This document shows, piece after piece, positions 1-64,000 of a stretch of DNA of 64,000 bases. Below the pieces are notes generated by a model that searched no databases, was not told the DNA's origin, and saw nothing but the letters and a program-made list of their open reading frames with translations. Every line of letters starts with the position of its first letter. Position 1 is the stretch's first letter. The translations under genes were made by a program, and so were the position numbers. Source of the stretch: Odontocerum albicorne (taxonomy: Eukaryota > Arthropoda > Insecta > Trichoptera > Odontoceridae); contig OX463865.1 of assembly GCA_949825065.1 (NCBI GenBank), positions 21,065,115-21,129,114 of the forward strand, written 5' to 3'.

Positions 1-59
1 CTCCAAGCCAGTTTATAAGAATGTTTACTGTACTGCGAGTCATTTCTCTTCTCCTGTGA

Positions 60-257
60 CGCCGGAACTTAAGTCCGTTGTTGTTTCTGTTTCGCCACCG
101 GAAGAGGAGTCCCGTCAGGTAGTTCCTTCTTCGTCACTAAGTGACCTCGCGATCATACTAAATAACTTATATGTTGATCTTTTAGTAAAGATCTCAGTAG
201 ATGGCATTTATTTTGTTCATAATAGTGTGTTAGGGGGACAAAATAAGTCTTTATAAT
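60..257 (+). repeat. Dispersed repeat G, copy 1
   Basis: Resembles 32425-32640 (same orientation) and 4755-4965 (opposite). Shared pieces are a GTGAYGYCGGA-like start, an AAGTCCG block and a TTATTTTGTTC/TCC end. A short open frame runs through it but does not match the other copies as protein, so I read it as a repeat and not a gene. Confidence 0.4.
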
Positions 258-299
258 TTATTTTCTTAGTCTTTGATAACCTCTGTATACCAATGCATT

Positions 300-385
300 T
301 GTGAGTTTATGTGGGCATGACTGCGCAGTAATACTATGCTGGACTTCTGTGTGGAAAGCGCCGGTTCGAACTCCGCGCTGTGCTA
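300..385 (+). repeat. Possible tRNA-like SINE head
   Basis: A Pol III box B-like GGTTCGAACTCC lies at 363-374 with a weak box A candidate upstream. I cannot fold it into a tRNA cloverleaf, so a decayed SINE head is more likely than a tRNA gene. Confidence 0.2.
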
Positions 386-1045
386 CGCCCCTCTAATGAC
401 ATCGCCATTTTCCCACCTAATATTCTGAAATATAAGGATACCTATGACTTCGGTCATATATATTCTTAAAAAAAAAAAGAAGGAAAATCATGCCGATGTG
501 CTCCGATCGTCTCACTTCGCGGTGTAGTTGGTGAGTTTGCTAGTGTGCAACGGTTCACTAACTTAAATAACAAACTCCACGACAAAGCTTAGCTTCCGAT
601 TGAATTGACGATGAAATGCTGAGTGGATCCTCGACTGCGAGGCCCAGCAACGACAACAATGTATGACTTTGTAGAGCAAACACCCACTTAAACACGGGTT
701 CACCCAGTCAAGTGGGCACATTCTTTTGAATTTGAGAAAATAAAAGGAAAATAAAAATGTATTCAATATCAACTCGTTATATTCGTAACAATTGATATTA
801 TATATAATTACTGATGATTTATCGGAAAAGTATTTCAACTCGGGGAAAAACGTGAATATTTTAATAAATTGTGTTTATAAAAATAAACCTCTTTTAATAA
901 TTTTCCGCTACCACCCTTCACCCCATTGTGTCGTGATGAACTGGAAATGTCAAAAGTTCCCATCCCTCTGGAATATTTTTTACCGAGTGTAGTGATCGAC
1001 AAAAAGCGATATTAAAAAGTATGGTTCACGTTTTTATTCATACCG
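386..1045. other. Unassigned AT-rich DNA
   Basis: Nothing recognised. Short open frames on both strands lack motifs and look like chance. Confidence 0.5.
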
Positions 1046-1096
1046 CGGTTTTAAAACCTTCAGTTGCAAACAGCGCAACTGAAGGTTTTAAAACCG
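1046..1096. repeat. Perfect inverted repeat, 22-bp arms
   Basis: The arms at 1046-1067 and 1075-1096 are perfect reverse complements with a 7-base spacer. No ORF, TSD or terminator context is visible. It resembles a local inverted duplication. Confidence 0.85.
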
Positions 1097-1129
1097 GGAT
1101 TTCGAAGGTCAGTTAAAATATCAGTTGAC

Positions 1130-1235
1130 GATTTGTATTGTGTTGAATTATTGCCATGTTGCATTCTCTTCCAACCAACCAGAAAATGTTAAAGGTGCCT
1201 TAAGTGAAATGATGAGTGGAATCATTTTTAATAAA
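1130..1235 (-). repeat. SINE body fragment
   Basis: In antisense this carries the TTGCCATGT...CTTCCAACCAACCAG block that recurs in the body and tail of the tRNA-derived SINE, whose full copy is 61432-61650. The tRNA-like head is missing. Confidence 0.4.
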
Positions 1236-2033
1236 AATCTAGATACCACTCTTGCCTAAAATTCCCGGACAGAAAGACGGTCGACTAGTCTGTGCAGCTA
1301 GTCGTCACAGTTCACTACTTTTTAATTTGAACTTTATTTTATTAGACTTTAGTTGCATACAGTACGACCTATCGGACTTATTGCCATGTGATAATATTTT
1401 CGGAGTAACCAAAGCCCTTTACAATAAATATTGATTATACAGGATGGCCACTGAAATACTGAACCGTTCACCGAAAATTTCTCGCAGGAGGTCCATCGTC
1501 GCCCTGGCAGTGTGCGCAGTAGCTTTATCCTGTTGAAACCATACCTTCTGAGCATTGCCCTATACAGGGCCCCGTTGATTCTTTCTCACTGACCTTCCTC
1601 ATTTTCAAAGAAATAGTGGCCGATAATTCTCAGCGTTAACACTGCACCAAACAGTGCATTTTTGGGGATACAATTGATGCTGATGTAATTCTCTGAGATT
1701 CTCAGTACCCCAAAATATGCAGTTTTGTTTGTTGATGCACCCGTTTAATTGAAAATGGCCCTCATCACTCATTGTCAAGTTGTTCAAAAAGTTTTTGAAC
1801 AACTTGATACTTTCACTGGAATAGAAAAACCCAATGATTTTCATTCGTTAGTGGACATTATACGTAACCATTTTAATTTAACAGGGGTGCTCTATAATTT
1901 GTAAAAAAAAAATTATAACTTTTTCAAACCCTTCAGTCTTTTAGTGAGCACTCTTTACTAACCCAAATAGTCATTTAAGAATTGAAATAGTATTTCAGTT
2001 ATATACATTATGACAACATATTTTGGTATATAT
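1236..2033. other. Unassigned DNA
   Basis: No gene or repeat recognised. Open frames at 1252-1434 and 1605-1844 have no motif. Confidence 0.5.
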
Positions 2034-2893
2034 CATTTAGCTGCTGAGCCATGCTTCACCCACAGTTTGACAATGCCATTTAGCTGCTGAGCCATGCTTC
2101 ACCCACAGTTTGACAATGCCATTTAGCTGCTGAGCCATGCTTCACCCACAGTTTGACAATGCCATTTAGCTGCTGAGCCATGCTTCACCCACAGTTTGAC
2201 AATGCCATTTAGCTGCTGAGCCATGCTTCACCCACAGTTTGACAATGCCATTTAGCTGCTGAGCCATGCTTCACCCACAGTTTGACAATGCCATTTAGCT
2301 GCTGAGCCATGCTTCACCCACAGTTTGACAATGCCATTTAGCTGCTGAGCCATGCTTCACCCACAGTTTGACAATGCCATTTAGCTGCTGAGCCATGCTT
2401 CACCCACAGTTTGACAATGCCATTTAGCTGCTGAGCCATGCTTCACCCACAGTTTGACAATGCCATTTAGCTGCTGAGCCATGCTTCACCCACAGTTTGA
2501 CAATGCCATTTAGCTGCTGAGCCATGCTTCACCCACAGTTTGACAATGCCATTTAGCTGCTGAGCCATGCTTCACCCACAGTTTGACAATGCCATTTAGC
2601 TGCTGAGCCATGCTTCACCCACAGTTTGACAATGCCATTTAGCTGCTGAGCCATGCTTCACCCACAGTTTGACAATGCCATTTAGCTGCTGAGCCATGCT
2701 TCACCCACAGTTTGACAATGCCATTTAGCTGCTGAGCCATGCTTCACCCACAGTTTGACAATGCCATTTAGCTGCTGAGCCATGCTTCACCCACAGTTTG
2801 ACAATGCCATTTAGCTGCTGAGCCATGCTTCACCCACAGTTTGACAATGCCATTTAGCTGCTGAGCCATGCTTCACCCACAGTTTGACAATGC
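2034..2893. repeat. 43-bp minisatellite, 20 copies
   Basis: Exactly twenty 43-bp units, starting CATTTAGCTGCTGAGCCATG and followed by a partial CATTT at 2894. I see no difference between copies, so the array is either recently amplified or kept uniform. There is no spacer variation (so not CRISPR) and no open frame. Copy number in an assembly of such a uniform array may be unreliable. Confidence 0.95.
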
Positions 2894-2898
2894 CATTT

Positions 2899-3116
2899 TT
2901 TGGCGAAACAGCTCTCATTGATTAAATAAATTAAAGATATTAAACTAACAAAGCGTTAAATTTAAATTTTAAGCTGTACGAATTGAAAATTGACAGAATT
3001 AATATTTGTTAATTTAATTAAAATATATCCGTGTACACAATGAAACGAAATGAATCAACTATAATTTCTGGATTATTTTATGGTAGTAATAAACCGCGGT
3101 CATGGATTAAAGAAAC
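2899..3116. other. AT-rich DNA after minisatellite
   Basis: Low-complexity A/T-rich sequence; nothing recognised. Confidence 0.4.
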
Positions 3117-3158
3117 AAAGCGCTCTTTCATTCGCTTTTTAATATCAAAGAGCGCTTT
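3117..3158. repeat. 12-bp perfect hairpin
   Basis: AAAGCGCTCTTT at 3117-3128 and its reverse complement at 3147-3158, with an 18-base loop. Confidence 0.7.
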
Positions 3159-3995
3159 TAACGTATACTTATACATGTTTAAATCATTATTTTCTTACTA
3201 GTCCTATTATAACATTTTTCATTTTCTAAGTGACCTCTTTGAGAATGGTGTAAATATTAATTTTTCAGTAATTAAATAAAATATGTAAATTTTAATTTGG
3301 AAGGAGATCGTTCCAACCTCAGTGAAAAACCCCGTTTCTGAATTCTCGGAGCTGTTTGCTTTTTCTATTAAAAAAACTAAAATTTCGAAATTATAAATTT
3401 CCCTACTAATTTGGGCATAAACGTTCAGTGGAAAAGCGTCGCAACCGCGTGGCTCGCGAAAAAAATTAAATTATGTAAGTGAAAAATGTCTCTTTGAACA
3501 GATAAGACGAGTATATATTTCGACCCAACCCCGTTTTGTCGAGATTTATTAACTTGGTCGTTCCCCGAAAGCCGCCATTTCCTGGCTTTTTTTTCTTTTT
3601 TTTTTGTATCCCTTCCCTTTCTCTTTTTGAATGTCGCGCCAAAAATAATCGCTCGCCTATCGCGGTCAGTTTCTTCCGTTTCCTGTTTTGTTTTCTCTTT
3701 TTCCCTTTTTTCCCTCTTTGTCGGATGTATTTTTGTCGTGTTGGAAGAATTAACCAAAGGGAACATGTCACGGTCGGTCGACGGCGTTTTATCAGCTTGT
3801 TTTTTTTTCTCTCTCTTTATCAGTTAATATTGGGATTTGTTTGTATTTTTTTAGGGATTAGGGGATTTTCTGCGAATCGGAAATGCATTCGCCAGACATT
3901 GAAATACAACGAAAGTGTATTTATTACAGTCGAAATTTTGACAAAACAGATACGAGTATTAACTAGAATAAATATTTATACGCCCTTACCGTATA
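3159..3995. other. Pyrimidine-rich unassigned DNA
   Basis: Contains long T and CT tracts (3580-3725) that create hydrophobic-looking open frames. No conserved domain seen. One TACGAGTA octamer lies at 3951. Confidence 0.5.
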
Positions 3996-4110
3996 CAGTC
4001 AAACCTCAGGTCACGAACGCCTCTAGTCACGAACAAATCGGCTTACGAACTCAATTTCCGAACAAATTTTGACTCGACCTGCGTACAATGCCTCGGCTCA
4101 CGAATTAGTT
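3996..4110 (+). mobile_element. pogo/Tigger-like terminus
   Basis: Starts TA then CAGTCAAACCTC, the general form of pogo/Tigger terminal repeats, followed by repeated GTCACGAAC blocks. I found no matching right end in the next kilobase, so this is a partial or decayed copy. TCACGAAC-rich termini are known in pogo-like families; the assignment here is inference. Confidence 0.4.
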
Positions 4111-4504
4111 GTAACGGCGCATTACGTTATTACGCTTTAGTTGTACTCAGGTGCGCGCGTTGTGAACATTGTTTGTCGTTGAGTTCGTTGTTCTTGATAT
4201 ATTTTTTTTTGCTTATATACGAGTATATATACAATAGTATACAGTGTATTTAAATGTTGAAACAATGAACGGTAACGAATTATACAAACTGAGGGATTGT
4301 GTGATATATAAATTAAGAAAAGGCAAAATAAGTATATCGTTATATGAAAGTCTGGGTCTCTTGTTTCTCCGCTAATCCCAACAGGGAAACGGCCTGATTG
4401 CATGTTCGCTCGTAAATATTATATATTACTCGTATAGTAGTTATTAATAGTCAAGTGCTGGTTGTTGACATTGATTTTTTATTGTATTTCACTTTTGTGT
4501 AAAA

Positions 4505-4672
4505 CAGTACAACCTGTCGGGTGTATTGCTTCGTGACAATCTCTTCCAGTCAACTATTAAAAAAAGTGAAATCCAGACTGATTTTTTTTAAAAGGATACC
4601 AACAGTTTTCTAACCCTTAACCATCGGGTTGGAAGTCAAACTTCTTGCCAACTAGGCTACGGAGGTCGTCTT
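4505..4672 (-). repeat. tRNA-derived SINE (antisense)
   Basis: On the minus strand the head reads CCTCCGTAGCCTAGTTGGCA (box A-like), then a decayed box B region, then the CCAGTCTG body and the ACCCGACAGGTTGTACTGT tail. Same layout as 61432-61650. It carries many point changes, so it is old. Confidence 0.65.
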
Positions 4673-4754
4673 TTAATATTAGTGATAGGCAATCAATAGC
4701 ACTTTAAGTATTTATGATAAATAGCGTATTATGTTCTAGAGTTCAGTTCAGTTT

Positions 4755-4965
4755 CTGTTATGGGGACAAAATAAGTCTCTGTCCAGCGCGATCTACACTA
4801 GAAGATCGAAATTTTCTTTACTTTTTCTATGAGCGCGACGTTACGTAATGACGAGGAATGAAATACCCAAAGAGACTCCTTACAACACCTGAGTGGGAAA
4901 ATAATAGCAGTGATGACGGACTTAAGGTCCGACGTAAAGGGAGAAGGACAATTATTCGCAGCGCA
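4755..4965 (-). repeat. Dispersed repeat G, copy 2
   Basis: Opposite in orientation to 60-257 and 32425-32640. It begins GGGGACAAAATAAGTC and ends in GACTTAAGGTCCGACG, both shared with the other copies. Confidence 0.5.
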
Positions 4966-5228
4966 GATTTGTTTTTCTTTTAAAGTCCTGGAGTTCAAAC
5001 AGCCCAGCTAGTTGCTTGTACTTTGACAGAAAATTTCAAATGCAACAAAGCTATCCAATTTTGAAGATGGACCGATGTAAGGCTAAGAAGAGTTCCTTTC
5101 GGAAATTACAGACTCGATTTTATCCTATTACCACAGAATTGTGCGCTTTGTGGATTGATGGCCGCAAAAATTGCAACTGGGTGCAGGGACAATATTGAAG
5201 CTAATATAGTCTCATCAAAGCTCCCATT

Positions 5229-6027
5229 CTCTCTCCGTGGTTGCAGTCCTAAGACTGGTTTGCAGCAATTTCAACTCTTCTCCTCCATTCCCCCCTGTCC
5301 TGTGCGGCTCTTTTTAAATCTGTATATGTTGAGCAGCGCACGTCCACCAACAGGTCCTCCAGGTACTCTCGGCGTGGGCGTCCCCTAGAGTTTGTCCCCT
5401 CGGTCATACCCTCCATTATGGCATGCAAGAGGCCCTCTTGTCGTATTATATGACCGATCCATCTTGCACGCCTTTCGGACAGGATCCTGAGCAGGTGCCT
5501 TCCTCCTTCGATTCGTTGGAGAACCTCTTCATTTGTGATGCGGTCTCTCCAGGAAATTCCTAATAGTCTTCTATAGGACCACATCTCAAAAGCCTCTAGT
5601 CTTCGTCTATCTCTTTCGGATAGGCACCATGTCTCGCAGCCGTACATCAAGATACTCCATACATAGGTCTTGATGAGGAGTATTCTCAGTTTTAGGTCTA
5701 TATTATTTGATTCTATTATTTTCGACCTTTTATTAAATGCAAGTCTAGCCTGATGTATACGGCTGTCGACCTCGCTCTTGGACCGACCGTCCCATGTTAT
5801 TTTGCTCCCGAGGTAGACAAACTCCTTGGTGTTCTTTAGTGGTTTACCCGACATCACTATTCTCATCTGGTGCTGCGCTCGGCCTACAGTCAGCAGCTTT
5901 GTTTTGTCTTTATTTATCTTCATACTGTAGTTATTTTGAAGAATGCTTTCCATAGTTGTTAAGGCCTCTTGTAGTTCCTCTTCACTTTCAGCAACCATAG
6001 CAATATCGTCAGCGAACCTTATCATAT
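5229..6027 (-). mobile_element. LINE RT-A copy 1, 5'-truncated, with TSD
   Basis: The insertion is bounded by identical 11-bp AAGCTCCCATT at 5218-5228 and 6028-6038. It holds only the 3' part of a non-LTR retrotransposon, from the RT FADD motif to a short 3' end of GGAGAGAG. 5' truncation plus a variable TSD is the standard outcome of target-primed reverse transcription. The protein differs from the 39-kb copy at about two residues over 258, so both derive from a recently active family. Confidence 0.9.
5249..6025 (-). pseudogene. RT-A reverse transcriptase, C-terminal part
   Basis: 258 codons remain open, beginning at MIRFADDIAMVAESEEELQE, where FADD is the RT catalytic motif C. The thumb/C-terminal region follows, with YGCETW and FEMWSYRRLLGISWRD, typical of LINE ORF2 tails. 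The upstream codons MGAY come from flanking DNA, not the element. The frame has no internal stop, but endonuclease and most RT motifs are absent, so it cannot be autonomous. The exact LINE clade is unresolved. Confidence 0.85.
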
Positions 6028-6038
6028 AAGCTCCCATT

Positions 6039-7965
6039 GCCAGAGATAAATTGGGTAGTCCAATAGTTCGGGTATACCCACGGTGAGGCGTGGCGCGCCC
6101 TTATTCAAGGAAATAATTTAAATGTCTGTCTTTCCGCGGAGAAGGACGACCAACGATATTGCCAAGTCGACAACGGGGCCTTTATGTTCTGCAGAAAAAC
6201 ATAGATTTAGAAGTAACTTATGTATACGAGTATGTTCTAAGAATAATACTTGTTATCTAACCGGGTATGCCAGCTTGCTTGCCGTAAATGCTGACTATTA
6301 TATAATTAATTACAAACACATAAAACATCTAAAAGTCACAAGTCACGAATACACTGAGGACTAAATTTAATAAAAAAATTTAAATACTTCAGTTTAATTA
6401 TGTATGTAATATTATTAGCTAAACTAACACATGAAACAATTTGTATCGATATAAATTTACATTATTTACATATTTTCCATTTGTGTGTTTCATCAGTTAA
6501 TTGCTTGACGTATGAAGGAAGTCCGTTTTTAGAGGAATTAACTAATTTAAACACAGTTAACACGCAGATGTGATAGCAACATGAAGACTTCTTGGAATCT
6601 TGAAAAAAAGTAACATTTTGACCGCGATTGTCTATACAAGCAATGTTTTCTCTCAATTGGAAAACGTTGTCCGCTCCTAGTGTAAACCTTTTTTTTTTAG
6701 TTTAAGAAATATGATATACCATATAGTGCAAACATTTGCCAAAGGCTTTACCTTTATACAAATGTATACCTTAAAAACTAATCTAATTTATATATCATAT
6801 TATAACTATGAACTAACTCAATTTTAATTTCCTACGTGTCAATTTATTTTTTGACAATTTCTTAGAAATAGTCAACACCTACATACTATTTATAACTAGA
6901 TGATAATTCTTACAACTAATTATTTAGCAAGTACATGTCCACTCGTTCAGGTTACTTGCATTCCATCGTAAACCTTATTCTACTCGTATTTTCCTTTTTG
7001 ATACTTGTTTTCATTTTAATAATAAAAAAAATCACAGTAAAATCTTATAGGATAGTGGCAGCCAGTACCCAGTATATGCACTTGATCAGACTAGATAGTA
7101 TCATGGAAAGTAATGTCCGCGTTGGCTTTTCACACTCTGACGCGACCGAAAAAACACGATATGATTTTGCGCTCGAATTCCGCTTGACTTGTGGCGTCCT
7201 GTATCGATGCCTTAGATTTTTTCTTTATTTTTTTTACCTTTATACTTGCTGCGTATAATTAAGTTGAGCCTTTCCCGTTCCCGATCCATCTTGGGGTGCA
7301 ATTCTGCGGTAGTTTTCCTGTGGTACAGAAGCACTGAGACGATAAGGCCATCTACAGAGCTTGAGTTGCTCTGAAATGAGTCATCTCGTTCTCCTTATAT
7401 GTGTAAAGGTGTTTATTTTCATCTTCGGATATTCTGCTGATACTCGGTCGTCAGGACCTTGTTGGTTCACTAGCAGGAACACCGCGTGGCGGGGAGGTAG
7501 ACACAGTAAAGCTGCTGGGATAGTATTGCTGCCCCTTACACCTTCTTTAATATTAAAATTTGCAGCGAATAATACTTATTAAATTCTTTTTGATTCGCTG
7601 TCAGGGTAGAATTTTAGGCGATATCGTCGATTAAAAACCTATTTTTATACAAATTTTACCGAGAAAAATATCGCTTTTTCCCTGCTTTCCACCCCATTTA
7701 CTCTCTTATCACTTTGAATGTTTCATAATCAAATTCGCGGAGCGTGAAGCTTGTGTTGAATGCATTATTTTTTAAATATATAACACATACCCGTCGAATC
7801 TGCAGGAAAAAGCACGAACCGTTTTTTGGATTTAATTTTGCGCGAATTTTCGCTTTGTCGCTTTTAACCCATTCAAATCTGATTCGGATTTTTCGCAGTG
7901 CTCAAAGATATTTTTTATTTATTTATTTATTACAGTAATATCTAATATATTCATTTTCTAAAGAC
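6039..7965. other. Unassigned AT-rich DNA
   Basis: No repeat family or gene recognised in about 1.9 kb. Open frames at 6122-6364, 6935-7258 and 7361-7582 lack domain motifs. TACGAGTA or its complement occurs at 6225 and 6981. Confidence 0.5.
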
Positions 7966-8048
7966 TATACATACCATCACGCCATTTCTCTGTTGGGGTA
8001 GGCACAGAGTATAGAACACCATACTTCGCTATCTCGACACACAGTTTT
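7966..8048 (-). pseudogene. RT-D LINE 3' tip
   Basis: On the minus strand the last codons read VCRDSEVWCS...AYPNREMA then a stop, followed by the CGTGATGGTATGT tail seen at other RT-D 3' ends. Only about 80 bp survives. Confidence 0.6.
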
Positions 8049-8149
8049 TGTTAAATATACTTTTTGAATTTGGAAAGACATTTTTTATTATTTTTTTTTA
8101 TTTATATTTTTTTAAAAAGAATAGCTATGACCGAAGTCGCTGGTAAAGG

Positions 8150-8246
8150 TACTTACATATATATTTATTTTGGCACTTACATATATATGCCGAAGGCACT
8201 TACATATATATTTATTTTGTAAAAATATTACAAAATAAATATACGA
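8150..8246. repeat. Short tandem copies plus hairpin
   Basis: Three copies of GGCACTTACATATATAT-like sequence, then a hairpin ATATTTATTTTGTAA / TTACAAAATAAATAT with a 5-base loop, ending at a TACGAGTA octamer at 8242. Confidence 0.6.
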
Positions 8247-8340
8247 GTATGTACGAGTTTGTCTTTAGGTGTAGTGTAATGTTTATATACAATCGTAAAT
8301 TTTTTTATACAATCGAAAAGTCTTTCCAAAAAGGGTTGTT

Positions 8341-8545
8341 TTCAAGTGCTTCTTAAAGCCGCACATGCCACCCACATCTCGAGCACTAAGAGGTAGACCA
8401 TTACACACCAAAAGCTTTATCACAATACCCCGCCCTATTGGATTGATTTGGAACAATCAATTTATTAGATGAAGAAGAAACCGACCTCAAAATTCTACTC
8501 GATTCCAGAGGAACATCTCTAAGACATTTGGTTTAAATATAAGTC
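8341..8545 (+). repeat. Dispersed repeat J, copy 1
   Basis: Related to 19935-20180: both carry a conceptual RGRPLH block followed by a CGACCTCAAARTTCTACTC block. It could be a LINE C-terminus, but no diagnostic motif is present. Confidence 0.35.
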
Positions 8546-8921
8546 TTAATACAGGGCATGTCATTCGAAGAAAAAAAAATGTATTGGGATATCTATGAGT
8601 TATTACTATACAATTATAGAGAGGTATATGGGTTAAACGCCCTACCTTCCGATTGGGGTGGTATAAACCTGGAGTGTTTGCGCGTGTGTTGGACCTCTTC
8701 AGTTATTTAGCGAGGGCAATTCTCCAATCAGACTGGAGCAGCTCTAGAAGTAAACGGAATTTTGATAATATATTTTTCTGTTTGTCAAAGATTAGCGATA
8801 TTTATTTATTTTAAGCGTTTATTTATGATTTTAACTCTTGCTCAATTTTATTTTGTATTGTTTTTAAAACAAATACTATTGCGAGATGCTTTGAATGTTT
8901 CTTTACTTCCTGAAAGGTTAA
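8546..8921. other. Unassigned DNA
   Basis: AT-rich; nothing recognised. Confidence 0.4.
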
Positions 8922-9088
8922 TTGCCATGTGGCAATCTATTTTAATCAACTAGAAAGGTGTTATCTAAGCCTTAACTGAAAATGAGACAGACTGAGCACC
9001 AACAGGAATTACCCCCACAACCCTCAGGCTGGGAAAATGAGACAGACTGGGCACCAACAGGAATTGACCCCGCAACCCTCAGGCTGGG
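8922..9088 (-). repeat. SINE fragment with 55-bp tandem duplication
   Basis: Antisense SINE. The tail block TTGCCATGTGGCAA is at 8922-8935. The box B-proximal segment is duplicated head to tail at 8979-9033 and 9034-9088, with few differences between copies. Confidence 0.6.
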
Positions 9089-9239
9089 AAAATGTTGAAA
9101 TTGAACTTTATATAAGGCGTAATAATTGAAACAGTTCAAATTTTTATATCTCGATATCTTTAAATATAATTTCCATTATTAACTTCAACGTTTATATTTA
9201 TGAATCAGATATCCGATATTCTTTTTAAAATGATATGGC

Positions 9240-9430
9240 GTCTTCAATGTTCTAGTTGGTAAGACGCTTATCTTCCAACCTGGGACTTGCGCGTCTGTTT
9301 CCCGTTGACACCCGATTAAAAAAATCCAACCTGGACTGCACTGGAGGTCTCTTTAAAAGTCTTTGGTTGGCTGGTAGAGTTTTCCACGTGGCACCAAACT
9401 CGACTGGTAGTGCCGTATACAATGAAAGTG
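9240..9430 (+). repeat. tRNA-derived SINE
   Basis: The head carries TCTAGTTGGTAAGACGCTTA (box A-like), followed by the CCAACCTGG spacer, the GGACTGCACTGGAGGTCTCT body and the GGTTGGCTGGTAGAGTTTTCC tail, in the same order as 61432-61650. Confidence 0.65.
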
Positions 9431-9529
9431 TTATGCAGTTATTTTGTACGTGCGATTTTTTTTTGTTTTTTTGCGTTCAATTGTGATGGCCACCTTTTTC
9501 GATATTTTTGCTCGTTTTAAAGTTATATA

Positions 9530-9942
9530 GCGGGTTGCTTATCTTGATACACGTGATGATCTTGATTTGTATTCAATGAATATAGACTCAGGAATGCGGA
9601 TATAAAACGATAAGTGGACAGCGGATAAATAAATAACAAGTCTTGACAGTTGAATGAATGACAATAATAATATGTTTATTTCTCGGCGCGCGGACAATTT
9701 ATACAAATGAGTGAATACATTCGCGATACATATCTGCCTTGCTCTAGCGCACGAATTGGCGGTAGATTAATTATTTGTATTTGGAGATGGCTAGCCAAGT
9801 CGCAGACACTGTAAATAGTAAACATTGTTGTTGCTCGTAGCGTGTAACAATATATGAATGCTTCATCGGTCATTGACCCTGTATGTTTACTATTAACAAT
9901 AATTAATTTAATTTAATTGTGTTTAACAATTCACTTATTATT
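9530..9942 (-). repeat. Long dispersed repeat, LTR-like, copy B
   Basis: The reverse complement matches 34890-35260 over about 350-400 bp. Both start TGTTAAACA after GTGAAT, contain AACATACAGGGTCAATGACC, a TTTGTATAAATT box and GAGAAATAAA further on. The TATA-like box followed by AATAAA suggests a solo LTR, but I found no TSD or TG...CA borders. Confidence 0.45.
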
Positions 9943-10156
9943 TTGACAATTATTTATTTACTAGGTAGGTGTCCTACAGTTATATATTACTGGCTTCCGA
10001 TTAGCTCTTTATTACATTTCTGGGGAAAAATCGTCCCTCTCTCGCTTAGCGTTATATCTTATTTTAACCATCTAAGAAATCATGGGAAATTATATGAAAT
10101 TGCCAAAATATTGGCATATCTCTCAGCAGAGTATGATTTACGTAATATTTATTAGG

Positions 10157-10190
10157 TGCGCCCCCGCCCCCGCCCCCGCCCCCGCCCCAC
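10157..10190 (+). repeat. C-rich microsatellite (CCCCCG)n
   Basis: About five 6-bp CCCCCG units in otherwise AT-rich DNA. The complementary strand has runs of five Gs and could form G-quadruplex structures. Confidence 0.85.
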
Positions 10191-10479
10191 TCGAGTCAGA
10201 TGATTGGGACGATATTTACTCCTGTGAAGGGGTATTCATTCTGAGACGAGCGCGACCACTTCAGGGTTTATGGGAATCGCTTTACGGGAAATATAAGAAA
10301 TACCCCATATCAGGGGGGCTAAATTGAAATTACACCCTTGGGATTTCTATATCATTATTTGTTTAGTGAATTTTTGAAACGTAGAAATCGGGCGTTTGAT
10401 TGATATTTGCGAAATATTCAAGCCACTTCGTTAAGATAAAAAGAAGCGTGAAATGATGCTCTGAGGAAAAATGTGAAAT
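10191..10479. other. Unassigned DNA
   Basis: Nothing recognised. Confidence 0.4.
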
Positions 10480-10803
10480 CTCAATGTATGCAAGAAGGTT
10501 GACTGAAGATTAGGAAAAAATAATGCGTGAATAAACTAAATGTAAGTAAGGTGAGGAAAGCAGCGTTACGATGGTTTGGACATGTGGAGAGAATGGATGA
10601 CTTAGTTATGATATTTGAAGGTGTGCGTGGGAAAGGTAAATCGAGGAAAACGTTGCTTGATCAAGAAGAAGGTTAAGTGACAATCTCCAATAATAGAAGA
10701 TTTTGCATGATGAGATCTATGAATGTGAAGGAAGAGAAATTTGTTATTTTGGATAGAAAAGTGTGAATCTGTTCTCTCTGCGTACTCCGCAAGAAACGCA
10801 TGT
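10480..10803 (+). pseudogene. RT-D LINE remnant
   Basis: Conceptual KVRKAALRWFGHVERMDD, the WFGHVERM signature of the RT-D tail, followed by GRGKSRKTLLDQ and a DRKV block near the end. Multiple frameshifts and stops. The WFGHV region lies downstream of the catalytic domain in LINE ORF2 proteins. Confidence 0.6.
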
Positions 10804-11033
10804 TTGTAGCAATTGTGAAATCGTTTATTAAATATTTTTATTGAATTATTTTTTAACAATATATTTAGTTATGAACTTTGCAAAACCCTCTCATCGGTGT
10901 GAATTGACTTAACAAAATAAAAACGAAGAAATAACCAATGGATAACATATCAAATATTAATTCGAGTCAATGTTAAATTAAGTGTACGGCGAATACAACT
11001 GGTATTGTAAAGTATTTTAGTCTGTATTGTTGC

Positions 11034-11114
11034 GCCCTCCGTGGCCTGGTTGTAAACACGCCTGTCTTCGATTTTATGGGTTCGATCCCATCGTAACCCA
11101 ATGTATGTTTAAAA
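11034..11114 (+). repeat. SINE tRNA-like head
   Basis: CTCCGTGGCCTGGTTGTAAA (box A-like) and GGTTCGATCCC (box B) at tRNA spacing. Not a tRNA gene: no acceptor stem pairing is evident and the head matches the dispersed SINE. Confidence 0.7.
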
Positions 11115-11206
11115 GTGTTCACTTAAACACACATACCATCACGTCATTTCCTTATCGGGATATGCAGAGACGACAGAGCGCCAGACTGGGTTAGAAGTAA
11201 TTTGGA
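11115..11206 (-). pseudogene. RT-D LINE 3' tip
   Basis: ACATACCATCACGTCATTTC marks the antisense RT-D 3' end, followed by a degraded stretch of last codons. It abuts the SINE head at 11034-11114. Confidence 0.55.
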
Positions 11207-11289
11207 ATATTGCTCTATAAGCCAGCAGGAATTACGTATTCACTTATGCTAAAATGGGTTAAGAAAAAAATTATTCGTTGTCTCCATAA

Positions 11290-11650
11290 GAGAGTGTGGA
11301 TATTATCCCTGGCTTTATCCAAGTGTCTTCTTTCTGGGATGTTTGGTTACAGATCTTTGGAGAGTGGAAGATCTCTTCGATTAGCTGTTCACTTTTTTTT
11401 TGTTTGCTCAGGGGTAATTTAGTTAACCCATCCGTCCTGAACAGTCTCGGTTTGTATGTTCCGGATAATTATTTGAGACAACACTCCCATAGATTGTTCT
11501 ATCAACCTACGAGTATAAGTCGAACCGACCTGCCTTTGGAGATGCCGGTAGGTAGAGCAATTACACTGTTTAACCGTGTGTGTGTCCTCATATAGACGTG
11601 TTTCATGTGTCGCTCAGCTCCTTCAGAGAAAATCTCTTAAATTTAGTTGT
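11290..11650 (+). pseudogene. Jockey/CR1-like RT C-terminus
   Basis: Conceptual LGLYVPDNYLRQHSHRLFYQ, then ISRTDLPLEMPVGRAITLFN, with frame breaks. This resembles the last ~100 residues of Jockey/I/CR1 LINE proteins (a VP..RT..SP..R...L.N pattern). A TACGAGTA at 11508 adds two codons inside the usually tight P-x2-RT spacing. Confidence 0.55.
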
Positions 11651-11884
11651 AATACTTGAAATAATTGTATTTTTTTATATTATTTAACATGCTATCTTTT
11701 GTCATAATGTTTAAGTTTAACATGTACATTTTTATTATGATTATTATCCTAAGTTTTTAAATGTTGAATTGTTTTATACATGTCTTTTTTGCGCTTGTTA
11801 TATTTGATCCTTGCATGAATTAGGGAAATCTGAAATGTGTAAAGGCCCTGAAAAAAAATTAATTGAACTTCAATAATTGAAGTT
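11651..11884. other. Unassigned AT-rich DNA
   Basis: Nothing recognised. Confidence 0.4.
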
Positions 11885-12120
11885 AGCTTCTTCTACATCC
11901 ATACGCGGTCTCATAGAACTTCTACGATATCTCTGACTTTTTACGTTTCTTTCTTTTAAAATGTAATTTACTCGATCCAACTATACTTTCCTTGGTCTTC
12001 CTCTCACACGCCTTCCACTCAAATTTGCACTTTATATCTTTTGTGCAAATTTTTGTTAGTCTTCGTTCATTCTTTATACATGCCTTAATCATCTTAGGGC
12101 ATATGCAATACAACTGGTGT
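11885..12120 (-). pseudogene. RT-D LINE remnant
   Basis: The minus strand reads NERRLTKICTKDIKCKFEWK and related blocks, equivalent to the ERLTKQI(Y/C)SANVSG-R-GRPR stretch of RT-D, then SRRSCVRR-like decay. Many substitutions. Confidence 0.5.
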
Positions 12121-12164
12121 ATACAAATGAACTGGTGATGATAGGAACTCTGGAAAGACGAATT

Positions 12165-12260
12165 ATGTGGCTTAGTTGTTTAGACGCTTGACTTCCACTC
12201 GGAGGTTTCGCATTCAATTCTCAATGGTTACCGAACAAAAACCAAGTGGTTCTAAGTCCG
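12165..12260 (+). repeat. SINE head
   Basis: TGTGGCTTAGTTGTTTAGAC (box A-like), CTTGACTTCCACTCGGAGG spacer, then a decayed box B (GCATTCAATTC). Confidence 0.55.
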
Positions 12261-12879
12261 AAGGTGCGATGAAATGGAGCGAAGACTATGCTGTCTTCCG
12301 GTCGCGCTCTTCAATATGTCTGAACGACCATTCGGATGTGTTGAAGAGTACCATGCTAATAAATAAATAAAGTGAATATCTGTTCCAACGTGCATGGGGA
12401 TATGGCGGGATGGTGATGAACACTTTTAGTAATAATTATTATCGGATTTGGCATTTAGAAATATATCACTGCAAAGTTCACCGACGTAACAGGCGATGGA
12501 TTGATTATGTTTTATTTTTGTTCATGAAATGGCCGAGTTCATGAAATATTCATCATCCAACAACAGTTGTTATGTCTCGGTATTGACTATCACCGTTGTT
12601 GCTGTTCGTGTTTTTGATTAATTTCTAATTTGGGAGCCCCGGGGCCGAGGTGAGATCGATATATCTGGAGTGGGATCTGCCGGAGTAAGCCACTCCAACT
12701 GCCGTGAGAGATTGAGGGATGGGGCGTTACCGCTAATATCTTATTAAACAGAGCCTCTTGGAACACCTGCTCTTACGGGTGATAACAACAACAAAACTCT
12801 TTGGTTCCCTCAGATGCGAATTAATTACATTATTACATCAAGTTAATTATACAAGATATACGAAGAGAAATATATGAGA
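12261..12879. other. Unassigned DNA with GC-rich block
   Basis: 12630-12790 is more GC-rich than its surroundings and ends in ATAACAACAACAAAA. That kind of tail is seen at some LINE 3' ends, but I cannot assign it. Confidence 0.35.
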
Positions 12880-13620
12880 ATGGATGTTCCCAATTTCAAA
12901 CTCACGGTAAAAGGAAAAGTAAATGCGAGATATGATGTGATGAGTAATGAAAAATAGAGCAAGTTATGGAATTCTCCTATTTGAGTAGTATTTTCTCAGA
13001 CAATGGAAGAGTCAAGAGGGATATCGAACGACGTGTAGCGATAAGAAAACGAATAAATGAATATACGAACCAGACAATATCAAAATCTGCTAAGCCGATA
13101 TTCCACAACAGTGTTTTGCTGCCAGCAACGTGGGAATGAAACTTGGATGTAGAAAGACACCAAAAGGAGCCGAATAAACGTTGTAGAAATGCGTGTTCTA
13201 AGAAGATTACATGGGGTGAAAATGTATGACATCATTTGGAATGAAGTGATTAGGGGTGAGCGTGCATTTGAGGCTGATGTTTTGCGTAAGACAAAGAAGG
13301 ATCACACTGTGATGGTTTGGGCATATCAAATAAATGAATGACGAAAAACTAACAATACAAATATATATAGTGCAAATGTGAGCGGAAAGCGTGATGGAGA
13401 AAGACCAATGAACGTATGGTTGAATCAAGTGTATGATATTTTGAAAGAAGGAAATGTACGAGTACTCCTACGATTTTTAATGTCAGAAAAATCGTAGGAG
13501 CTGTGTGAGGTGTATGGTTGTAGAAGAGGCGAAATATATGTGCCGCGATAGGAAAGTATGGCGCTTTCTTCTCTTTATGTTCCCAGACAGGGAGGTAGCG
13601 TGATGTTATTTATGTTTGTA
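12880..13620 (+). pseudogene. RT-D LINE remnant, long copy
   Basis: Recoverable blocks in order: IFSDNGRVKRDIERRVAIRK (after motif C), EMRVLRRLHGVKMYDIIWNE, an AMC..K-like stretch, SGKRDGERPMNVWLNQVYDI, then the CRDRKVW end and GCGTGATGTTATTTATG tail. It is broken by stops and frameshifts. At 13457 it carries a TACGAGTA followed by an inverted filler that sister copies lack. Confidence 0.7.
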
Positions 13621-13629
13621 GGCATTGGA

Positions 13630-13900
13630 AGGAGTTGCTTAGTGTTTTTTGGATCGTGTATAGTGATAGATTGTCTTTTTATCGTCTTCAGTCGCTCGAG
13701 GGTCGTAGACACATTGTTGATCTTGTTTATCTTTGCAAAGTCTTGAATGGTTTTGCGGATTCACTTGAAACTGTGGAACATACGAGTATTTTGAGTTTTC
13801 CCTCTCGCTCTCTAGCTACGAGTACATTTAGAAGTAACATCGACTTCCATAACCTATTAGTGAGAATGTACCGATAGTACAATGCTTGAACTGACTCGGA
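13630..13900 (+). pseudogene. Jockey/CR1-like RT C-terminus
   Basis: Conceptual SDRLSFYRLQSLEGRRHIVD, LVYLCKVLNGFADS and a SFPSRS block match the R--LDL--LYK-LNG-(I/F)DSPELL region of Jockey/CR1 proteins. One frame stays open for about 80 codons. TACGAGTA occurs twice (13781, 13817) inside the frame. Confidence 0.5.
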
Positions 13901-14660
13901 GTAGTTCAACGCAGAGTTTAGAACGATGGTGGGTGAATTGACTGAGGTATAATTGTACGAGTATATAGTTTGTAACATTTTTATTGACCTGACATGACAT
14001 GACAGAGCTGTGCATGAGAGGAACACTTCATTTGAATTTTAATCCTTAGTATTATTTAGAAATGAAATGTTTTGTGTGGAAATCTTGGTGTATTTCCCGT
14101 AAGTGTTTTTTACATGAAAATAAAATCCCTCTTTTTGAACTTTCTGCGTTTTGTAGGTGGTGTATCTATGTAGTCGTAAAGTAATCGCAATGCCTGAGTG
14201 AACGTGGTTGGGTTGGTCGTGATAAAATATTCAGAGAGCGTTTCCTGAACCGAATCAAAGCGAGAATGTAAATTTCTCTCATAGAATGATCGGGAACCGC
14301 ATAGATTTGTCTTGTGTTTGCCCGCGTTAGTCTGGACACGTGGTTCGCATTCCTGAACACAGACTCCCAAGAAATATAATTTTCAATGCACTTAAACATG
14401 GCAGAAGAAACCCCAGCGGACAGCCCAAGACACCGAAGAATGTTCTGCATGAGACGTAAACATTAATACTCAGCAAAACTGGGACAGCAGCAGATAGATC
14501 CAAGTGAGGTTGAACTGTTGCTAGTTATCAGGGATACAATGGAGGGAAAAGGCGCAGACAAGCTGCAAGTACTCGAGCTATTTGCCATATATGCAACATG
14601 AAATCCCTATCACAAATAGACTTCCATAGTCATCTCCGGCGGCAGCAACGTCAAGTACAG
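13901..14660. other. Unassigned DNA
   Basis: Nothing recognised except a TACGAGTA at 13956. Open frames at 14110-14450 show no motif. Confidence 0.4.
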
Positions 14661-14786
14661 TACCGGCGGTAAGTAATACATATCGTTTGTAGAGCGTCGT
14701 CTCTGTCGCACAAATTGCGACGGAACACGTGTATGAATGACAGAGACGATGCTCTACAAACGATGGGTATTACTTACCGCCGGGTA
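14661..14786. repeat. Large inverted repeat, ~47-bp arms
   Basis: Arms 14661-14707 and 14739-14786 pair almost perfectly (start TACCGGCGGTAAGTAATAC) around a ~31-base loop. Short further complementarity lies outside. This is either a foldback MITE or an inverted duplication. Confidence 0.8.
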
Positions 14787-15202
14787 GTGTACCCTGATAC
14801 CCCATTTCTTATTGTGCTCTCTATGTTATACTCGTCTCTTGTGATGGCAATTAATTTATTTATTCCTTTAATATGCCATAGATGCATTGTTATAAGAAAT
14901 ATTCTTCATCCATGATTTATATAATATCTATTATACTCTGTATAAATTAATACATGCCATAGACATTTTAATTGAATCGAAATTGATAAAATAATTAAAA
15001 AAATATTAAATATAAGAATTCAAATTCTAAAGGTTATGAAATTTAAAGCACACGCTCTTTGAAATCAGCAACAGCGAGCTTTTGAAAAGAAAGTTTCGCA
15101 AAAGTTGTCAATACCATTTTTGATATAACATTTATATATTCGCAGTGGCGCTGGAGTGGAACGTTCCGCAGTCGACATTTCAGGTCAACTTTTGAAAAAG
15201 TT
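14787..15202. other. Unassigned AT-rich DNA
   Basis: Nothing recognised. Confidence 0.4.
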
Positions 15203-15325
15203 GCCAAAAACGGGAGATGGCTCCCAAAACGGGGGATGGCTCCCAAAACGGGGGAGGGCTCCCAAAACGGGGGATGGCTCCCAAAACGGGGGAGGGCTCC
15301 CAAAACGGGGGATGGCTCCCAAAAG
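15203..15325. repeat. 19-bp tandem array, ~6 copies
   Basis: Unit CCCAAAACGGGGGATGGCT, preceded by one diverged copy and followed by a partial. Copies alternate GATGGCT and GAGGGCT, so the effective period is partly 38 bp. The unit is not a multiple of three, so the open frames across it are not coding. Confidence 0.9.
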
Positions 15326-15415
15326 TTTCGCAAAATGGATTCAGCTTTAAATAATTGGCAAAATTTGAGTCTAGTTTTTTTTAATTTTATAACTAACTTT
15401 TAAATCGGTGATTCT

Positions 15416-15856
15416 TAACCTTTTCAGGTGCCGGCACCACTTAAATTATTATAATGGGTTATCGCACCTTCAGTAAAAATCCAATGATGTAACATCATTT
15501 ACATGTAAAATGATGGTAAATGGGAACCTCATATATTAAATTATGATTTGACAGTTTTTCTATTCACTACTGTACCGATAACTTGCTATAAAAGCGCATA
15601 TTTAGCACGCCCCTAACACACGAGTTCATCGCATTTTTGTCGTTTAAATGAATTATTGATTTATTATTCCATGTTTGTCAAATATAATATTATACTTTAC
15701 TGATACCTTGTTATAAAAGCGCAAATATAGCACGCCACACGAAGATAAAAGGTTTATAGTAGGAAGGATAGATACTGAAGTTTGTTGAGAATCGCAACCT
15801 CAGGAGGATTTTCTCGTACTCCCAGGGGGGCGCGTACCCCTGATGAAAAACCACTG
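15416..15856. mobile_element. hAT-like non-autonomous element with 8-bp TSD
   Basis: Flanked by identical TTTTAAAT at 15408-15415 and 15857-15864. The ends are CGGTGATTCTTAACC and the complement of CAGTGGTTTTTCATC, an imperfect hAT-type terminus. It contains a diverged internal direct repeat (ATAAAAGCGCAxATxTAGCACGCC, around 15585 and 15711). No transposase coding. Confidence 0.7.
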
Positions 15857-15864
15857 TTTTAAAT

Positions 15865-16717
15865 GGAAAAAAATATATTAAATAAAAAAAAAAAATTATT
15901 AATTTATGGCGAACTTTGGAAACAAATTAAGGTAGTTCTGCCCTGTTTAATTACAAGTTTTGAGAAACTGTGTATCCTACTAATAGTAAGTTTTTTAGGG
16001 CGTCGTTAAAAATATTAAATACATTGAGGGTGCCATGATTCGAAAAAGTTTGAAAACCACAACTTCTTCAATTGAAGGTTTGTTTCTCTGAAACGTCCAC
16101 ATTCCCTTGATTACCTTTATGTTAATAATACACGTTTGTGTAATATGCTTATCAACTATGAATCATTTATATTTTCTTTCGTATTTTATCTAATAATAAC
16201 AATAATATTGTATATTTATTCTTGATTTTTAGGTAATATATTACTGAACTATAAAATTCATATATTATACATACATACGTAGCGTCTAAATCCATTTACT
16301 TATTTATTTAATTCACAACACAATACTATAGCACAGAAGACATGTTGATCTAAATACTTCAAATTATTGACTTAATTGCATAACATTGAACTTAAACTAA
16401 AAGAATATACAATAAATGAATAGTAATAATATAATACAATCAACAGGGACACATTTTGTAATATTTTGAATCTGTCAATAAAAGTGGGCTCGGCTTCCGG
16501 GTTAGAGCGCTCTTGAGGGCAGTCTGGGCTCTAAACGGAGCTATATGAACTGTCATTTTATTTTTTTATGTTGTGTTCGTGTGTACTCGAAATTCTAAAT
16601 AAAAAAATAATAAGTAGTATTTGAATGGTCGAAATGAGCCGTTCATTGTGAAAAATTAAATAAACTTAACTTATTTATGGGGATTTACATGGTGTAGGAA
16701 AATTTCCCTAATATTTG
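15865..16717. other. Unassigned AT-rich DNA
   Basis: A GTTTGAAAACCAC string near 16048 resembles another hAT end, without a partner. Otherwise nothing. Confidence 0.4.
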
Positions 16718-17183
16718 CAGTAATACCTCGCTTAACGTTACCTCGATATATCTCTACTGACAAAAATATTTTGAATTTCAAAACAAGCATATTACCAGAT
16801 TATCTCAGTCAAGTCTAACCCGTTGGAAATTCTATCGGAAAATGATTCTGAATAAGTGCGAAGCTATGCAGTAAAAAGTATCATATTAAATGCTTTTATC
16901 AAATGTAAAAAGAAGAAAAAAGGAACAAAACAATCGACGCTTGAATCGTTTTTATTAAAAAAAATTAAATGTCACTGATATAATCAGGTTTGTGAGTACA
17001 ATTAATTTTTAAATTGCACTTTGCCAAAATAAATTGCTCTCAGTTTGAAAAAATTGTATATTTATTTTTTAGAAACCTATCCCTATATGTACATCGCGTA
17101 TTATTATTATCTTCGTTTACGATAAATTTGCTAGCGAAACTATTTTGAGGAACGTATCCCTGTCATTTAACGAGGTTCTACTG
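16718..17183 (+). mobile_element. pogo/Tigger-like deletion derivative
   Basis: Termini CAGTAATACCTCGCTTAACG and the complement of CAGTAGAACCTCGTTAAATG form inverted repeats; the right flank is TA and the left TG. An internal stretch at about 16921-16978 reads GTKQSTLESFLLKKIK then stop, like the C-terminal tail of pogo/Tigger transposases. The DDE domain is deleted. Confidence 0.7.
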
Positions 17184-17819
17184 TACTTTGTTCTACTGTT
17201 CTCATTATACGCGTGCACAACTCGGATACACAAGACATCTCGTGGTCTCAAAACCGGGCTATGACATATCTAGTGGAAATAACACCAGCGACATTTATTT
17301 TACTAAGCTCACTCGAAAAGTTATTTGAAGGGTGTTCTCAGACTTATAGGAATATATTTCGAGAGGCCGTTTCAAATCCGTCTCGGCTGCTCGCTTAGAA
17401 GCCTCGTGTCGACTTATTGAAACTTTTGCAAGTTGTTCAAGAGAAAGTTATTAATTTCGTGTGATTCATATATGAAATATAAGTATTTAAGGTTATGGAA
17501 TGTCTGCTTTCACTGATTTATTGATTGTGTCATACAGAACTGTTGCCCACTGCGTATTACCAATTGTAGGAGGATGCTGCTGAGGGAAATGGGTGGCAGA
17601 GAATGCTTTTGGCAGCTAAGATGTACTCTGGGTTGTTGGGTTAATCATGACGATGGTGATTATTTGTTCTTGTGTGGAAGTCTTTTCTTCATATAAATTA
17701 ATAACATGGTATTTACATACCGAGCCGCTTTTGGTAACAGGCAAACTTAGGCATTGGCCTAGGGGCGCTAGGCTTAAAAGGGCGCCCAAAGATTCATAAA
17801 TAGGAAGTAAAAAGAAAAA
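17184..17819. other. Unassigned DNA
   Basis: No family recognised. A GGGGCGCTAGGCTTAAAAGG block lies near 17760. Confidence 0.35.
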
Positions 17820-18055
17820 TAAATTATATATAATATGTTGTTTATAGTTAAGGCATTAACGTTGTTGAGGTTTAAATACATTGTAATTTATTTTTATCAA
17901 ACACTGTTTATTCCACTTTTTTGTGACGGTATAACCCTACCGGTTTCAAGACTTTCACCTCATCTTCAGGGGAGCACAAACAAGACTTGTTTAGGACAAG
18001 ATTGGAATTGGAATAATCAGTGTTTGATAAAAATAAATTACAATATATATAATAT
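17820..18055. repeat. Hairpin element H, copy 1
   Basis: The left arm is complete, from TTTATAGTTAAGGCATTAAC through ATTGTAATTTATTTTTATCA to the GGTATAACCCTACCGG core and CATCTTCAGGGGAGC. The right arm is shortened, ending AGTGTTTGATAAAAATAAAT. Related to 45039-45300 and five other copies. Confidence 0.75.
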
Positions 18056-18429
18056 ATAAATGCAGACATACTCGTACATGCAACCCCAGACTCTGCAGCG
18101 CAGAGACAAAATAAAATAAATGAAGTTCTGAATCCTAACTAAACACGGAAACAAACCATAAGACAATGTTTTGCTGAAAGTCATCAAATCACGCGAGCGG
18201 CTGCAGCTTTGATCTGTTGAACTATCTATTTGTGCTCATTTGTGAATTTCATGGATTTCACGTCAGCTGTCTTAATGCAATTTTAATTTTATATACAATA
18301 TCAACCGTGTGAGATGGCTGATACGAAAAAGTAAATAAACGATATGTTTATTGATAACGATAAAGTATGCAAGTATAACATAATATGTTATGTACTATAA
18401 TAACACACGAGATCTGTTGTTGGGAATGA
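18056..18429. other. Unassigned DNA
   Basis: One TACTCGTA at 18069; otherwise nothing recognised. Confidence 0.4.
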
Positions 18430-18680
18430 TGAGCCTTACAACCTTGTCACATGGAAGAAATACGTTTGACCTTACGACATTGTTTCAGATTGTCATCTCG
18501 TATTTCAATAGTCCGGAACTAACTCAGTTTGTCGTGTTACGCGTTCCTTGTAGGTCCACGCGGCAAAGTGTTCTGTTCGTGAAGTGGCTGCTAGGAACTA
18601 TTTGTTCAGCCCTTGCATAACAAGACTACACATATTGGGTAATTAATATGGACATTGTTTGAATTATCATATTACTTTGA
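18430..18680 (+). pseudogene. Jockey/CR1-like RT C-terminus
   Basis: Conceptual FNSPELTQFVVLRVPCRSTR matches the DSPELL...I.F.VP-RSTR region of Jockey/CR1 LINEs, then decays. The following ACAAGACTACACATATTGGG block also occurs in 51500-51745, so the two are the same family. Confidence 0.55.
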
Positions 18681-19184
18681 CTACATACAAAAATATATTG
18701 AAGAATTGATTCTTGCCTGGATGAATCAATTGATTGAGTTGTATTAATTTGCTTTGTTGTGTTGTTCGACTTGTACTATATTTTCCTATTGTACTCGTAT
18801 AACACTGCCTACTGCTGCTTTTTAAATATCCTGGTATCCCCACTGGTGACGCAGTTATGTTGTAGGGTGCTGTCCTGAGACATTGTTTTCTGGGGTCTTC
18901 AGGTTGGAACCGTAAGAGTAGGCAGGCATATTTATATCGGTCTATCGTGCGTTCTAACAATACTACCGAACTTTGAGTTCAAATAAGCTAGTATTACACA
19001 AATACATATTTATCAACGTACTTTTGGGTTTAATTTGAACCCTGGAACCTTTTTTTGAGAACCATCAGTTATATAATCCATAATGGCCATGTGAAAGCTT
19101 TGCGTCTGATTAAGTACTCTTTAACCTCTCAATAAATACTCAACCATAATTTTATCGTGTAACGCTTTCGTTCTGTATAGAAAC
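18681..19184. other. Unassigned DNA
   Basis: TACTCGTA at 18792; otherwise nothing recognised. Confidence 0.4.
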
Positions 19185-19275
19185 ATCTGGAAACCTTTTT
19201 TATATCATGTGTTCCAACGGGAATCGATCCCGCCGATCGTCTTGAAACTTTAATTTTCTTACCATTGGAACTTTG
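19185..19275 (-). repeat. SINE head fragment (antisense)
   Basis: CAACGGGAATCGATCCCGCC is the antisense of a box B region; a second head fragment in the same sense (ACCAACTAGGCCTCCGAGG) lies at about 19457-19475. Confidence 0.45.
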
Positions 19276-19475
19276 GGTTTGAGCTGTTAAAACTGTATGA
19301 TTACTGAAGTGCAACAGCTTGCACTCTTGAAATCAATGCCGGCGTCTTCCATCCATAAGATGGCGGACAATCTTAATCGTGTTGAGGGATCGCTAAGCAT
19401 ATTGTATAAAACCCGTAACCTCCTGCTTGGTACACACTTACCAACACACTTACCATCTTACCAACTAGGCCTCCG

Positions 19476-19934
19476 AGGTTGTCTAATACGAGTGAACTCA
19501 ATCTAAGTTCAAATTCATACTTCCAGCAGATGTCAAATATTGTTTAAAAGTGACACTTTCCGTCATTAAATATTAAAAATACTTCGCCTTTTCTCAGTAA
19601 AATCACCTTTTTCATATATTTTTCACTTTCCAGGTGACATTTTCTCATTTTCTCGACTAAGCCTTGCCCTACCTCTCCGACATGGCTTTTAACTTCGCTT
19701 TTTACAGGCCTTTCTCTTCTCCTTCTGTGCTTTGAAGTGGCCGTTAGTTTTGGAAGTTCACAGAATACTGAAATACTTGTACAAGGGACGGCTCGTGGCG
19801 GGGGAATCGCATTATGAGTGTATTTTATAATTTGATTATATTTTCAGGTCTGTGGTATGGTACCCTTCAACATATTGAAAAGCGTGACGGAGTTATATTG
19901 CAATGTTAATTAACTAATCATAATTTTTTATTTC
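19476..19934. other. Unassigned DNA
   Basis: Nothing recognised. Confidence 0.4.
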
Positions 19935-20520
19935 CTTGGACCTCCCAAAAAAGGGTGTCAAAGACCTTCTATATTTATTACTTAATTACACTAAAAGGCA
20001 GACCGTTACACGACACAGAACCAACAACGACAGAAACTCGACCACAACACTCCGCTCTATTGGATCGGTTTGGAAAAAAGTCGACCTCAAAGTTCTACTC
20101 TTCTTTGAAGAAACATCTCTCAGAAACAGATTCGAAATATGCGATAGATACTAAAATAAGATTTCTTGAATCTTCGAAAAGACTTTAGTTTCACTTTGTG
20201 GTGCCATTTTTTCAACAAGTCAAAATATCATCAATAACCAAACCAATTTTCATAATAGCCCTCTGCTTAATATGTTCCCTATTTAAAATCCTCCCCTGTC
20301 TTAAAGATTCACATTCACTTTCACATATTTTTCCCCCGCCCCATTCACCATTATATTACATCTCTCCCCACTTCACTCCCTCCTACCTCACCTCTTTTAT
20401 ATTAGGTTGTTTACACTTGTACAGAATATATTTTAGCAACTTAGTTTATATTCACCAGACGAAGAAGACGGTGGTCTTCGAAACTAGTTGTGAACCTAAA
20501 TTAAACCTTTGGTGAACACA
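19935..20520 (+). repeat. Dispersed repeat J, copy 2 (LINE-like 3' end?)
   Basis: Conceptual LKGRPLHDTEPTTTETRP, then LDRFGKKSTSKFYSSLKKHL, shared in part with 8341-8545 and 22135-22250. The 3' part has CCAGACGAAGAAGACGGTGG and GTCTTCGAAACTAG, the style of sequence often found in LINE 3' UTRs. I infer a degraded LINE; the family is unknown. Confidence 0.35.
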
Positions 20521-21139
20521 ACAATATAAAATAAGTTTTTTATTTTACTTATTTTTTCCTTTTACTAAAATAAGATTTCCTTTCCTATGTACCAGGTCTA
20601 CACAACATACGGTCCGTGGGCTGCATGCATAGAATGTACAAGAAATGAATATAAATATTTATTTCATTTTTAAAATAATCAATTATTTTTAAAATAAATA
20701 TTTTTCTCCACAAGTATGAATATTAATAAAAGTTAGAAACGCTCGTGTTTGAGTGACTATCATTTGGAAGACGTATTAACAACGGCTACTTCTAATATGT
20801 CTCCCGAATATGGCAAACTTGTTGCTGAAAAACGATGTAATGTCTCATTAAATTCACAATCCCTTTAAGTTACATGTTTCTAGTATTTAATTTTTTATTA
20901 TATTTTCACAATAATTATTTTATTTATTATAAAAATTTGTAAATTTTGTTGTTATAATTACGAGTACAATTAATAATATCGTAATAAAATAATAGTGTGA
21001 TAAACAAAATATTCTCTATTTTTTCCTATCCTGTTTTCTTGCGGCCCGCAGCACCTTTCCTTAAAGTAATATGGCCCTCATCCCATTTAGAGTTGTGCAG
21101 GCCTACTATAGACAAACCCTTTCGCTCTCTTAGAACACC
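20521..21139. other. Unassigned AT-rich DNA
   Basis: TACGAGTA at 20959; nothing else recognised. Confidence 0.4.
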
Positions 21140-21208
21140 TGAATATGATTTGGAATTGAACCTGAAACCTCCTGGTGGAAGGAAAGCGTCTGGCCACGGA
21201 GGTCGTTA
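21140..21208 (-). repeat. SINE head (antisense)
   Basis: Antisense of a SINE head: TTGAACCTGAAACCTCC (box B region) to GGCCACGGAGGTCG (5' end). It lies head to head with 21243-21330. Confidence 0.6.
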
Positions 21209-21242
21209 ATTTTATATATAAGTATATTGTTTTATTTGTACA

Positions 21243-21330
21243 TGGTAACCTCCGTAGCCTTGTGGTTACATTCTTGACTTCCACCGGGGTGTTTCGGGTT
21301 CGATCTCAGATGGTATACAAGACAAAAAAA
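21243..21330 (+). repeat. SINE head
   Basis: TAACCTCCGTAGCCTTGTGG, then GACTTCCACCGG and GGGTTCGATCTC (box B). Forms a divergent pair with the copy just upstream, separated by about 34 bp. Confidence 0.65.
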
Positions 21331-21365
21331 AAATGATGCCACTCTGGTAATAGAGTTCGTCTGGT

Positions 21366-21407
21366 AACAATGCCCGTTCGCGCATTTTTACCAGAACGGG
21401 CATTGTT
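21366..21407. repeat. 14-bp perfect hairpin
   Basis: AACAATGCCCGTTC at 21366-21379 and its exact reverse complement at 21394-21407, 14-base loop. Confidence 0.75.
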
Positions 21408-21999
21408 CGCAATAGTCTACTCCAGAGGTTGTAAACCCGGAAGTTTCCTTATTTGGGTTCTGAGACAACGTTGTCTCCCGACTGCGCCAGTCAATACACT
21501 AATTAGGTTACATCGAAGGGGAACCATACGGAAAATATTTGTACATTAACTTTTGCGTATAAACAACACCCTTTAAACAATATACTCGTACATATTATGT
21601 ACAGGTAAAATATTTCGTTCGACAGGACACAACTACTGATGTACGAGTATGTTGTCTGTATACAGCGGGGGCACATATCCGTTGTTAGCCTGATTAGCAT
21701 CCCCGTGGGAAATTCGATGGTTTACATTTTTCCCGGTGGCGCTAAACTTTAAGGGCGCGTCAGATACTAACAACTTGCCGCGATCGCCCCCCTTCTCTCA
21801 CTTTTGAACTCTCCGTGTCCCTCGTGAACTGTCAAACCCCCTCACAATAATCCGCATTATCTCCGTGTCAATTTTATAGAACCCGATTCGAAACATAATA
21901 TTTGTATTGTATTATACAACACTTTCGATGTATTCACTGCAATCTGACAGGCTTATTGGCAAAATATTCCATCCAACGTAATATGTTAAACAAGCCTTA
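21408..21999. other. Unassigned DNA
   Basis: Two octamers (21583, 21642) within 60 bp; no gene or repeat family recognised. Confidence 0.4.
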
Positions 22000-22112
22000 A
22001 GTGAAAACCGGACTGGAATCCTTTTTCGAAAATCTGGGTAACAACGGGTATTGAACTCGCAGCTTTCGGTTTGGAAGACAGGTGTTTAATCAAGTAAGCC
22101 ACATGAGTTGTT
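22000..22112 (-). repeat. SINE (antisense), head and body start
   Basis: Minus strand: CATGTGGCTTACTTGATTAA head, CGAGTTCAATACCCGTTG (box B), then CCAGTCCGGTTTTCACTTAA body. Confidence 0.6.
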
Positions 22113-22134
22113 GTACAAGACACGAATAATAATA

Positions 22135-22250
22135 ATAATAAAAGGACCCATATCTCTAATGCAAAGAGATAAACCATTCCACGACATGGGACTAACAACG
22201 GCAAACCAATAGTAGCAACATATGACGTACACAAAATAACCTCACTCAAT
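22135..22250 (+). repeat. Dispersed repeat J, fragment 3
   Basis: GATAAACCATTCCACGACAT parallels the RPLHD segment of 19935-20180. Short and degraded. Confidence 0.3.
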
Positions 22251-22909
22251 ATAGGTACGAGTTTTCCTTCTTGAAACTTTTTCGTTATCGGTACAGCTTT
22301 TAAACTGCGGATTTTTCTGGGATACATTTTAAAAAATTCACGACTATCGAAAAATATCGACACATCTGCGTTAAACTAACGGTGTCGTATCCTACAACTT
22401 GAAACCGTTTCAAACTTAGCGAAACCGTTTCAAACACATAAACCTACCCCATAAAAAGGAACACTTGAAACACAGCGCCTCGGGAGCATTTTTAACGGGA
22501 ATATCGTTTAAAATTCATGAAATGTAAACATCGGCCGCTTTAAGTATCGTATTATATTTGAGTTATTTATACTGTGATAGTATTGTGTTATTATGTCTGC
22601 GTTTAACGGAAGTTTCCAGAAACACGTCTCGTTGTATAGACGGCAACACACACGGGCACACGGCCCAGGGCGGGGGCGATGGCGAGGGCGGCTCACCGTG
22701 TTATACCCTGGGCACTGCCAGCAAATAGATTTTTGCCCACAGAAAGTAAGCGATGCGTACATTACATAAATTATTATTTCTATTGGAAGATGGGGTACTA
22801 AACTATTTCCAAGGTTAATTTATGAAATTAAAAAATAATAAAACAACTTTCCAAGAGTTACGGTAAAGAGAGAATCGGGTAAAAATATTTAATATAATAA
22901 TAATAAAAG
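22251..22909. other. Unassigned DNA with GC-rich block
   Basis: 22615-22715 is strongly GC-rich (CGGCCCAGGGCGGGGGCGAT...) in AT-rich surroundings. No coding evidence. Confidence 0.4.
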
Positions 22910-23040
22910 GACTCATGATGCACCGTTCAGAGAGCAAACTCAAGACTCTAACCCACTGTTATTGACAGATTAAAAGTAATACAAAATAAATATTAATAAA
23001 TTAAGTATTAGGATAGGAAGGTGGTGTCTTTGGCCATAAC
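22910..23040 (+). repeat. Dispersed repeat L, copy 1
   Basis: Shares CGTTYAGAGAGYARACTC, ACCCACTGTTATTGACAG and AGGATAGGAAGGTGGTG blocks with 53060-53260 and 60815-60990. Confidence 0.45.
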
Positions 23041-23139
23041 ATAAGGCGTCTGCATTTATTTAGAAAAACGTATTTGGTAAGAAAACCACAGAAAACTTGC
23101 CATGGGAAGACGAATGAAAAAGAAACCTTTGTAGATTTT

Positions 23140-23640
23140 CCGATGCCTGATAATAACACATTCGGGTTTAGGTGTAGTGTGCCTATAAAACTAAAAGGAA
23201 AGGTCTACCACACTATCGTTAGACCCGCGATCATGTATGACTCATAATGCTGGACTATATACAGCAAAAATGCGAATGCTTAGGTGGGCGGTAGGAGTAT
23301 CACTAAAATATAGAATTAAGAGCTCACGCATTCGTGGTAGTCTGGCGGTTACTGACATAAACAGTAAGCTGGAAGAGCGACATCTGAGATGGTACGGGCA
23401 CATAAGACGGAGACCACCGGCCCATACTGTAAATCAGGCAATGTCTGGATCTTCCTTGACAGCCGTCCAGAGGAAGACCAAAGAACTCCTGGATAACTCA
23501 ATGCTCCAAAATCCTGCAGAGAAACGGCCTAGATGAAAGCGACACCCAGAACCCAAGAACATACAGCCTGAGAACGAGAAGAGCCGACCCTTACAGCCTA
23601 CCTAGGCAATGAGTTGGGACAGTGCCAGGAAGAAGAAGGT
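23140..23640 (+). pseudogene. LINE RT-C copy 1, degraded
   Basis: Conceptual PIKLKGKVYHTIVRPAIMYD, then TAKMRMLRWAVGVSLKYRI, RIRGSLAVTDINSKLEERHL, RWYGHIRRRPPAHTVNQAMS and TRRADPYSLPR, all in the order expected of a LINE RT tail. Frameshifts occur within it. The 3' end GTTGGGACAGTGCCAGGAAG matches that of the copy inserted in piggyBac at 63487-63816. Confidence 0.7.
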
Positions 23641-24941
23641 TTAGGTGTAGTGTTCATAAAGCATTATAAATGTTAATAAGACCTCTTAAAAAAGGTTGCC
23701 TACAAATTTGTTTGCTTTTTAAGATTTTTCTTAAGAATTTCGTGTTTGGCTTGGTGGGAAATTTGGTGCGATTTCGTGTTAGCGTTTGACCTAAAAGTAT
23801 GAAATGACTTTCCCAAAAACCTTATATTTATCCTTGTTGATTCATCTCACATCTCGGGCGGTTTTCCACCTCTGTCTCGGCCACGTATCCGCTTGAAAGT
23901 TCTTAGGTTACATAAACGTTAGCATTTTCCGCTACTTGCCCCGTATAAATTTATAGCCCCGCTCACCGAATAAATACACTCGCCTATCTACTCGCACGTA
24001 CCCGCGCGGCTCCTGCACTGAAATATTATATCACGTCTCGCTACCGAATCGCTCATTATTTCGAGTTATTACTATTAAATATTGTCTAAAGGTGTGAATC
24101 AAACGGGTCGAGTATGAATATTGGAAAGTTGAAGGTTTTGGTTGTTGAGGGAGGAATTAATAGTGTGGGGAAATTCAAATATACATATTATCACACAGTA
24201 TCCCTTGCAGGGTAGGCAGAGAGAAGTAATATTCACACTTTTCTATTCGAGCTACAATTTACGTCTTCTCAATATTTAAACACATCGTCAGTCTTTGTAT
24301 CGGACGTATGCGTCATCCAAAACATGTATTTGTTTTCTTGTTTGTTTATATTTTGACGTTTTGATATATTTTGATGTTTGTTGATGTACGTGCTGTGTCA
24401 CGACCGCAATGAAATGTTCCTCATGCGCGGCTTTCGCGCGAGCTAGTATCAAAAGTCGGCTGTAATAAATTGATCATTAGTAAAATAACTCGTTCATTGA
24501 TTGATAGAAAAATATATTCTCAGTTCACTCCAGTCTACTGCCTGTTACTTGCGACCATCTACTACCTGCTAAAGAGGAATCTCTTCACCCGTACTTTTAC
24601 TTTTCACCGGAAAGCATCAAGTGAGCCGAAATCTCCGAGCATTGAGCGGCAGTCACCCACCTATTCTACAGTCTTTGTACCGTGCTTTACAGTCTTCTAT
24701 TATTCATTATTCTCAATTTATCTTCTTTCAATACCTGGTCCACGTGACCTCTTCCACGCACACCATGCACTTCTGTCTTGCATACTTGTCTTGTCCTATT
24801 CATTCTCTACACTCAAGTTTCAAATTCTAACTTGCCACGTAACGGCGCACTGTAGAGGGTTCTGAGAACCCCCCTCGGCCTTTAAACGACTTAGACTGTC
24901 GTACCATAAATCCCAACACTATAAGCAAACTCGCACAATTT
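23641..24941. other. Unassigned DNA
   Basis: 23850-24060 is relatively GC-rich. A possible RT-D 3' tip (antisense) lies near 24183-24250. At 24415-24500, GGCTGTAATAAATTGATCAT resembles an LTR R region, without a partner. Open frames here carry no motif. Confidence 0.35.
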
Positions 24942-24998
24942 CAACAGTAGACTCTCATTTGGTTCTCCACGTGATGACCAAATGAGAGCCTACTGTTG
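24942..24998. repeat. 22-bp hairpin
   Basis: Arms 24942-24963 and 24977-24998 pair with a single mismatch around a 13-base loop. Confidence 0.75.
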
Positions 24999-25079
24999 AG
25001 ATTAATACCCAAGTCTTGGACGCGTTCTACTACTGTGTATCATAAGACCGTTCAAAGTGATGCTGAATGCTACCAGTAC

Positions 25080-26640
25080 ACACCGACATACCATCACACG
25101 ATTTCCGTGCTGGGGTGGGCAGATAAGATAAAGCGCTAGAGTTCGCTATCTCGAAACGCATCCTTAGCTTCTTTTACATCCATACAACATCTATAATTTC
25201 TCTGACTTTCTGCGTTTCCTTGTTTCAGAACATTATTCACTTAATCCAACTACTTTCTTTTGTCTTCCTCTTATACGCCTTCCACTCACATTTGCATTAT
25301 ACACATGTTTTGTTAGGCTTTATTCAATCACATTTGCACTATATATTTGTTTTGTTAGTCTTCATTTATTCGTCACACATGCCCAAACTCTCTACGCGTG
25401 CTATTCTTCATCATCTTACTAAACACACCAGCCTTCAGTTAATTCTTCTTCTCAGTGTCATGTCAGGTCCCCCCAACGTTGAATATTACTTGAGAGTAGA
25501 TATCTTTGTCCCCGGCAGCCCGAAAAAGATTCTCAACGCCCCTTATGCCAGTCCAATCACGTATATTGCGGAGCCAGGAGATTTGCCTCCTGCCAACACT
25601 TCTTCGGCCTTCTATTTTGCCTTGGATGATCGGGTGCAGTAATTTGTACTTTGGTCCTCTAAGTACATGACCCAAGTAGGACACCTGTCGGATTTTTAAT
25701 ATTAGTCAGCAACTCTCTATCGACTTTGGCTCTTTGAAGAACCCTTGTGTTGCTGACCATATCCGTTCAGGGTATCCATACCATTCTCCGGTGCATCCAC
25801 ATTTCGAATGCTTCCAGTCGATTCATACTACTTACTTTGAGGGTCCATGATTCTACTCCATGCAATAACACTGACCAAACGTAGCATTTGACTAACCGTT
25901 GTCGAAGTTTCAAGTTTAGATTATCATCGCAGAATACGCTTCTCATTTTATTAAAAGCCGCACGAGATGATTCAATTCTGCACTTGACTTCGGTTTCTGT
26001 GTTGAGGTCTTCCACTAGGATACTTCCGAGGTATTTAAACTTTTTCACTCTCTCTATATCAGCACCGTTCAATGTAAGACGTGCTCCTGCGTGATCCTGC
26101 CGGCCAAACACCATGAATTTAGTTTTACTCGCGTTCACGTTCAGCTCCAGCCTCACACCGGCTTCATTAATTCTATCTATAAGCGTTTGAAGGTCGTCAA
26201 TACTGTCTTCCAGAACAACCGTATCATCTGCGTACCTGATGTTGTTGACGCATACACCATACATACTTCAGTTCATATACATCCCTAATCACTTCATTCC
26301 GTATCCTGTCATACATAGTCACCCCGTGTATTCTTCTCAGTGCACGCATTTCTGCACCATATATTTGACTCTGTCTGTTTCACGTCTACGTTTTACTCGT
26401 ATGTATCAAAGTTGACACCAAAATACTATTATGGACTATCATCTTTGCAGATTTTTATACTGTACGATTTAAGTATACATGTGTTATACCTAGTACCCCA
26501 TTGATTTTTTCCTTTCGCTACTTGCCGTTTGATATATTTCTTAATTCTTTTATCATCTGAGAAAATGATACCCACAAAACAGAAGTGTTCAATTGCTCCA
26601 ATCTTATAATTCTTCACCCACATGCCGCGTTTATTAAAAT
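25080..26640 (-). pseudogene. RT-D LINE remnant, split by an RT-B insertion
   Basis: Antisense RT-D occupies 25080-25440 and 26266-26640. The right part reads FCFVGIIFSDDKRIKKYIKR, then EMRALRRIHGVTMYDRIRNE; the left part holds the GRPR-like end and terminal CATACCATCACACG. The two halves join cleanly when 25441-26265 and one TSD copy are ignored, and the join matches the uninterrupted copy at 41935-42560. Confidence 0.8.
25441..26265 (-). mobile_element. LINE RT-B copy 1 with 8-bp TSD
   Basis: 5'-truncated non-LTR insertion bounded by CTTCAGTT at 25433-25440 and 26266-26273. The frame starts just before IRYADDTVVLEDS (RT motif C, YADD), runs through VLLHGVESWTLKVSSMNRLE and HRRM, then meets a TGA where the 59-kb copy has CGG. 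One extra A near 25690 shifts the frame before YLGHVLRG, and it ends in NVGG(T) with a GACCTGACATGACACTGAG 3' end. Confidence 0.85.
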
Positions 26641-27189
26641 ACGAGTAAGTTGCTTGGAAATAAAACAAAATGCAAATAGGCTTATTTCATATCTATTTTG
26701 TCGTACTTTTTACCTTGTTCTTTCTTCAAAGCCATCTCTGATGAAGAGCCCTATCGATTTCCACTCCAAATTCTCATTTTCCTCTCGAAGGACATAATGA
26801 ATTTCCTCAGGCTGCGCGAGGAGCTCACCCCGGGCGTGCTACTCTCACTTATGTCGATATATTTTAATAACCTACTCGCTCTTAATTAAAATACCTTGCC
26901 TCATTCATCGCTCACATCGGATTTATCTCTAATTACTGCCCCACACCCCCTCTTCATCTTACTTTTCTGTTCTCTCTCTCTTTTGCTTTCATTACACTGG
27001 TATCCAATTTCGGTTTGAACGGATTTCTTTATCGCGAATTCAATATGTCGCAAACGCAGCTGGAACAAGTATATTTTATTTGTTTTTTATTTTTATTTTC
27101 TATACTGGTTTAACCCAGTTACACCAAATAACAAGTAAAAAAATAATGATTTAAAGTCTTAATATAACATAATGACAACATAAACAAGT
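26641..27189. other. Unassigned DNA
   Basis: A short duplicated block (AGTCTTAATATAACATAATG) lies near 27153 and 27189. Otherwise nothing recognised. Confidence 0.4.
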
Positions 27190-27219
27190 CTTAATATAAC
27201 ATAATGCTCCAGATGTGAA

Positions 27220-27365
27220 ACAGAATAAAATTTGGCTGGAACAAATGGAGAGAAACCATGGGAGATATGTGTGACAAAACCCTACCAATAAAGCTTAAGA
27301 GCAAGATCTACAAGACGATTAAGGGAGGGATCAGGCGCGCTGTACTAACATACATGGAGCCGAGT
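27220..27365 (+). pseudogene. LINE RT fragment (RT-C-like)
   Basis: Conceptual WNKWRETMGDMCDKTLPIKL then KSKIYKTI, the KW-E-(T)G-LCDK--P-KLK-K-YKT pattern upstream of the YG-E-W block in LINE RTs. Short and isolated. Confidence 0.5.
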
Positions 27366-28189
27366 GTGGGCCTCTGAAGAAGAAAGAGGAACAATGCCTG
27401 TATCATGCAGTAATGTAAGCAAGATAGGCTTCTGCTATCGATTCTGCGTCGACCCTCAATTTTAAACAGAAGTGATGAAATATACATCCTTTTTTTTTTA
27501 ATTTTGTCTTTTTCGTCTTCAGATACTTTTGTCGTGTTGTACCCGGTCAACCCCCTTTTCATAACCATTGAAACACGCGACGACATCTATTATGTCTTTC
27601 TGCCTACCCCAAGAGGAACATGGCGTGATAATATTTATATTTGTACTCGTATGTACAGTGGTTGCGAGGAATCTTAAGATTTATAGTTCAATCCGAATAT
27701 TCTGAGGGCTGGTGATGTGCCCGCCTGCCTCCCTCCCCAGTCATCCGTTTTCTTTACATATCTTCCCATTCTACCCCATCTGGCACAGGGTGGGTGTACC
27801 CGTGCCTCTATCTCGCTGCTGTAAATAGTGCTTCATGATGGGATATTCTTTTCTCCTTTCACTACCCAAAGCCAGCGGTACGGACGCCTGGATTCTGAGG
27901 AGCAATTCGAATTCATACTCGGTAGCACCAGACGACATCGTTATGCCATTGTGTGATTCTAGCTGACATCGTTACCGCAGCATTTGAATTGTGTTGACGA
28001 TTCAGTGAGATGTATTTTTGCAATGTTTTGCAATTCATCCTGTAATAAAGGTTGTTTTGGTTTTGTCAACTTTTTGCACATGTCGAGAATATTCATGTTT
28101 TATTATATTATATTACTGTTAATTTAGAGAAAATTAACGTTTCTCTTGAAATATATGTACAAGTATATCGTCGAGTGTCGTATCACCAT
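27366..28189. other. Unassigned DNA
   Basis: 27710-27930 is less AT-rich than average, with no motif. Confidence 0.35.
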
Positions 28190-28372
28190 AAAGGATTTAT
28201 AAAACGATATTTGACACACACTATTTTTTTATTTATTTTACACATGAAAAGAAATATACATAATTTGCGAAAAAACAACAGGTTATTTAATTTGGACACA
28301 CAATTTTAATGGATCTGGGTTTGCTTTGTTGCGTTTCATTTGTCGTGTCCCCAGTAAATTGTTCGTCGTTAC
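28190..28372 (+). repeat. Dispersed repeat K, copy 1
   Basis: Shares GGATCTGGGTTTG and TCGTGTCCCCAGTAAA with 38430-38608 and 60535-60710, all in the same orientation, with an AT-rich leader. Possibly an antisense LINE 3' UTR. Confidence 0.5.
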
Positions 28373-28470
28373 CATAGTGTCCGTATTTTTCTTTGTTTAT
28401 TCGCATTTTTCCTTCGTTTTAATAAAAAGGCATCGAGCGTAAAAAAACTCAACTTTGTTAAATCTTATCA

Positions 28471-28590
28471 AAATGTCGAAGTTGCCCTCTACATGTCGTA
28501 ATTGCCCTCTAAATGTCGTAGTTGCCCTCTAAATGTCGTAGTTGCCCTCTATATGTCGTAATTGCCCTCTAAATGTCGTAGTTGCCCTCT
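28471..28590. repeat. 20-bp tandem array, 6 copies
   Basis: Unit AAATGTCGTAGTTGCCCTCT with single-base variants between copies. Confidence 0.9.
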
Positions 28591-29229
28591 AAAATAAAAC
28601 CCGCATAAATCGGATTGTATTGTACGGGATTAAGAAGCTTCTTTGAGTCCAAAAAACTGCTCGAGCAATCTGGGTGGCTACCTTTCATATTAATAATATA
28701 CTCGTATATTCAGCATGTTTGAAATTAAGTTAACAGCGAAAATTTCGTTCTAAATACGTTTTAGTGATTTTCTTTTATAGTAGTAAAGAAGCATGAAACA
28801 CCGAAGAAAACTAATTCTGTTTCATAAATTTGTGTTAACAACGGTCGAAAAAATGCGCTCAACTATTTAATATCTTTCAGAATGATATACGTATATTCAC
28901 CACATTAAAAATGAAGTAAGGAACGAAAATGTTGTCCTGACATCTATACGATAGATTTCAAAACTACTTTCTGGACAACAAATTATAACCGGTAATAGTT
29001 TAATGTATTATATTTCTTTTGTAATGTTTCAATTTATTTATTGAATTTTTTTGCGCTGTATCTGTCAATTGATTTGAATATATCGAAGAGCACGACCGGG
29101 ACACAACATTGTCTTTGGGCCTATTCATCGAGCGTTCGGGGCTAGAATCACTTGAGAAATCACTTAACACGCGGTTCGTAATCGCGTGTGTTGACAATAC
29201 TTGCATTCCTCGTGATAATTGATTCACTT
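28591..29229. other. Unassigned AT-rich DNA
   Basis: TACTCGTA at 28699; nothing else recognised. Confidence 0.4.
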
Positions 29230-29735
29230 ATTTATTTTTCGTTCCCATCGCAGAACATCAAAAACTCATTGCAACATTCCACACGTCGTTGTCTTTGGTC
29301 AGCACTCTTTTTCAAAAAAAATTGCACCCATCTTTCTCTAACCTTCCTCTTATTCATACCAAGTTGATCGTGCAGAATTTGAAGCACCATGATTTTGGGA
29401 AGCCCACACCTTGCTGTTATATCTTATTATTTTAGTCTTCCATCTTGTAGGACTAACTCTTGCACTAACGCAACTGTTTTTACAGTGAGTGCTTCTGCTA
29501 GTCTGCCTTGACGAGGATCATTCTCAACCGACTCTTTACCTTTGTGAAACTGTTTAGCCCAATTTTTCACTGTAGAATAATATGACGGAGATAATTCTCC
29601 TTAGACAATATCTAAACGTCGTTTAATTGCTGGCAGGCTTGTCCCTTTTTTTGAAAAAAAACTATTAACGCCCGATGTTCAGAGTATAATGAACCAACAC
29701 GTTTCTTTCGGTTGTAGATAATGTACTACTGACGA
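29230..29735 (-). pseudogene. mariner-like transposase N-terminal remnant
   Basis: On the minus strand, broken frames give YSEHRALIVFFQKKGTSLPA, YYSTVKNWAKQFHKGKESVE, NDPRQGRLAEALT and ILHDQLGMNKRKVRERWV. These correspond in order to the paired helix-turn-helix region and WVP-like linker of mariner transposases. The catalytic triad region is absent, so this fragment cannot code for an active enzyme. No terminal repeats found. Confidence 0.6.
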
Positions 29736-30339
29736 TAGAGGTATAAACATTTAATTGTAGCATCGCCTGACCATACAATGGGCGTGGTAGCTGTCCATAC
29801 TTAGCTGTTCAGGACTGAAACTTTTGGACCTTATTTGTTTAATTAAAATTTAAACAGTCTGGACTAATTCTTAAATATTTTGTGACCAATATCCTCTTCT
29901 CTATCATCTTTATAATTTGATATAATTTTTGCCATTTTCTCTAAAAAAGAAAACAGCTTTGCTTTTCGAAGCATTTACTTCAATTCCTATATATTTATAC
30001 AAAGCCAAGGAAAATAAGCTGTTGAAAAAAGGTCTGCTTATAATGTAAATGTTTAATTTATCAGGAATCGGATGTTTGTCAATCTTATTACAAAAAATAT
30101 TTTTTTGGTGTTGTTTGACATCAATTCCAGTGGTTGTTTTATGTATTCTTTGGTTTCATAGATGTCATTTCGTTCTTTCGTTTTTTTATTTTATCTAAAG
30201 TTTTAATTGAATTTATCCAAGTTTTCGTCGTATTATGTTAGAATATTTAATTAAAAAATAACCATATTATCCTACTACCTAAATTAATTCACATATTGTC
30301 TATTGTTTAATATCCTTAACTGTCCCGCGGCCCCCTAAT
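29736..30339. other. Unassigned AT-rich DNA
   Basis: Nothing recognised. Confidence 0.4.
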
Positions 30340-30850
30340 ATCTCACCGAAAATTTTCAGCGTCTTTCCGATCATGGACTAGCGCTACGCTCAAACAGAGA
30401 TTGTTTATTGGCCTTTCCAGTTCACCGTTCTTCTTTTTTTACGTCGTCTTTTACTCTCCATGCAGTGAGACTCTGGAATCAGTTACAAACCAATGGTAGA
30501 CTCGCTCCGTCCTTGGCATGCTTTAAGAAGCGACTGAAAAAACTCTTAATTTGTAGTAAGTTATATAACGTGTTTCATTCCTATTTTTTTTCGTTTCCTT
30601 TCCACCATCCCATCCTTTTCCTTTGATTGATGATATCTCACTTTATATGAAAAGTAATGTTCCGGTGGTCCGTCTTCGTGGGGTTTGTGGGCATGTGCTC
30701 ACGTATGTGTTCATGGATTTCGTGGGGATCGATAGTCATTTGAAAGATTTTTGCGACCATGTAACTTGCTTCATCTACTTATGTCTGGTTGATTGGAAGA
30801 GATTGCCACCTGGCAATACGATGTATTTGCAATAAAAGTGTTAAATAAAT
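30340..30850 (+). pseudogene. Jockey-like LINE 3' end
   Basis: Conceptual VHRSSFFTSSFTLHAVRLWN, then ACFKKRLKKLL, is the classic last ~50 residues of Jockey/I-clade proteins (R-A-RLWN-LP ... FK--LK--L). The 3' UTR ends TGATTGGAAGAGATTGCCAC, CTGGCAATA and an AAATAAATAAA tail. That tail is shared with the tRNA-derived SINE of this window. Confidence 0.7.
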
Positions 30851-30977
30851 AAATTAATTAATCTCCTCGACACGCGTTTCTACCTACTATCTCGAGCTCT
30901 CTTCAGACTGTATGGTCCCGGTTCGTTATATGAGCAGTGCATGGGTCCAACTGGTGTTATGTTTCAATGCTCTATTG

Positions 30978-31192
30978 CAGTGGTCTCCAAAGAGAGGGTA
31001 CGCGAGTCTATACTTGGGCGTACGCCAAGTGATAGAAAAATTGAGAAAATTTATTAAATTACTTATTTTTCGCTTGCGTGCGTGTGTGTGTGTATAAATT
31101 TATAGTGCGAACGCCTATATATATTCAGGAGTTCGCACTATAAATTTCTTCTATCTTTGGGGTACGCAATTAAATAAGTTTGGAGACCACTG
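30978..31192. mobile_element. hAT-like MITE, 215 bp
   Basis: Inverted termini CAGTGGTCTCCAAA and TTTGGAGACCACTG, a hAT-style end. The flanking 8-mers CTCTATTG and GTCTATGG agree at 6 of 8 positions, consistent with a decayed TSD. Internally there is a hairpin with ~18-bp arms (AAATTTATAGTGCGAAC). Confidence 0.7.
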
Positions 31193-32424
31193 GTCTATGG
31201 ACCCAATGTTTTTTTAATAAGAGTTTTCGATATTTATTCCTTTAATATGACTTAAAGTATCTTGAATGATTCTAAATTCATTGAAAGTTTTATTATTAAC
31301 GAAATAGGGTGGATGTTTTTCGTTCAAATTGTTTGTTTTATTTCTTTCCAATGTAATACCCTAGCAAATAAAGTAAGAAACAGTCTCTCTCCGTTATATT
31401 TTGCACAAAACATGAATGTTATGAGAGAGGGGGCCTAAGAAGGTTCCTTCTCCTGCAGCAGAGGAGGCGAGAGAGGTCTTCCCACTCGTACTTTATCAGC
31501 AGGTACAGGTCCACCTGTTCCATCCGCCTGCAGCATCCACTGGCAGTTATACTAAGTTGCGAGGGGTGAATTGTCTCTTCAGTTGAATCAAATCACATTT
31601 TTGCCAACTGCAGTTCTCGTGACTCGTTTCTCAACTTTAATTATTATATTTCAAATAATAGGAAACATATTAGTAGTCAATGGGGCACTAAAACATATAT
31701 ATCTTTTTTCGAACCGGACAGTATCAAAATATGCAGATTCCAGTTGTCTACATATTACAGATAAACTAAAAAAAACTTTATAATCAACATAAAATAGCGT
31801 GCATACTTAGGTCATTCTCGTATCAAATGGAACTAAAAAGCTACTCAAAACAGTAAAAGTCTGGTCCGAAACGTTTCTGTATGTGATCTTATTCCAATGG
31901 ATTAAAATTATGTCTGATTGGCGAAATGAATGGGGCGCTGGGTCTAGAACAAGGAAAAATACCATAAAGCATTACAACCGAAAGTGAAGTCTGCCCTTCG
32001 ATTTAGTTATATATTCTTAGACAAGCATTTGACGTCTGTGATATGTCGGATGCGTATGCGTATAGGACATTCTTTCACAAAGGACCATTTGACAAAGACC
32101 AAAGTTTAAAATTGTGGCATGTGCGAATTTTGCCTCAGTGAGAGACGTTGCAATACGATTATGTATTCTTCGAATGCGCACTGAATGATGAGTATCTTAC
32201 CGTTCATGAGTATTCGAACTTTTAAATGAATAACCCTAAGTCACTCAATATAAGCTCTGCCAAGTGGTCTTCCTATGTTTTACGGGCTGTCGCTTTTAAA
32301 TAGGACCTCGGATATTGACGGAGTATCGTCTCAACAATTATTTATTTTTATTTATGGCAACTGTATATAATTATCTTTCCGGCTCGTTTTCATATGAACA
32401 TTTACTCTACTCTGCTCGTCATTT
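31193..32424. other. Unassigned DNA
   Basis: 31430-31560 is moderately GC-rich, with no motif. Nothing else recognised. Confidence 0.4.
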
Positions 32425-32640
32425 TACGTATTCTGTGATGTCGGACATCAAGTCCGACGTCGCTACTATTATTTTCACACTCAGATGCGAGCCCACCGGA
32501 GGAGGCCAGTTTCTTGTTCGTCACTACGTGATGTCGCGCTCATATAATTTTTTAAAAATATATGTATCTTCTAGTGTAGATCGCGCTAGATGTGGACTTA
32601 TTTTGTCCCCCAGCACAACAGCATGGCTGGTTGTGGGGTC
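32425..32640 (+). repeat. Dispersed repeat G, copy 3
   Basis: Longest clear copy of the repeat also at 60-257 and 4755-4965. It includes ATCAAGTCCGACGTCGCTAC and CTAGTGTAGATCGCGCTAGA, and ends TTATTTTGTCCCCC. Confidence 0.5.
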
Positions 32641-32853
32641 GGTCTGTTTATAATTGCCTTTAAGCTTTACGTGTTTAATCTGTATAGATAAGCTTTATAT
32701 AGGTATAATGAATGTATGAGAACGCTTTTTTCTTAAACGTGTCTATCTCAGTTTGCAGATTGTTTTAAGTTTATAGCTTCTAAAGAAATAAATATTCTAT
32801 TTGATTAACATTTTACAATTCCAAATTATAAAGCGTGATTTGCTTACCCCGAT

Positions 32854-33061
32854 TGTGCTTCTAGAATGTGTTCTGTAATCTATATGAATATAATCAATTT
32901 CACGTTGTGTTTCTAGAATGTATTCTGTTATATATATGAATATAATCAACTTCACGTTGTGCTTCTAGAATGTATTCTGTAATCTATTTGAATATAATCA
33001 ACTTCTCGTAGTGCTTCTAGAATGTATTCTGTAATCTATATGAATATAATCAACTTCACCT
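32854..33061. repeat. 52-bp tandem array, 4 copies
   Basis: Unit starts TGTGCTTCTAGAATGTATTC and contains ATGAATATAATCAACTTCAC. Copies differ at a few positions. Confidence 0.9.
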
Positions 33062-33539
33062 TGGTTATTGGCTGGGAACATCCAAATTTAGGTGATAAAG
33101 CCATTGTTATAAAAAGAAAAATGTTCAATCAAATAAGGATATATTCATATTTAAAATTGGTTTCTAAATTTATCCAATGTTATTAGAATGTCGTATCATA
33201 TTCATTTGTAAGATTTTATTTTGTGCCTCTCAAATTTTCCCCTCCCTACCTTCAACTTGCCTGCCACGTGACTCCACCTGTTCTTCCCAGTGAAGCATAA
33301 CACAATACACCCTCCGCAGGCGGAGTCCATTCAAGGTTTTTTCTTCTTTCATTTCTCTCAAGGTGGATTCATTCTTCGATACGGCTGGCTGGGAGAAGAG
33401 TCGCTGAAACAGTATTTGGATACCTTGAAACTATTTGCCCTGTAAATTCTAATAAATATATTTAAGATACTAGTCCATTTATTAATATTTTTTTTATTTT
33501 GACAAATACACGTTTAACACTCCAACATTAAAGTCGGAA
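33062..33539. other. Unassigned DNA
   Basis: Nothing recognised. Confidence 0.4.
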
Positions 33540-33905
33540 CAAAATTACTGCCATGAAATATAATCTTTGCAGATTGAAGGGAGTAGTATAACAGAATACT
33601 GAATTAAATGATTAGGGATGAATCAGAACTTAAGGGTGATGTGTTAAGTAAAATTAAGAAAACCACACTGAGGTAGTTTGGGCACGTGGAAAGAATGAAT
33701 GACTGGAAGGCTTAGTAAAGGAAGAAGAAAGAAAGTGTGGTTGGAAAAGATTTAGTGAATGAATTTAAGATTTATTCATTTGAATAAAGATTTAGTGAAT
33801 GAATTTAAAAAAAAGAAATTTAGAGAAAGCTTGAGAAGTCGTAGGAGTTGAATATGGATGTGGAAGAAGTGAAGTGTGTGTGTCAAGATGGGAAAGTCTC
33901 TCGCT
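33540..33905 (+). pseudogene. RT-D LINE remnant
   Basis: Nucleotide-level match to RT-D: AATGATTAGGGATGAATCAG, TAGTTTGGGCACGTGGAAAG, then SRRS- and CVC-DGKV-like endings. An internal duplication (AGATTTAGTGAATGAATTTA twice, near 33749 and 33788) is specific to this copy. Confidence 0.6.
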
Positions 33906-34265
33906 CTAAACTCGGTAAATAAAAACTTTATGTGATTCAAAGGTAAATCTCAAGGAAAATAGGGATGAGGATAAGAATTGTATAGAAATTAGGAATGAGG
34001 AATATTTTAAGATAAATAACGCTTGTGTAGTTAATTATTAGAAACATTATAAGAATGAAGTATATCTAATTGAGTCGGGAAGATCGCTGCAACGTCGTGT
34101 CTGAACCGCATACGATGATTTTTGATGGATTGGGTTTAGGTCGGAGACAGCCCATGCTGAACAAGAAAATCTACGGTTAATGACAAGAACCCAAAATCAC
34201 ATTTTTTTTTCCAAAAAATGTATTTTAGTTTGCAAAGCACTCGTTAGTATTTCGGTATAATATAC
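33906..34265. other. Unassigned DNA
   Basis: Nothing recognised. Confidence 0.4.
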
Positions 34266-34305
34266 CAAAGTATTTTGCTGTCGAACCCGGCAGCAAAATG
34301 CTTTG
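34266..34305. repeat. 15-bp hairpin
   Basis: Arms 34266-34280 and 34291-34305 pair with one mismatch, 10-base loop; a GGTATAATATACC palindrome abuts on the left. Confidence 0.7.
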
Positions 34306-34320
34306 TATGTTATATTTTAT

Positions 34321-34460
34321 TATATTATTTATAGTTAAGGCATTTACCATTGTGAAGGTTTAAAGACATTGTAATTTGTTTTATAAAACACTGTTTAAAA
34401 GCGGAGTGGACTCAAAAAGTGGAATAAACAGTGTTTGATAAAACAAATTACAATACTTTG
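34321..34460. repeat. Hairpin element H, copy 2 (core deleted)
   Basis: Left arm TTTATAGTTAAGGCATTTAC...ATTGTAATTTGTTTTATAAA and right arm GTGGAATAAACAGTGTTTGA are kept, while the central stem is lost. Confidence 0.65.
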
Positions 34461-34679
34461 GCTTATTTTTTTTACACGATCGACCAATTAAACCGAGCTT
34501 ACAGAAATATTTATTGTATGGAATATAGCGTCATGTCTAGCGGCCATAAATTTTGCTTTACACTCTGCAAGTGCTTTCGGTTCCATTCATAGGGAAATTT
34601 CATTATTGTTGAGTGCTTTTACGCGATTAGACTAGTTAATGGCCGATTGAATATTTGGATATTACGAGACAAACTTGCG

Positions 34680-34860
34680 GATAAATGTAAAATATTTATT
34701 ATCTAGTGCAAACGTGAATGGAATACGTGGTAAAGACCAAGAAAATTATAGATGAATCAAGTAGATACTATTTTGAAAGAAGGAAACGTGTAGGCAAATA
34801 AATCGTGTGAGTTGTATGAGAAGGTATATGGATATAGAAGAGGCTGTAGGATGCCTACCT
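34680..34860 (+). pseudogene. RT-D LINE fragment
   Basis: ATTTTGAAAGAAGGAAACGT and GTGTGAGTTGTATGAGAAGG correspond to the DILKEGNV...SCVRR part of RT-D. Short and decayed. Confidence 0.5.
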
Positions 34861-34889
34861 AAATAAATAAATAATTGTCCAAATAAATA

Positions 34890-35260
34890 AGTGAATTGTT
34901 AAACATAATTTATTGTTAAAATTGTAAACATACAGGGTCAATGACCGATTAACTATTTACAAATTGTCACATACTAAAACGTCAACAATGTTTACTCACA
35001 AATAGTATTTGTCTGTCTCCAGAAAATAAATATCTTCCCGGCAATGCACGCGCTAGAGTAAGACAAAATATGTATCGCGAACTGGTTCACTCATTTGTAT
35101 AAATTACCCACGCGCCGAGAAATAAATATTATTATTGTTCATTCAACGTCAAGACTTGTTATTATTTGCCCGCTATTCACTTTCGCTTGCATCCGCATTC
35201 CTGAGTATTTATATTTAAAATAAATACAAATCAAGATCATCACGACGTACCAAGATAAGC
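34890..35260 (+). repeat. Long dispersed repeat, LTR-like, copy A
   Basis: Inverted relative to 9530-9942. Shared landmarks in order: GTGAATTGTTAAACA, AACATACAGGGTCAATGACC, ATGTATCGCGAA, TCACTCATTTGTATAAATT, GCGCCGAGAAATAAA, GTCAAGACTTGTTATT and CCGCATTCCTGAGT. Possible solo LTR. Confidence 0.45.
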
Positions 35261-35841
35261 ACTTCGCTACATTGATGACCTTGAACGAGAAGGAACGCAG
35301 AATCGACTAAAACGAATATAGCGATGTCGATATCAAAATCATCAGCACGTCCTAATAGGACACATGCTACATTGATAACGACCATCGCTACAAGGCGAAG
35401 GATGTTTGCCGAGATAGGAAAGTCTGACGCCCTACTGCCTCTGCCGACTTCGACAGGGAAATCAAGTGATAATATGTATGTATTCAAAAAAGACCTGTCT
35501 GTCTTCCGGCTAGAGCCATAGCTTTAAACTGCCCCGTTTCCTCTTATCTTTAGAAAATTTTCTCCCATTCTTCATTGAGTTGATAAAAATAGAGAAAATG
35601 TCTCGAATTGGAAATGCTTCTCTCGGAAACGGATGTTATTTTTCCAACAAAACTTACACAATACTCTCGAGATATAACAGTATATCCATTCATTCGTATG
35701 GTACTCTCTTTAATATATCCGTGTTCGTTGTGTGGACATATTGAAAGACGTGACCTAGAGACTATATTGTATTCGGCCGAGTCAATTGGGCGTTTGGTTT
35801 TAGAAACGCCAGAGATGACATTTGCAATATAACATACTGAC
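35261..35841. other. Unassigned DNA
   Basis: Nothing recognised up to the hAT TSD. Confidence 0.4.
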
Positions 35842-36879
35842 CAGGGCTGTGGAGTCGCTTGAAAAAAAACACGACTCCGATTCCTATATTTACCAACAAT
35901 ACGACTCCGACTCCACAACTCCGACTCCACGACTCCGACTCTACAACTCCGACTCAAAAAAGCTCAATTTTATCAGGTTGTTTCCTACCTTTGCATATAG
36001 CCATTTTTTTCATGTTATAGGGATAAAAATAAAACAAGATCAAACTTTAATAATTATTTATTAGAATTTATTCTTAAAAACAACATTGCTACTTTTAAAT
36101 CTGTATTCGTAGAGGCTCTCAAATCAGAATTGAGAATTTTAAGAGCGGAAAATAACCGCTCTACGGATACTTGGGTTGGGGGTAATGCTGTAACGATCAA
36201 TGCTGAATCTTTTACGATTTCTAGATACCACTGTATTGCCATTTCAACATTTAACTTATAAGTTCGGTCAATTTTTTCCATTATTTTCAATGCATCATAA
36301 AATTCAATTTTAAATTTTGAAATAGAGTCTCCTTCATCTATATTGGGACTGTGATTCAAACGAGGACGTTTTAGTTTATCTTGTTCATTGAGATATTTTT
36401 CAAAATCGTCTTCAGATTCAGCGGTGTCGGATGAAGATGATGATACTTCGTGTACGCTGCCTGCTGTCGTCTCTTTTTCTAGTCGAAGGCCTTTCATACG
36501 AACGGTTAATTCAAACAGAGCGTTTTTCGCTCTATTTATTTGTTCTTCCGTCAATATGGATCGAACCATGGGGTTAACATAGATCCCAGCCAACAGAATT
36601 TTCTTTCGACGTGAGAAAGAAGGAGACAAACACATTTTCGTAGACTTTATGCATTAAATGGATCTCGGTGATTCACCATATCGGCGCGACTTGCGCCTGC
36701 AAGTTTAATATTCGTGCACAATACACATTCATTATAATAATTAAAAAAAAATATATTTTAAATTTTAACGAAAAATTAGTCGGAGTCGCTCGTTTTTTAC
36801 GACTCCTACTCCGACTCCGGCCCAAACACCGCGACTCCGCGACTCCGACTCCAACTCCGACTCCGACTCCACAGCCCTG
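35842..36879 (-). mobile_element. hAT element with exact 8-bp TSD
   Basis: Termini CAGGGCTGTGGAGTCG (left) and its perfect complement (right) are flanked by identical ATACTGAC at 35834-35841 and 36880-36887. Subterminal regions are dense in ACTCCG/CGGAGT repeats, probably transposase-binding arrays. At 1,038 bp it is far shorter than an autonomous hAT (usually 2.5-4 kb); only the C-terminal part of the transposase remains. The perfect TSD suggests a fairly recent insertion. Confidence 0.92.
36054..36635 (-). pseudogene. hAT transposase, C-terminal part
   Basis: 193 codons without a stop. Residues ~1-50 (FSRRKKILLAGIYVNPMVRS, LTEEQINRAKNAL) resemble the region before the hAT dimerisation domain. 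An acidic Ser-rich linker follows (~60-85), then TALPPTQVSVERLFSALKIL and SDLRA at ~145-170, the hATC signature (S-ER-FS...-R--L). BED zinc finger and most of the RNase H-like catalytic domain are missing, so it is probably inactive. An in-frame stop lies 7 codons upstream of the first Met. Confidence 0.85.
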
Positions 36880-36887
36880 ATACTGAC

Positions 36888-38429
36888 CCTTCCTTGGTCA
36901 CTGTGCGTGTTGACAATACGACGAAGATTGCGCAATCAGACTCGAGCCTTGTTTTGGGTGTGATCCGACTGTGTACACAAAACCCCGGGTGGAAGATCAG
37001 AGGTTATAAATTTAAGTAAAAATAAAAATAACCAAATGGCTAATATCTATCAATAATGGTAGAACTAGAGGAAAGGAATTCGTTCAAGGATAAGGAAGGA
37101 AAAAAAGTACGATTAAAGTCTGAGTGCTGTAATACTTTTTCAATTCTGTCTTAAATGTTATTAAGGATTGTGCACATCTGATATTGGAAGTCCGTTCCAC
37201 AGTCGCGGCAAGTGAAGCGCAAATGTGTTGCTATTCAAAGAAGTCTCTCATCGCTCGATGGAAAAGAACGTTCGTGTTTTGAAAGAAAGTTTTTCGCAAC
37301 GATATGAAGGAGATTTGCGATTGTTAAGCAGGTAAAATAATGTCTATAGAACGTGAAGGTTCCTTCGCTATGTGAATTTAAATTATTTTACTGATGATGT
37401 CTGTTCCGAAACTACTTACTTAGGTCGAGTTAAAAGTGTTGAGTCTTTTTAACTTATCCAACATTTCCTCGGCATGTGGAAGTGTACGAAATATCTCATC
37501 GACTATTGTCTTTGGCGTACGGTCGTCACACGCAATGTGTCCTCTCCAGCCAGGTCACCGTGTTAGCTTGTACAGCTACCATACTGGAGCAGCTGTTCAC
37601 GATGCAGTCTATATATACTATGGATCTCCTCGCACTGACAGAAATGTGGCTTTTCAAGGTCCCCTTTGTGTTTATCATACAAGGCGAGGTTGTCTTTCTG
37701 AAAGATTAGAGGATATTGTCACATGTCAATAAACCCGCCAGGTTATATTATATACAACGATAATATTAAATATAATCATCCAGATCTATCCTGAATGCTT
37801 TTAAGTTCTTCCGAAGGGATTTTTTTTTAAATCGATAGCAGATGTCGTCTTAATGGCATATTATTGTCGTTAATAATTTAAGTACTCCTGATTTGTAATG
37901 GCAGATGTCGCATTATTTTAATTTTTATAAATAAAATGAGACGTGCGTAGTAATGATTCAATCATAAAATTGAAATAACATCACGTCCAAAATAAGAGTC
38001 GCGAACGAAGATTTTATAGTTTTGATATTCAGCCGTTGGTTGTTGTGTGGGGGTAGTAGTATTGTGTCTAATGCGGACTTTTAGATGCAAATTTTCGACG
38101 GAATTTAAAAAAAAAATTTTTAAGGTTATTTTACACTGCCTCCTTAATCATGGATCTGATTAAATTAATCTCGTTAGCGAAATGAAAGTGAACCATCGTT
38201 CTTTTGATACAATCACCCGAAACAATGATCTCCGAGAGTGGTCAGAGCGGAGTCGAGGGTCAGATGAACGGAAGGGACGTGATCCCGGGCCCGCTCCTGC
38301 GGCGGCATAATTAAAAAGTACCATTAATTAAGCCCGCCTTTGTTCCTCTCCCATCCTCGTTGTCCGCATCTTGATAGCCTTGTGGAATACTAATGATCCC
38401 TTCTTTTCCCTTTTTTTCTTCATATCTTT
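36888..38429. other. Unassigned DNA with a candidate regulatory patch
   Basis: 37725-37760 holds an AATAAACCCGCCAGGTTATA SINE/LINE-type tail. 38215-38345 is GC-rich and then has ATAATTAAAAAGTACC followed by ATTAATTAAG, i.e. two homeodomain-like TAATTA cores beside a GC block. This could be a conserved enhancer or chance. No coding evidence elsewhere. Confidence 0.35.
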
Positions 38430-38608
38430 TTTTATTAGTTTTTCACCTTTGAGATAATTGTGAATGTTATGTACGTGGGGAAATAATGAAAAACAAGACA
38501 AGCAACAGCAAAAATACAGGTAATTTAATGGGGACATTCAATTATACTCGTATCTGGGTTTATTGCCTTTCATTTGTCGTGTCCCCAGTATACTAGGCTT
38601 TTGCCTGC
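38430..38608 (+). repeat. Dispersed repeat K, copy 2
   Basis: ATCTGGGTTTATTGCCTTTC and GTGTCCCCAGTATACTAGGC match copies 1 and 3. A TACTCGTA at 38545 replaces the short TATGG of the others. Confidence 0.5.
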
Positions 38609-38896
38609 ATACCATCACGCATTCCCATGTCGCGGTAGGCAAAGAGGACGTAGTGTCAGACTTTTTTTTAACACACATCCTTAGCCTCTTTTATATTCAT
38701 ACACCTTTTCATATAACTTCTACGATTTATCTGACTTTCTGCGTTTCTTTATTTTACAATAGCATTCACTTGATGCTACCATACTTTCCTTGACCTTTCC
38801 CTCGCACGTCTTCCACTCATGTTTTCACTCTATATCTATTTTGTGTGTCTTTCTTCCTTTATTCGTTCTACTTGCTCAAACCATCTCAACGTACCA
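38609..38896 (-). pseudogene. RT-D LINE remnant
   Basis: Antisense RT-D from the CATACCATCACGCATTCCCA 3' tip to TTGCTCAAACCATCTCAACG (WFEQ region). It directly abuts repeat K on the left. Confidence 0.65.
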
Positions 38897-38937
38897 CATT
38901 AATTAATTATTATTTTATAATAATTATTTTATAATAA

Positions 38938-39933
38938 TACAGAGATAGACGTATAATCCAGGCGCTATACAAGAATGAGGCCGCTATAATCAGATGTGAC
39001 GAGGACACAAAGGAAGCCAATATAAGACAAGGGGTAAGGCAGGGATGCTCTCTGTCACCTGTTCTTTTTAACGCCTATATACAGAGCGCGATTGACGACT
39101 TGAGAGAGAGAATGAGTCACAGAGAAGGTGTAAAGATACACGGGCAAAAGGTGGATATGATAAGGTTCGCTGACGATATTGCTATGGTTGCTGAAAGTGA
39201 AGAGGAACTACAAGAGGCCTTAACAACTATGGAAAGCATTCTTCAAAATAACTACAGTATGAAGATAAATAAAGACAAAACAAAGCTGCTGACTGTAGGC
39301 CGAGCGCAACACCAGATGAGAATAGTGATGTCGGGTAAACCACTAAAGAACACCGAGGAGTTTGTCTACCTCGGGAGCAAAATAACATGGGACGGTCGGT
39401 TCAAGAGCGAGGTCGACAGCCGTATACATCAGGCTAGACTTGCATTTAATAAAAGGTCGAAAATAATAGAATCAAATAATATAGACCTAAAACTGAGAAT
39501 ACTCCTCATCAAGACCTATGTATGGAGTATCTTGATGTACGGCTGCGAGACATGGTGCCTATCCGAAAGAGATAGACGAAGACTAGAGGCTTTTGAGATG
39601 TGGTCCTATAGAAGACTATTAGGAATTTCCTGGAGAGACCGCATCACAAATGAAGAGGTTCTCCAACGAATCGAAGGAGGAAGGCACCTGCTCAGGATCC
39701 TGTCCGAAAGGCGTGCAAGATGGATCGGTCATATAATACGACAAGAGGGCCTCTTGCATGCCATAATGGAGGGTATGACCGAGGGGACAAACTCTAGGGG
39801 ACGCCCACGCCGAGAGTACCTGGAGGACCTGTTGGTGGACGTGCGCTGCTCAACATATACAGATTTAAAAAGAGCCGCACAGGACAGGGGGGAATGGAGG
39901 AGAAGAGTTGAAATTGCTGCAAACCAGTCTTAG
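38938..39933 (+). CDS. RT-A reverse transcriptase, partial ORF
   Basis: About 331 codons read without a stop from 38938 (no start codon; the element is truncated) to TAG. Order: DRRIIQALYKNEAAIIRCDE, then RQGVRQGCSLSPVLFNAYI (RT motif 4/B, the QG-SPLLF signature), then IRFADDIAMV (motif C, catalytic DD), the KLL/YLGSKI segment, YGCETW, FEMWSYRRLLGISWRD and ARWIGHIIRQ. Upstream RT motifs and the endonuclease are lost. Against the 5.2-kb copy I see two differences (E for K, F for S). Open and nearly unmutated, so of recent origin, but without the 5' half or a promoter I do not expect function. Confidence 0.85.
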   Translation, partial: YRDRRIIQALYKNEAAIIRCDEDTKEANIRQGVRQGCSLSPVLFNAYIQSAIDDLRERMSHREGVKIHGQKVDMIRFADDIAMVAESEEELQEALTTMESILQNNYSMKINKDKTKLLTVGRAQHQMRIVMSGKPLKNTEEFVYLGSKITWDGRFKSEVDSRIHQARLAFNKRSKIIESNNIDLKLRILLIKTYVWSILMYGCETWCLSERDRRRLEAFEMWSYRRLLGISWRDRITNEEVLQRIEGGRHLLRILSERRARWIGHIIRQEGLLHAIMEGMTEGTNSRGRPRREYLEDLLVDVRCSTYTDLKRAAQDRGEWRRRVEIAANQS

Positions 39934-39952
39934 GACTGCAACCATGGAGAGA
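38938..39952 (+). mobile_element. LINE RT-A copy 2, 5'-truncated
   Basis: Longer sister of 5229-6027 in opposite orientation. The 3' ends agree (GGACTGCAACCAYGGAGAG). The flanks are AT-rich (AATAATTATT on both sides), so a TSD is suggested but not certain. Confidence 0.85.
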
Positions 39953-40265
39953 ATAAATAATTATTAAGATTGCGTAAAAATAAATATGTTATAGTTTTAT
40001 GTATGTATACTTTTCAAATAAAAAACAAAAATTTATTGTAAAATTGGTGTATCAATTTAATACCTATATATTTTAGCTTTTGGTGTGCCGCGGAATTTTA
40101 GGAAGAATTTTGGTGTGTCGTAGGTGAGAAAAGGTTGCGGAGCACTGATTTATGCGACCACATAACTTGCTTCATTTATTTTTGTCTGGTTGATTGGAAG
40201 AGATTGCCGCCTGGCAATAAGCCCGCCAGATTGTATTTGCGATAAAAATGTTTAAAAAAATTATA
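39953..40265. other. hAT-end remnant and LINE tail
   Basis: 40075-40149 (GTGTGCCGCGGAATTTTAGG ... AAAAGGTTGCGGAGCACTG) resembles a hAT terminus without a partner. 40150-40255 is the Jockey-like 3' tail (GACCACATAACTTGCTTCAT, GATTGCCGCCTGGCAATAAG), as at 30750-30850. Confidence 0.45.
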
Positions 40266-40520
40266 TTGATGTGATCATATACAATACAAGCGCGAGTGGG
40301 AGGTATGTCAGAGGACGATCAAGAAGACTGGGTGGACCGATACAAGGAAATTTTGATGTGATCATATACAATACAAGCGCGAGTGGGAGGTATATCAGAG
40401 GACGATCAAGAAGACTGGGTGGACCGATACAAGGAAATTTTGAATAAGGGAAAGGGAAAGAGAATGAGTTTATGAGTTGTTTGAATGTGGAGGAGGTATG
40501 TCGTGATAACATTTTTATTG
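40266..40520 (+). repeat. 87-bp tandem duplication in an RT relic
   Basis: Two copies, 40266-40352 and 40353-40439, differ at about two positions (including GTATG/GTATA). Each encodes a GRSRRLG-like patch similar to the GRGRPRKTW part of LINE tails; decayed RT sequence continues to about 40520. Confidence 0.75.
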
Positions 40521-40792
40521 CGTTCCTCCTTCTCTGCATATTTCAACAGGACATATTATATATATGATACATGCCATCATGTTCATGTTCATGTTCAATA
40601 TTATATAAATACTCGTTAATAGTCTTTCTATGATCATTTATAGAACGTTTCGGCTTCGACTTTGTGAACTTATTAGAATATTTAAAAAAGAAATTTCTTT
40701 GTTATTCCTGTAACTATGCTTTACCACTTTTGTCCCGATGCTCTGTTCAGGCGGAATGACGATCTCCAAACTTTTCGAGCTACAGTTAACCC
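40521..40792. other. Unassigned DNA
   Basis: Short GTTCAT repeats near 40580; otherwise nothing. Confidence 0.4.
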
Positions 40793-41206
40793 TCGATTTA
40801 ACGGACTTCGGATTTAACGGACATAATTTCCGGTCCGTGTGTCATATTTGAAAATGAACACCCTTTTTAATTTAACCGCTCGAAAACAATGTTCAGCTCA
40901 TGGTAAGAACGTGATCACACATCATCGCGCGCGGTAATTAGTTCGGTGTTCAGCAGCTGTATAGGGAACGTGCTTAGTTTTAATACTAATATAATATGTA
41001 ATGTACAAATAAAAAACTTTTCTGTGAAATTAAACGTTTCATATGTAAATGATTTCAATTACATAAACGCAAGTAAAAACAGGTAAACTAACTAATGTGC
41101 GATTTTTTAACATACGCATTCGGAAAACCTACCTATTTTATGACGGACCTTCGGCTTTAACGGACACCCTTCGCCCGAATGAGTTCGTTTTATCGAGGTT
41201 TTACTA
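40793..41206. mobile_element. pogo-like MITE, 414 bp, TA flanks
   Basis: Ends CAGTTAACCCTCGATTTAAC and the complement of TAGTAAAACCTCGATAAAAC, with TA at 40791-40792 and 41207-41208. Subterminal GGACTTCGGATTTAACGGAC repeats recur inverted near the right end. No coding. Confidence 0.7.
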
Positions 41207-41934
41207 TATTTTGGTATTACGTCTAAAAACGGATGGAAATATAAGAAATGTGAATAAATGAGAACATGGTGCGGACGTAGCGAGAGCCGTTGTCGTGGGA
41301 AGACTTGCTATCTGTCATCTCTGCCAATCGATAATGTTTTATACTTTATATGTGTTACATTTTATTTTCTGTTCTGACAAATTCGCACATTGAAGGTTGC
41401 GCCCTTTTACCTGGAACGTGTCTATATGGCCGAGTATTCATTGACCTTTTTCTTTTTTTTTTCAGGTAAGTTGACTCCGTAGCTCATCCATATTTATTAC
41501 GGCATGGAAAAATTTGCAATGTCAGCTCGGATACGTTTTATCTGAACGTAAGTAAACTATATATTTTTATCTATTCTCACCTACCTCATAATTTTGGGTT
41601 TGAAAAAGCGCTCCTTGGAAAGGCCAGTCTGTACTCTTGTGTGCACATGATAAAAAACCGTTGAGCCTGTGATACCCAGACCTTTGGGGAACCCAGAAAG
41701 CGATTTATGAACGTTATGCTGGCCGACCTGGAAATACTTGGGGAGAGGGGTTGCCGATAAGAAAGTGCCGAGGATCAAAAGAGGTGGAATCGTATCATGA
41801 AGGATGCTCTTGCTCTGCAAGGGATATTTATTTATAAATTTAGATTATTTATTGTTAACGACAACATACAAAGGACAATAATATCCATATGGCAAAGATC
41901 TTTCAGCTAACTGGAAAAGAATTACGCAGATACA
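41207..41934. other. Unassigned DNA
   Basis: 41690-41820 reads weakly like an R1-type RT tail on the plus strand, too uncertain to call. Otherwise nothing. Confidence 0.3.
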
Positions 41935-42560
41935 TACATACATACCATCACGCCGTCTCCCTGTCAGAGTAGGCAGAAAGGAAAGAGCGTCAGACTTTCC
42001 TATCGCGGCACACATCATTCGCTTCTTCTACTTTCATGCACATTCTTATACAGCTCCTACGATTCTTCTGACTTTTTACGTGTCGTTCTTTCAAAATTTC
42101 GTACTCTTAATCCAATCATACATTTTTTGATCTTCTTCTGCCACGTCTTACATTCATATTTGCACTGTATATTTCTTTTGTTAGTATTTCTTCATTTATT
42201 CGTTCCACGTGCCCAAACCATATCAGAGTGGTCTTTTTCATCTTGGTCAACAAATCAGCCTTAAGTTTACACTCATCTCTAATCACTTCATTCCGTATTA
42301 TGCATACATAGTCACTCGATATATTCTTCTAAGTGCAAGCGTTTCTACAGCTTTTTTCAGTCGTGTTCCACGTCCACGTTTCACTCCCATACATCAAAGT
42401 TGGTACTAAAATACTGTTGTGAACAATATTGGCAGATTTTGATACTGTTTGATTCGGTGTTATATGTTTTAGTACCCCATTGACTTTGTTCCCATCACTG
42501 CACGCCGTTCAATATCCCCCGTAACTCCCGTCATCCGATAAAATACTGCCTTATGAATAG
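41935..42560 (-). pseudogene. RT-D LINE remnant, uninterrupted reference copy
   Basis: The best continuous antisense RT-D: 3' tip CATACCATCACGCCGTCTCC, then CCACGTGCCCAAACCATATC (WFGHVE), ATCTCTAATCACTTCATTCC (NEVIRDE), CCACGTCCACGTTTCACTCC (W.W.E) and CACTGCACGCCGTTCAATAT (IERR-). It gives the empty-site sequence across the RT-B insertion at 25441-26265. Confidence 0.7.
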
Positions 42561-43609
42561 ACTTTTTTAACTTTGTCTTATATTTCATTAGTTTGGACTT
42601 TATACAATAGTATGTGTGTTTGTATGTATGATAATACTTGAATTCAGCGCATCTGTATGGGTAATATTAATTAACTTTAGTGCTTTCAAATAACCGCCTT
42701 ATTCGATTTACCGGTTTTCAATTATTTATAAATCGAAGAAACCCGTTTTAACCGTTTGTTAAATATGTGTGTATTTTTAATGCGGAAATACTCACTTTTT
42801 TTCGGTATATCTTATCATAATAAGTTTTAAGAATGTTTGCAAACATTACCAATTCATATAAAATTAAAACATGACTACTTTGTTTTATTGCACATTATTT
42901 GTTACAAATCACAATGCGTTTCAATACTCGCTGTGTCACCATCAAGTGAGTTGTCAATAGCCAATTTTTTGACATTTTGAAATTATCTTTATAATGAATT
43001 TATTTATGATTAGATTTTTTTTCTGACACGATATTCATAAAAAAATAATACGTATGAAATAATACGCTACACCAAAGTACAGCAAAAATAGGTGGTTGGA
43101 TAAAAAGATTTTTTTCTTTGAAACTGGTTAATTAAATAATCTAATCCGTTTTCAGTAATTTAGAAATTGTATAAATTACCGGTTTGGAAACCCTTAGCAT
43201 TCCCTTGTATTTTTAACGGTCAACCCGTTTAAACGCAAATAAAAGTTACCTTACTTAAAGTAATATATTCATGTTTTCTAATCCTGAAGATAAAAATTCC
43301 TTCGAGAGCGGGAGTATCGACAACAATGAGACTTAGAAACCGAAAGGAATAGGACACACTCCAGTGGATGGTCGTTATGGAGGAGGATCCTCGACTCGGG
43401 GTTGAGGGGATGGAAGAGTGCGCCACTTGGCCACAGAAGGCGGGTGAGGGGCGGTCCCGTTCTCGGGTAAAGGCACGGAGCTTCTGGCGAACGAACAATT
43501 GCAGGACGAGTGCGGCAATTGTCGGGCTTTGCGTTTTAAGAGGCGAGAATAAAGGATGAAGGTGTCAAGGCACAAAGGTACGAGTACATTTGAAAGAGAA
43601 GAAATGTTC
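42561..43609. other. Unassigned DNA
   Basis: 43330-43560 is moderately GC-rich with open frames on both strands, but no motif. TACGAGTA at 43579. Confidence 0.4.
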
Positions 43610-43740
43610 GCTTAAGTAAATCACAATCGGATATTGTTAATTTTCTTTCTGAGTTCACCGCTTTTCATTTTTCACGGCGTTCTTTGCTGTCCACGTGACT
43701 CTGGAACCAGTTATCAATTAATGTCAGACTCGTTCCATTT

Positions 43741-44937
43741 CGAGGGCTGCTACTTATGTTTTTAGATATGGCAACACCAGTGTAGATACGTCAAATCTGA
43801 CATCAGCATCGTAAAGTTTGACGTTTTTAATGGTATACGTGCTCAGTTTTGTTATACGACTGCTATTTGTGTTGTTTACAATGACTTAATTAAATCGTGA
43901 ACATTTTCGTGCGATGATTTTTTATGATTTTCGACGTGGACTAACTCTACAACAGTGTGCCGATCAACTCGCTTCGACTTTTGGTGATGAAGCACCATCC
44001 CGGGCCACTGTGTTTCGCTGGTTTTCCGAATTCAATCGTAGTCGTAGTTCGCTCCAGGACGAATTTCGTGAAGGTCGTTCAAAATCGGTTGTGCCAGAAA
44101 ACATCGATGCTGTGCGTGAACTGATATTGCAAGATCGTCGTGTGACTTATCGTGAGATTGAGTCATGTTTGGGCATTAGTTCCACTCGCATACATTGAAT
44201 ATTGCATGAACGTTTGGCCGTCAAAACGATTAGTTTGCGTTGGATACCGCATAATTTGACAATCGCTCAAAATAAGGCTCGTGTCGATTGGTCCAAATAA
44301 ATGTTGAAAAAATTCGATCGCGGTGCTTCAAAAGACGTCTTTAAGATTGTGACAGCCGACGAATCATGGATCTATACATACTATATGAGTCAGAAACAGC
44401 AGTCGACTGTATGGGTCTTTAAAGACGAACCAAATCCAACAAAAGTTGTTCGCGCACGAAGCACTTGGAACGTCGTACGGTCAATTCTGAATGGTACACC
44501 ACCATTTGTTTGCCAGAAGTGTTCGGAGAAATGAGGAAAACAAACCGCCGAAGACGGATCATTCTCCACCACGACAATGCGAGCTCTCACACATCGGCTC
44601 AAACAAGTGATTTTTTGATCACTCAAAACGTCGAATTGACGGGTCATCCGCCGTACAGCTCTGATTTGGCACCCAATGACTTCTTTTTATTCCCGAATAT
44701 CAAAAATAAATTGTGGGGTCAACGTTTTTCGACGCCTGAAGAAGCGGTTGATGCGTTCAAAACGCATGTTTTGAAGTTACCTCATTCGGAGGGGAAAAAG
44801 TGCTACGAAAATTGGTTCAAACGCATGCAAAAGTGTATTGATCTTCATGGAGAGTATTTTGAAAAACAATAAAGCCATTTTCGATGATAAATATTTGTTT
44901 TTATTTGTCTGTCTCAAAACTTAAATAGCAACCCTCG
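43741..44937 (+). mobile_element. mariner element 1, 1,197 bp
   Basis: Inverted termini CGAGGGCTGCTACTTATG and the complement of CGAGGGTTGCTATTTAAG. The right flank is TA; the left flank is TT, a decayed TA. Slightly shorter than a standard ~1.28-kb mariner because of an internal deletion. Confidence 0.92.
43881..44872 (+). pseudogene. mariner transposase (DD34D), broken
   Basis: Start ATG at 43881. Breaks: TAA at codon 3 (43887), TGA at 44199, TAA near 44298, and an internal deletion of about 20 codons that shifts the frame near 44465. Order: HTH region (FYDFRRGLTLQQCADQLAS, TVFRWFSEFNRSRSSLQDEF), RWIPH linker, first catalytic Asp in TADESWIY, second in HHDNASSHTS, third 34 residues later in APNDFFLF, ending GEYFEKQ. 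The triad is still readable, but at least four lesions make it a pseudogene. Mariner transposases cut and paste at TA sites. Confidence 0.9.
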
Positions 44938-45038
44938 TATTGTCATGTTTCAAAAACCGACTGAAGTAACTCTTAATTTCAAGTTAATAATGTTCCGCGT
45001 TTCATTATTGATATGTCTGTAATAATAATAATAATAAT

Positions 45039-45300
45039 TTGTAATTTATTTTAAAAAAACACTATTTACTCCACTTTTTTGTGACGGTATAACCCTACCG
45101 GTTTCAAGGCTTTCACCTCATCTTCAGGGGAGCGCAAACAAGACTTGTTTGCGCTCCCCTGAAGATGAGGTGTGCACCTTGAAACCGGTAGGGTTATACC
45201 GTCACAAAAAAGTGGAATAAACAGTGTTTGTTAAAAATAAATTACAATGTCTTTAAACCTCCACAACGTTAATGCCTTAACTATAAACAACATAATAATA
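45039..45300. repeat. Hairpin element H, copy 3 (near-perfect palindrome)
   Basis: 45039-45247 is an almost perfect palindrome centred at 45143: ~104-bp arms with a 1-base loop, carrying CCACTTTTTTGTGACGGTAT, CCTACCGGTTTCAAGG and CATCTTCAGGGGAGCGCAAA. The right flank continues with GTTAATGCCTTAACTATAAA, the outer arm seen on the left of copy 1. No coding. Confidence 0.9.
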
Positions 45301-45349
45301 ATAATGATAATAAATGACAATTTATATAATAGACTGTTCTTAAATATAT

Positions 45350-45465
45350 TTTAATTTAATTAGTCAAACACTATTTATTCTACTTTATATAACGGTATAA
45401 CACCACCGTTTCAAGGTTTATATAACGGTATAACACCACCGTTTCAAGGTTTTCACCCCAACAAA
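45350..45465. repeat. Hairpin element H, fragment 4
   Basis: TCAAACACTATTTATTCTAC, then a ~33-bp tandem pair (TATATAACGGTATAACACCA...) ending GTTTCAAGGTTTTCACC. Confidence 0.7.
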
Positions 45466-45589
45466 ACTTCTTAAAGAGCTTTCCACCCCATCACCCCTTC
45501 CCTTCCCTTCCTTTGATATATTTTAAAATAAATACTATTCATGAATTTCATACAAATTTATATTTGTTTGATTTTTTTTGCGAACATGT

Positions 45590-45670
45590 AATTTCCTATA
45601 TTTAATATTGTCCAGTTGATAAGAAGAGATTACCGGTTTGCAATAAACCCGCAAGCTTGTTATGTAATTA
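45590..45670 (+). repeat. LINE/SINE 3' tail fragment
   Basis: CCAGTTGATAAGAAGAGATTACC then GCAATAAACCCGC: the shared LINE/SINE tail. Confidence 0.45.
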
Positions 45671-45690
45671 AATAGTAATAATAATTATTC

Positions 45691-46177
45691 GCTGTATATA
45701 GTATAATCTTGCGGGTACTGTATATAGTGCAATTCGCTGTATATAGTGCAATCTCGCGGGTTCTGTATATAGTATTATACAATTCGCTGTATATAGTACA
45801 CTCTCGCGGGTTTTGTATATAGTACAATTCGCTGTATATAGTACAATCTCGCGGGTTCTGTATATAGTACAATTCGCTGTATATAGTACAATCTCGCGGG
45901 TTATGTATATAGTACAATTCGCTGTATATAGTACAATCTCGCGGGTTCTGTATATAGTATTATACAATTCGCTGTATATAGTACACTCTCGCGGGTTTTG
46001 TATATAGTACAATTCGCTGTATATAGTACAATCTCGCGGGTTCTGTATATAGTACAATTCGCTGTATATAGTACAATCTCGCGGGTTATGTATATAGTAC
46101 AATTCGCTGTATATAGCACAATCTCGCGGGTATTGTATATAGTACAATTCGCTGTATATAGTACAATCTCGCGGGTT
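45691..46177. repeat. 45-bp satellite-like array with higher-order period
   Basis: Eleven GCGGGT-marked units of about 45 bp (CTGTATATAGTACAATTCGC ... ATCTCGCGGGTT). Each unit is built from two similar GTATATAGTACAAT halves. A four-unit block of 185 bp (variants TTCT with a TATTA insertion, TTTT, TTCT, TTAT) is repeated from 45761 to 45946 and on. Open frames on both strands exist only because the period is a multiple of three. Confidence 0.92.
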
Positions 46178-46849
46178 CTATTGGAAACATTTCGTTTTCT
46201 GCCGGTAATAAATAAATACGAGTACGTTAAACTTTTTTAACGGAGGATAGTTTCGAAGTGTCCCGGTCATAATCACACGAAGTGCATTGAAATCTTTCGG
46301 AAGTTGCGACACGACAACCTCTGCAATGTATATTATTTATATCTATTGTTTATCTACTTAAAAACATATTCGTGACAAATCTGTTTCACATTTACGAGTA
46401 TGTTAAGTGTCAAATCATTCTGTTTTTAAATAATGATATATTTCCAATTTTTGCGTTAGCCTGAAAGGCAAGTTTATTTGTTTACTATTTATTAACTTGT
46501 TTGTGAAACAAACACAATGTTTGTTTTGTTATTTAAAATTTGTTTATACATTGTACCGTTTTCAAACTTTAAAATTGGAAATTATTCAGACTTGTTGACT
46601 TTTCGGCGGTTCCATGGTTTCGTTAAACAAATAAGTCGGTAGAGATCAGTAAAAGTTAACGAATAAGAAGATATTTTTGTTTTGAACGAACAGTTAATTT
46701 TATTTATCCCTTTGTGATGATGAATATAATCGAGTTCCCTTCACCTCTGTTTGCCGACTCCTTATGGGTTAGATGGATGTCTCGTTATGTGAAGTATTGT
46801 ATGTTAATTTTTTAACGACTGATTTGATGATTCTTTGATTTTGTGAAAG
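46178..46849. other. Unassigned AT-rich DNA
   Basis: TACGAGTA at 46217 and 46393; nothing else recognised. Confidence 0.4.
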
Positions 46850-47395
46850 GCGTTTAGCGATAGGAAACAAAATCAACGGGACACTGACTCGAACCAGACA
46901 GTATCAAAACCTGTTTAGATGATGGATAGTCCACAACAACATTTTCCTACCAACTTTGATGTACAGGAGGGAAACGTGGACGTGGAACAAGACTGTAAAG
47001 ATCCGAATAAATGCCATAAAAATGCGTACATTAAGAATAATAAATTATGTGACAATATGGAATGCAGTGATTAGAGATGAGCCTATGTGTTGAGTGATAT
47101 GTAGATCATTTTGAAATGGTTTGGGCGCATGGAACGAATGAATGAAGAAATACTAACAAAACAAATGTACAGTATAAATGCGAGTGGGAAGCGTGGTAGA
47201 GGAAAACCAATGAAAATGAGGTTGGATTCAGTGTGTTATATTTTGAAAGGAAGAAAAGTAAGAAGTCAAATATATCGTAGGAATGTATAAGAAGGTGTAT
47301 AGGTGCAGAATAAGCGAAAGATGTATGTCCCGATAGGAGAGAGTCTAGTGTTCTCTCCTCTCTGCCTACCCCGACGAGATGGGTGCGTTTGATAT
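46850..47395 (+). pseudogene. RT-D LINE remnant
   Basis: Blocks: AGTCCACAACAACATTTTCC (VHN-ILVPT), AAACGTGGACGTGGAACAAG (ETWTWN), AAATGGTTTGGGCGCATGG (WFGRMERMNE), AAATGCGAGTGGGAAGCGTG (NASGKRGRG) and CCTCTCTGCCTACCCCGACG (SAYPDE). Interrupted by stops. Confidence 0.7.
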
Positions 47396-47479
47396 TATGG
47401 GTTCTATGATTGTTGGGATTTTTTTTATCTGTCTTATTGAAAAGTCTGTTCGACTTTATTTTCTTAATATTATACATTT

Positions 47480-47570
47480 TACTAAGTAGACGTTTGACTT
47501 CCATCACGGGTTTTCGAGTTCGATTCCTTAGACATAATGCACAAGGAAAAAAGAGATCCTAATCTGGTAG
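47480..47570 (+). repeat. SINE head fragment
   Basis: AAGTAGACGTTTGACTTCCA and CGAGTTCGATTCCTTAGAC (box B). Confidence 0.5.
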
Positions 47571-47625
47571 AAGAGTACGTGTCCGAGTGTTGTTGCCAGC
47601 CCACGTGCCGTAGTGTTGCCAATAC

Positions 47626-47990
47626 GTGCAATGGCAGAGGTTTACTGTCTTCTCCAGTGGTTCTAAACGCGAAAGCTCGATCACCGTAAATATAGTGAAA
47701 AAATCGGTGTGGTTTGGACATGTTGAACGGATGGATAACGAAAGTCGGACCAAACAAATTAGTAATGCAGGTATAAGTAGAAGTCGTGGTCGAGTACGGC
47801 TGAGAAAAGTATTGTTGGACCAAATTAATGAAATGGGGAAAAAAGGAAACGTTAAGAGTAAAAGAAACAGGGAGAAGTATATATATTGGAAAATGTATGG
47901 ATATGGAGAAGGCGAATTTTGTGATATGATAGTTTGGCTATTTGTCCCCTCTGCCTATCCCAATAATGAAATGGCCTAATACTATTGTAT
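47626..47990 (+). pseudogene. RT-D LINE C-terminus, still open
   Basis: The best-preserved RT-D tail frame: KKSVWFGHVERMDNESRTKQ, SRSRGRVRLRKVLLDQINEM, GNVKSKRNREK and VPSAYPNNEMA then TAA. 117 codons are open, the first ~20 being flank. Useful for defining the end of the RT-D protein. Confidence 0.7.
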
Positions 47991-48774
47991 GTCATTTCTT
48001 TTTTTCTAATCTAAAATGAATACACTGAACGGTTTTAAATTTTTTTCCACACGCAGAACGGTTTTAATTGTATGTGTTCAATTTCCTTTCATTGTGCACG
48101 TCATATGAATCATTAAATTTAATAACAGTGCCAAAAATATACATTTTATTCTTTTAACAGTTTCCCGCTTGACAATTCAAATGTTTCACATTTGCAAATA
48201 TTTCACGTTGCGAATCTCGCTTCTAGAAATTCGTGTATGTTTTTGTTAACTTTTTTTTAAGTTTCGACGCCACGTGCTCCGCTTACTCATCGTAAAAATG
48301 TCACAAGAAGGAAACGCGCTCCTGACATCAAGAGACACACAGTGGGAAGATGTCATAATTATATCTGGTGAAAATTCCATTATAGTCGCCGGCCGAGTCC
48401 GACTTGAAATACTTTTAAAAATTGTATTTTTCAAATCTGTTATGCGAGTTAAAGAAGACTTTTATCGGTTTTTTTTATAATGCAAACTCGGATTTCTTTC
48501 AGCTGACGTTTCGGGCGGGGAATCGTTTTGGTTTCCGTAGTAAAAATGTGTTTTATGAATTTTGTGATTTTTTAAGATTGCTTTCGGAAATAAATGTCAC
48601 GCGATGTTTGTATCTTTTTTGATGAAATAACACACACGTTGCATGGATATTGTAGTTCACATCCTATACCGAACGCTTTGATATCGCTGTAACATTTATA
48701 TTATAACTTTGATGACTCAGGTTATAGAAGTATATAATTTATTTAAATTCAATTTTTTTTTATTCTTGAACTTC
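47991..48774. other. Unassigned AT-rich DNA
   Basis: Nothing recognised. The open frame at 48274-48480 has no motif. Confidence 0.4.
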
Positions 48775-48860
48775 TTACAGTGCCTTGTATACCTGGTGGA
48801 CTTATAAATCTCTCCCGACCAGCCAGAAACATATAAAAGAGGTCTTATGGGAAAACCATA
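48775..48860 (-). repeat. SINE body/tail (antisense)
   Basis: ACAGTGCCTTGTATACCTGG, ACCAGCCAGAAACATATAAA and AGAGGTCTTATGG parallel the antisense tail and body of the SINE at 52885-53045. Confidence 0.5.
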
Positions 48861-49084
48861 CATTTATCCCTATTAAGACCTCTGAACTCCAACGGAAAGG
48901 TAGAGGCGAATGTACTATAATGGCTACGTAGTTTGTCAATAGGATTACTTTTTTCATATTAGAATCTTGTGAAACTTATATTAATTTGATTTTTAATTTG
49001 TGATATTGCTTTGCTTTTGATAAAAAAAATCGAGATTATTTTATTGTTTCCTTGTTTTTATTTAAATCGGGCCTCATTTTTCGA

Positions 49085-49510
49085 TGTATAAAATGTGGAC
49101 GTGGAAAAAGACTGAAAGAAACAGTATAAACGTTATAGAGATGCAAATACTGAGAAGAACCTACGGGATGACAATGTTTATTAGAATGCTAAATTAAGTG
49201 ATTAGGGATGAATGTGAACGTAATTTTTAATGTTTTTATAAAGAAGATATGCTCTCTGAGACGATTTAGACAAGTAAAACGAATGAATGAAGAAATATTA
49301 ACGAAACAAATATGTAGTGCGAATGTGGTATAAATCATAGTAGAGGAAGACCAAGGAAAGCATGGTTGGATCAAGTTGATTATATTTTGAGATAAGGAAC
49401 GTAAAAATTCAGAAAAATCGTAGGAGTTGTGTAAGGTGAAGGATGTACCGAAAAAGTCTGGCGCTTATTCCTCTCTGTCAATTCGAACAGGCAGATGGCG
49501 TGATGGTGTA
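49085..49510 (+). pseudogene. RT-D LINE remnant
   Basis: AATTAAGTGATTAGGGATGA, GAATGAATGAAGAAATATTA, GTAGAGGAAGACCAAGGAAA and AAAAATCGTAGGAGTTGTGT, ending GGCGTGATGGTGTACTTG. It supplies the unmodified sequence for comparison with the insertion in 12880-13620. Confidence 0.65.
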
Positions 49511-50799
49511 CTTGTATATATGTTATTCTCCTTGTTTGTGCAATACTTATATAATATATGATATGTTTTAGAAATCTCTTTGGCGTGTATTCTCGTATGT
49601 TACTATCACACAATGGAAGATCTGCAAAGGTTCCTTTATAGTCCGTTTTACGTAGGTTTCTCCTTTTCTAACCAAATTTATTTTTCATATGCAGATGGGG
49701 AAAGTACCTAATATAATGGTCACAGCCACCACCTTCCTATCCTTACACTCATCCGATATATTTATGCTTTGTAATATTTGTAATATATTTATGATGGTAG
49801 GTTGGAGTCCAGAGTAAGAGCATCCTTGAAGATAATTTGATTTCTAAACGACGCATATAAATTGACATTTTATCATTATAAGTTTTTAAGAAAATACACG
49901 CAAAGTTTATATAATCCCTTCTTCCACTTATAAAATGGGAAACGTTCCTATTCCCCTTTCCATACGAATCTTTGTATAGCAAATGAGGTAGGGCAAGGCA
50001 GCGGCTCGGGGCACTTGGACTCGGAATAGAAGAAGCCGAATGCTGTAGCAAAAACTCGATGAGAATATATCGCATGAATGTGTCCATTTTTTCTGCTTAA
50101 CGATAATGCCCCGCAGAGGTGGGGTGGAGTGTGAGGAGAGCAACCTAACCTCCCCCTGGTCGTAAACTTGTACTACTGATCTGCCGAGGGTGGCGGCCAG
50201 GTTTGGTCAACCTTAGGATTTCAGTTTTCACTTACTTTTTTATTATAAATAACAGTTTTTTTTTCCCGGCTGTACCGTTCATTTTATTCAAAGTACACTA
50301 TTTGCTTCTGCGGGGAGGGTAACGTGAACGTGTAAAATACTAATAGGGCCCGAAGACATAATATACATACACTATGCCTACGACGAGCGACTCGATGAGC
50401 AAGCGAGAGACGCATTTAAAATATTGTGCTAGAGAAGGATGTTACGTATTCCATGGATGGCAAGACGGCAAGGCGGACTTGTGTCTTCATTCTCGAAGAA
50501 CTGAGAATCACATTCAGATAGACAACATGCTTACGGCGAGTTCTTCGATTCTTTATACATATTACTCGTGCCCTATGAAGCAGTTTGTAGAGGTTCGTGG
50601 TCACCGGAAGAGTGGAAGGACGGCGCACAAGAAAAATAGTCCCAATGCGTGAACATACCAAGTGAGTGATACGGCAGGACTGCCCTTAACAACTGATATT
50701 CGAACCGCGGAGTGCAGGGATGAATGGATGGAGAGAAGTCGCTAAGGGCTGTCACGGGAGTCACGGTGATCAATCATGAGCTACACGACAAGATGGATG
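49511..50799. other. Unassigned DNA
   Basis: 49665-49750 contains an antisense fragment of repeat L (CAGCCACCACCTTCCTATCC). 50100-50220 is GC-rich. Open frames at 50374-50661 lack motifs. Confidence 0.4.
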
Positions 50800-51170
50800 A
50801 TGTGCAATGAGAAGAATGCATGGGGTGACAATGTAAGATAGGAAACAGAATGAAGTGATTAAGGGTGAGTGTGAACTTAAGGCTGATTTATGAAGTAAGA
50901 TGAATACTACGAGCGTGAATCTGGGCGTGAAGAACGATTGAATGAAGAAATAATAACAAAACAAATAAACAGAGCAAATATGAGTGATAGCCGTGGTAGA
51001 GGTAAATATAGTTCGATCAAGTGAATCATATTTTGAATGAAGGGAATGAACAAAGTCAGATAAATTTTAGGAGTTGTTTGAGAAGGTGTGTGGATGTGGA
51101 AGCGCCCAATTATGTGGATAGTGATAGGAAAGTCAAACTGTGTCCTTTGCATACCTCAAAGGAGAAACGG
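50800..51170 (+). pseudogene. RT-D LINE remnant
   Basis: GAAGAATGCATGGGGTGACA (RRMHGVTM), GAATGAAGTGATTAAGGGTG (NEVIKGE), GATAGCCGTGGTAGAGGTAA and TTTGAGAAGGTGTGTGGATG, then DRKV-like end. Multiple stops. Confidence 0.6.
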
Positions 51171-51254
51171 CTCGGTAATATGTATCTACTCGTATGTTTC
51201 TACTTTTGACTTTAGCTGATCTAAGGAGATGGACCAGAAAGGTATAAAAAAGAC

Positions 51255-51355
51255 TTGTAAGTGAAAACCAGACAAGATAATCTTCCAACGGGAATCGTAA
51301 CCGCAACCTCGGGGTCCTTAAACAGGTATCTTACCAACTAAGCCACGGAGTCCGA
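51255..51355 (-). repeat. SINE head (antisense)
   Basis: AAAACCAGACAAGATAATC, CAACGGGAATCGTAACCGCA and ACCAACTAAGCCACGGAGTC, the antisense order body, box B, box A. Confidence 0.6.
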
Positions 51356-51499
51356 CTTTCGATCTGAGTTGTAACGCTCTTGATCTGAGTTGTAACGCAG
51401 AGGTCGGCAATTTATTCACGTTTTGCCTTTTCTTTACATTCTTGTAACGTTACATGTTACTTGAAGGCGGGCCCGGCTAACTGTCTTGTTCCATAGTGA
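51356..51499. repeat. Short local duplication
   Basis: GATCTGAGTTGTAACGC occurs twice, 21 bp apart, at 51361-51400. Confidence 0.5.
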
Positions 51500-51745
51500 A
51501 GTGGTTATAGCAAATTATTTTTACAATTCTTGTATAACAAGACTGCACAGATTAGGCAATCAATACGTGGACATTGCAGATATTTAAATGTGGCATTGAA
51601 TTTGTTTTATTTTTCTTCTGCCAGATTTTTTCTATTGTATAATACCCGTACTTGTTACATGTCAACGTTTCATTGTATTTGTTGCTGTTTTTCAATCTTT
51701 TGTATCAAAAAGGTCAATTGACCGTTGAAATAAAATGAAATAAAC
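51500..51745 (+). pseudogene. Jockey/CR1-like LINE 3' end
   Basis: TATAACAAGACTGCACAGAT matches the block after 18620. The rest is 3' UTR, ending GAAATAAAATGAAATAAACG, a LINE-type A-rich tail. Confidence 0.5.
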
Positions 51746-51934
51746 GAAAAAATTATATTAATTAATTTGTAATTATATTTTATAACTCCATTTTTAAACA
51801 AGATTATTTAACACTTAAATGTAACAAAATGTTACGCAATATACTTGAATGAAAGTGACAGGCTTGTTTTGCTTTACGAAACAGATCTATCACTTCAATT
51901 TATGTTTATTATATAGAATGTTTTCACGTTTAAG

Positions 51935-52190
51935 TGTTGAATCATTGTAATTTGTTTTATCAGACATGGTTTATTCCACTTTTTGTAACGGTATAACCTT
52001 ACCGGTTTCAAGGCTTTCACTCGATCAGCAGGGGAGCACAAATAAGCCCCTGATGATGGGGAGAAAGCCTTTGAACCGGTAGGGTTATATCTTTACGAAA
52101 AGTGGAATAAACAGTGTTTGATAAAAACAAATTACAATGTCTTGAAACCTCCACAATGTTAATGCCTTAACTATAAATAATATGTTGAAT
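51935..52190. repeat. Hairpin element H, copy 5
   Basis: Both arms present: TTGTAATTTGTTTTATCAGA ... GGTATAACCTTACCGGTTTC and the inverted right half ending AATGTTAATGCCTTAACTAT. Confidence 0.8.
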
Positions 52191-52234
52191 CATTCTTTTT
52201 TAAAAATAAACTGTAGTTTAACTAAACGTTGATG

Positions 52235-52445
52235 TAGCGATTTGTTTAGTAAAACACTGTTTTTTTCACTTAATACTACTGTATATCGCTACCGGTTTCA
52301 AATTTTTCACTTCATCATCAGGGGAGCGCAAACAAGACCATTGTTTGTGGTTATACCGTTATATTAAATGGAATAAACAGTGTTTTTCTAATCAAATTCC
52401 AATGTCTTTTAACCTCCAATGTTAACGCCTTAACTATAAATAGTA
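52235..52445. repeat. Hairpin element H, copy 6, diverged
   Basis: AAAACACTGTTTTTTTCACT, GCTACCGGTTTCAAATTTTT, ATCATCAGGGGAGCGCAAAC and AATGGAATAAACAGTGTTTT, ending GTTAACGCCTTAACTATAAA. The right half has lost its copy of the CATCTTCAGG stem. Confidence 0.7.
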
Positions 52446-52884
52446 TATAAACGTTCGTGTTGTCTTTTTATACATTCCTGCCACCCGTCAGTTGGACATC
52501 CCTTTACTAGGGTTGTTAACGCGTTGACTCCGCGCGCTGATGAGTAGTAGATACATTCACATGTTTTTTGCCCCTGTTTGGCTTTAGCTGCCTCTCCCTG
52601 CAAGAAGCGAGGAAGCCGAACCTTGATCACGATACTCATTAGCGGATCTCCAGTGGCCCGGCCATGGTAGGGGTTGGGGGTGGAAGTCATGCCTCCTTCT
52701 TTCTATTCCCTTTACTCTCGCCACTCTCACGAATGGGCTCCATTTGTTTTTCGTTCCGAGAACACTTTGTTTTCTCTCCATTTATTTATTTCTTTGTTTG
52801 ACAAACAACAATGGTGATTGATCGTCAAGCAACGCACAATGTAGTGAATATAGTTTTTTAAAATTTTATTATACTTCCGTTGTG
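52446..52884. other. Unassigned DNA with GC-rich block
   Basis: 52480-52700 is GC-rich relative to its neighbours and open on the minus strand (52430-52690), but I recognise no protein. Possibly the 5' part of an unknown retroelement. Confidence 0.3.
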
Positions 52885-53045
52885 TACAGTACAACCTGGC
52901 GGGCTTATTATAATGCGGCAATCACTTCCAACTAACCAGAAATATAATAAAGAGGTCTGAACTGAAAACCAGACTGGAATCCTTTGAAAAAAATGTTTGG
53001 AAAACAAGAATTGGACCCGTATCTTCACGGTTGGGAGACATGCGT
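52885..53045 (-). repeat. SINE (antisense), near full length
   Basis: GTACAGTACAACCTGGCGGG tail, CTTCCAACTAACCAGAAATA, AGAGGTCTGAACTGAAAACC body, then box B-side AGAATTGGACCCGTATC. Confidence 0.65.
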
Positions 53046-53059
53046 CTTTATTTATATAT

Positions 53060-53260
53060 TAGCGAACAATTTATATAGCGCCGTTTAGAGTAGACTCTCT
53101 TAGAGGATACTCTTGCCCGCGAATGGAGCCCACTATTAGTGAGAGAATAAAAATACTTCAAAAATAAAATAAGTTGAGTGTCAGAATAGGAAGGTGTAGG
53201 CTGCGGCCATTATATTAGGAATCAGCTTCTGCTTCTGTTCAGAACTACGAAATCTTGCCG
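53060..53260 (+). repeat. Dispersed repeat L, copy 2
   Basis: GCGCCGTTTAGAGTAGACTC, GGAGCCCACTATTAGTGAGA and AGAATAGGAAGGTGTAGGCT match copies 1 and 3 in order. Confidence 0.5.
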
Positions 53261-54339
53261 CAGGAAGACGAACTACAAATACTAGTTAATCTTGACGTGT
53301 TTGAAGAACGAGGAACGTGAAATATAATGACTTGAATTAATTCAGATTGTTTTGTAATTGTTTATTTATGTATCCTTTTCCGCATCACAACAGACTAACA
53401 CTGTACACTTGAGAAACATTTGTCGCCATAAAAACGACACTATTTGTGACAAAAACGGGCCAGACCCTTTATCATAATAGGGTAAATAATACTCCATAAT
53501 ACAATACAATAGTGGAAGAGATGAATTCATTGCAAACGGATGTGACAAGTGGGGAGATATTTGTTACGGTTTTTGCCCCTTCCTCGGGGTGGACGGGGGA
53601 TGATAATACTGTACTGCGTGGCAAAAACTGTGACAGTTCATAACGTAGCGGGTCATTATTACAGCCTCCGAGGGATGGGGGATTTAAATGATAAAGCTCT
53701 TCTCCGTATGCTCACGCTGTCCGGTACTTATTTTCCTCATGAAGTATGCTTTCTTACATTTCTATACTTTTTGTTTTTTTTTTATCATTCACACTTGTTA
53801 TGTTACTAAATCATCTCAATGCGATTTTCTTCGTCTTAAGTATTGCGTGTTTTTTTTTTTAATTCGCATTCTTTCTTTATTCACTCATGCATTGTTTTCT
53901 CACTATTTCTACGCAACGCTTAAGCGCTATACTTATTTCAATATGAATGTGTCTATTCTTGAAGACAACATGATAATATCTCAGAGAGGGCAATTAAAAC
54001 TTAACACATTTGTTTGCATTGAACCGTGATACTGTCGACTCGGTGTTTCGCAGTTGTGAATTCGCTAATTCTTTCCTCCTTCGATAAAACTTTTCCCATC
54101 TCACGAGAGTAAGACGGAAGGGAGGAAATCACGCCCCTTAATGTATGTGCCGAGCTACTCTCTCTCTCTCTCTCTTATAATAATTCTCTTCCTATCTCTG
54201 CCTCTTGTCTCATATTTCTTTCTCTCTCTAATCGACATAATGTTACAAGTTAATTATCGGACTAAAAAAACACGAGACATATTGTGATACTTCCCACCGT
54301 TATTTCAACTTATTTTTGTATTAAGTATAAATTAAGTTA
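53261..54339. other. Unassigned DNA
   Basis: A (TC)n microsatellite lies near 54160. Open frames at 53549-54029 are T-rich and motif-free. Confidence 0.4.
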
Positions 54340-54415
54340 ACTATTGTTTGACGTATTAAGCGAAATGAAGAAGAGCTCTCTGAGGTGGCTTGGACATTTC
54401 ATTAGTATAGTTAAT
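54340..54415 (+). pseudogene. RT-D LINE fragment
   Basis: AAGAAGAGCTCTCTGAGGTG then GCTTGGACATTTC: the KKSSLRWLGHF part only. Confidence 0.35.
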
Positions 54416-55258
54416 GTAAAAGGACAATTTGAAATTAACTTTTTTTTATAACATGGACGTTGTCTTTGATTAAATAAAAAATATTGGTTTTCGTATTATT
54501 ATGTACTTGTACTGTACTGAGAAAATACTTCCCAAATAAAAATATATGAAAAAAATTAAAAGAATATATATTTCGAATTATTATATATGAGAAGTCGCAC
54601 CGTTTTACCTAAAAAATCAACTTAAAATTTGTATGTGTCTTATAGTTCGAAAGTAGTTGAAACTTGGTAATAGGTCCCTGTAGAATTAAATTTAAACTAA
54701 CAAAATTAATATTACAAGCATTTATTTATATACCCTATGCATGTGCATGTATGTCATTTTAATAATCTCGTTTTATATTTTTTCTTTGTGTTTTTTTTAC
54801 TTGCAGTTACTATATTTCACATTTTTTTGTACGTTGAATGAATCTCTCCGTATAAATTTGACAGACTGTTTAGCGCGCAGAAGCAAACGTTTTTGAAGAA
54901 GTGTTGTACAAGTAGCGAAGATGGCTTAATTTTTTAAGATAGTGACAACAATAGTTCAGACAATAATACGAATGTGACAGTAACGATCCGAGTGACAGTG
55001 GTAAGATGAACCTGGACGCTGCTGGTACAAATTATGGTAATGAAGTAATGATAATTCGAGAGTTTGTTAATATTTTTATATAATAATTTTTTTTTGTAAA
55101 AAAATGTTATAAATTTGGACTGAATTCACGAAATTTATATCTTGATCAAAAATCGAAGTAAAAAAATCAAATTATTTTTGGTCTATGTAAGCGTTGTTCC
55201 ACTATTAGCAATTCTAAGTGCTTTACCAATATAAAATAAGTGTTCCACAATTACATAA
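54416..55258. other. Unassigned AT-rich DNA
   Basis: Nothing recognised. Confidence 0.4.
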
Positions 55259-55945
55259 AGACGCGTTCTCACGGTTCAAGTTTAGTTGACCGATTAAAGT
55301 TGATCAACAAAAGTTGAATACGACTTGAATCAGTAATTGTTCGCACGTTTCAATAGAAACTGATTCAAGGCCCGTTCTCACGGTTCAAGTTTAGTTGACC
55401 GATTAAAGTTGATCAACAAAAGTTGAATGAAATCTGTAGTGAGAACCTTTGTTTCAATAGAGCTGATCAACTTTTTATTTGATCAAGAAAAGATTGACCC
55501 AGTCAAACTTTATCGTTTAAGGAATGAGTCATCCGCCATTTGCTTTCAAGTTGGAACCTTTCTTGAAACGTGTGAACATGTGAATTCAAGTTGATTGTCA
55601 AGTTCGCTTTCAACTCGATAAATATATAAATAAAGATGCAAGAGAAAATGCTTTCGACATCATTTTTAACTGAATTAAATTGAAACAGTTTATTGAATCA
55701 GTTTCTATTGAAACGTGTGAACAAAAACTGATTCAAGTCGTATTCAACTTTTGTTGATCATTTTTAATCGGTCAGCTAAACTAGAACCGTGAGAACGGGC
55801 CTGTATTTAACTTTTGTTGATCAACTACAATATAATCGGTCAATTAAACTTGAACTGTGAGAACGCGCCTTCACTTCAGATGTCATTCAACTTTTGTTGA
55901 TCAACTTTATTCGGTCAACTAAACTTGAACCTAGAGAACGCGCCT
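55259..55945. mobile_element. Nested foldback MITEs, TAA flanks
   Basis: Two left ends (55259 AGACGCGTTCTCACGGTTCA; ~55373 GGCCCGTTCTCACGGTTCAA) and three right ends (near 55802, 55868 and 55945) of one terminal sequence, each followed by GTTGATCAAC-containing arms. The outermost ends are flanked by TAA at 55256-55258 and 55946-55948. A 3-bp TAA duplication fits PIF/Harbinger-type MITEs, but that is inference. No coding. Confidence 0.75.
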
Positions 55946-55988
55946 TAAGTATACTTGGCTAAATTTAGTAATATTTTTTTATATACGA

Positions 55989-56198
55989 GTATGATACATT
56001 CATACATTGAATTTAAATATACATACTCGTATTAATATAAAATTATTTAAACAATAACGTATGATACATTCATAAATTGAATTTAAATATACATACTCGT
56101 ATTAATATAAAATTATTTAAACAATAACGTATGATACATTCATACATTGAATTTAAATATACATACTCGTATTAATATAAAATTATTTAAACAATGAC
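55989..56198. repeat. 70-bp tandem array, 3 copies
   Basis: Unit starts GTATGATACATTCATACATT; copies start at 55989, 56059 and 56129 and are nearly identical. Each contains one TACTCGTA (56024, 56094, 56164). Confidence 0.92.
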
Positions 56199-56696
56199 TT
56201 TCTAATTACTTAGTTGTTTTTTTATTTTGAAATAGGCAATCAATCGACCCAGTTAGGATGTTTTGTGCCAGCAAATTAAAGACGTCATGAAATTATATGA
56301 GGCAATATAATAAAACCAATTAAAAAAATGACAATTTCAGATAATTCCGAGTTTCCACTGATTAAGCTTTAAAAATTAAACGATCGATCTTTAAAAAGAA
56401 AAGTTTCTCGAAGAAATAAGAAACGCAAATTTCATTGGACGCGGCAAATATCATACTCGTATATGGATTTTAGTAAATCAAATCTGTCTCGCAAAGGACA
56501 ACCGAAGAATAAAGGGTCTATAGTTTCATCATCCAAACCACACTCGCAACCGGGACTCTCCACGATACCCATTCTGTCAATGTGACTAGTCACGCAGTTG
56601 CCCTCCGCAAACGTTAAATGACAGACACTTCTTATTCATTTTTGTAATATTAAACCGTGGCTTCAAAGAGATAGATTGTTGGATTGATTTAACATA
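56199..56696. other. Unassigned DNA
   Basis: TACTCGTA at 56454; nothing else recognised. Confidence 0.4.
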
Positions 56697-57980
56697 CCAG
56701 GTTAGTCAAAAAGTTTTGAAAGCGGAAATTAAAATACATTTTTTTTGGGGGGAAATCCCTTTTATTGCTCAGTATAGTCTCCCATAAGATCAATACACTT
56801 AGTCCAACGATCTTCCAACTTTGTTGTCCCATCACGGAAGTGACTTTCTGGAAGGCCTGCAAAATACTCCTCTACGACGGCTATAACCTCTTCGTTTGAT
56901 GAAAAATACTTTCCACGAAGGAAGTTTTTGAGGTGTGAGAACAGCCAGAAGTCAGAGGGAGCTAAATCTGGCGAATAGGGTGGATGCTGCAACAATTCGT
57001 ACCCCAATTCACTGATTTTCGCGATGGTTTTTTGAGCAGGTGCATTGTCTTGATGAAAAATGATTTTTTTCTTCTGCAAACCGGGTCTTTTTTCACAATT
57101 TTTTTCATCCAACTGGTCCAAAAGGTCACAATAATAATCAAAGTTGATTGTCTTACCAGTTTGGAGATAATCTATCAATAAAATTCCTTTTGCATCCCAA
57201 AAAACTGACGCTTACACCTTCTTGGCCGATTTCTGGACACGAACTCGCTTAGGAGCCAAAGTGCCTGGTTCACACCACTCCTTAGCCTCTTGTTTTGATT
57301 CAGGATCATGGTGGTAGACCCAAGTCTCATCCGTGGTGATGAATCGACGCAGAAAATCCTTTTTATCCTTTCGAAATTGCTCCAAATGTTGCTCAGAAAG
57401 TCGCATTCGAACGTGTTTTTGTTGCATTGTTAGCAAATGCGGCACCCATTGTGCACACAGTTTTTTGAAACCCAAAACTTCAGCCAAAATATGCCATGTT
57501 GTTCCATGTGAGATGCCTATGATGTCAGCTATCACATCCACAGTCGATCGACGATCTTCCAAAACCATATCCTGTATTTTCGCTATGATTTCTGGTGTTG
57601 ATGCACTTTTTAGACGTCCTGAGCGTGGATCGTCTTCAACGCTTGTACGGCCACGCTTAAACTCCAAATCCCATCGGTGAACGGTTGGAAATGAAGGAGA
57701 AGACTCCTTTAATACTTTCACCATCTTTGCATGGATCTCAGTAGCCGATAAACCTTCCAAAACAAAGAATTTAATCACTGCACGATATTCGGATTTTTCC
57801 ATTGTTAAAAAATACACTGACACGTCAACTTCAAATGGTTTGTAAACAAAGAATGAATTAACAGATCGAAATGAAATTTTGAGTACGTTCTTATGAAAGA
57901 TGAAATATTAAAATGGCGTAGAAATTTTGGTTTTCTACTGCTCCATAGATGTCGCTTTTAAATTTTTTTGACTAACCTAG
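56697..57980 (-). mobile_element. mariner element 2, 1,284 bp, TA TSD
   Basis: Left end CCAGGTTAGTCAAAAAGTTT and right end the complement of CTAGGTTAGTCAAAAAAATT, with TA at 56695-56696 and 57981-57982. Length is canonical for mariner. Confidence 0.95.
56762..57823 (-). pseudogene. mariner transposase, one premature stop
   Basis: A single frame of about 353 codons; the likely start is the MEKSEYRAV Met at 57802, giving ~346 residues, normal for mariner. HTH: EGLSATEIHAKMVKVLKES and TVHRWDLEFKRGRTSVEDDP, followed by QWVPH. First Asp in TTDETWVYHHDP, second in HQDNAPAQK, third in LAPSDFWLF. The only nonsense change is TAA at 57212-57214 (before ASVFWDAKG). The second and third Asp are 31 residues apart, not 34, which suggests a 9-bp in-frame deletion between them. 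Both lesions should inactivate it. A different mariner lineage from element 1. Confidence 0.93.
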
Positions 57981-58737
57981 TATATCCAGAGCCCTTATTT
58001 ATACTTTGTTATTATTACTACTGCTTTTTTGTATCTACCATACATGTTAGTCAAAGATAAAGTTTTGTATTTTTGTCAATAATTTTTAGTATTTGTATTA
58101 ACTTGTCATATGTGCATTTGTTCGTTCAAGAATGTGTCGTAAATTAAATAACTAAACAATAACGTGAGACAATCCGGAACGTTGTTTGACAATAGCTGAG
58201 CCTTTGATGACAATCCGGCGCCGATGTGTTTACGCGAGCGAGCTCGTAAAACCGTGTCAATCGGTCCGTTTATTACCCGGCGAAAGGGCTTTCGGATGGA
58301 TTCTTAGTAGACTCGCTGCAGGCGCCATTATTGCCCCGTTGCAGTCGGCGCTGACGACTTTCCAGGACTTCTCTCGTAGATCAGCCTTTACGAACGTCTC
58401 CGTGATGACGTCAAATGCCCTGATGCAATCAACATTATGTTGCGGCATGTGTCCCTAATAATTTTACGTAATGTATGGGAATTAGAGATTCTGTTGAAGT
58501 TAATTATGAGAATTAGAGATTATGTTGAAGTTCTCTGTAAAGAATAAGGATTTTACATTCTTGTTTGTAATTTTATGTCCTTAGATAATTTATAGTAATA
58601 TGTTGGCTACACTGAATATTTGTGAAAGAATGAGTGTCGAAAGACTGACAATACAATACGAAATATACTATTTCTTTTCGATCTATCGTTTAGCACCATT
58701 CAAATATATTGAAGAGCGTGGGGAGGAGACAAAATTG
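57981..58737. other. Unassigned DNA with GC-rich island
   Basis: 58190-58450 is GC-rich, with frames open on both strands and a TGACGTCA (CRE-like) site near 58406. It could be a host exon, a conserved regulatory patch or an unknown element. A ~29-bp duplication (GAATTAGAGATT...GTTGAAGTT) follows at 58480-58535. Confidence 0.35.
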
Positions 58738-59030
58738 TCTCACATACATACTAATACTACCATCTCTCTGACTGGGGTAGGCAGAGAAATTAGAACGCCA
58801 TACTTTTACCTTGACACACGCATCCTTCGCCCTTTTTTACATCCTTACACTTTTTCAATCCAACAACAATGATTTCACTGACAGCATTTATTTCTTTCAA
58901 AACTGCATTCTCATTACCCAACAATACTTTCCTTGGTCTTCTCTCTCTCTCTCACATGTGCAGTATAATTTGTTTTATCTTTCGTCAACTTCAGAATGCT
59001 TTTCGACAAAATTACCTTTTTCTTAATAAT
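58738..59030 (-). pseudogene. RT-D LINE remnant
   Basis: Antisense: TCTCTGACTGGGGTAGGCAG (AYPSQR), CTTGACACACGCATCCTTCG and AATACTTTCCTTGGTCTTCT (RPRKVLL), with loss of the exact 3' tip. Confidence 0.55.
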
Positions 59031-59154
59031 CGAGATTTCGATTTTAGAACAACTGGAGTAGGAACGGAACTCGCAGCTCGTGTTGGCAATACTACTGCAC
59101 AAGAAGAGGCCAATTTCATTCAAAACGTAATCTCATGCGCTCGGCGCGTGCGAC

Positions 59155-59264
59155 AATTGTTACCAAACGAACTCTCGAACCAAACTGGAACCCTTTTTTT
59201 TGGGTACCATCGGTTTTGATACCCGAATCCCCTGGGTGGAAGTCATGCAAGCTTCTTGCCAAAT
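59155..59264 (-). repeat. SINE head/body (antisense)
   Basis: CCAAACTGGAACCCTTTTTT, GATACCCGAATCCCCTGGGT and CTTCTTGCCAAA give antisense body, decayed box B and box A. Confidence 0.45.
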
Positions 59265-59825
59265 ATATTGTTTATAGTTAAAACAGGTAACATTGTGGAG
59301 GTTTCAAGATATTGTAATTTGTTTTATCAAACACTGTTTTACTTTGAATTATGGTTCCTCAAAGTTGGTAGTATGAACCGGCTGGAAGCATTCGAAATGT
59401 GGATGCACCGGAGAATGCTACGGATACCCCGGACGGATATGGTCAGCAACACGATGGTTCTTCAAAGAGCCAAAGTTGATAGAGAGTTGCTGACTAATAT
59501 TAAAATCCGAAAGGTGTTCTATTTGGGTCATGTACTTAGAGGAGCAAAGTATAAATTACTGCACCTGATCATCCAATGCAAAATAGAGGGTCGAAGAGGT
59601 GTTGGCAGGAGGCAAATCTCCTGGCTCCGCTATATACGTGATTGGACTGGTATAAGGAGTGTTGGGGATCTTTTTCGGGCTGCCAGGGACAAAAATGCTT
59701 ACTCTCAGGTGAAAGTCAACGTTGGGGGGACCTGACATGACACCAGGAAGAATAAGCAACACTGTTTATCCACTGGAAGTGGAATAAACAGTGTTTGATA
59801 AAACAAATTACAATGTCTTACCAAA
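59265..59825. repeat. Hairpin element H, copy 7, interrupted
   Basis: Left arm TTTATAGTTAAAACAGGTAA ... TTTATCAAACACTGTTT, then the RT-B insertion, then the right arm GGAATAAACAGTGTTTGATA ... ATTACAATGTCTTA. Confidence 0.75.
59340..59757 (+). mobile_element. LINE RT-B copy 2 with 10-bp TSD
   Basis: AACACTGTTT flanks both sides (59330-59339 and 59758-59767). The insert encodes only the RT tail in one open frame: LKVGSMNRLEAFEMWMHRRM, LRIPRTDMVSNTMVLQRAKV, YLGHVLRGAKYKLLHLIIQC, GRRGVGRRQISWLRYIRDWT and VKVNVGGT then stop. It keeps sense codons where the 25-kb copy has a stop and a frameshift. Confidence 0.88.
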
Positions 59826-60534
59826 TAGGTCACGGAGCTTGTGTGATCAATACTCGTAAGAAGTTTGGTACTGGAAGACCGAGTTATTTTACTCATGTGT
59901 GGAAATTTTGAATTGACTCATCTGTGGAAGTGAAGAAAAATTTTGAAAAGCCGGTTGTTTGGAAGATATCGCTTCAAATCACTCAATTCTTATTCGGTAG
60001 GTAGAAATCTCCCGCTTCATCTTACTGAATTTTTTGGCTCTGAATTTTCCTTCGCTATATCAATTCAAGGATCACATTTTATTCTCTTCATATTATACTC
60101 GTATGTCTATGGTACACTACACTTTATATTTTTGATGTGTACTATTTAAGTGAATTTAATGGACTATATATTGGACTGGTGTCCGGTGGCGATCTTTAAC
60201 GAGTTCAACGAAAGGGCGTTGGGTGGATATTTGATCCTGCTCCTAAACAATTAATTAAATTCAATCAACGAAACGAGACTCGTTTGAGAAAAAAGCAAAT
60301 CTCTTTCGACAACAAAGATAAATTATAGGACAAATTTCAAGAAAAAAAAACATGCTTAAGATAAAATGTAATAACCAATCTCCCATTCAAGGGTTAAGAA
60401 TGATTTAATGGCGGGGAACGACCCTTTGCTACTCGACAACATTTATAGTTAAAATATCTACCGAACCAGATGTGAATTTACTCAATTGTTGCATTCTTAC
60501 GAATTAATGGTTACGTGTAACTGTCAATAGTAAT
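59826..60534. other. Unassigned DNA
   Basis: Octamers at 59851 and 60097; nothing else recognised. Confidence 0.4.
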
Positions 60535-60710
60535 TATTTATTTACATAAGAAATAGTATGAATACATAGTTTATGAAAAACATGACAAACAATAAAATAA
60601 ATAGGTAATGTAAAGTGGATACTCAATTTATATGGATCTGGGTTTGTTGCATTTAATTTTTCGTGTCCCCTGCAAACTAGGCTTTTGCCTGTATCTTACT
60701 GAGGACATAA
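60535..60710 (+). repeat. Dispersed repeat K, copy 3
   Basis: ATGGATCTGGGTTTGTTGCA, TCGTGTCCCCTGCAAACTAG and GCTTTTGCCTGTAT match copies 1 and 2. Confidence 0.5.
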
Positions 60711-60814
60711 ATAAATACACGGAAAAGTAAGTTGATGTTTTTTTTACCGATTGTCGATCAATTATTTAACATCTATGTCACAAACTCGCAACAAAATAAA
60801 ATGTTTATTTGTAA

Positions 60815-60990
60815 AGGTATAGCGACGTTTAGAGAGCAGACTTTCCTTAAGGTTGCTCTATATCGGGATTCGAACCCACTATTATTGACATAATAAAATT
60901 ATTCCTAAAAAAATCAAGTTGATGGGAAAGATGGCAAGGTAGTGGCTGTCACCATATATTACGAACTTGTTCGCATTTACATATGTTAGC
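60815..60990 (+). repeat. Dispersed repeat L, copy 3
   Basis: GCGACGTTTAGAGAGCAGAC then CGGGATTCGAACCCACTATT. The minus strand of that block contains a perfect box B (GGTTCGAATCC), so L may be a second SINE family. Confidence 0.45.
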
Positions 60991-61431
60991 AAATTGCTAT
61001 GCAATCTTGACATTTTTATTGAATGAAATTCTGCACTCGCTATTGTATGTGGCAATTTTATTATTGCTCTGTTATTAACCTAGCTGTGTTTTGATCTTGG
61101 CCCCCATACGTTAGGCACATTATTGCATCTTCATCTCCGCCGCCCCCCAGCTCCACCGCCACCCGCACGATCATGACGGGGCAATGAACCGTTTTACTCA
61201 GTGATACACGATGTGTCCAGTTAGTTATACGCGAATGTCGACCACACTCAAAAAACGGAGTTTGTCTTCTGGTGCCATCATCAGTCAGACCACGCTGTAC
61301 AACACTCCGTAATACCTTTTATATTTATGTGTTATATTGATTTCAACGATCAAATGATCTTTTTGTTACAAATATGAAAAAAACAACAACATATAGAATT
61401 TAACATTGACATGTTAGCGGTGTTATATAAC
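60991..61431. other. Unassigned DNA with GC-rich patch
   Basis: 61130-61190 is C-rich (CGCCGCCCCCCAGCTCCACC). No gene recognised. Confidence 0.35.
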
Positions 61432-61650
61432 TCAAGACGACCACCGTGGCCTAGTTGTTAATACGCTTGTCTCCTAACCTGGAGATTGCGGGGTCGATTC
61501 CTGCTGGATTGCAGATTTTTTTCGAGTATTCCAGTCTGGTTTTCTCTTAAAGCCTCTTTTTAATCTTTCTGGATGGTTGGAAGATTTTGCCATACGGTAA
61601 TTAACCCGCCAGGTTTTAGTGTATACAACGAAAGTGTAATACAACACAAT
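61432..61650 (+). repeat. tRNA-derived SINE, reference full copy
   Basis: Head: CACCGTGGCCTAGTTGTTAA (box A-like), TGTCTCCTAACCTGGAGATT, GGGGTCGATTCCTGC (box B). Body: CCAGTCTGGTTTTCTCTTAA and AGCCTCTTT. Tail: CTGGATGGTTGGAAGATTTT, GCCATACGGTAATTAACCCG and CCAGGTTTTAGTGTATACAA. The tail resembles the 3' UTR of the Jockey-like LINE at 30340-30850, which probably supplied the reverse transcriptase. Confidence 0.8.
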
Positions 61651-62021
61651 ACGAACTTGAATGAAAAACCTCGAACGCCTTAATAAAACATATTTGAAAT
61701 CTTAGTATTTATTTTAGAATTTTCATTTTACTTTTATAGTTAGATTTGATTTTTTTAAAATAACCGTTCAATAAATTTTATCTTTATTACCTTTTTTAAG
61801 TCTTAGTTTTTTTTTATTATTTATGATTTTCACTAAAAGGAAAAAACTTCAGTCTTCAAATAGGTTATTTATGAGTTGCTCTGAATTGAAAATCATTAAA
61901 ATCCCCATTACTCTTTCAGTTTAATTCCTTTAAGAAATAAAATCTTTCTGGCGTATTTATAATGGTTTCTAAGGCTTTCATATAACCAACCTTTTTTTCC
62001 GTTTACTTTAACGATTACCCT
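61651..62021. other. Unassigned AT-rich DNA
   Basis: Nothing recognised. Confidence 0.4.
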
Positions 62022-62100
62022 CCATAGTCGAGCGGTAGAAGACTTTCCTTCTAGCGCTTTCGGTTTCAAGTTTTGATTGTAACCAAAACATGACTTCTGT
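62022..62100 (+). repeat. SINE head
   Basis: TACCCTCCATAGTCGAGCGG (box A-like) and TTTCGGTTTCAAGTTTTGAT in place of box B. Confidence 0.45.
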
Positions 62101-62149
62101 AAAAAAAAACACCTTTTTGATCGTATTTTTGTATTACACTTTCAACCCG

Positions 62150-62340
62150 GCATTTATATATAACACATTAGTGACAGATTTTTTATCATGTACTAATCTC
62201 TTCTAACCAATCAGAAATATGTATTAACTACGCGCAAATTGTCCCAGAAAAAATAAATATCTTTACCAACGGGAGAATTGAACTCGCAACCCCCGATTTA
62301 TTAACAAGCGTCTTAACGACTAGGCTATGGAGCTCATCTA
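62150..62340 (-). repeat. SINE (antisense)
   Basis: CTCTTCTAACCAATCAGAAA body, CAACGGGAGAATTGAACTCG (box B side), GACTAGGCTATGGAGCTCAT (head). Confidence 0.6.
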
Positions 62341-62799
62341 TCAATATCAATTCTATCATTGCATCATACGATTTGAGATTTCTTAATTCAAATTGGATTT
62401 TTTTTTTATTTTGCAAAATTTCGTAATCAACTCGCACTTAAGGTGTCCGGAATAGCGTATCTTTATATACGAGTATATATTCGAGTTCCTTCAGTATATA
62501 CTCGACAAAGGGCTGTTTTCCATTGTAAACTAAGTAACCCTTAATATCAACAAAATTCTAATATATACTCTTTTATAGTATAGAATACATCTTTTGAGAA
62601 ATCGATTTGCTGATATCGCCGATATATTTTACCACAGTCTGTTGAGTTATAAAAGAAGGCTGACTTTAGAATTTATAAAGTGGTGAATTTGTACTCAACT
62701 TTTCTTTCTACATGAATATGAAGAGTGACACTCGGTGTGGTGAGGTGCGGGCGACCTGTCTTAAGGCCGTATCGTGTAATCGACAGTGTTAATTTTTTT
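62341..62799. other. Unassigned AT-rich DNA
   Basis: TACGAGTA at 62468 in a TATATA context; nothing else recognised. Confidence 0.4.
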
Positions 62800-63234
62800 T
62801 TAACACGTTGACTGCCGGCCTGAAAAGGGGGCTTGGGATATGCTGATTTTTTTTCATGCGAAGTCGCTTCTATGGTGTTCGTTTATGCTTTTCGTGAAAT
62901 GCTTTAGATTGTAAATATTCAGATATGTTGGAAAACGGGAAAATAAAAATTACGCGTTTGTGCGTGATCGGCACTGGGATTGAAATTTTCATTCCCAGTG
63001 CCAATTACGCACTTACGCGTAATGATTTATTTCGTACTAAAAACGTTTATTACAGTATAATTATAAAATGTTAAAATACAAAATTATACAATATCTTAAC
63101 AACAGAACGAATACTTAGTTATAAAATAAAATATTGTTTTTTTTTTCAAAAACTTTGTAAAACACAGAAAAAAATTAGAGTAAAGGTATGAAAATTGGTT
63201 TGTTGATTAATAAAATTAAAATAATAATTAAAAC

Positions 63235-64000
63235 TTATATATTAGTACTCGTATGATATTCTTCAAAGCAATCAAAACATAAAGCTGGTTTGTCGCAAAA
63301 TTCACGTTGCCAACTAGAGTCTTGACGCTTATTCATTTTTTTATAACACAAACGACATATTCTTCGCATGACTTTTACTTTGGCATTTTTTTCGGTTATT
63401 TTACTGATTTTGTGCCTTTTTTTAATATATTTATGTGTCATACTAGATCTCGAACTGATTTTATTAAAGGGATCTTCGCCCACTTCTTCTTCTCCCTGGC
63501 TCCATCCCAACTCACTGCCTGCGAAGACTGTCGGGGTCAGCTCTCCTCGTCCTCAGGTTGTATGCTCTTCTGTCCCGGACTACGTCCCCCAGGCCGTGCC
63601 TCTGCATCAGGTTATCTTTTTGCACCACCCACGAACTCTTTGGTCTTCCTCTGGTTGTTATTCGAGGAAGATCCATGGAGATTGCCTGGTTCACAATGTG
63701 ATCGGGTGCTCTGCGTCTAACGTGCCCATACCATCTCAATCTATCCGCCTCTCCTCCATCTTGCTGTTGATGTCTGTAACACCTAGGCTTCCACGAATGC
63801 GTGAGCTTTTCTGATCCGCTCACTTCATCTGAATAAAAGTGTAAGCATCTCATTATTAGTAAAAATCTATTCCTGCTCATTTGCTGCGCGAAGATGGGTA
63901 AAGAAAATACCCTGTCTGTTTTCCAGTAACCTTGGATTCAGCTGAGTTGAATAGTACCCATATGAAAGAGCAAACCCAAGAAGATTTTACATTCCGGTAT
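63235..64000 (-). pseudogene. piggyBac-like transposase, deleted and interrupted
   Basis: From 64000 downward: IFLGLLFHMGTIQLS, a stop, then IQGYWKTDRVF, PIFAQQMSRNRFLLIMRCLH, the conserved PIF--(I)MSRNRF block of piggyBac transposases. An RT-C insertion (63487-63816) follows, then EDPFNKIS. Most of the catalytic core is then missing and the frame continues into a C-terminal Cys-rich domain, CRLC-x16-C-x5-CFDC-x4-H, ending near 63235. So there is at least one stop, one LINE insertion and one large internal deletion. PiggyBac transposases excise precisely at TTAA. Confidence 0.82.
63487..63816 (-). mobile_element. LINE RT-C copy 2 inside piggyBac
   Basis: Flanked by CGCYCACTTC at 63477-63486 and 63817-63826 (10 bp, one mismatch). 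It encodes the RT tail: RLRWYGHVRRRAPDHIVNQA, TRGRPKSSWVVQKDNLMQRH and RTRRADPDSLRRQ then stop, with a frameshift before RLRW (the RIRGSLGVTDINSK part is in another frame). The 3' end GTTGGGATGGAGCCAGGGAG matches 23600-23630. Confidence 0.85.

Follow-up and report, generated by a model that had tools for sequence, protein, structure and literature searches.

Octamer Copies in the Window and Across the Assembly

The 64,000-nt stretch of DNA analyzed here (the window) carries 34 copies of the octamer TACGAGTA/TACTCGTA, 17 in each orientation, and a broken mariner on the forward strand (43741..44937) with CGAGGG...CCCTCG ends, flanked by TA on the right and TT on the left. The mean octamer count in 100 shuffles was 1.66 (maximum, 6), and order-1 and order-2 Markov models predict 1.57 and 1.87 copies, respectively. 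The over-representation in the window is real: an earlier note on this DNA had put it at about tenfold, and the actual excess is larger, at ~18- to 22-fold. All 34 octamers listed in that note are present, with one start misplaced (60097; the correct start is 60096). The octamer ranks first among TA-N4-TA words in the window, followed by TAAATATA (32 versus 15.8 expected). The possibility, raised in the same note, that other words of this form are equally abundant was checked, and they are not. The 24 words that differ from the octamer by one mismatch sum to 36 in the window, compared with 45.6 expected. Judged by 25-base flanks, the 34 octamers occupy 30 distinct contexts, and a 6.5-kb selection of mobile elements and arrays in the window contains none of them (expected, 3.3).

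Most copies are putative footprints without further distinguishing features. On the forward strand, these are at 3951..3958, 6225..6232, 11508..11515, 13956..13963, 20959..20966, 21642..21649, 26640..26647, 43579..43586, 46217..46224, and 46393..46400; at two more, 4218..4225 and 62468..62475, collapsing the octamer restores a TA run. Reverse-strand putative footprints are at 4427..4434, 6981..6988, 18069..18076, 18792..18799, 21583..21590, 56454..56461, 59851..59858, 60096..60103, and 63246..63253, and a further one (27644..27651) sits just outside a repeat boundary. The octamers at 56024..56031, 56094..56101, and 56164..56171 (reverse strand) occupy units 1, 2, and 3 of a single 70-bp tandem array, as the earlier note had proposed, with the latter two being copies by duplication; another lies at a tandem-array edge (55984..55991, forward). 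The forward-strand octamer at 8242..8249 is within one arm of a hairpin, and alignment with the other arm is best when four bases are removed (score 22, compared with 17 for six bases and 16 for none). The reverse-strand copy at 28699..28706 is ambiguous: its target score is high, and its sole local sister reads TACGTA, a 2-base difference. At 51187..51194 (reverse), the octamer is at a repeat boundary, and the sister copies are ambiguous.

The excess is genome-wide in this assembly. Sites are named by window position (W) or by labels of the L250–L274 type, which include fetched stretches of the same assembly. The first 24 of 27 such stretches (10 kb each) held 91 octamers compared with 6.2 expected, with the octamer present in 23 of 24, and all 27 (270 kb) held 92 beyond the 34 in the window, with strands split 44/48 and 87 distinct contexts among 90 octamer sites. 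Together, the window and 26 of the 27 stretches (324 kb; L274, a tandem array, left out) contain 126 octamers compared with 8.4 expected. One-mismatch words were mildly raised in the 24 stretches (180 versus 159.6 expected). By rough extrapolation, the genome could hold ~45,000–65,000 scars in total.

As an outside control of similar GC, viral contig loci were retrieved with a scrambled pattern (at least 120 loci, 120 counted); they contained 23 octamers in 1,036,911 bases, or 1.4 per 64 kb. A 14-base extended motif matched at least 120 viral contig loci, as did its scrambled version. Viral loci L085, L056, L034, and L035 are octamer-dense, but each in a single orientation, unlike this genome. 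Separately, a repeat motif from the window matched seven viral contig loci, but blastn showed no similarity between any of these and the window, and no relatives of the window reverse transcriptase were found in viral and genome contigs.

Sister Repeats, Core Sequence, and Flanks

Octamers located in repeats can be compared with sister copies. Of 16 informative octamer sites, 10 fitted the sisters better once six bases were removed, compared with only 52 of 660 control sites, and a delta of 2 or more was found at 7/16 and 16/660, respectively (Fisher P = 1.9e-7). Because the 660 control sites were many per repeat and mostly A+T-rich, a stricter control was added, consisting of words with at least two G/C. 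The result held (10/16 versus 12/261), also after thinning to one site per 300 bases (9/15 versus 11/153; Fisher P = 2.4e-6). The octamer was common to the sister in 10 of 74 pairs, compared with 2593 of 3776 for the stricter control words. The clearest alignments have a gap of exactly six bases, and the empty sites that the earlier note had suggested looking for in sister repeats were found: at L256:491, four of four sisters represent an empty site six bases shorter, and at L258:5109, three of three are six bases shorter in a MAFFT alignment, but with CA rather than TA at the target. Exactly six bases are absent from two of three sisters at L260:5889. One sister favors insertion at the putative footprint at 13781..13788 (forward; delta +2). 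Some of the 10 favoring sites differ by other lengths, ten bases at L253:7723 and ~20 at W13457, where the octamer (13457..13464, forward) lies in an old repeat and most sisters lack ~19–20 bases, comprising CGAGTA and 14 bases that repeat nearby DNA in inverted form. A gap-length scan of the window alone yielded nothing besides pairs that were already known.

The other 6 of the 16 informative sites do not support a six-base insertion; L250:5626 is split, and five are clearly contrary (W26394, W38545, W13817, L261:6378, and L265:7411). The verdict comes from one sister each at L261:6378 and at W13817 (13817..13824, forward; delta −3). The reverse-strand octamer at 26394..26401 is absent from all 14 sisters, and the closest two align without gaps, so it looks to have been made by point changes and is probably not a footprint. 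The copy at 38545..38552 (reverse) is doubtful: none of seven sisters has the octamer, and each of the four displayed (identity up to 88%) is shorter by just 1 base. At L265:7411, one sister carries TATGAGTA at the same position, so the octamer looks inherited from a common ancestor.

The enrichment is confined to a precise core. Within the 324-kb set, neither the three-base mariner scar TACGATA (52 versus 47.4 expected) nor TACGTA (63 versus 66.4) is enriched, and TACGAGGTA and TACTAGTA were found 0 and 3 times compared with 1.6 and 3.1 expected. When 12 distinct words, including the octamer, were counted in the window as minor repair products from partial ends, only the octamer and the short word TAGTA (144 versus 109) were in excess. 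TACGCGTA was weakly raised in the larger set (7 versus 2.8 expected), and spacer variants of TACNNGTA other than that of the octamer occur 0–5 times each in the window.

The octamer flanks have a short, symmetric preference, and collapse of the site gives AYATATRT, both in the window and independently in the stretches. This sequence equals the Tc1 target consensus as given in PMC9635669, although here the preference comes from elements already departed. TRT half-sites account for 22/64 at window octamers versus 769/10788 at window TAs and for 52/184 versus 4184/50324 in the 27 stretches; the full AYATATRT is found at 4/32 versus 21/5394 and at 11/92 versus 482/25162, respectively. Left and right flanks are not asymmetric relative to CGAG (P = 0.41), and testing for left-right pairing gave no significant result (the lowest of several P values was ~0.05). 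The flank signal in the window fades beyond 4 bases, which argues that no element body is left at the octamers. Outward position 5 of the genome sites deviates as well (chi2 23.9), which is unexpected from Tc1 targets.

Origin of the Octamers and Candidate Source Elements

Most of the octamers are very probably excision footprints of a Tc1/mariner-superfamily transposon with CGAG ends, a claim of the earlier note that is supported by word specificity, empty sister sites, and the Tc1-type target preference. According to the proposed mechanism, a CGAG-ended element would insert at TA and duplicate it, the excision cut would leave four end bases behind, and end joining would then yield TA-CGAG-TA or TA-CTCG-TA, which exceeds the empty site by six bases. 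The features seen, a few terminal bases between two TAs and both orientations about equally common, are those of such a scar. Both the excision origin of the inserted bases and the transposon that made them are inferred. An age bound from scar decay would be loose and varies with the background assumed.

Three other origins were weighed against excision footprints. Selection could be keeping a functional motif, such as a protein-binding site with the near-palindrome ATAC-GA-GTAT; the exactness of the word, its symmetric flanks, and the octamers at 26394 and 38545 that lack a six-base insertion relative to their sisters would all suit such a motif. It is nevertheless unlikely, given that other spacers of TACNNGTA are so scarce in the window, near-matches are at background there and just mildly raised elsewhere, six bases are absent from sisters far more often than at controls, and the flanks fit a transposon target. 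Somatic or programmed excision, with elements retained in the germ line and only scars seen in the assembled tissue, might account for scars that are uniform and little decayed in the window, but tandem duplication multiplied one scar (56024/56094/56164), and the L265 repeats have a scar in common, one copy of it decayed; these scars were therefore transmitted through the germ line, and the explanation is highly improbable. The chance that base composition or a repeat family carries the octamer is close to nil: a few sites do lie in tandem arrays, but shuffles never exceeded 6 copies, and a repeat-borne word was rejected on the nearly complete distinctness of the contexts in the window and the stretches.

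The excision footprints could derive from the CGAG-ended mariners seen here, if these cut four bases inside the end, or from an unseen Minos-like element. The Minos terminus is CGAG, and its footprint reads TA-CGAG-TA. The earlier note had favored a Minos-like source on the grounds that mariner footprints are normally three bases, a remark borne out insofar as TACGATA is unenriched; a four-base scar therefore calls for a Minos-type source or for a mariner that cuts in an unusual way. A Minos-like Tc1 element, now rare or lost, is a plausible source at somewhat below even chances. Its four-base scar fits, and Minos excision is reported to leave six extra bases (PMC10992017), but an inspection of 334 kb that was unsystematic as to transposases brought up nothing Minos-like, one Minos terminus matched nowhere in the window when up to 3 mismatches were allowed, and the CGAG-ended elements that were seen are mariners.

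The chances are about even that the source is instead one or more of these mariners (CGAGGC..., CGAGGGTTGCTA..., and perhaps CGAGGGTAGTCC...), with cuts placed four bases in from the end. An intact CGAG-ended mariner is present outside the window in the same assembly (L257 1820-3152), with TA flanks, 27/30 matching terminal bases, and an intact 354-aa DD34D transposase (Pfam Transposase_1). L254 contains a second copy (~97% identical) that has lost an internal segment; the CGAGGG mariner of the window, which is a relative of a possible source, has a relative in L263; and a CGAGGG end in L269 (one end checked) adjoins DNA that is 66% identical to a different mariner of the window. A scan of 334 kb for terminal repeats of elements of 60–6000 bases identified one clear element, a mariner. 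Within the window, a scan for CGAG terminal-repeat elements returned weak pairs only, but it was blind to the 43741 mariner because of the TT on its left. The inverted terminal repeats of human Hsmar2 also have CGAGGG (PMC3770610). On the other side, mariner is described as cutting two or three bases inside (PMC2642840), and scars of these lengths are unenriched here. The earlier statement that no copy remains in the window holds for an intact source but overlooks the broken mariner at 43741–44937.

Comparison with Known Footprints and Significance

Terminal bases between two TAs are also left by Sleeping Beauty, with the footprint C(A/T)GTA (PMC3878927), and by mariner, but these footprints contain three bases, compared with four here. 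Minos footprints share the six extra bases, but the scars here are natural and, by extrapolation, number in the tens of thousands; Minos itself has so far not been found in the sequence sampled. Evolutionary footprints of Stowaway in Triticeae were, as here, inferred from natural empty sites (PMC1925063), but they concern single loci with variable products, whereas the product here is uniform and shows up across the genome as an over-represented word. In one open-access collection, judged by titles and abstract openings, no paper on footprints as a genome-wide word excess was found, and a search of the same collection found none containing the octamer as a whole word.

We tentatively propose, at less than even odds, that the CGAG-ended mariners in this genome make their cuts four bases in from the ends, unlike the mariners described so far, and that their fixed scars number in the tens of thousands and outnumber survivors tens to one; the scar word would then act as a genome-scale odometer that records past excisions. 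How often a cut-and-paste element has excised over its lifetime is usually guessed from surviving copies. Were the word alone enough to recognize a scar, departures could be counted, dated via decay, and set side by side across species, and the target preference of elements already gone could be read. It would also raise the biochemical question of which transposase leaves four bases and why end joining is so uniform. Such scars would give a countable fossil record of the past activity of the element.

Excess of one octamer in the window and in the assembly

All 34 copies of TACGAGTA or TACTCGTA counted in the window by the earlier note are present; one is at 60096 rather than 60097. No other TA-N4-TA octamer of the window is as common as this word, and comparison of its flanks distinguished 30 contexts. 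Shuffles of the window that kept dinucleotide composition gave 1.66 copies (maximum 6, n = 100), and the 24 one-mismatch words summed to 36 compared with 45.6 expected. As an outside control, 120 loci from viral contigs with comparable GC, taken from among the matches listed, totaled 1.04 Mb and held 23 octamers, or 1.4 per 64 kb. TACGAGTA is dense in the uncultured virus contigs L085, L056, L034, and L035, in a single orientation inside each locus. Repeats in the window include a 43-bp tandem unit at 2034–2898 (20 copies, 100% match) and an inverted pair of reverse-transcriptase segments at 5230–6027 and 39155–39952, 33 kb apart and 99% alike. Judged by its mobile elements, the host is an arthropod: the best named reverse transcriptase match was from Diaphorina citri (56%) and the best mariner match from Lasius niger (84%).

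The genome was sampled with 27 stretches of 10 kb from the same assembly, which comprises three contigs of 63.5, 58.2, and 55.6 Mb plus small ones. The first 24 stretches contained 91 octamers versus an expectation of 6.2, a single stretch had none, and one-mismatch words were mildly raised (180 versus 159.6); all 27 contained 92. Per 64 kb, the window has 34 octamers, and the stretches sampled from the large contigs have 30.1, 18.3, and 21.9; three small-contig stretches (30 kb) together yielded a single octamer, a density of 2.1. Also raised in the 24 stretches were TAAGGATA (57 versus 12.2), perhaps repeat-borne, and words that would fit a TTAGG-type telomere repeat. L274, the 10 kb at the start of small contig C6, is a tandem array that repeats about every 726 bases; of the 14 units seen, 12 carry TACGAGCATACT and 2 carry TACGAGCAAACT.

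Flanking targets and sister copies

If the octamer is a scar, removal of CGAGTA should restore a normal target. Flanks of 32 window sites (two array copies were dropped) show an outward preference for T/C, A/G, T that fades past the fourth base. TRT half-sites were found at 22/64 octamer flanks compared with 769/10788 at window TAs, and both halves at 4/32 octamers compared with 21/5394 TAs (leave-one-out target score, P = 7e-12). The 27 stretches replicated this independently (half-sites, 52/184 versus 4184/50324; both halves, 11/92 versus 482/25162), with an unexplained deviation at outward position 5. Left and right flanks relative to CGAG did not differ (P = 0.41). The collapsed consensus, AYATATRT, is the same as that given for Tc1 in PMC9635669; PMC7913693 describes a palindromic ATATATAT for ZB and a similar target for Sleeping Beauty.

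Among the 126 octamers in 334 kb (window plus stretches), 120 lay far enough from an end, and 21 of these had a spanning sister copy of the same repeat once very AT-rich flanks were dropped; five had the word in all sisters, leaving 16 informative. Collapsing six bases improved the fit at 10/16 octamer sites compared with 52/660 control TA-N4-TA sites, and by at least 2 points at 7/16 compared with 16/660 (Mann-Whitney P = 7e-7; Fisher P = 1.9e-7). The 660 controls include many sites per repeat and are mostly A+T-rich; with words of at least two G/C, collapse was favored at 10/16 versus 12/261, and when sites were thinned to one in every 300 bases it was favored at 9/15 versus 11/153 (Fisher P = 2.4e-6). 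Sister pairs shared the octamer in 10/74 cases, whereas the stricter control words were shared in 2593/3776.

In alignments, exactly six bases are missing from 4/4 empty sisters at L256:491, from 3/3 at L258:5109 (which carry CA rather than TA at the target), and from 2/3 at L260:5889, where the third lacks ten. Sister evidence is split at L250:5626, and 26394, 38545, 13817, L261:6378, and L265:7411 speak against a six-base insertion; one sister of L265:7411 reads TATGAGTA at this position, apparently a scar that was inherited and has decayed. Evidence from the window alone is mixed: 13457 is an insertion relative to its sisters with a templated inverted copy, 8242 differs by four bases, not six (CTCG is missing from the opposite hairpin arm), 26394 shows no insertion, 38545 and 28699 differ by one and two bases, and 51187 is ambiguous. 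At 13457–13510, the 14 bases after the CGAG scar repeat immediately downstream DNA in inverted orientation, a pattern like that of templated break repair.

We conclude that most of the octamers very probably form a genuine genome-wide scar record, which stretch counts extrapolate to roughly 45,000 (first 210 kb of contig C1 excluded) to 65,000 scars across 177 Mb.

Precision of the probable scar and its possible source

In 324 kb (the window and 26 stretches, array stretch L274 left out), TACGAGTA occurred 126 times versus 8.4 expected. Shorter and longer products of CGAG ends were at background (TACGTA, 63 versus 66.4; TACGATA, 52 versus 47.4; TACGAGGTA, 0 versus 1.6), and therefore four bases stay nearly always. 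The mixed product TACTAGTA occurred 3 times versus 3.1, and TACGCGTA 7 times versus 2.8. TACCATA, the three-base scar expected of CCAGG-ended mariners such as that at window 56697–57980, occurred 88 times versus 58.2, possibly a second, weaker scar record.

Flanks, sister copies, and this four-base precision support the footprint reading of the earlier note, but its attribution to a Minos-like element is not established. CGAG-ended mariners are present in this genome. The one at L257 1820–3152 (C1 near 40,001,820) has TA on both sides, terminal bases matching at 27/30, and an intact 354-aa reading frame with DD34D spacing and mariner Pfam domains; the closest database protein to its transposase is 94% identical, and the element is possibly still active. 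L254 holds an internally deleted copy about 97% identical to it. A broken CGAG-ended mariner lies at window 43741–44937, with a relative in L263, and in L269 a CGAGGG end, the single end checked, adjoins sequence that shares 66% identity with the window's other mariner. That such mariners cut four bases inside their ends is a proposition we hold at even chances: the elements exist, one with its reading frame intact, but mariners described so far are cut two or three bases in from the end (PMC2642840), and scars of Tc1/mariner elements generally span 2–4 bases (PMC7913693). An unseen Minos-type element may instead have made the scars, a tentative reading that falls short of probable; no such element came to notice in 334 kb scanned for terminal repeats of elements of 60–6000 bases, and one Minos terminus has no match in the window within 3 mismatches.

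A probable record of insertion and excision

Insertion would occur at TA with TA duplication, as is typical of the superfamily, and the target preference supports this. Excision would then leave four end bases, consistent with the uniform core, and end joining would seal the break in either orientation, in keeping with splits of 17/17 in the window and 44/48 in the 27 stretches. The scar passes through the germ line, as shown by its copies in a tandem array and its sharing among the L265 repeats. Scars may outnumber surviving copies by tens to one, a very rough estimate based on two L257-family copies in 334 kb. Transposon footprints are already known, but among the papers listed in our searches of one open-access library we saw none that described a natural record of such uniformity, recognizable from the excess of a single word.
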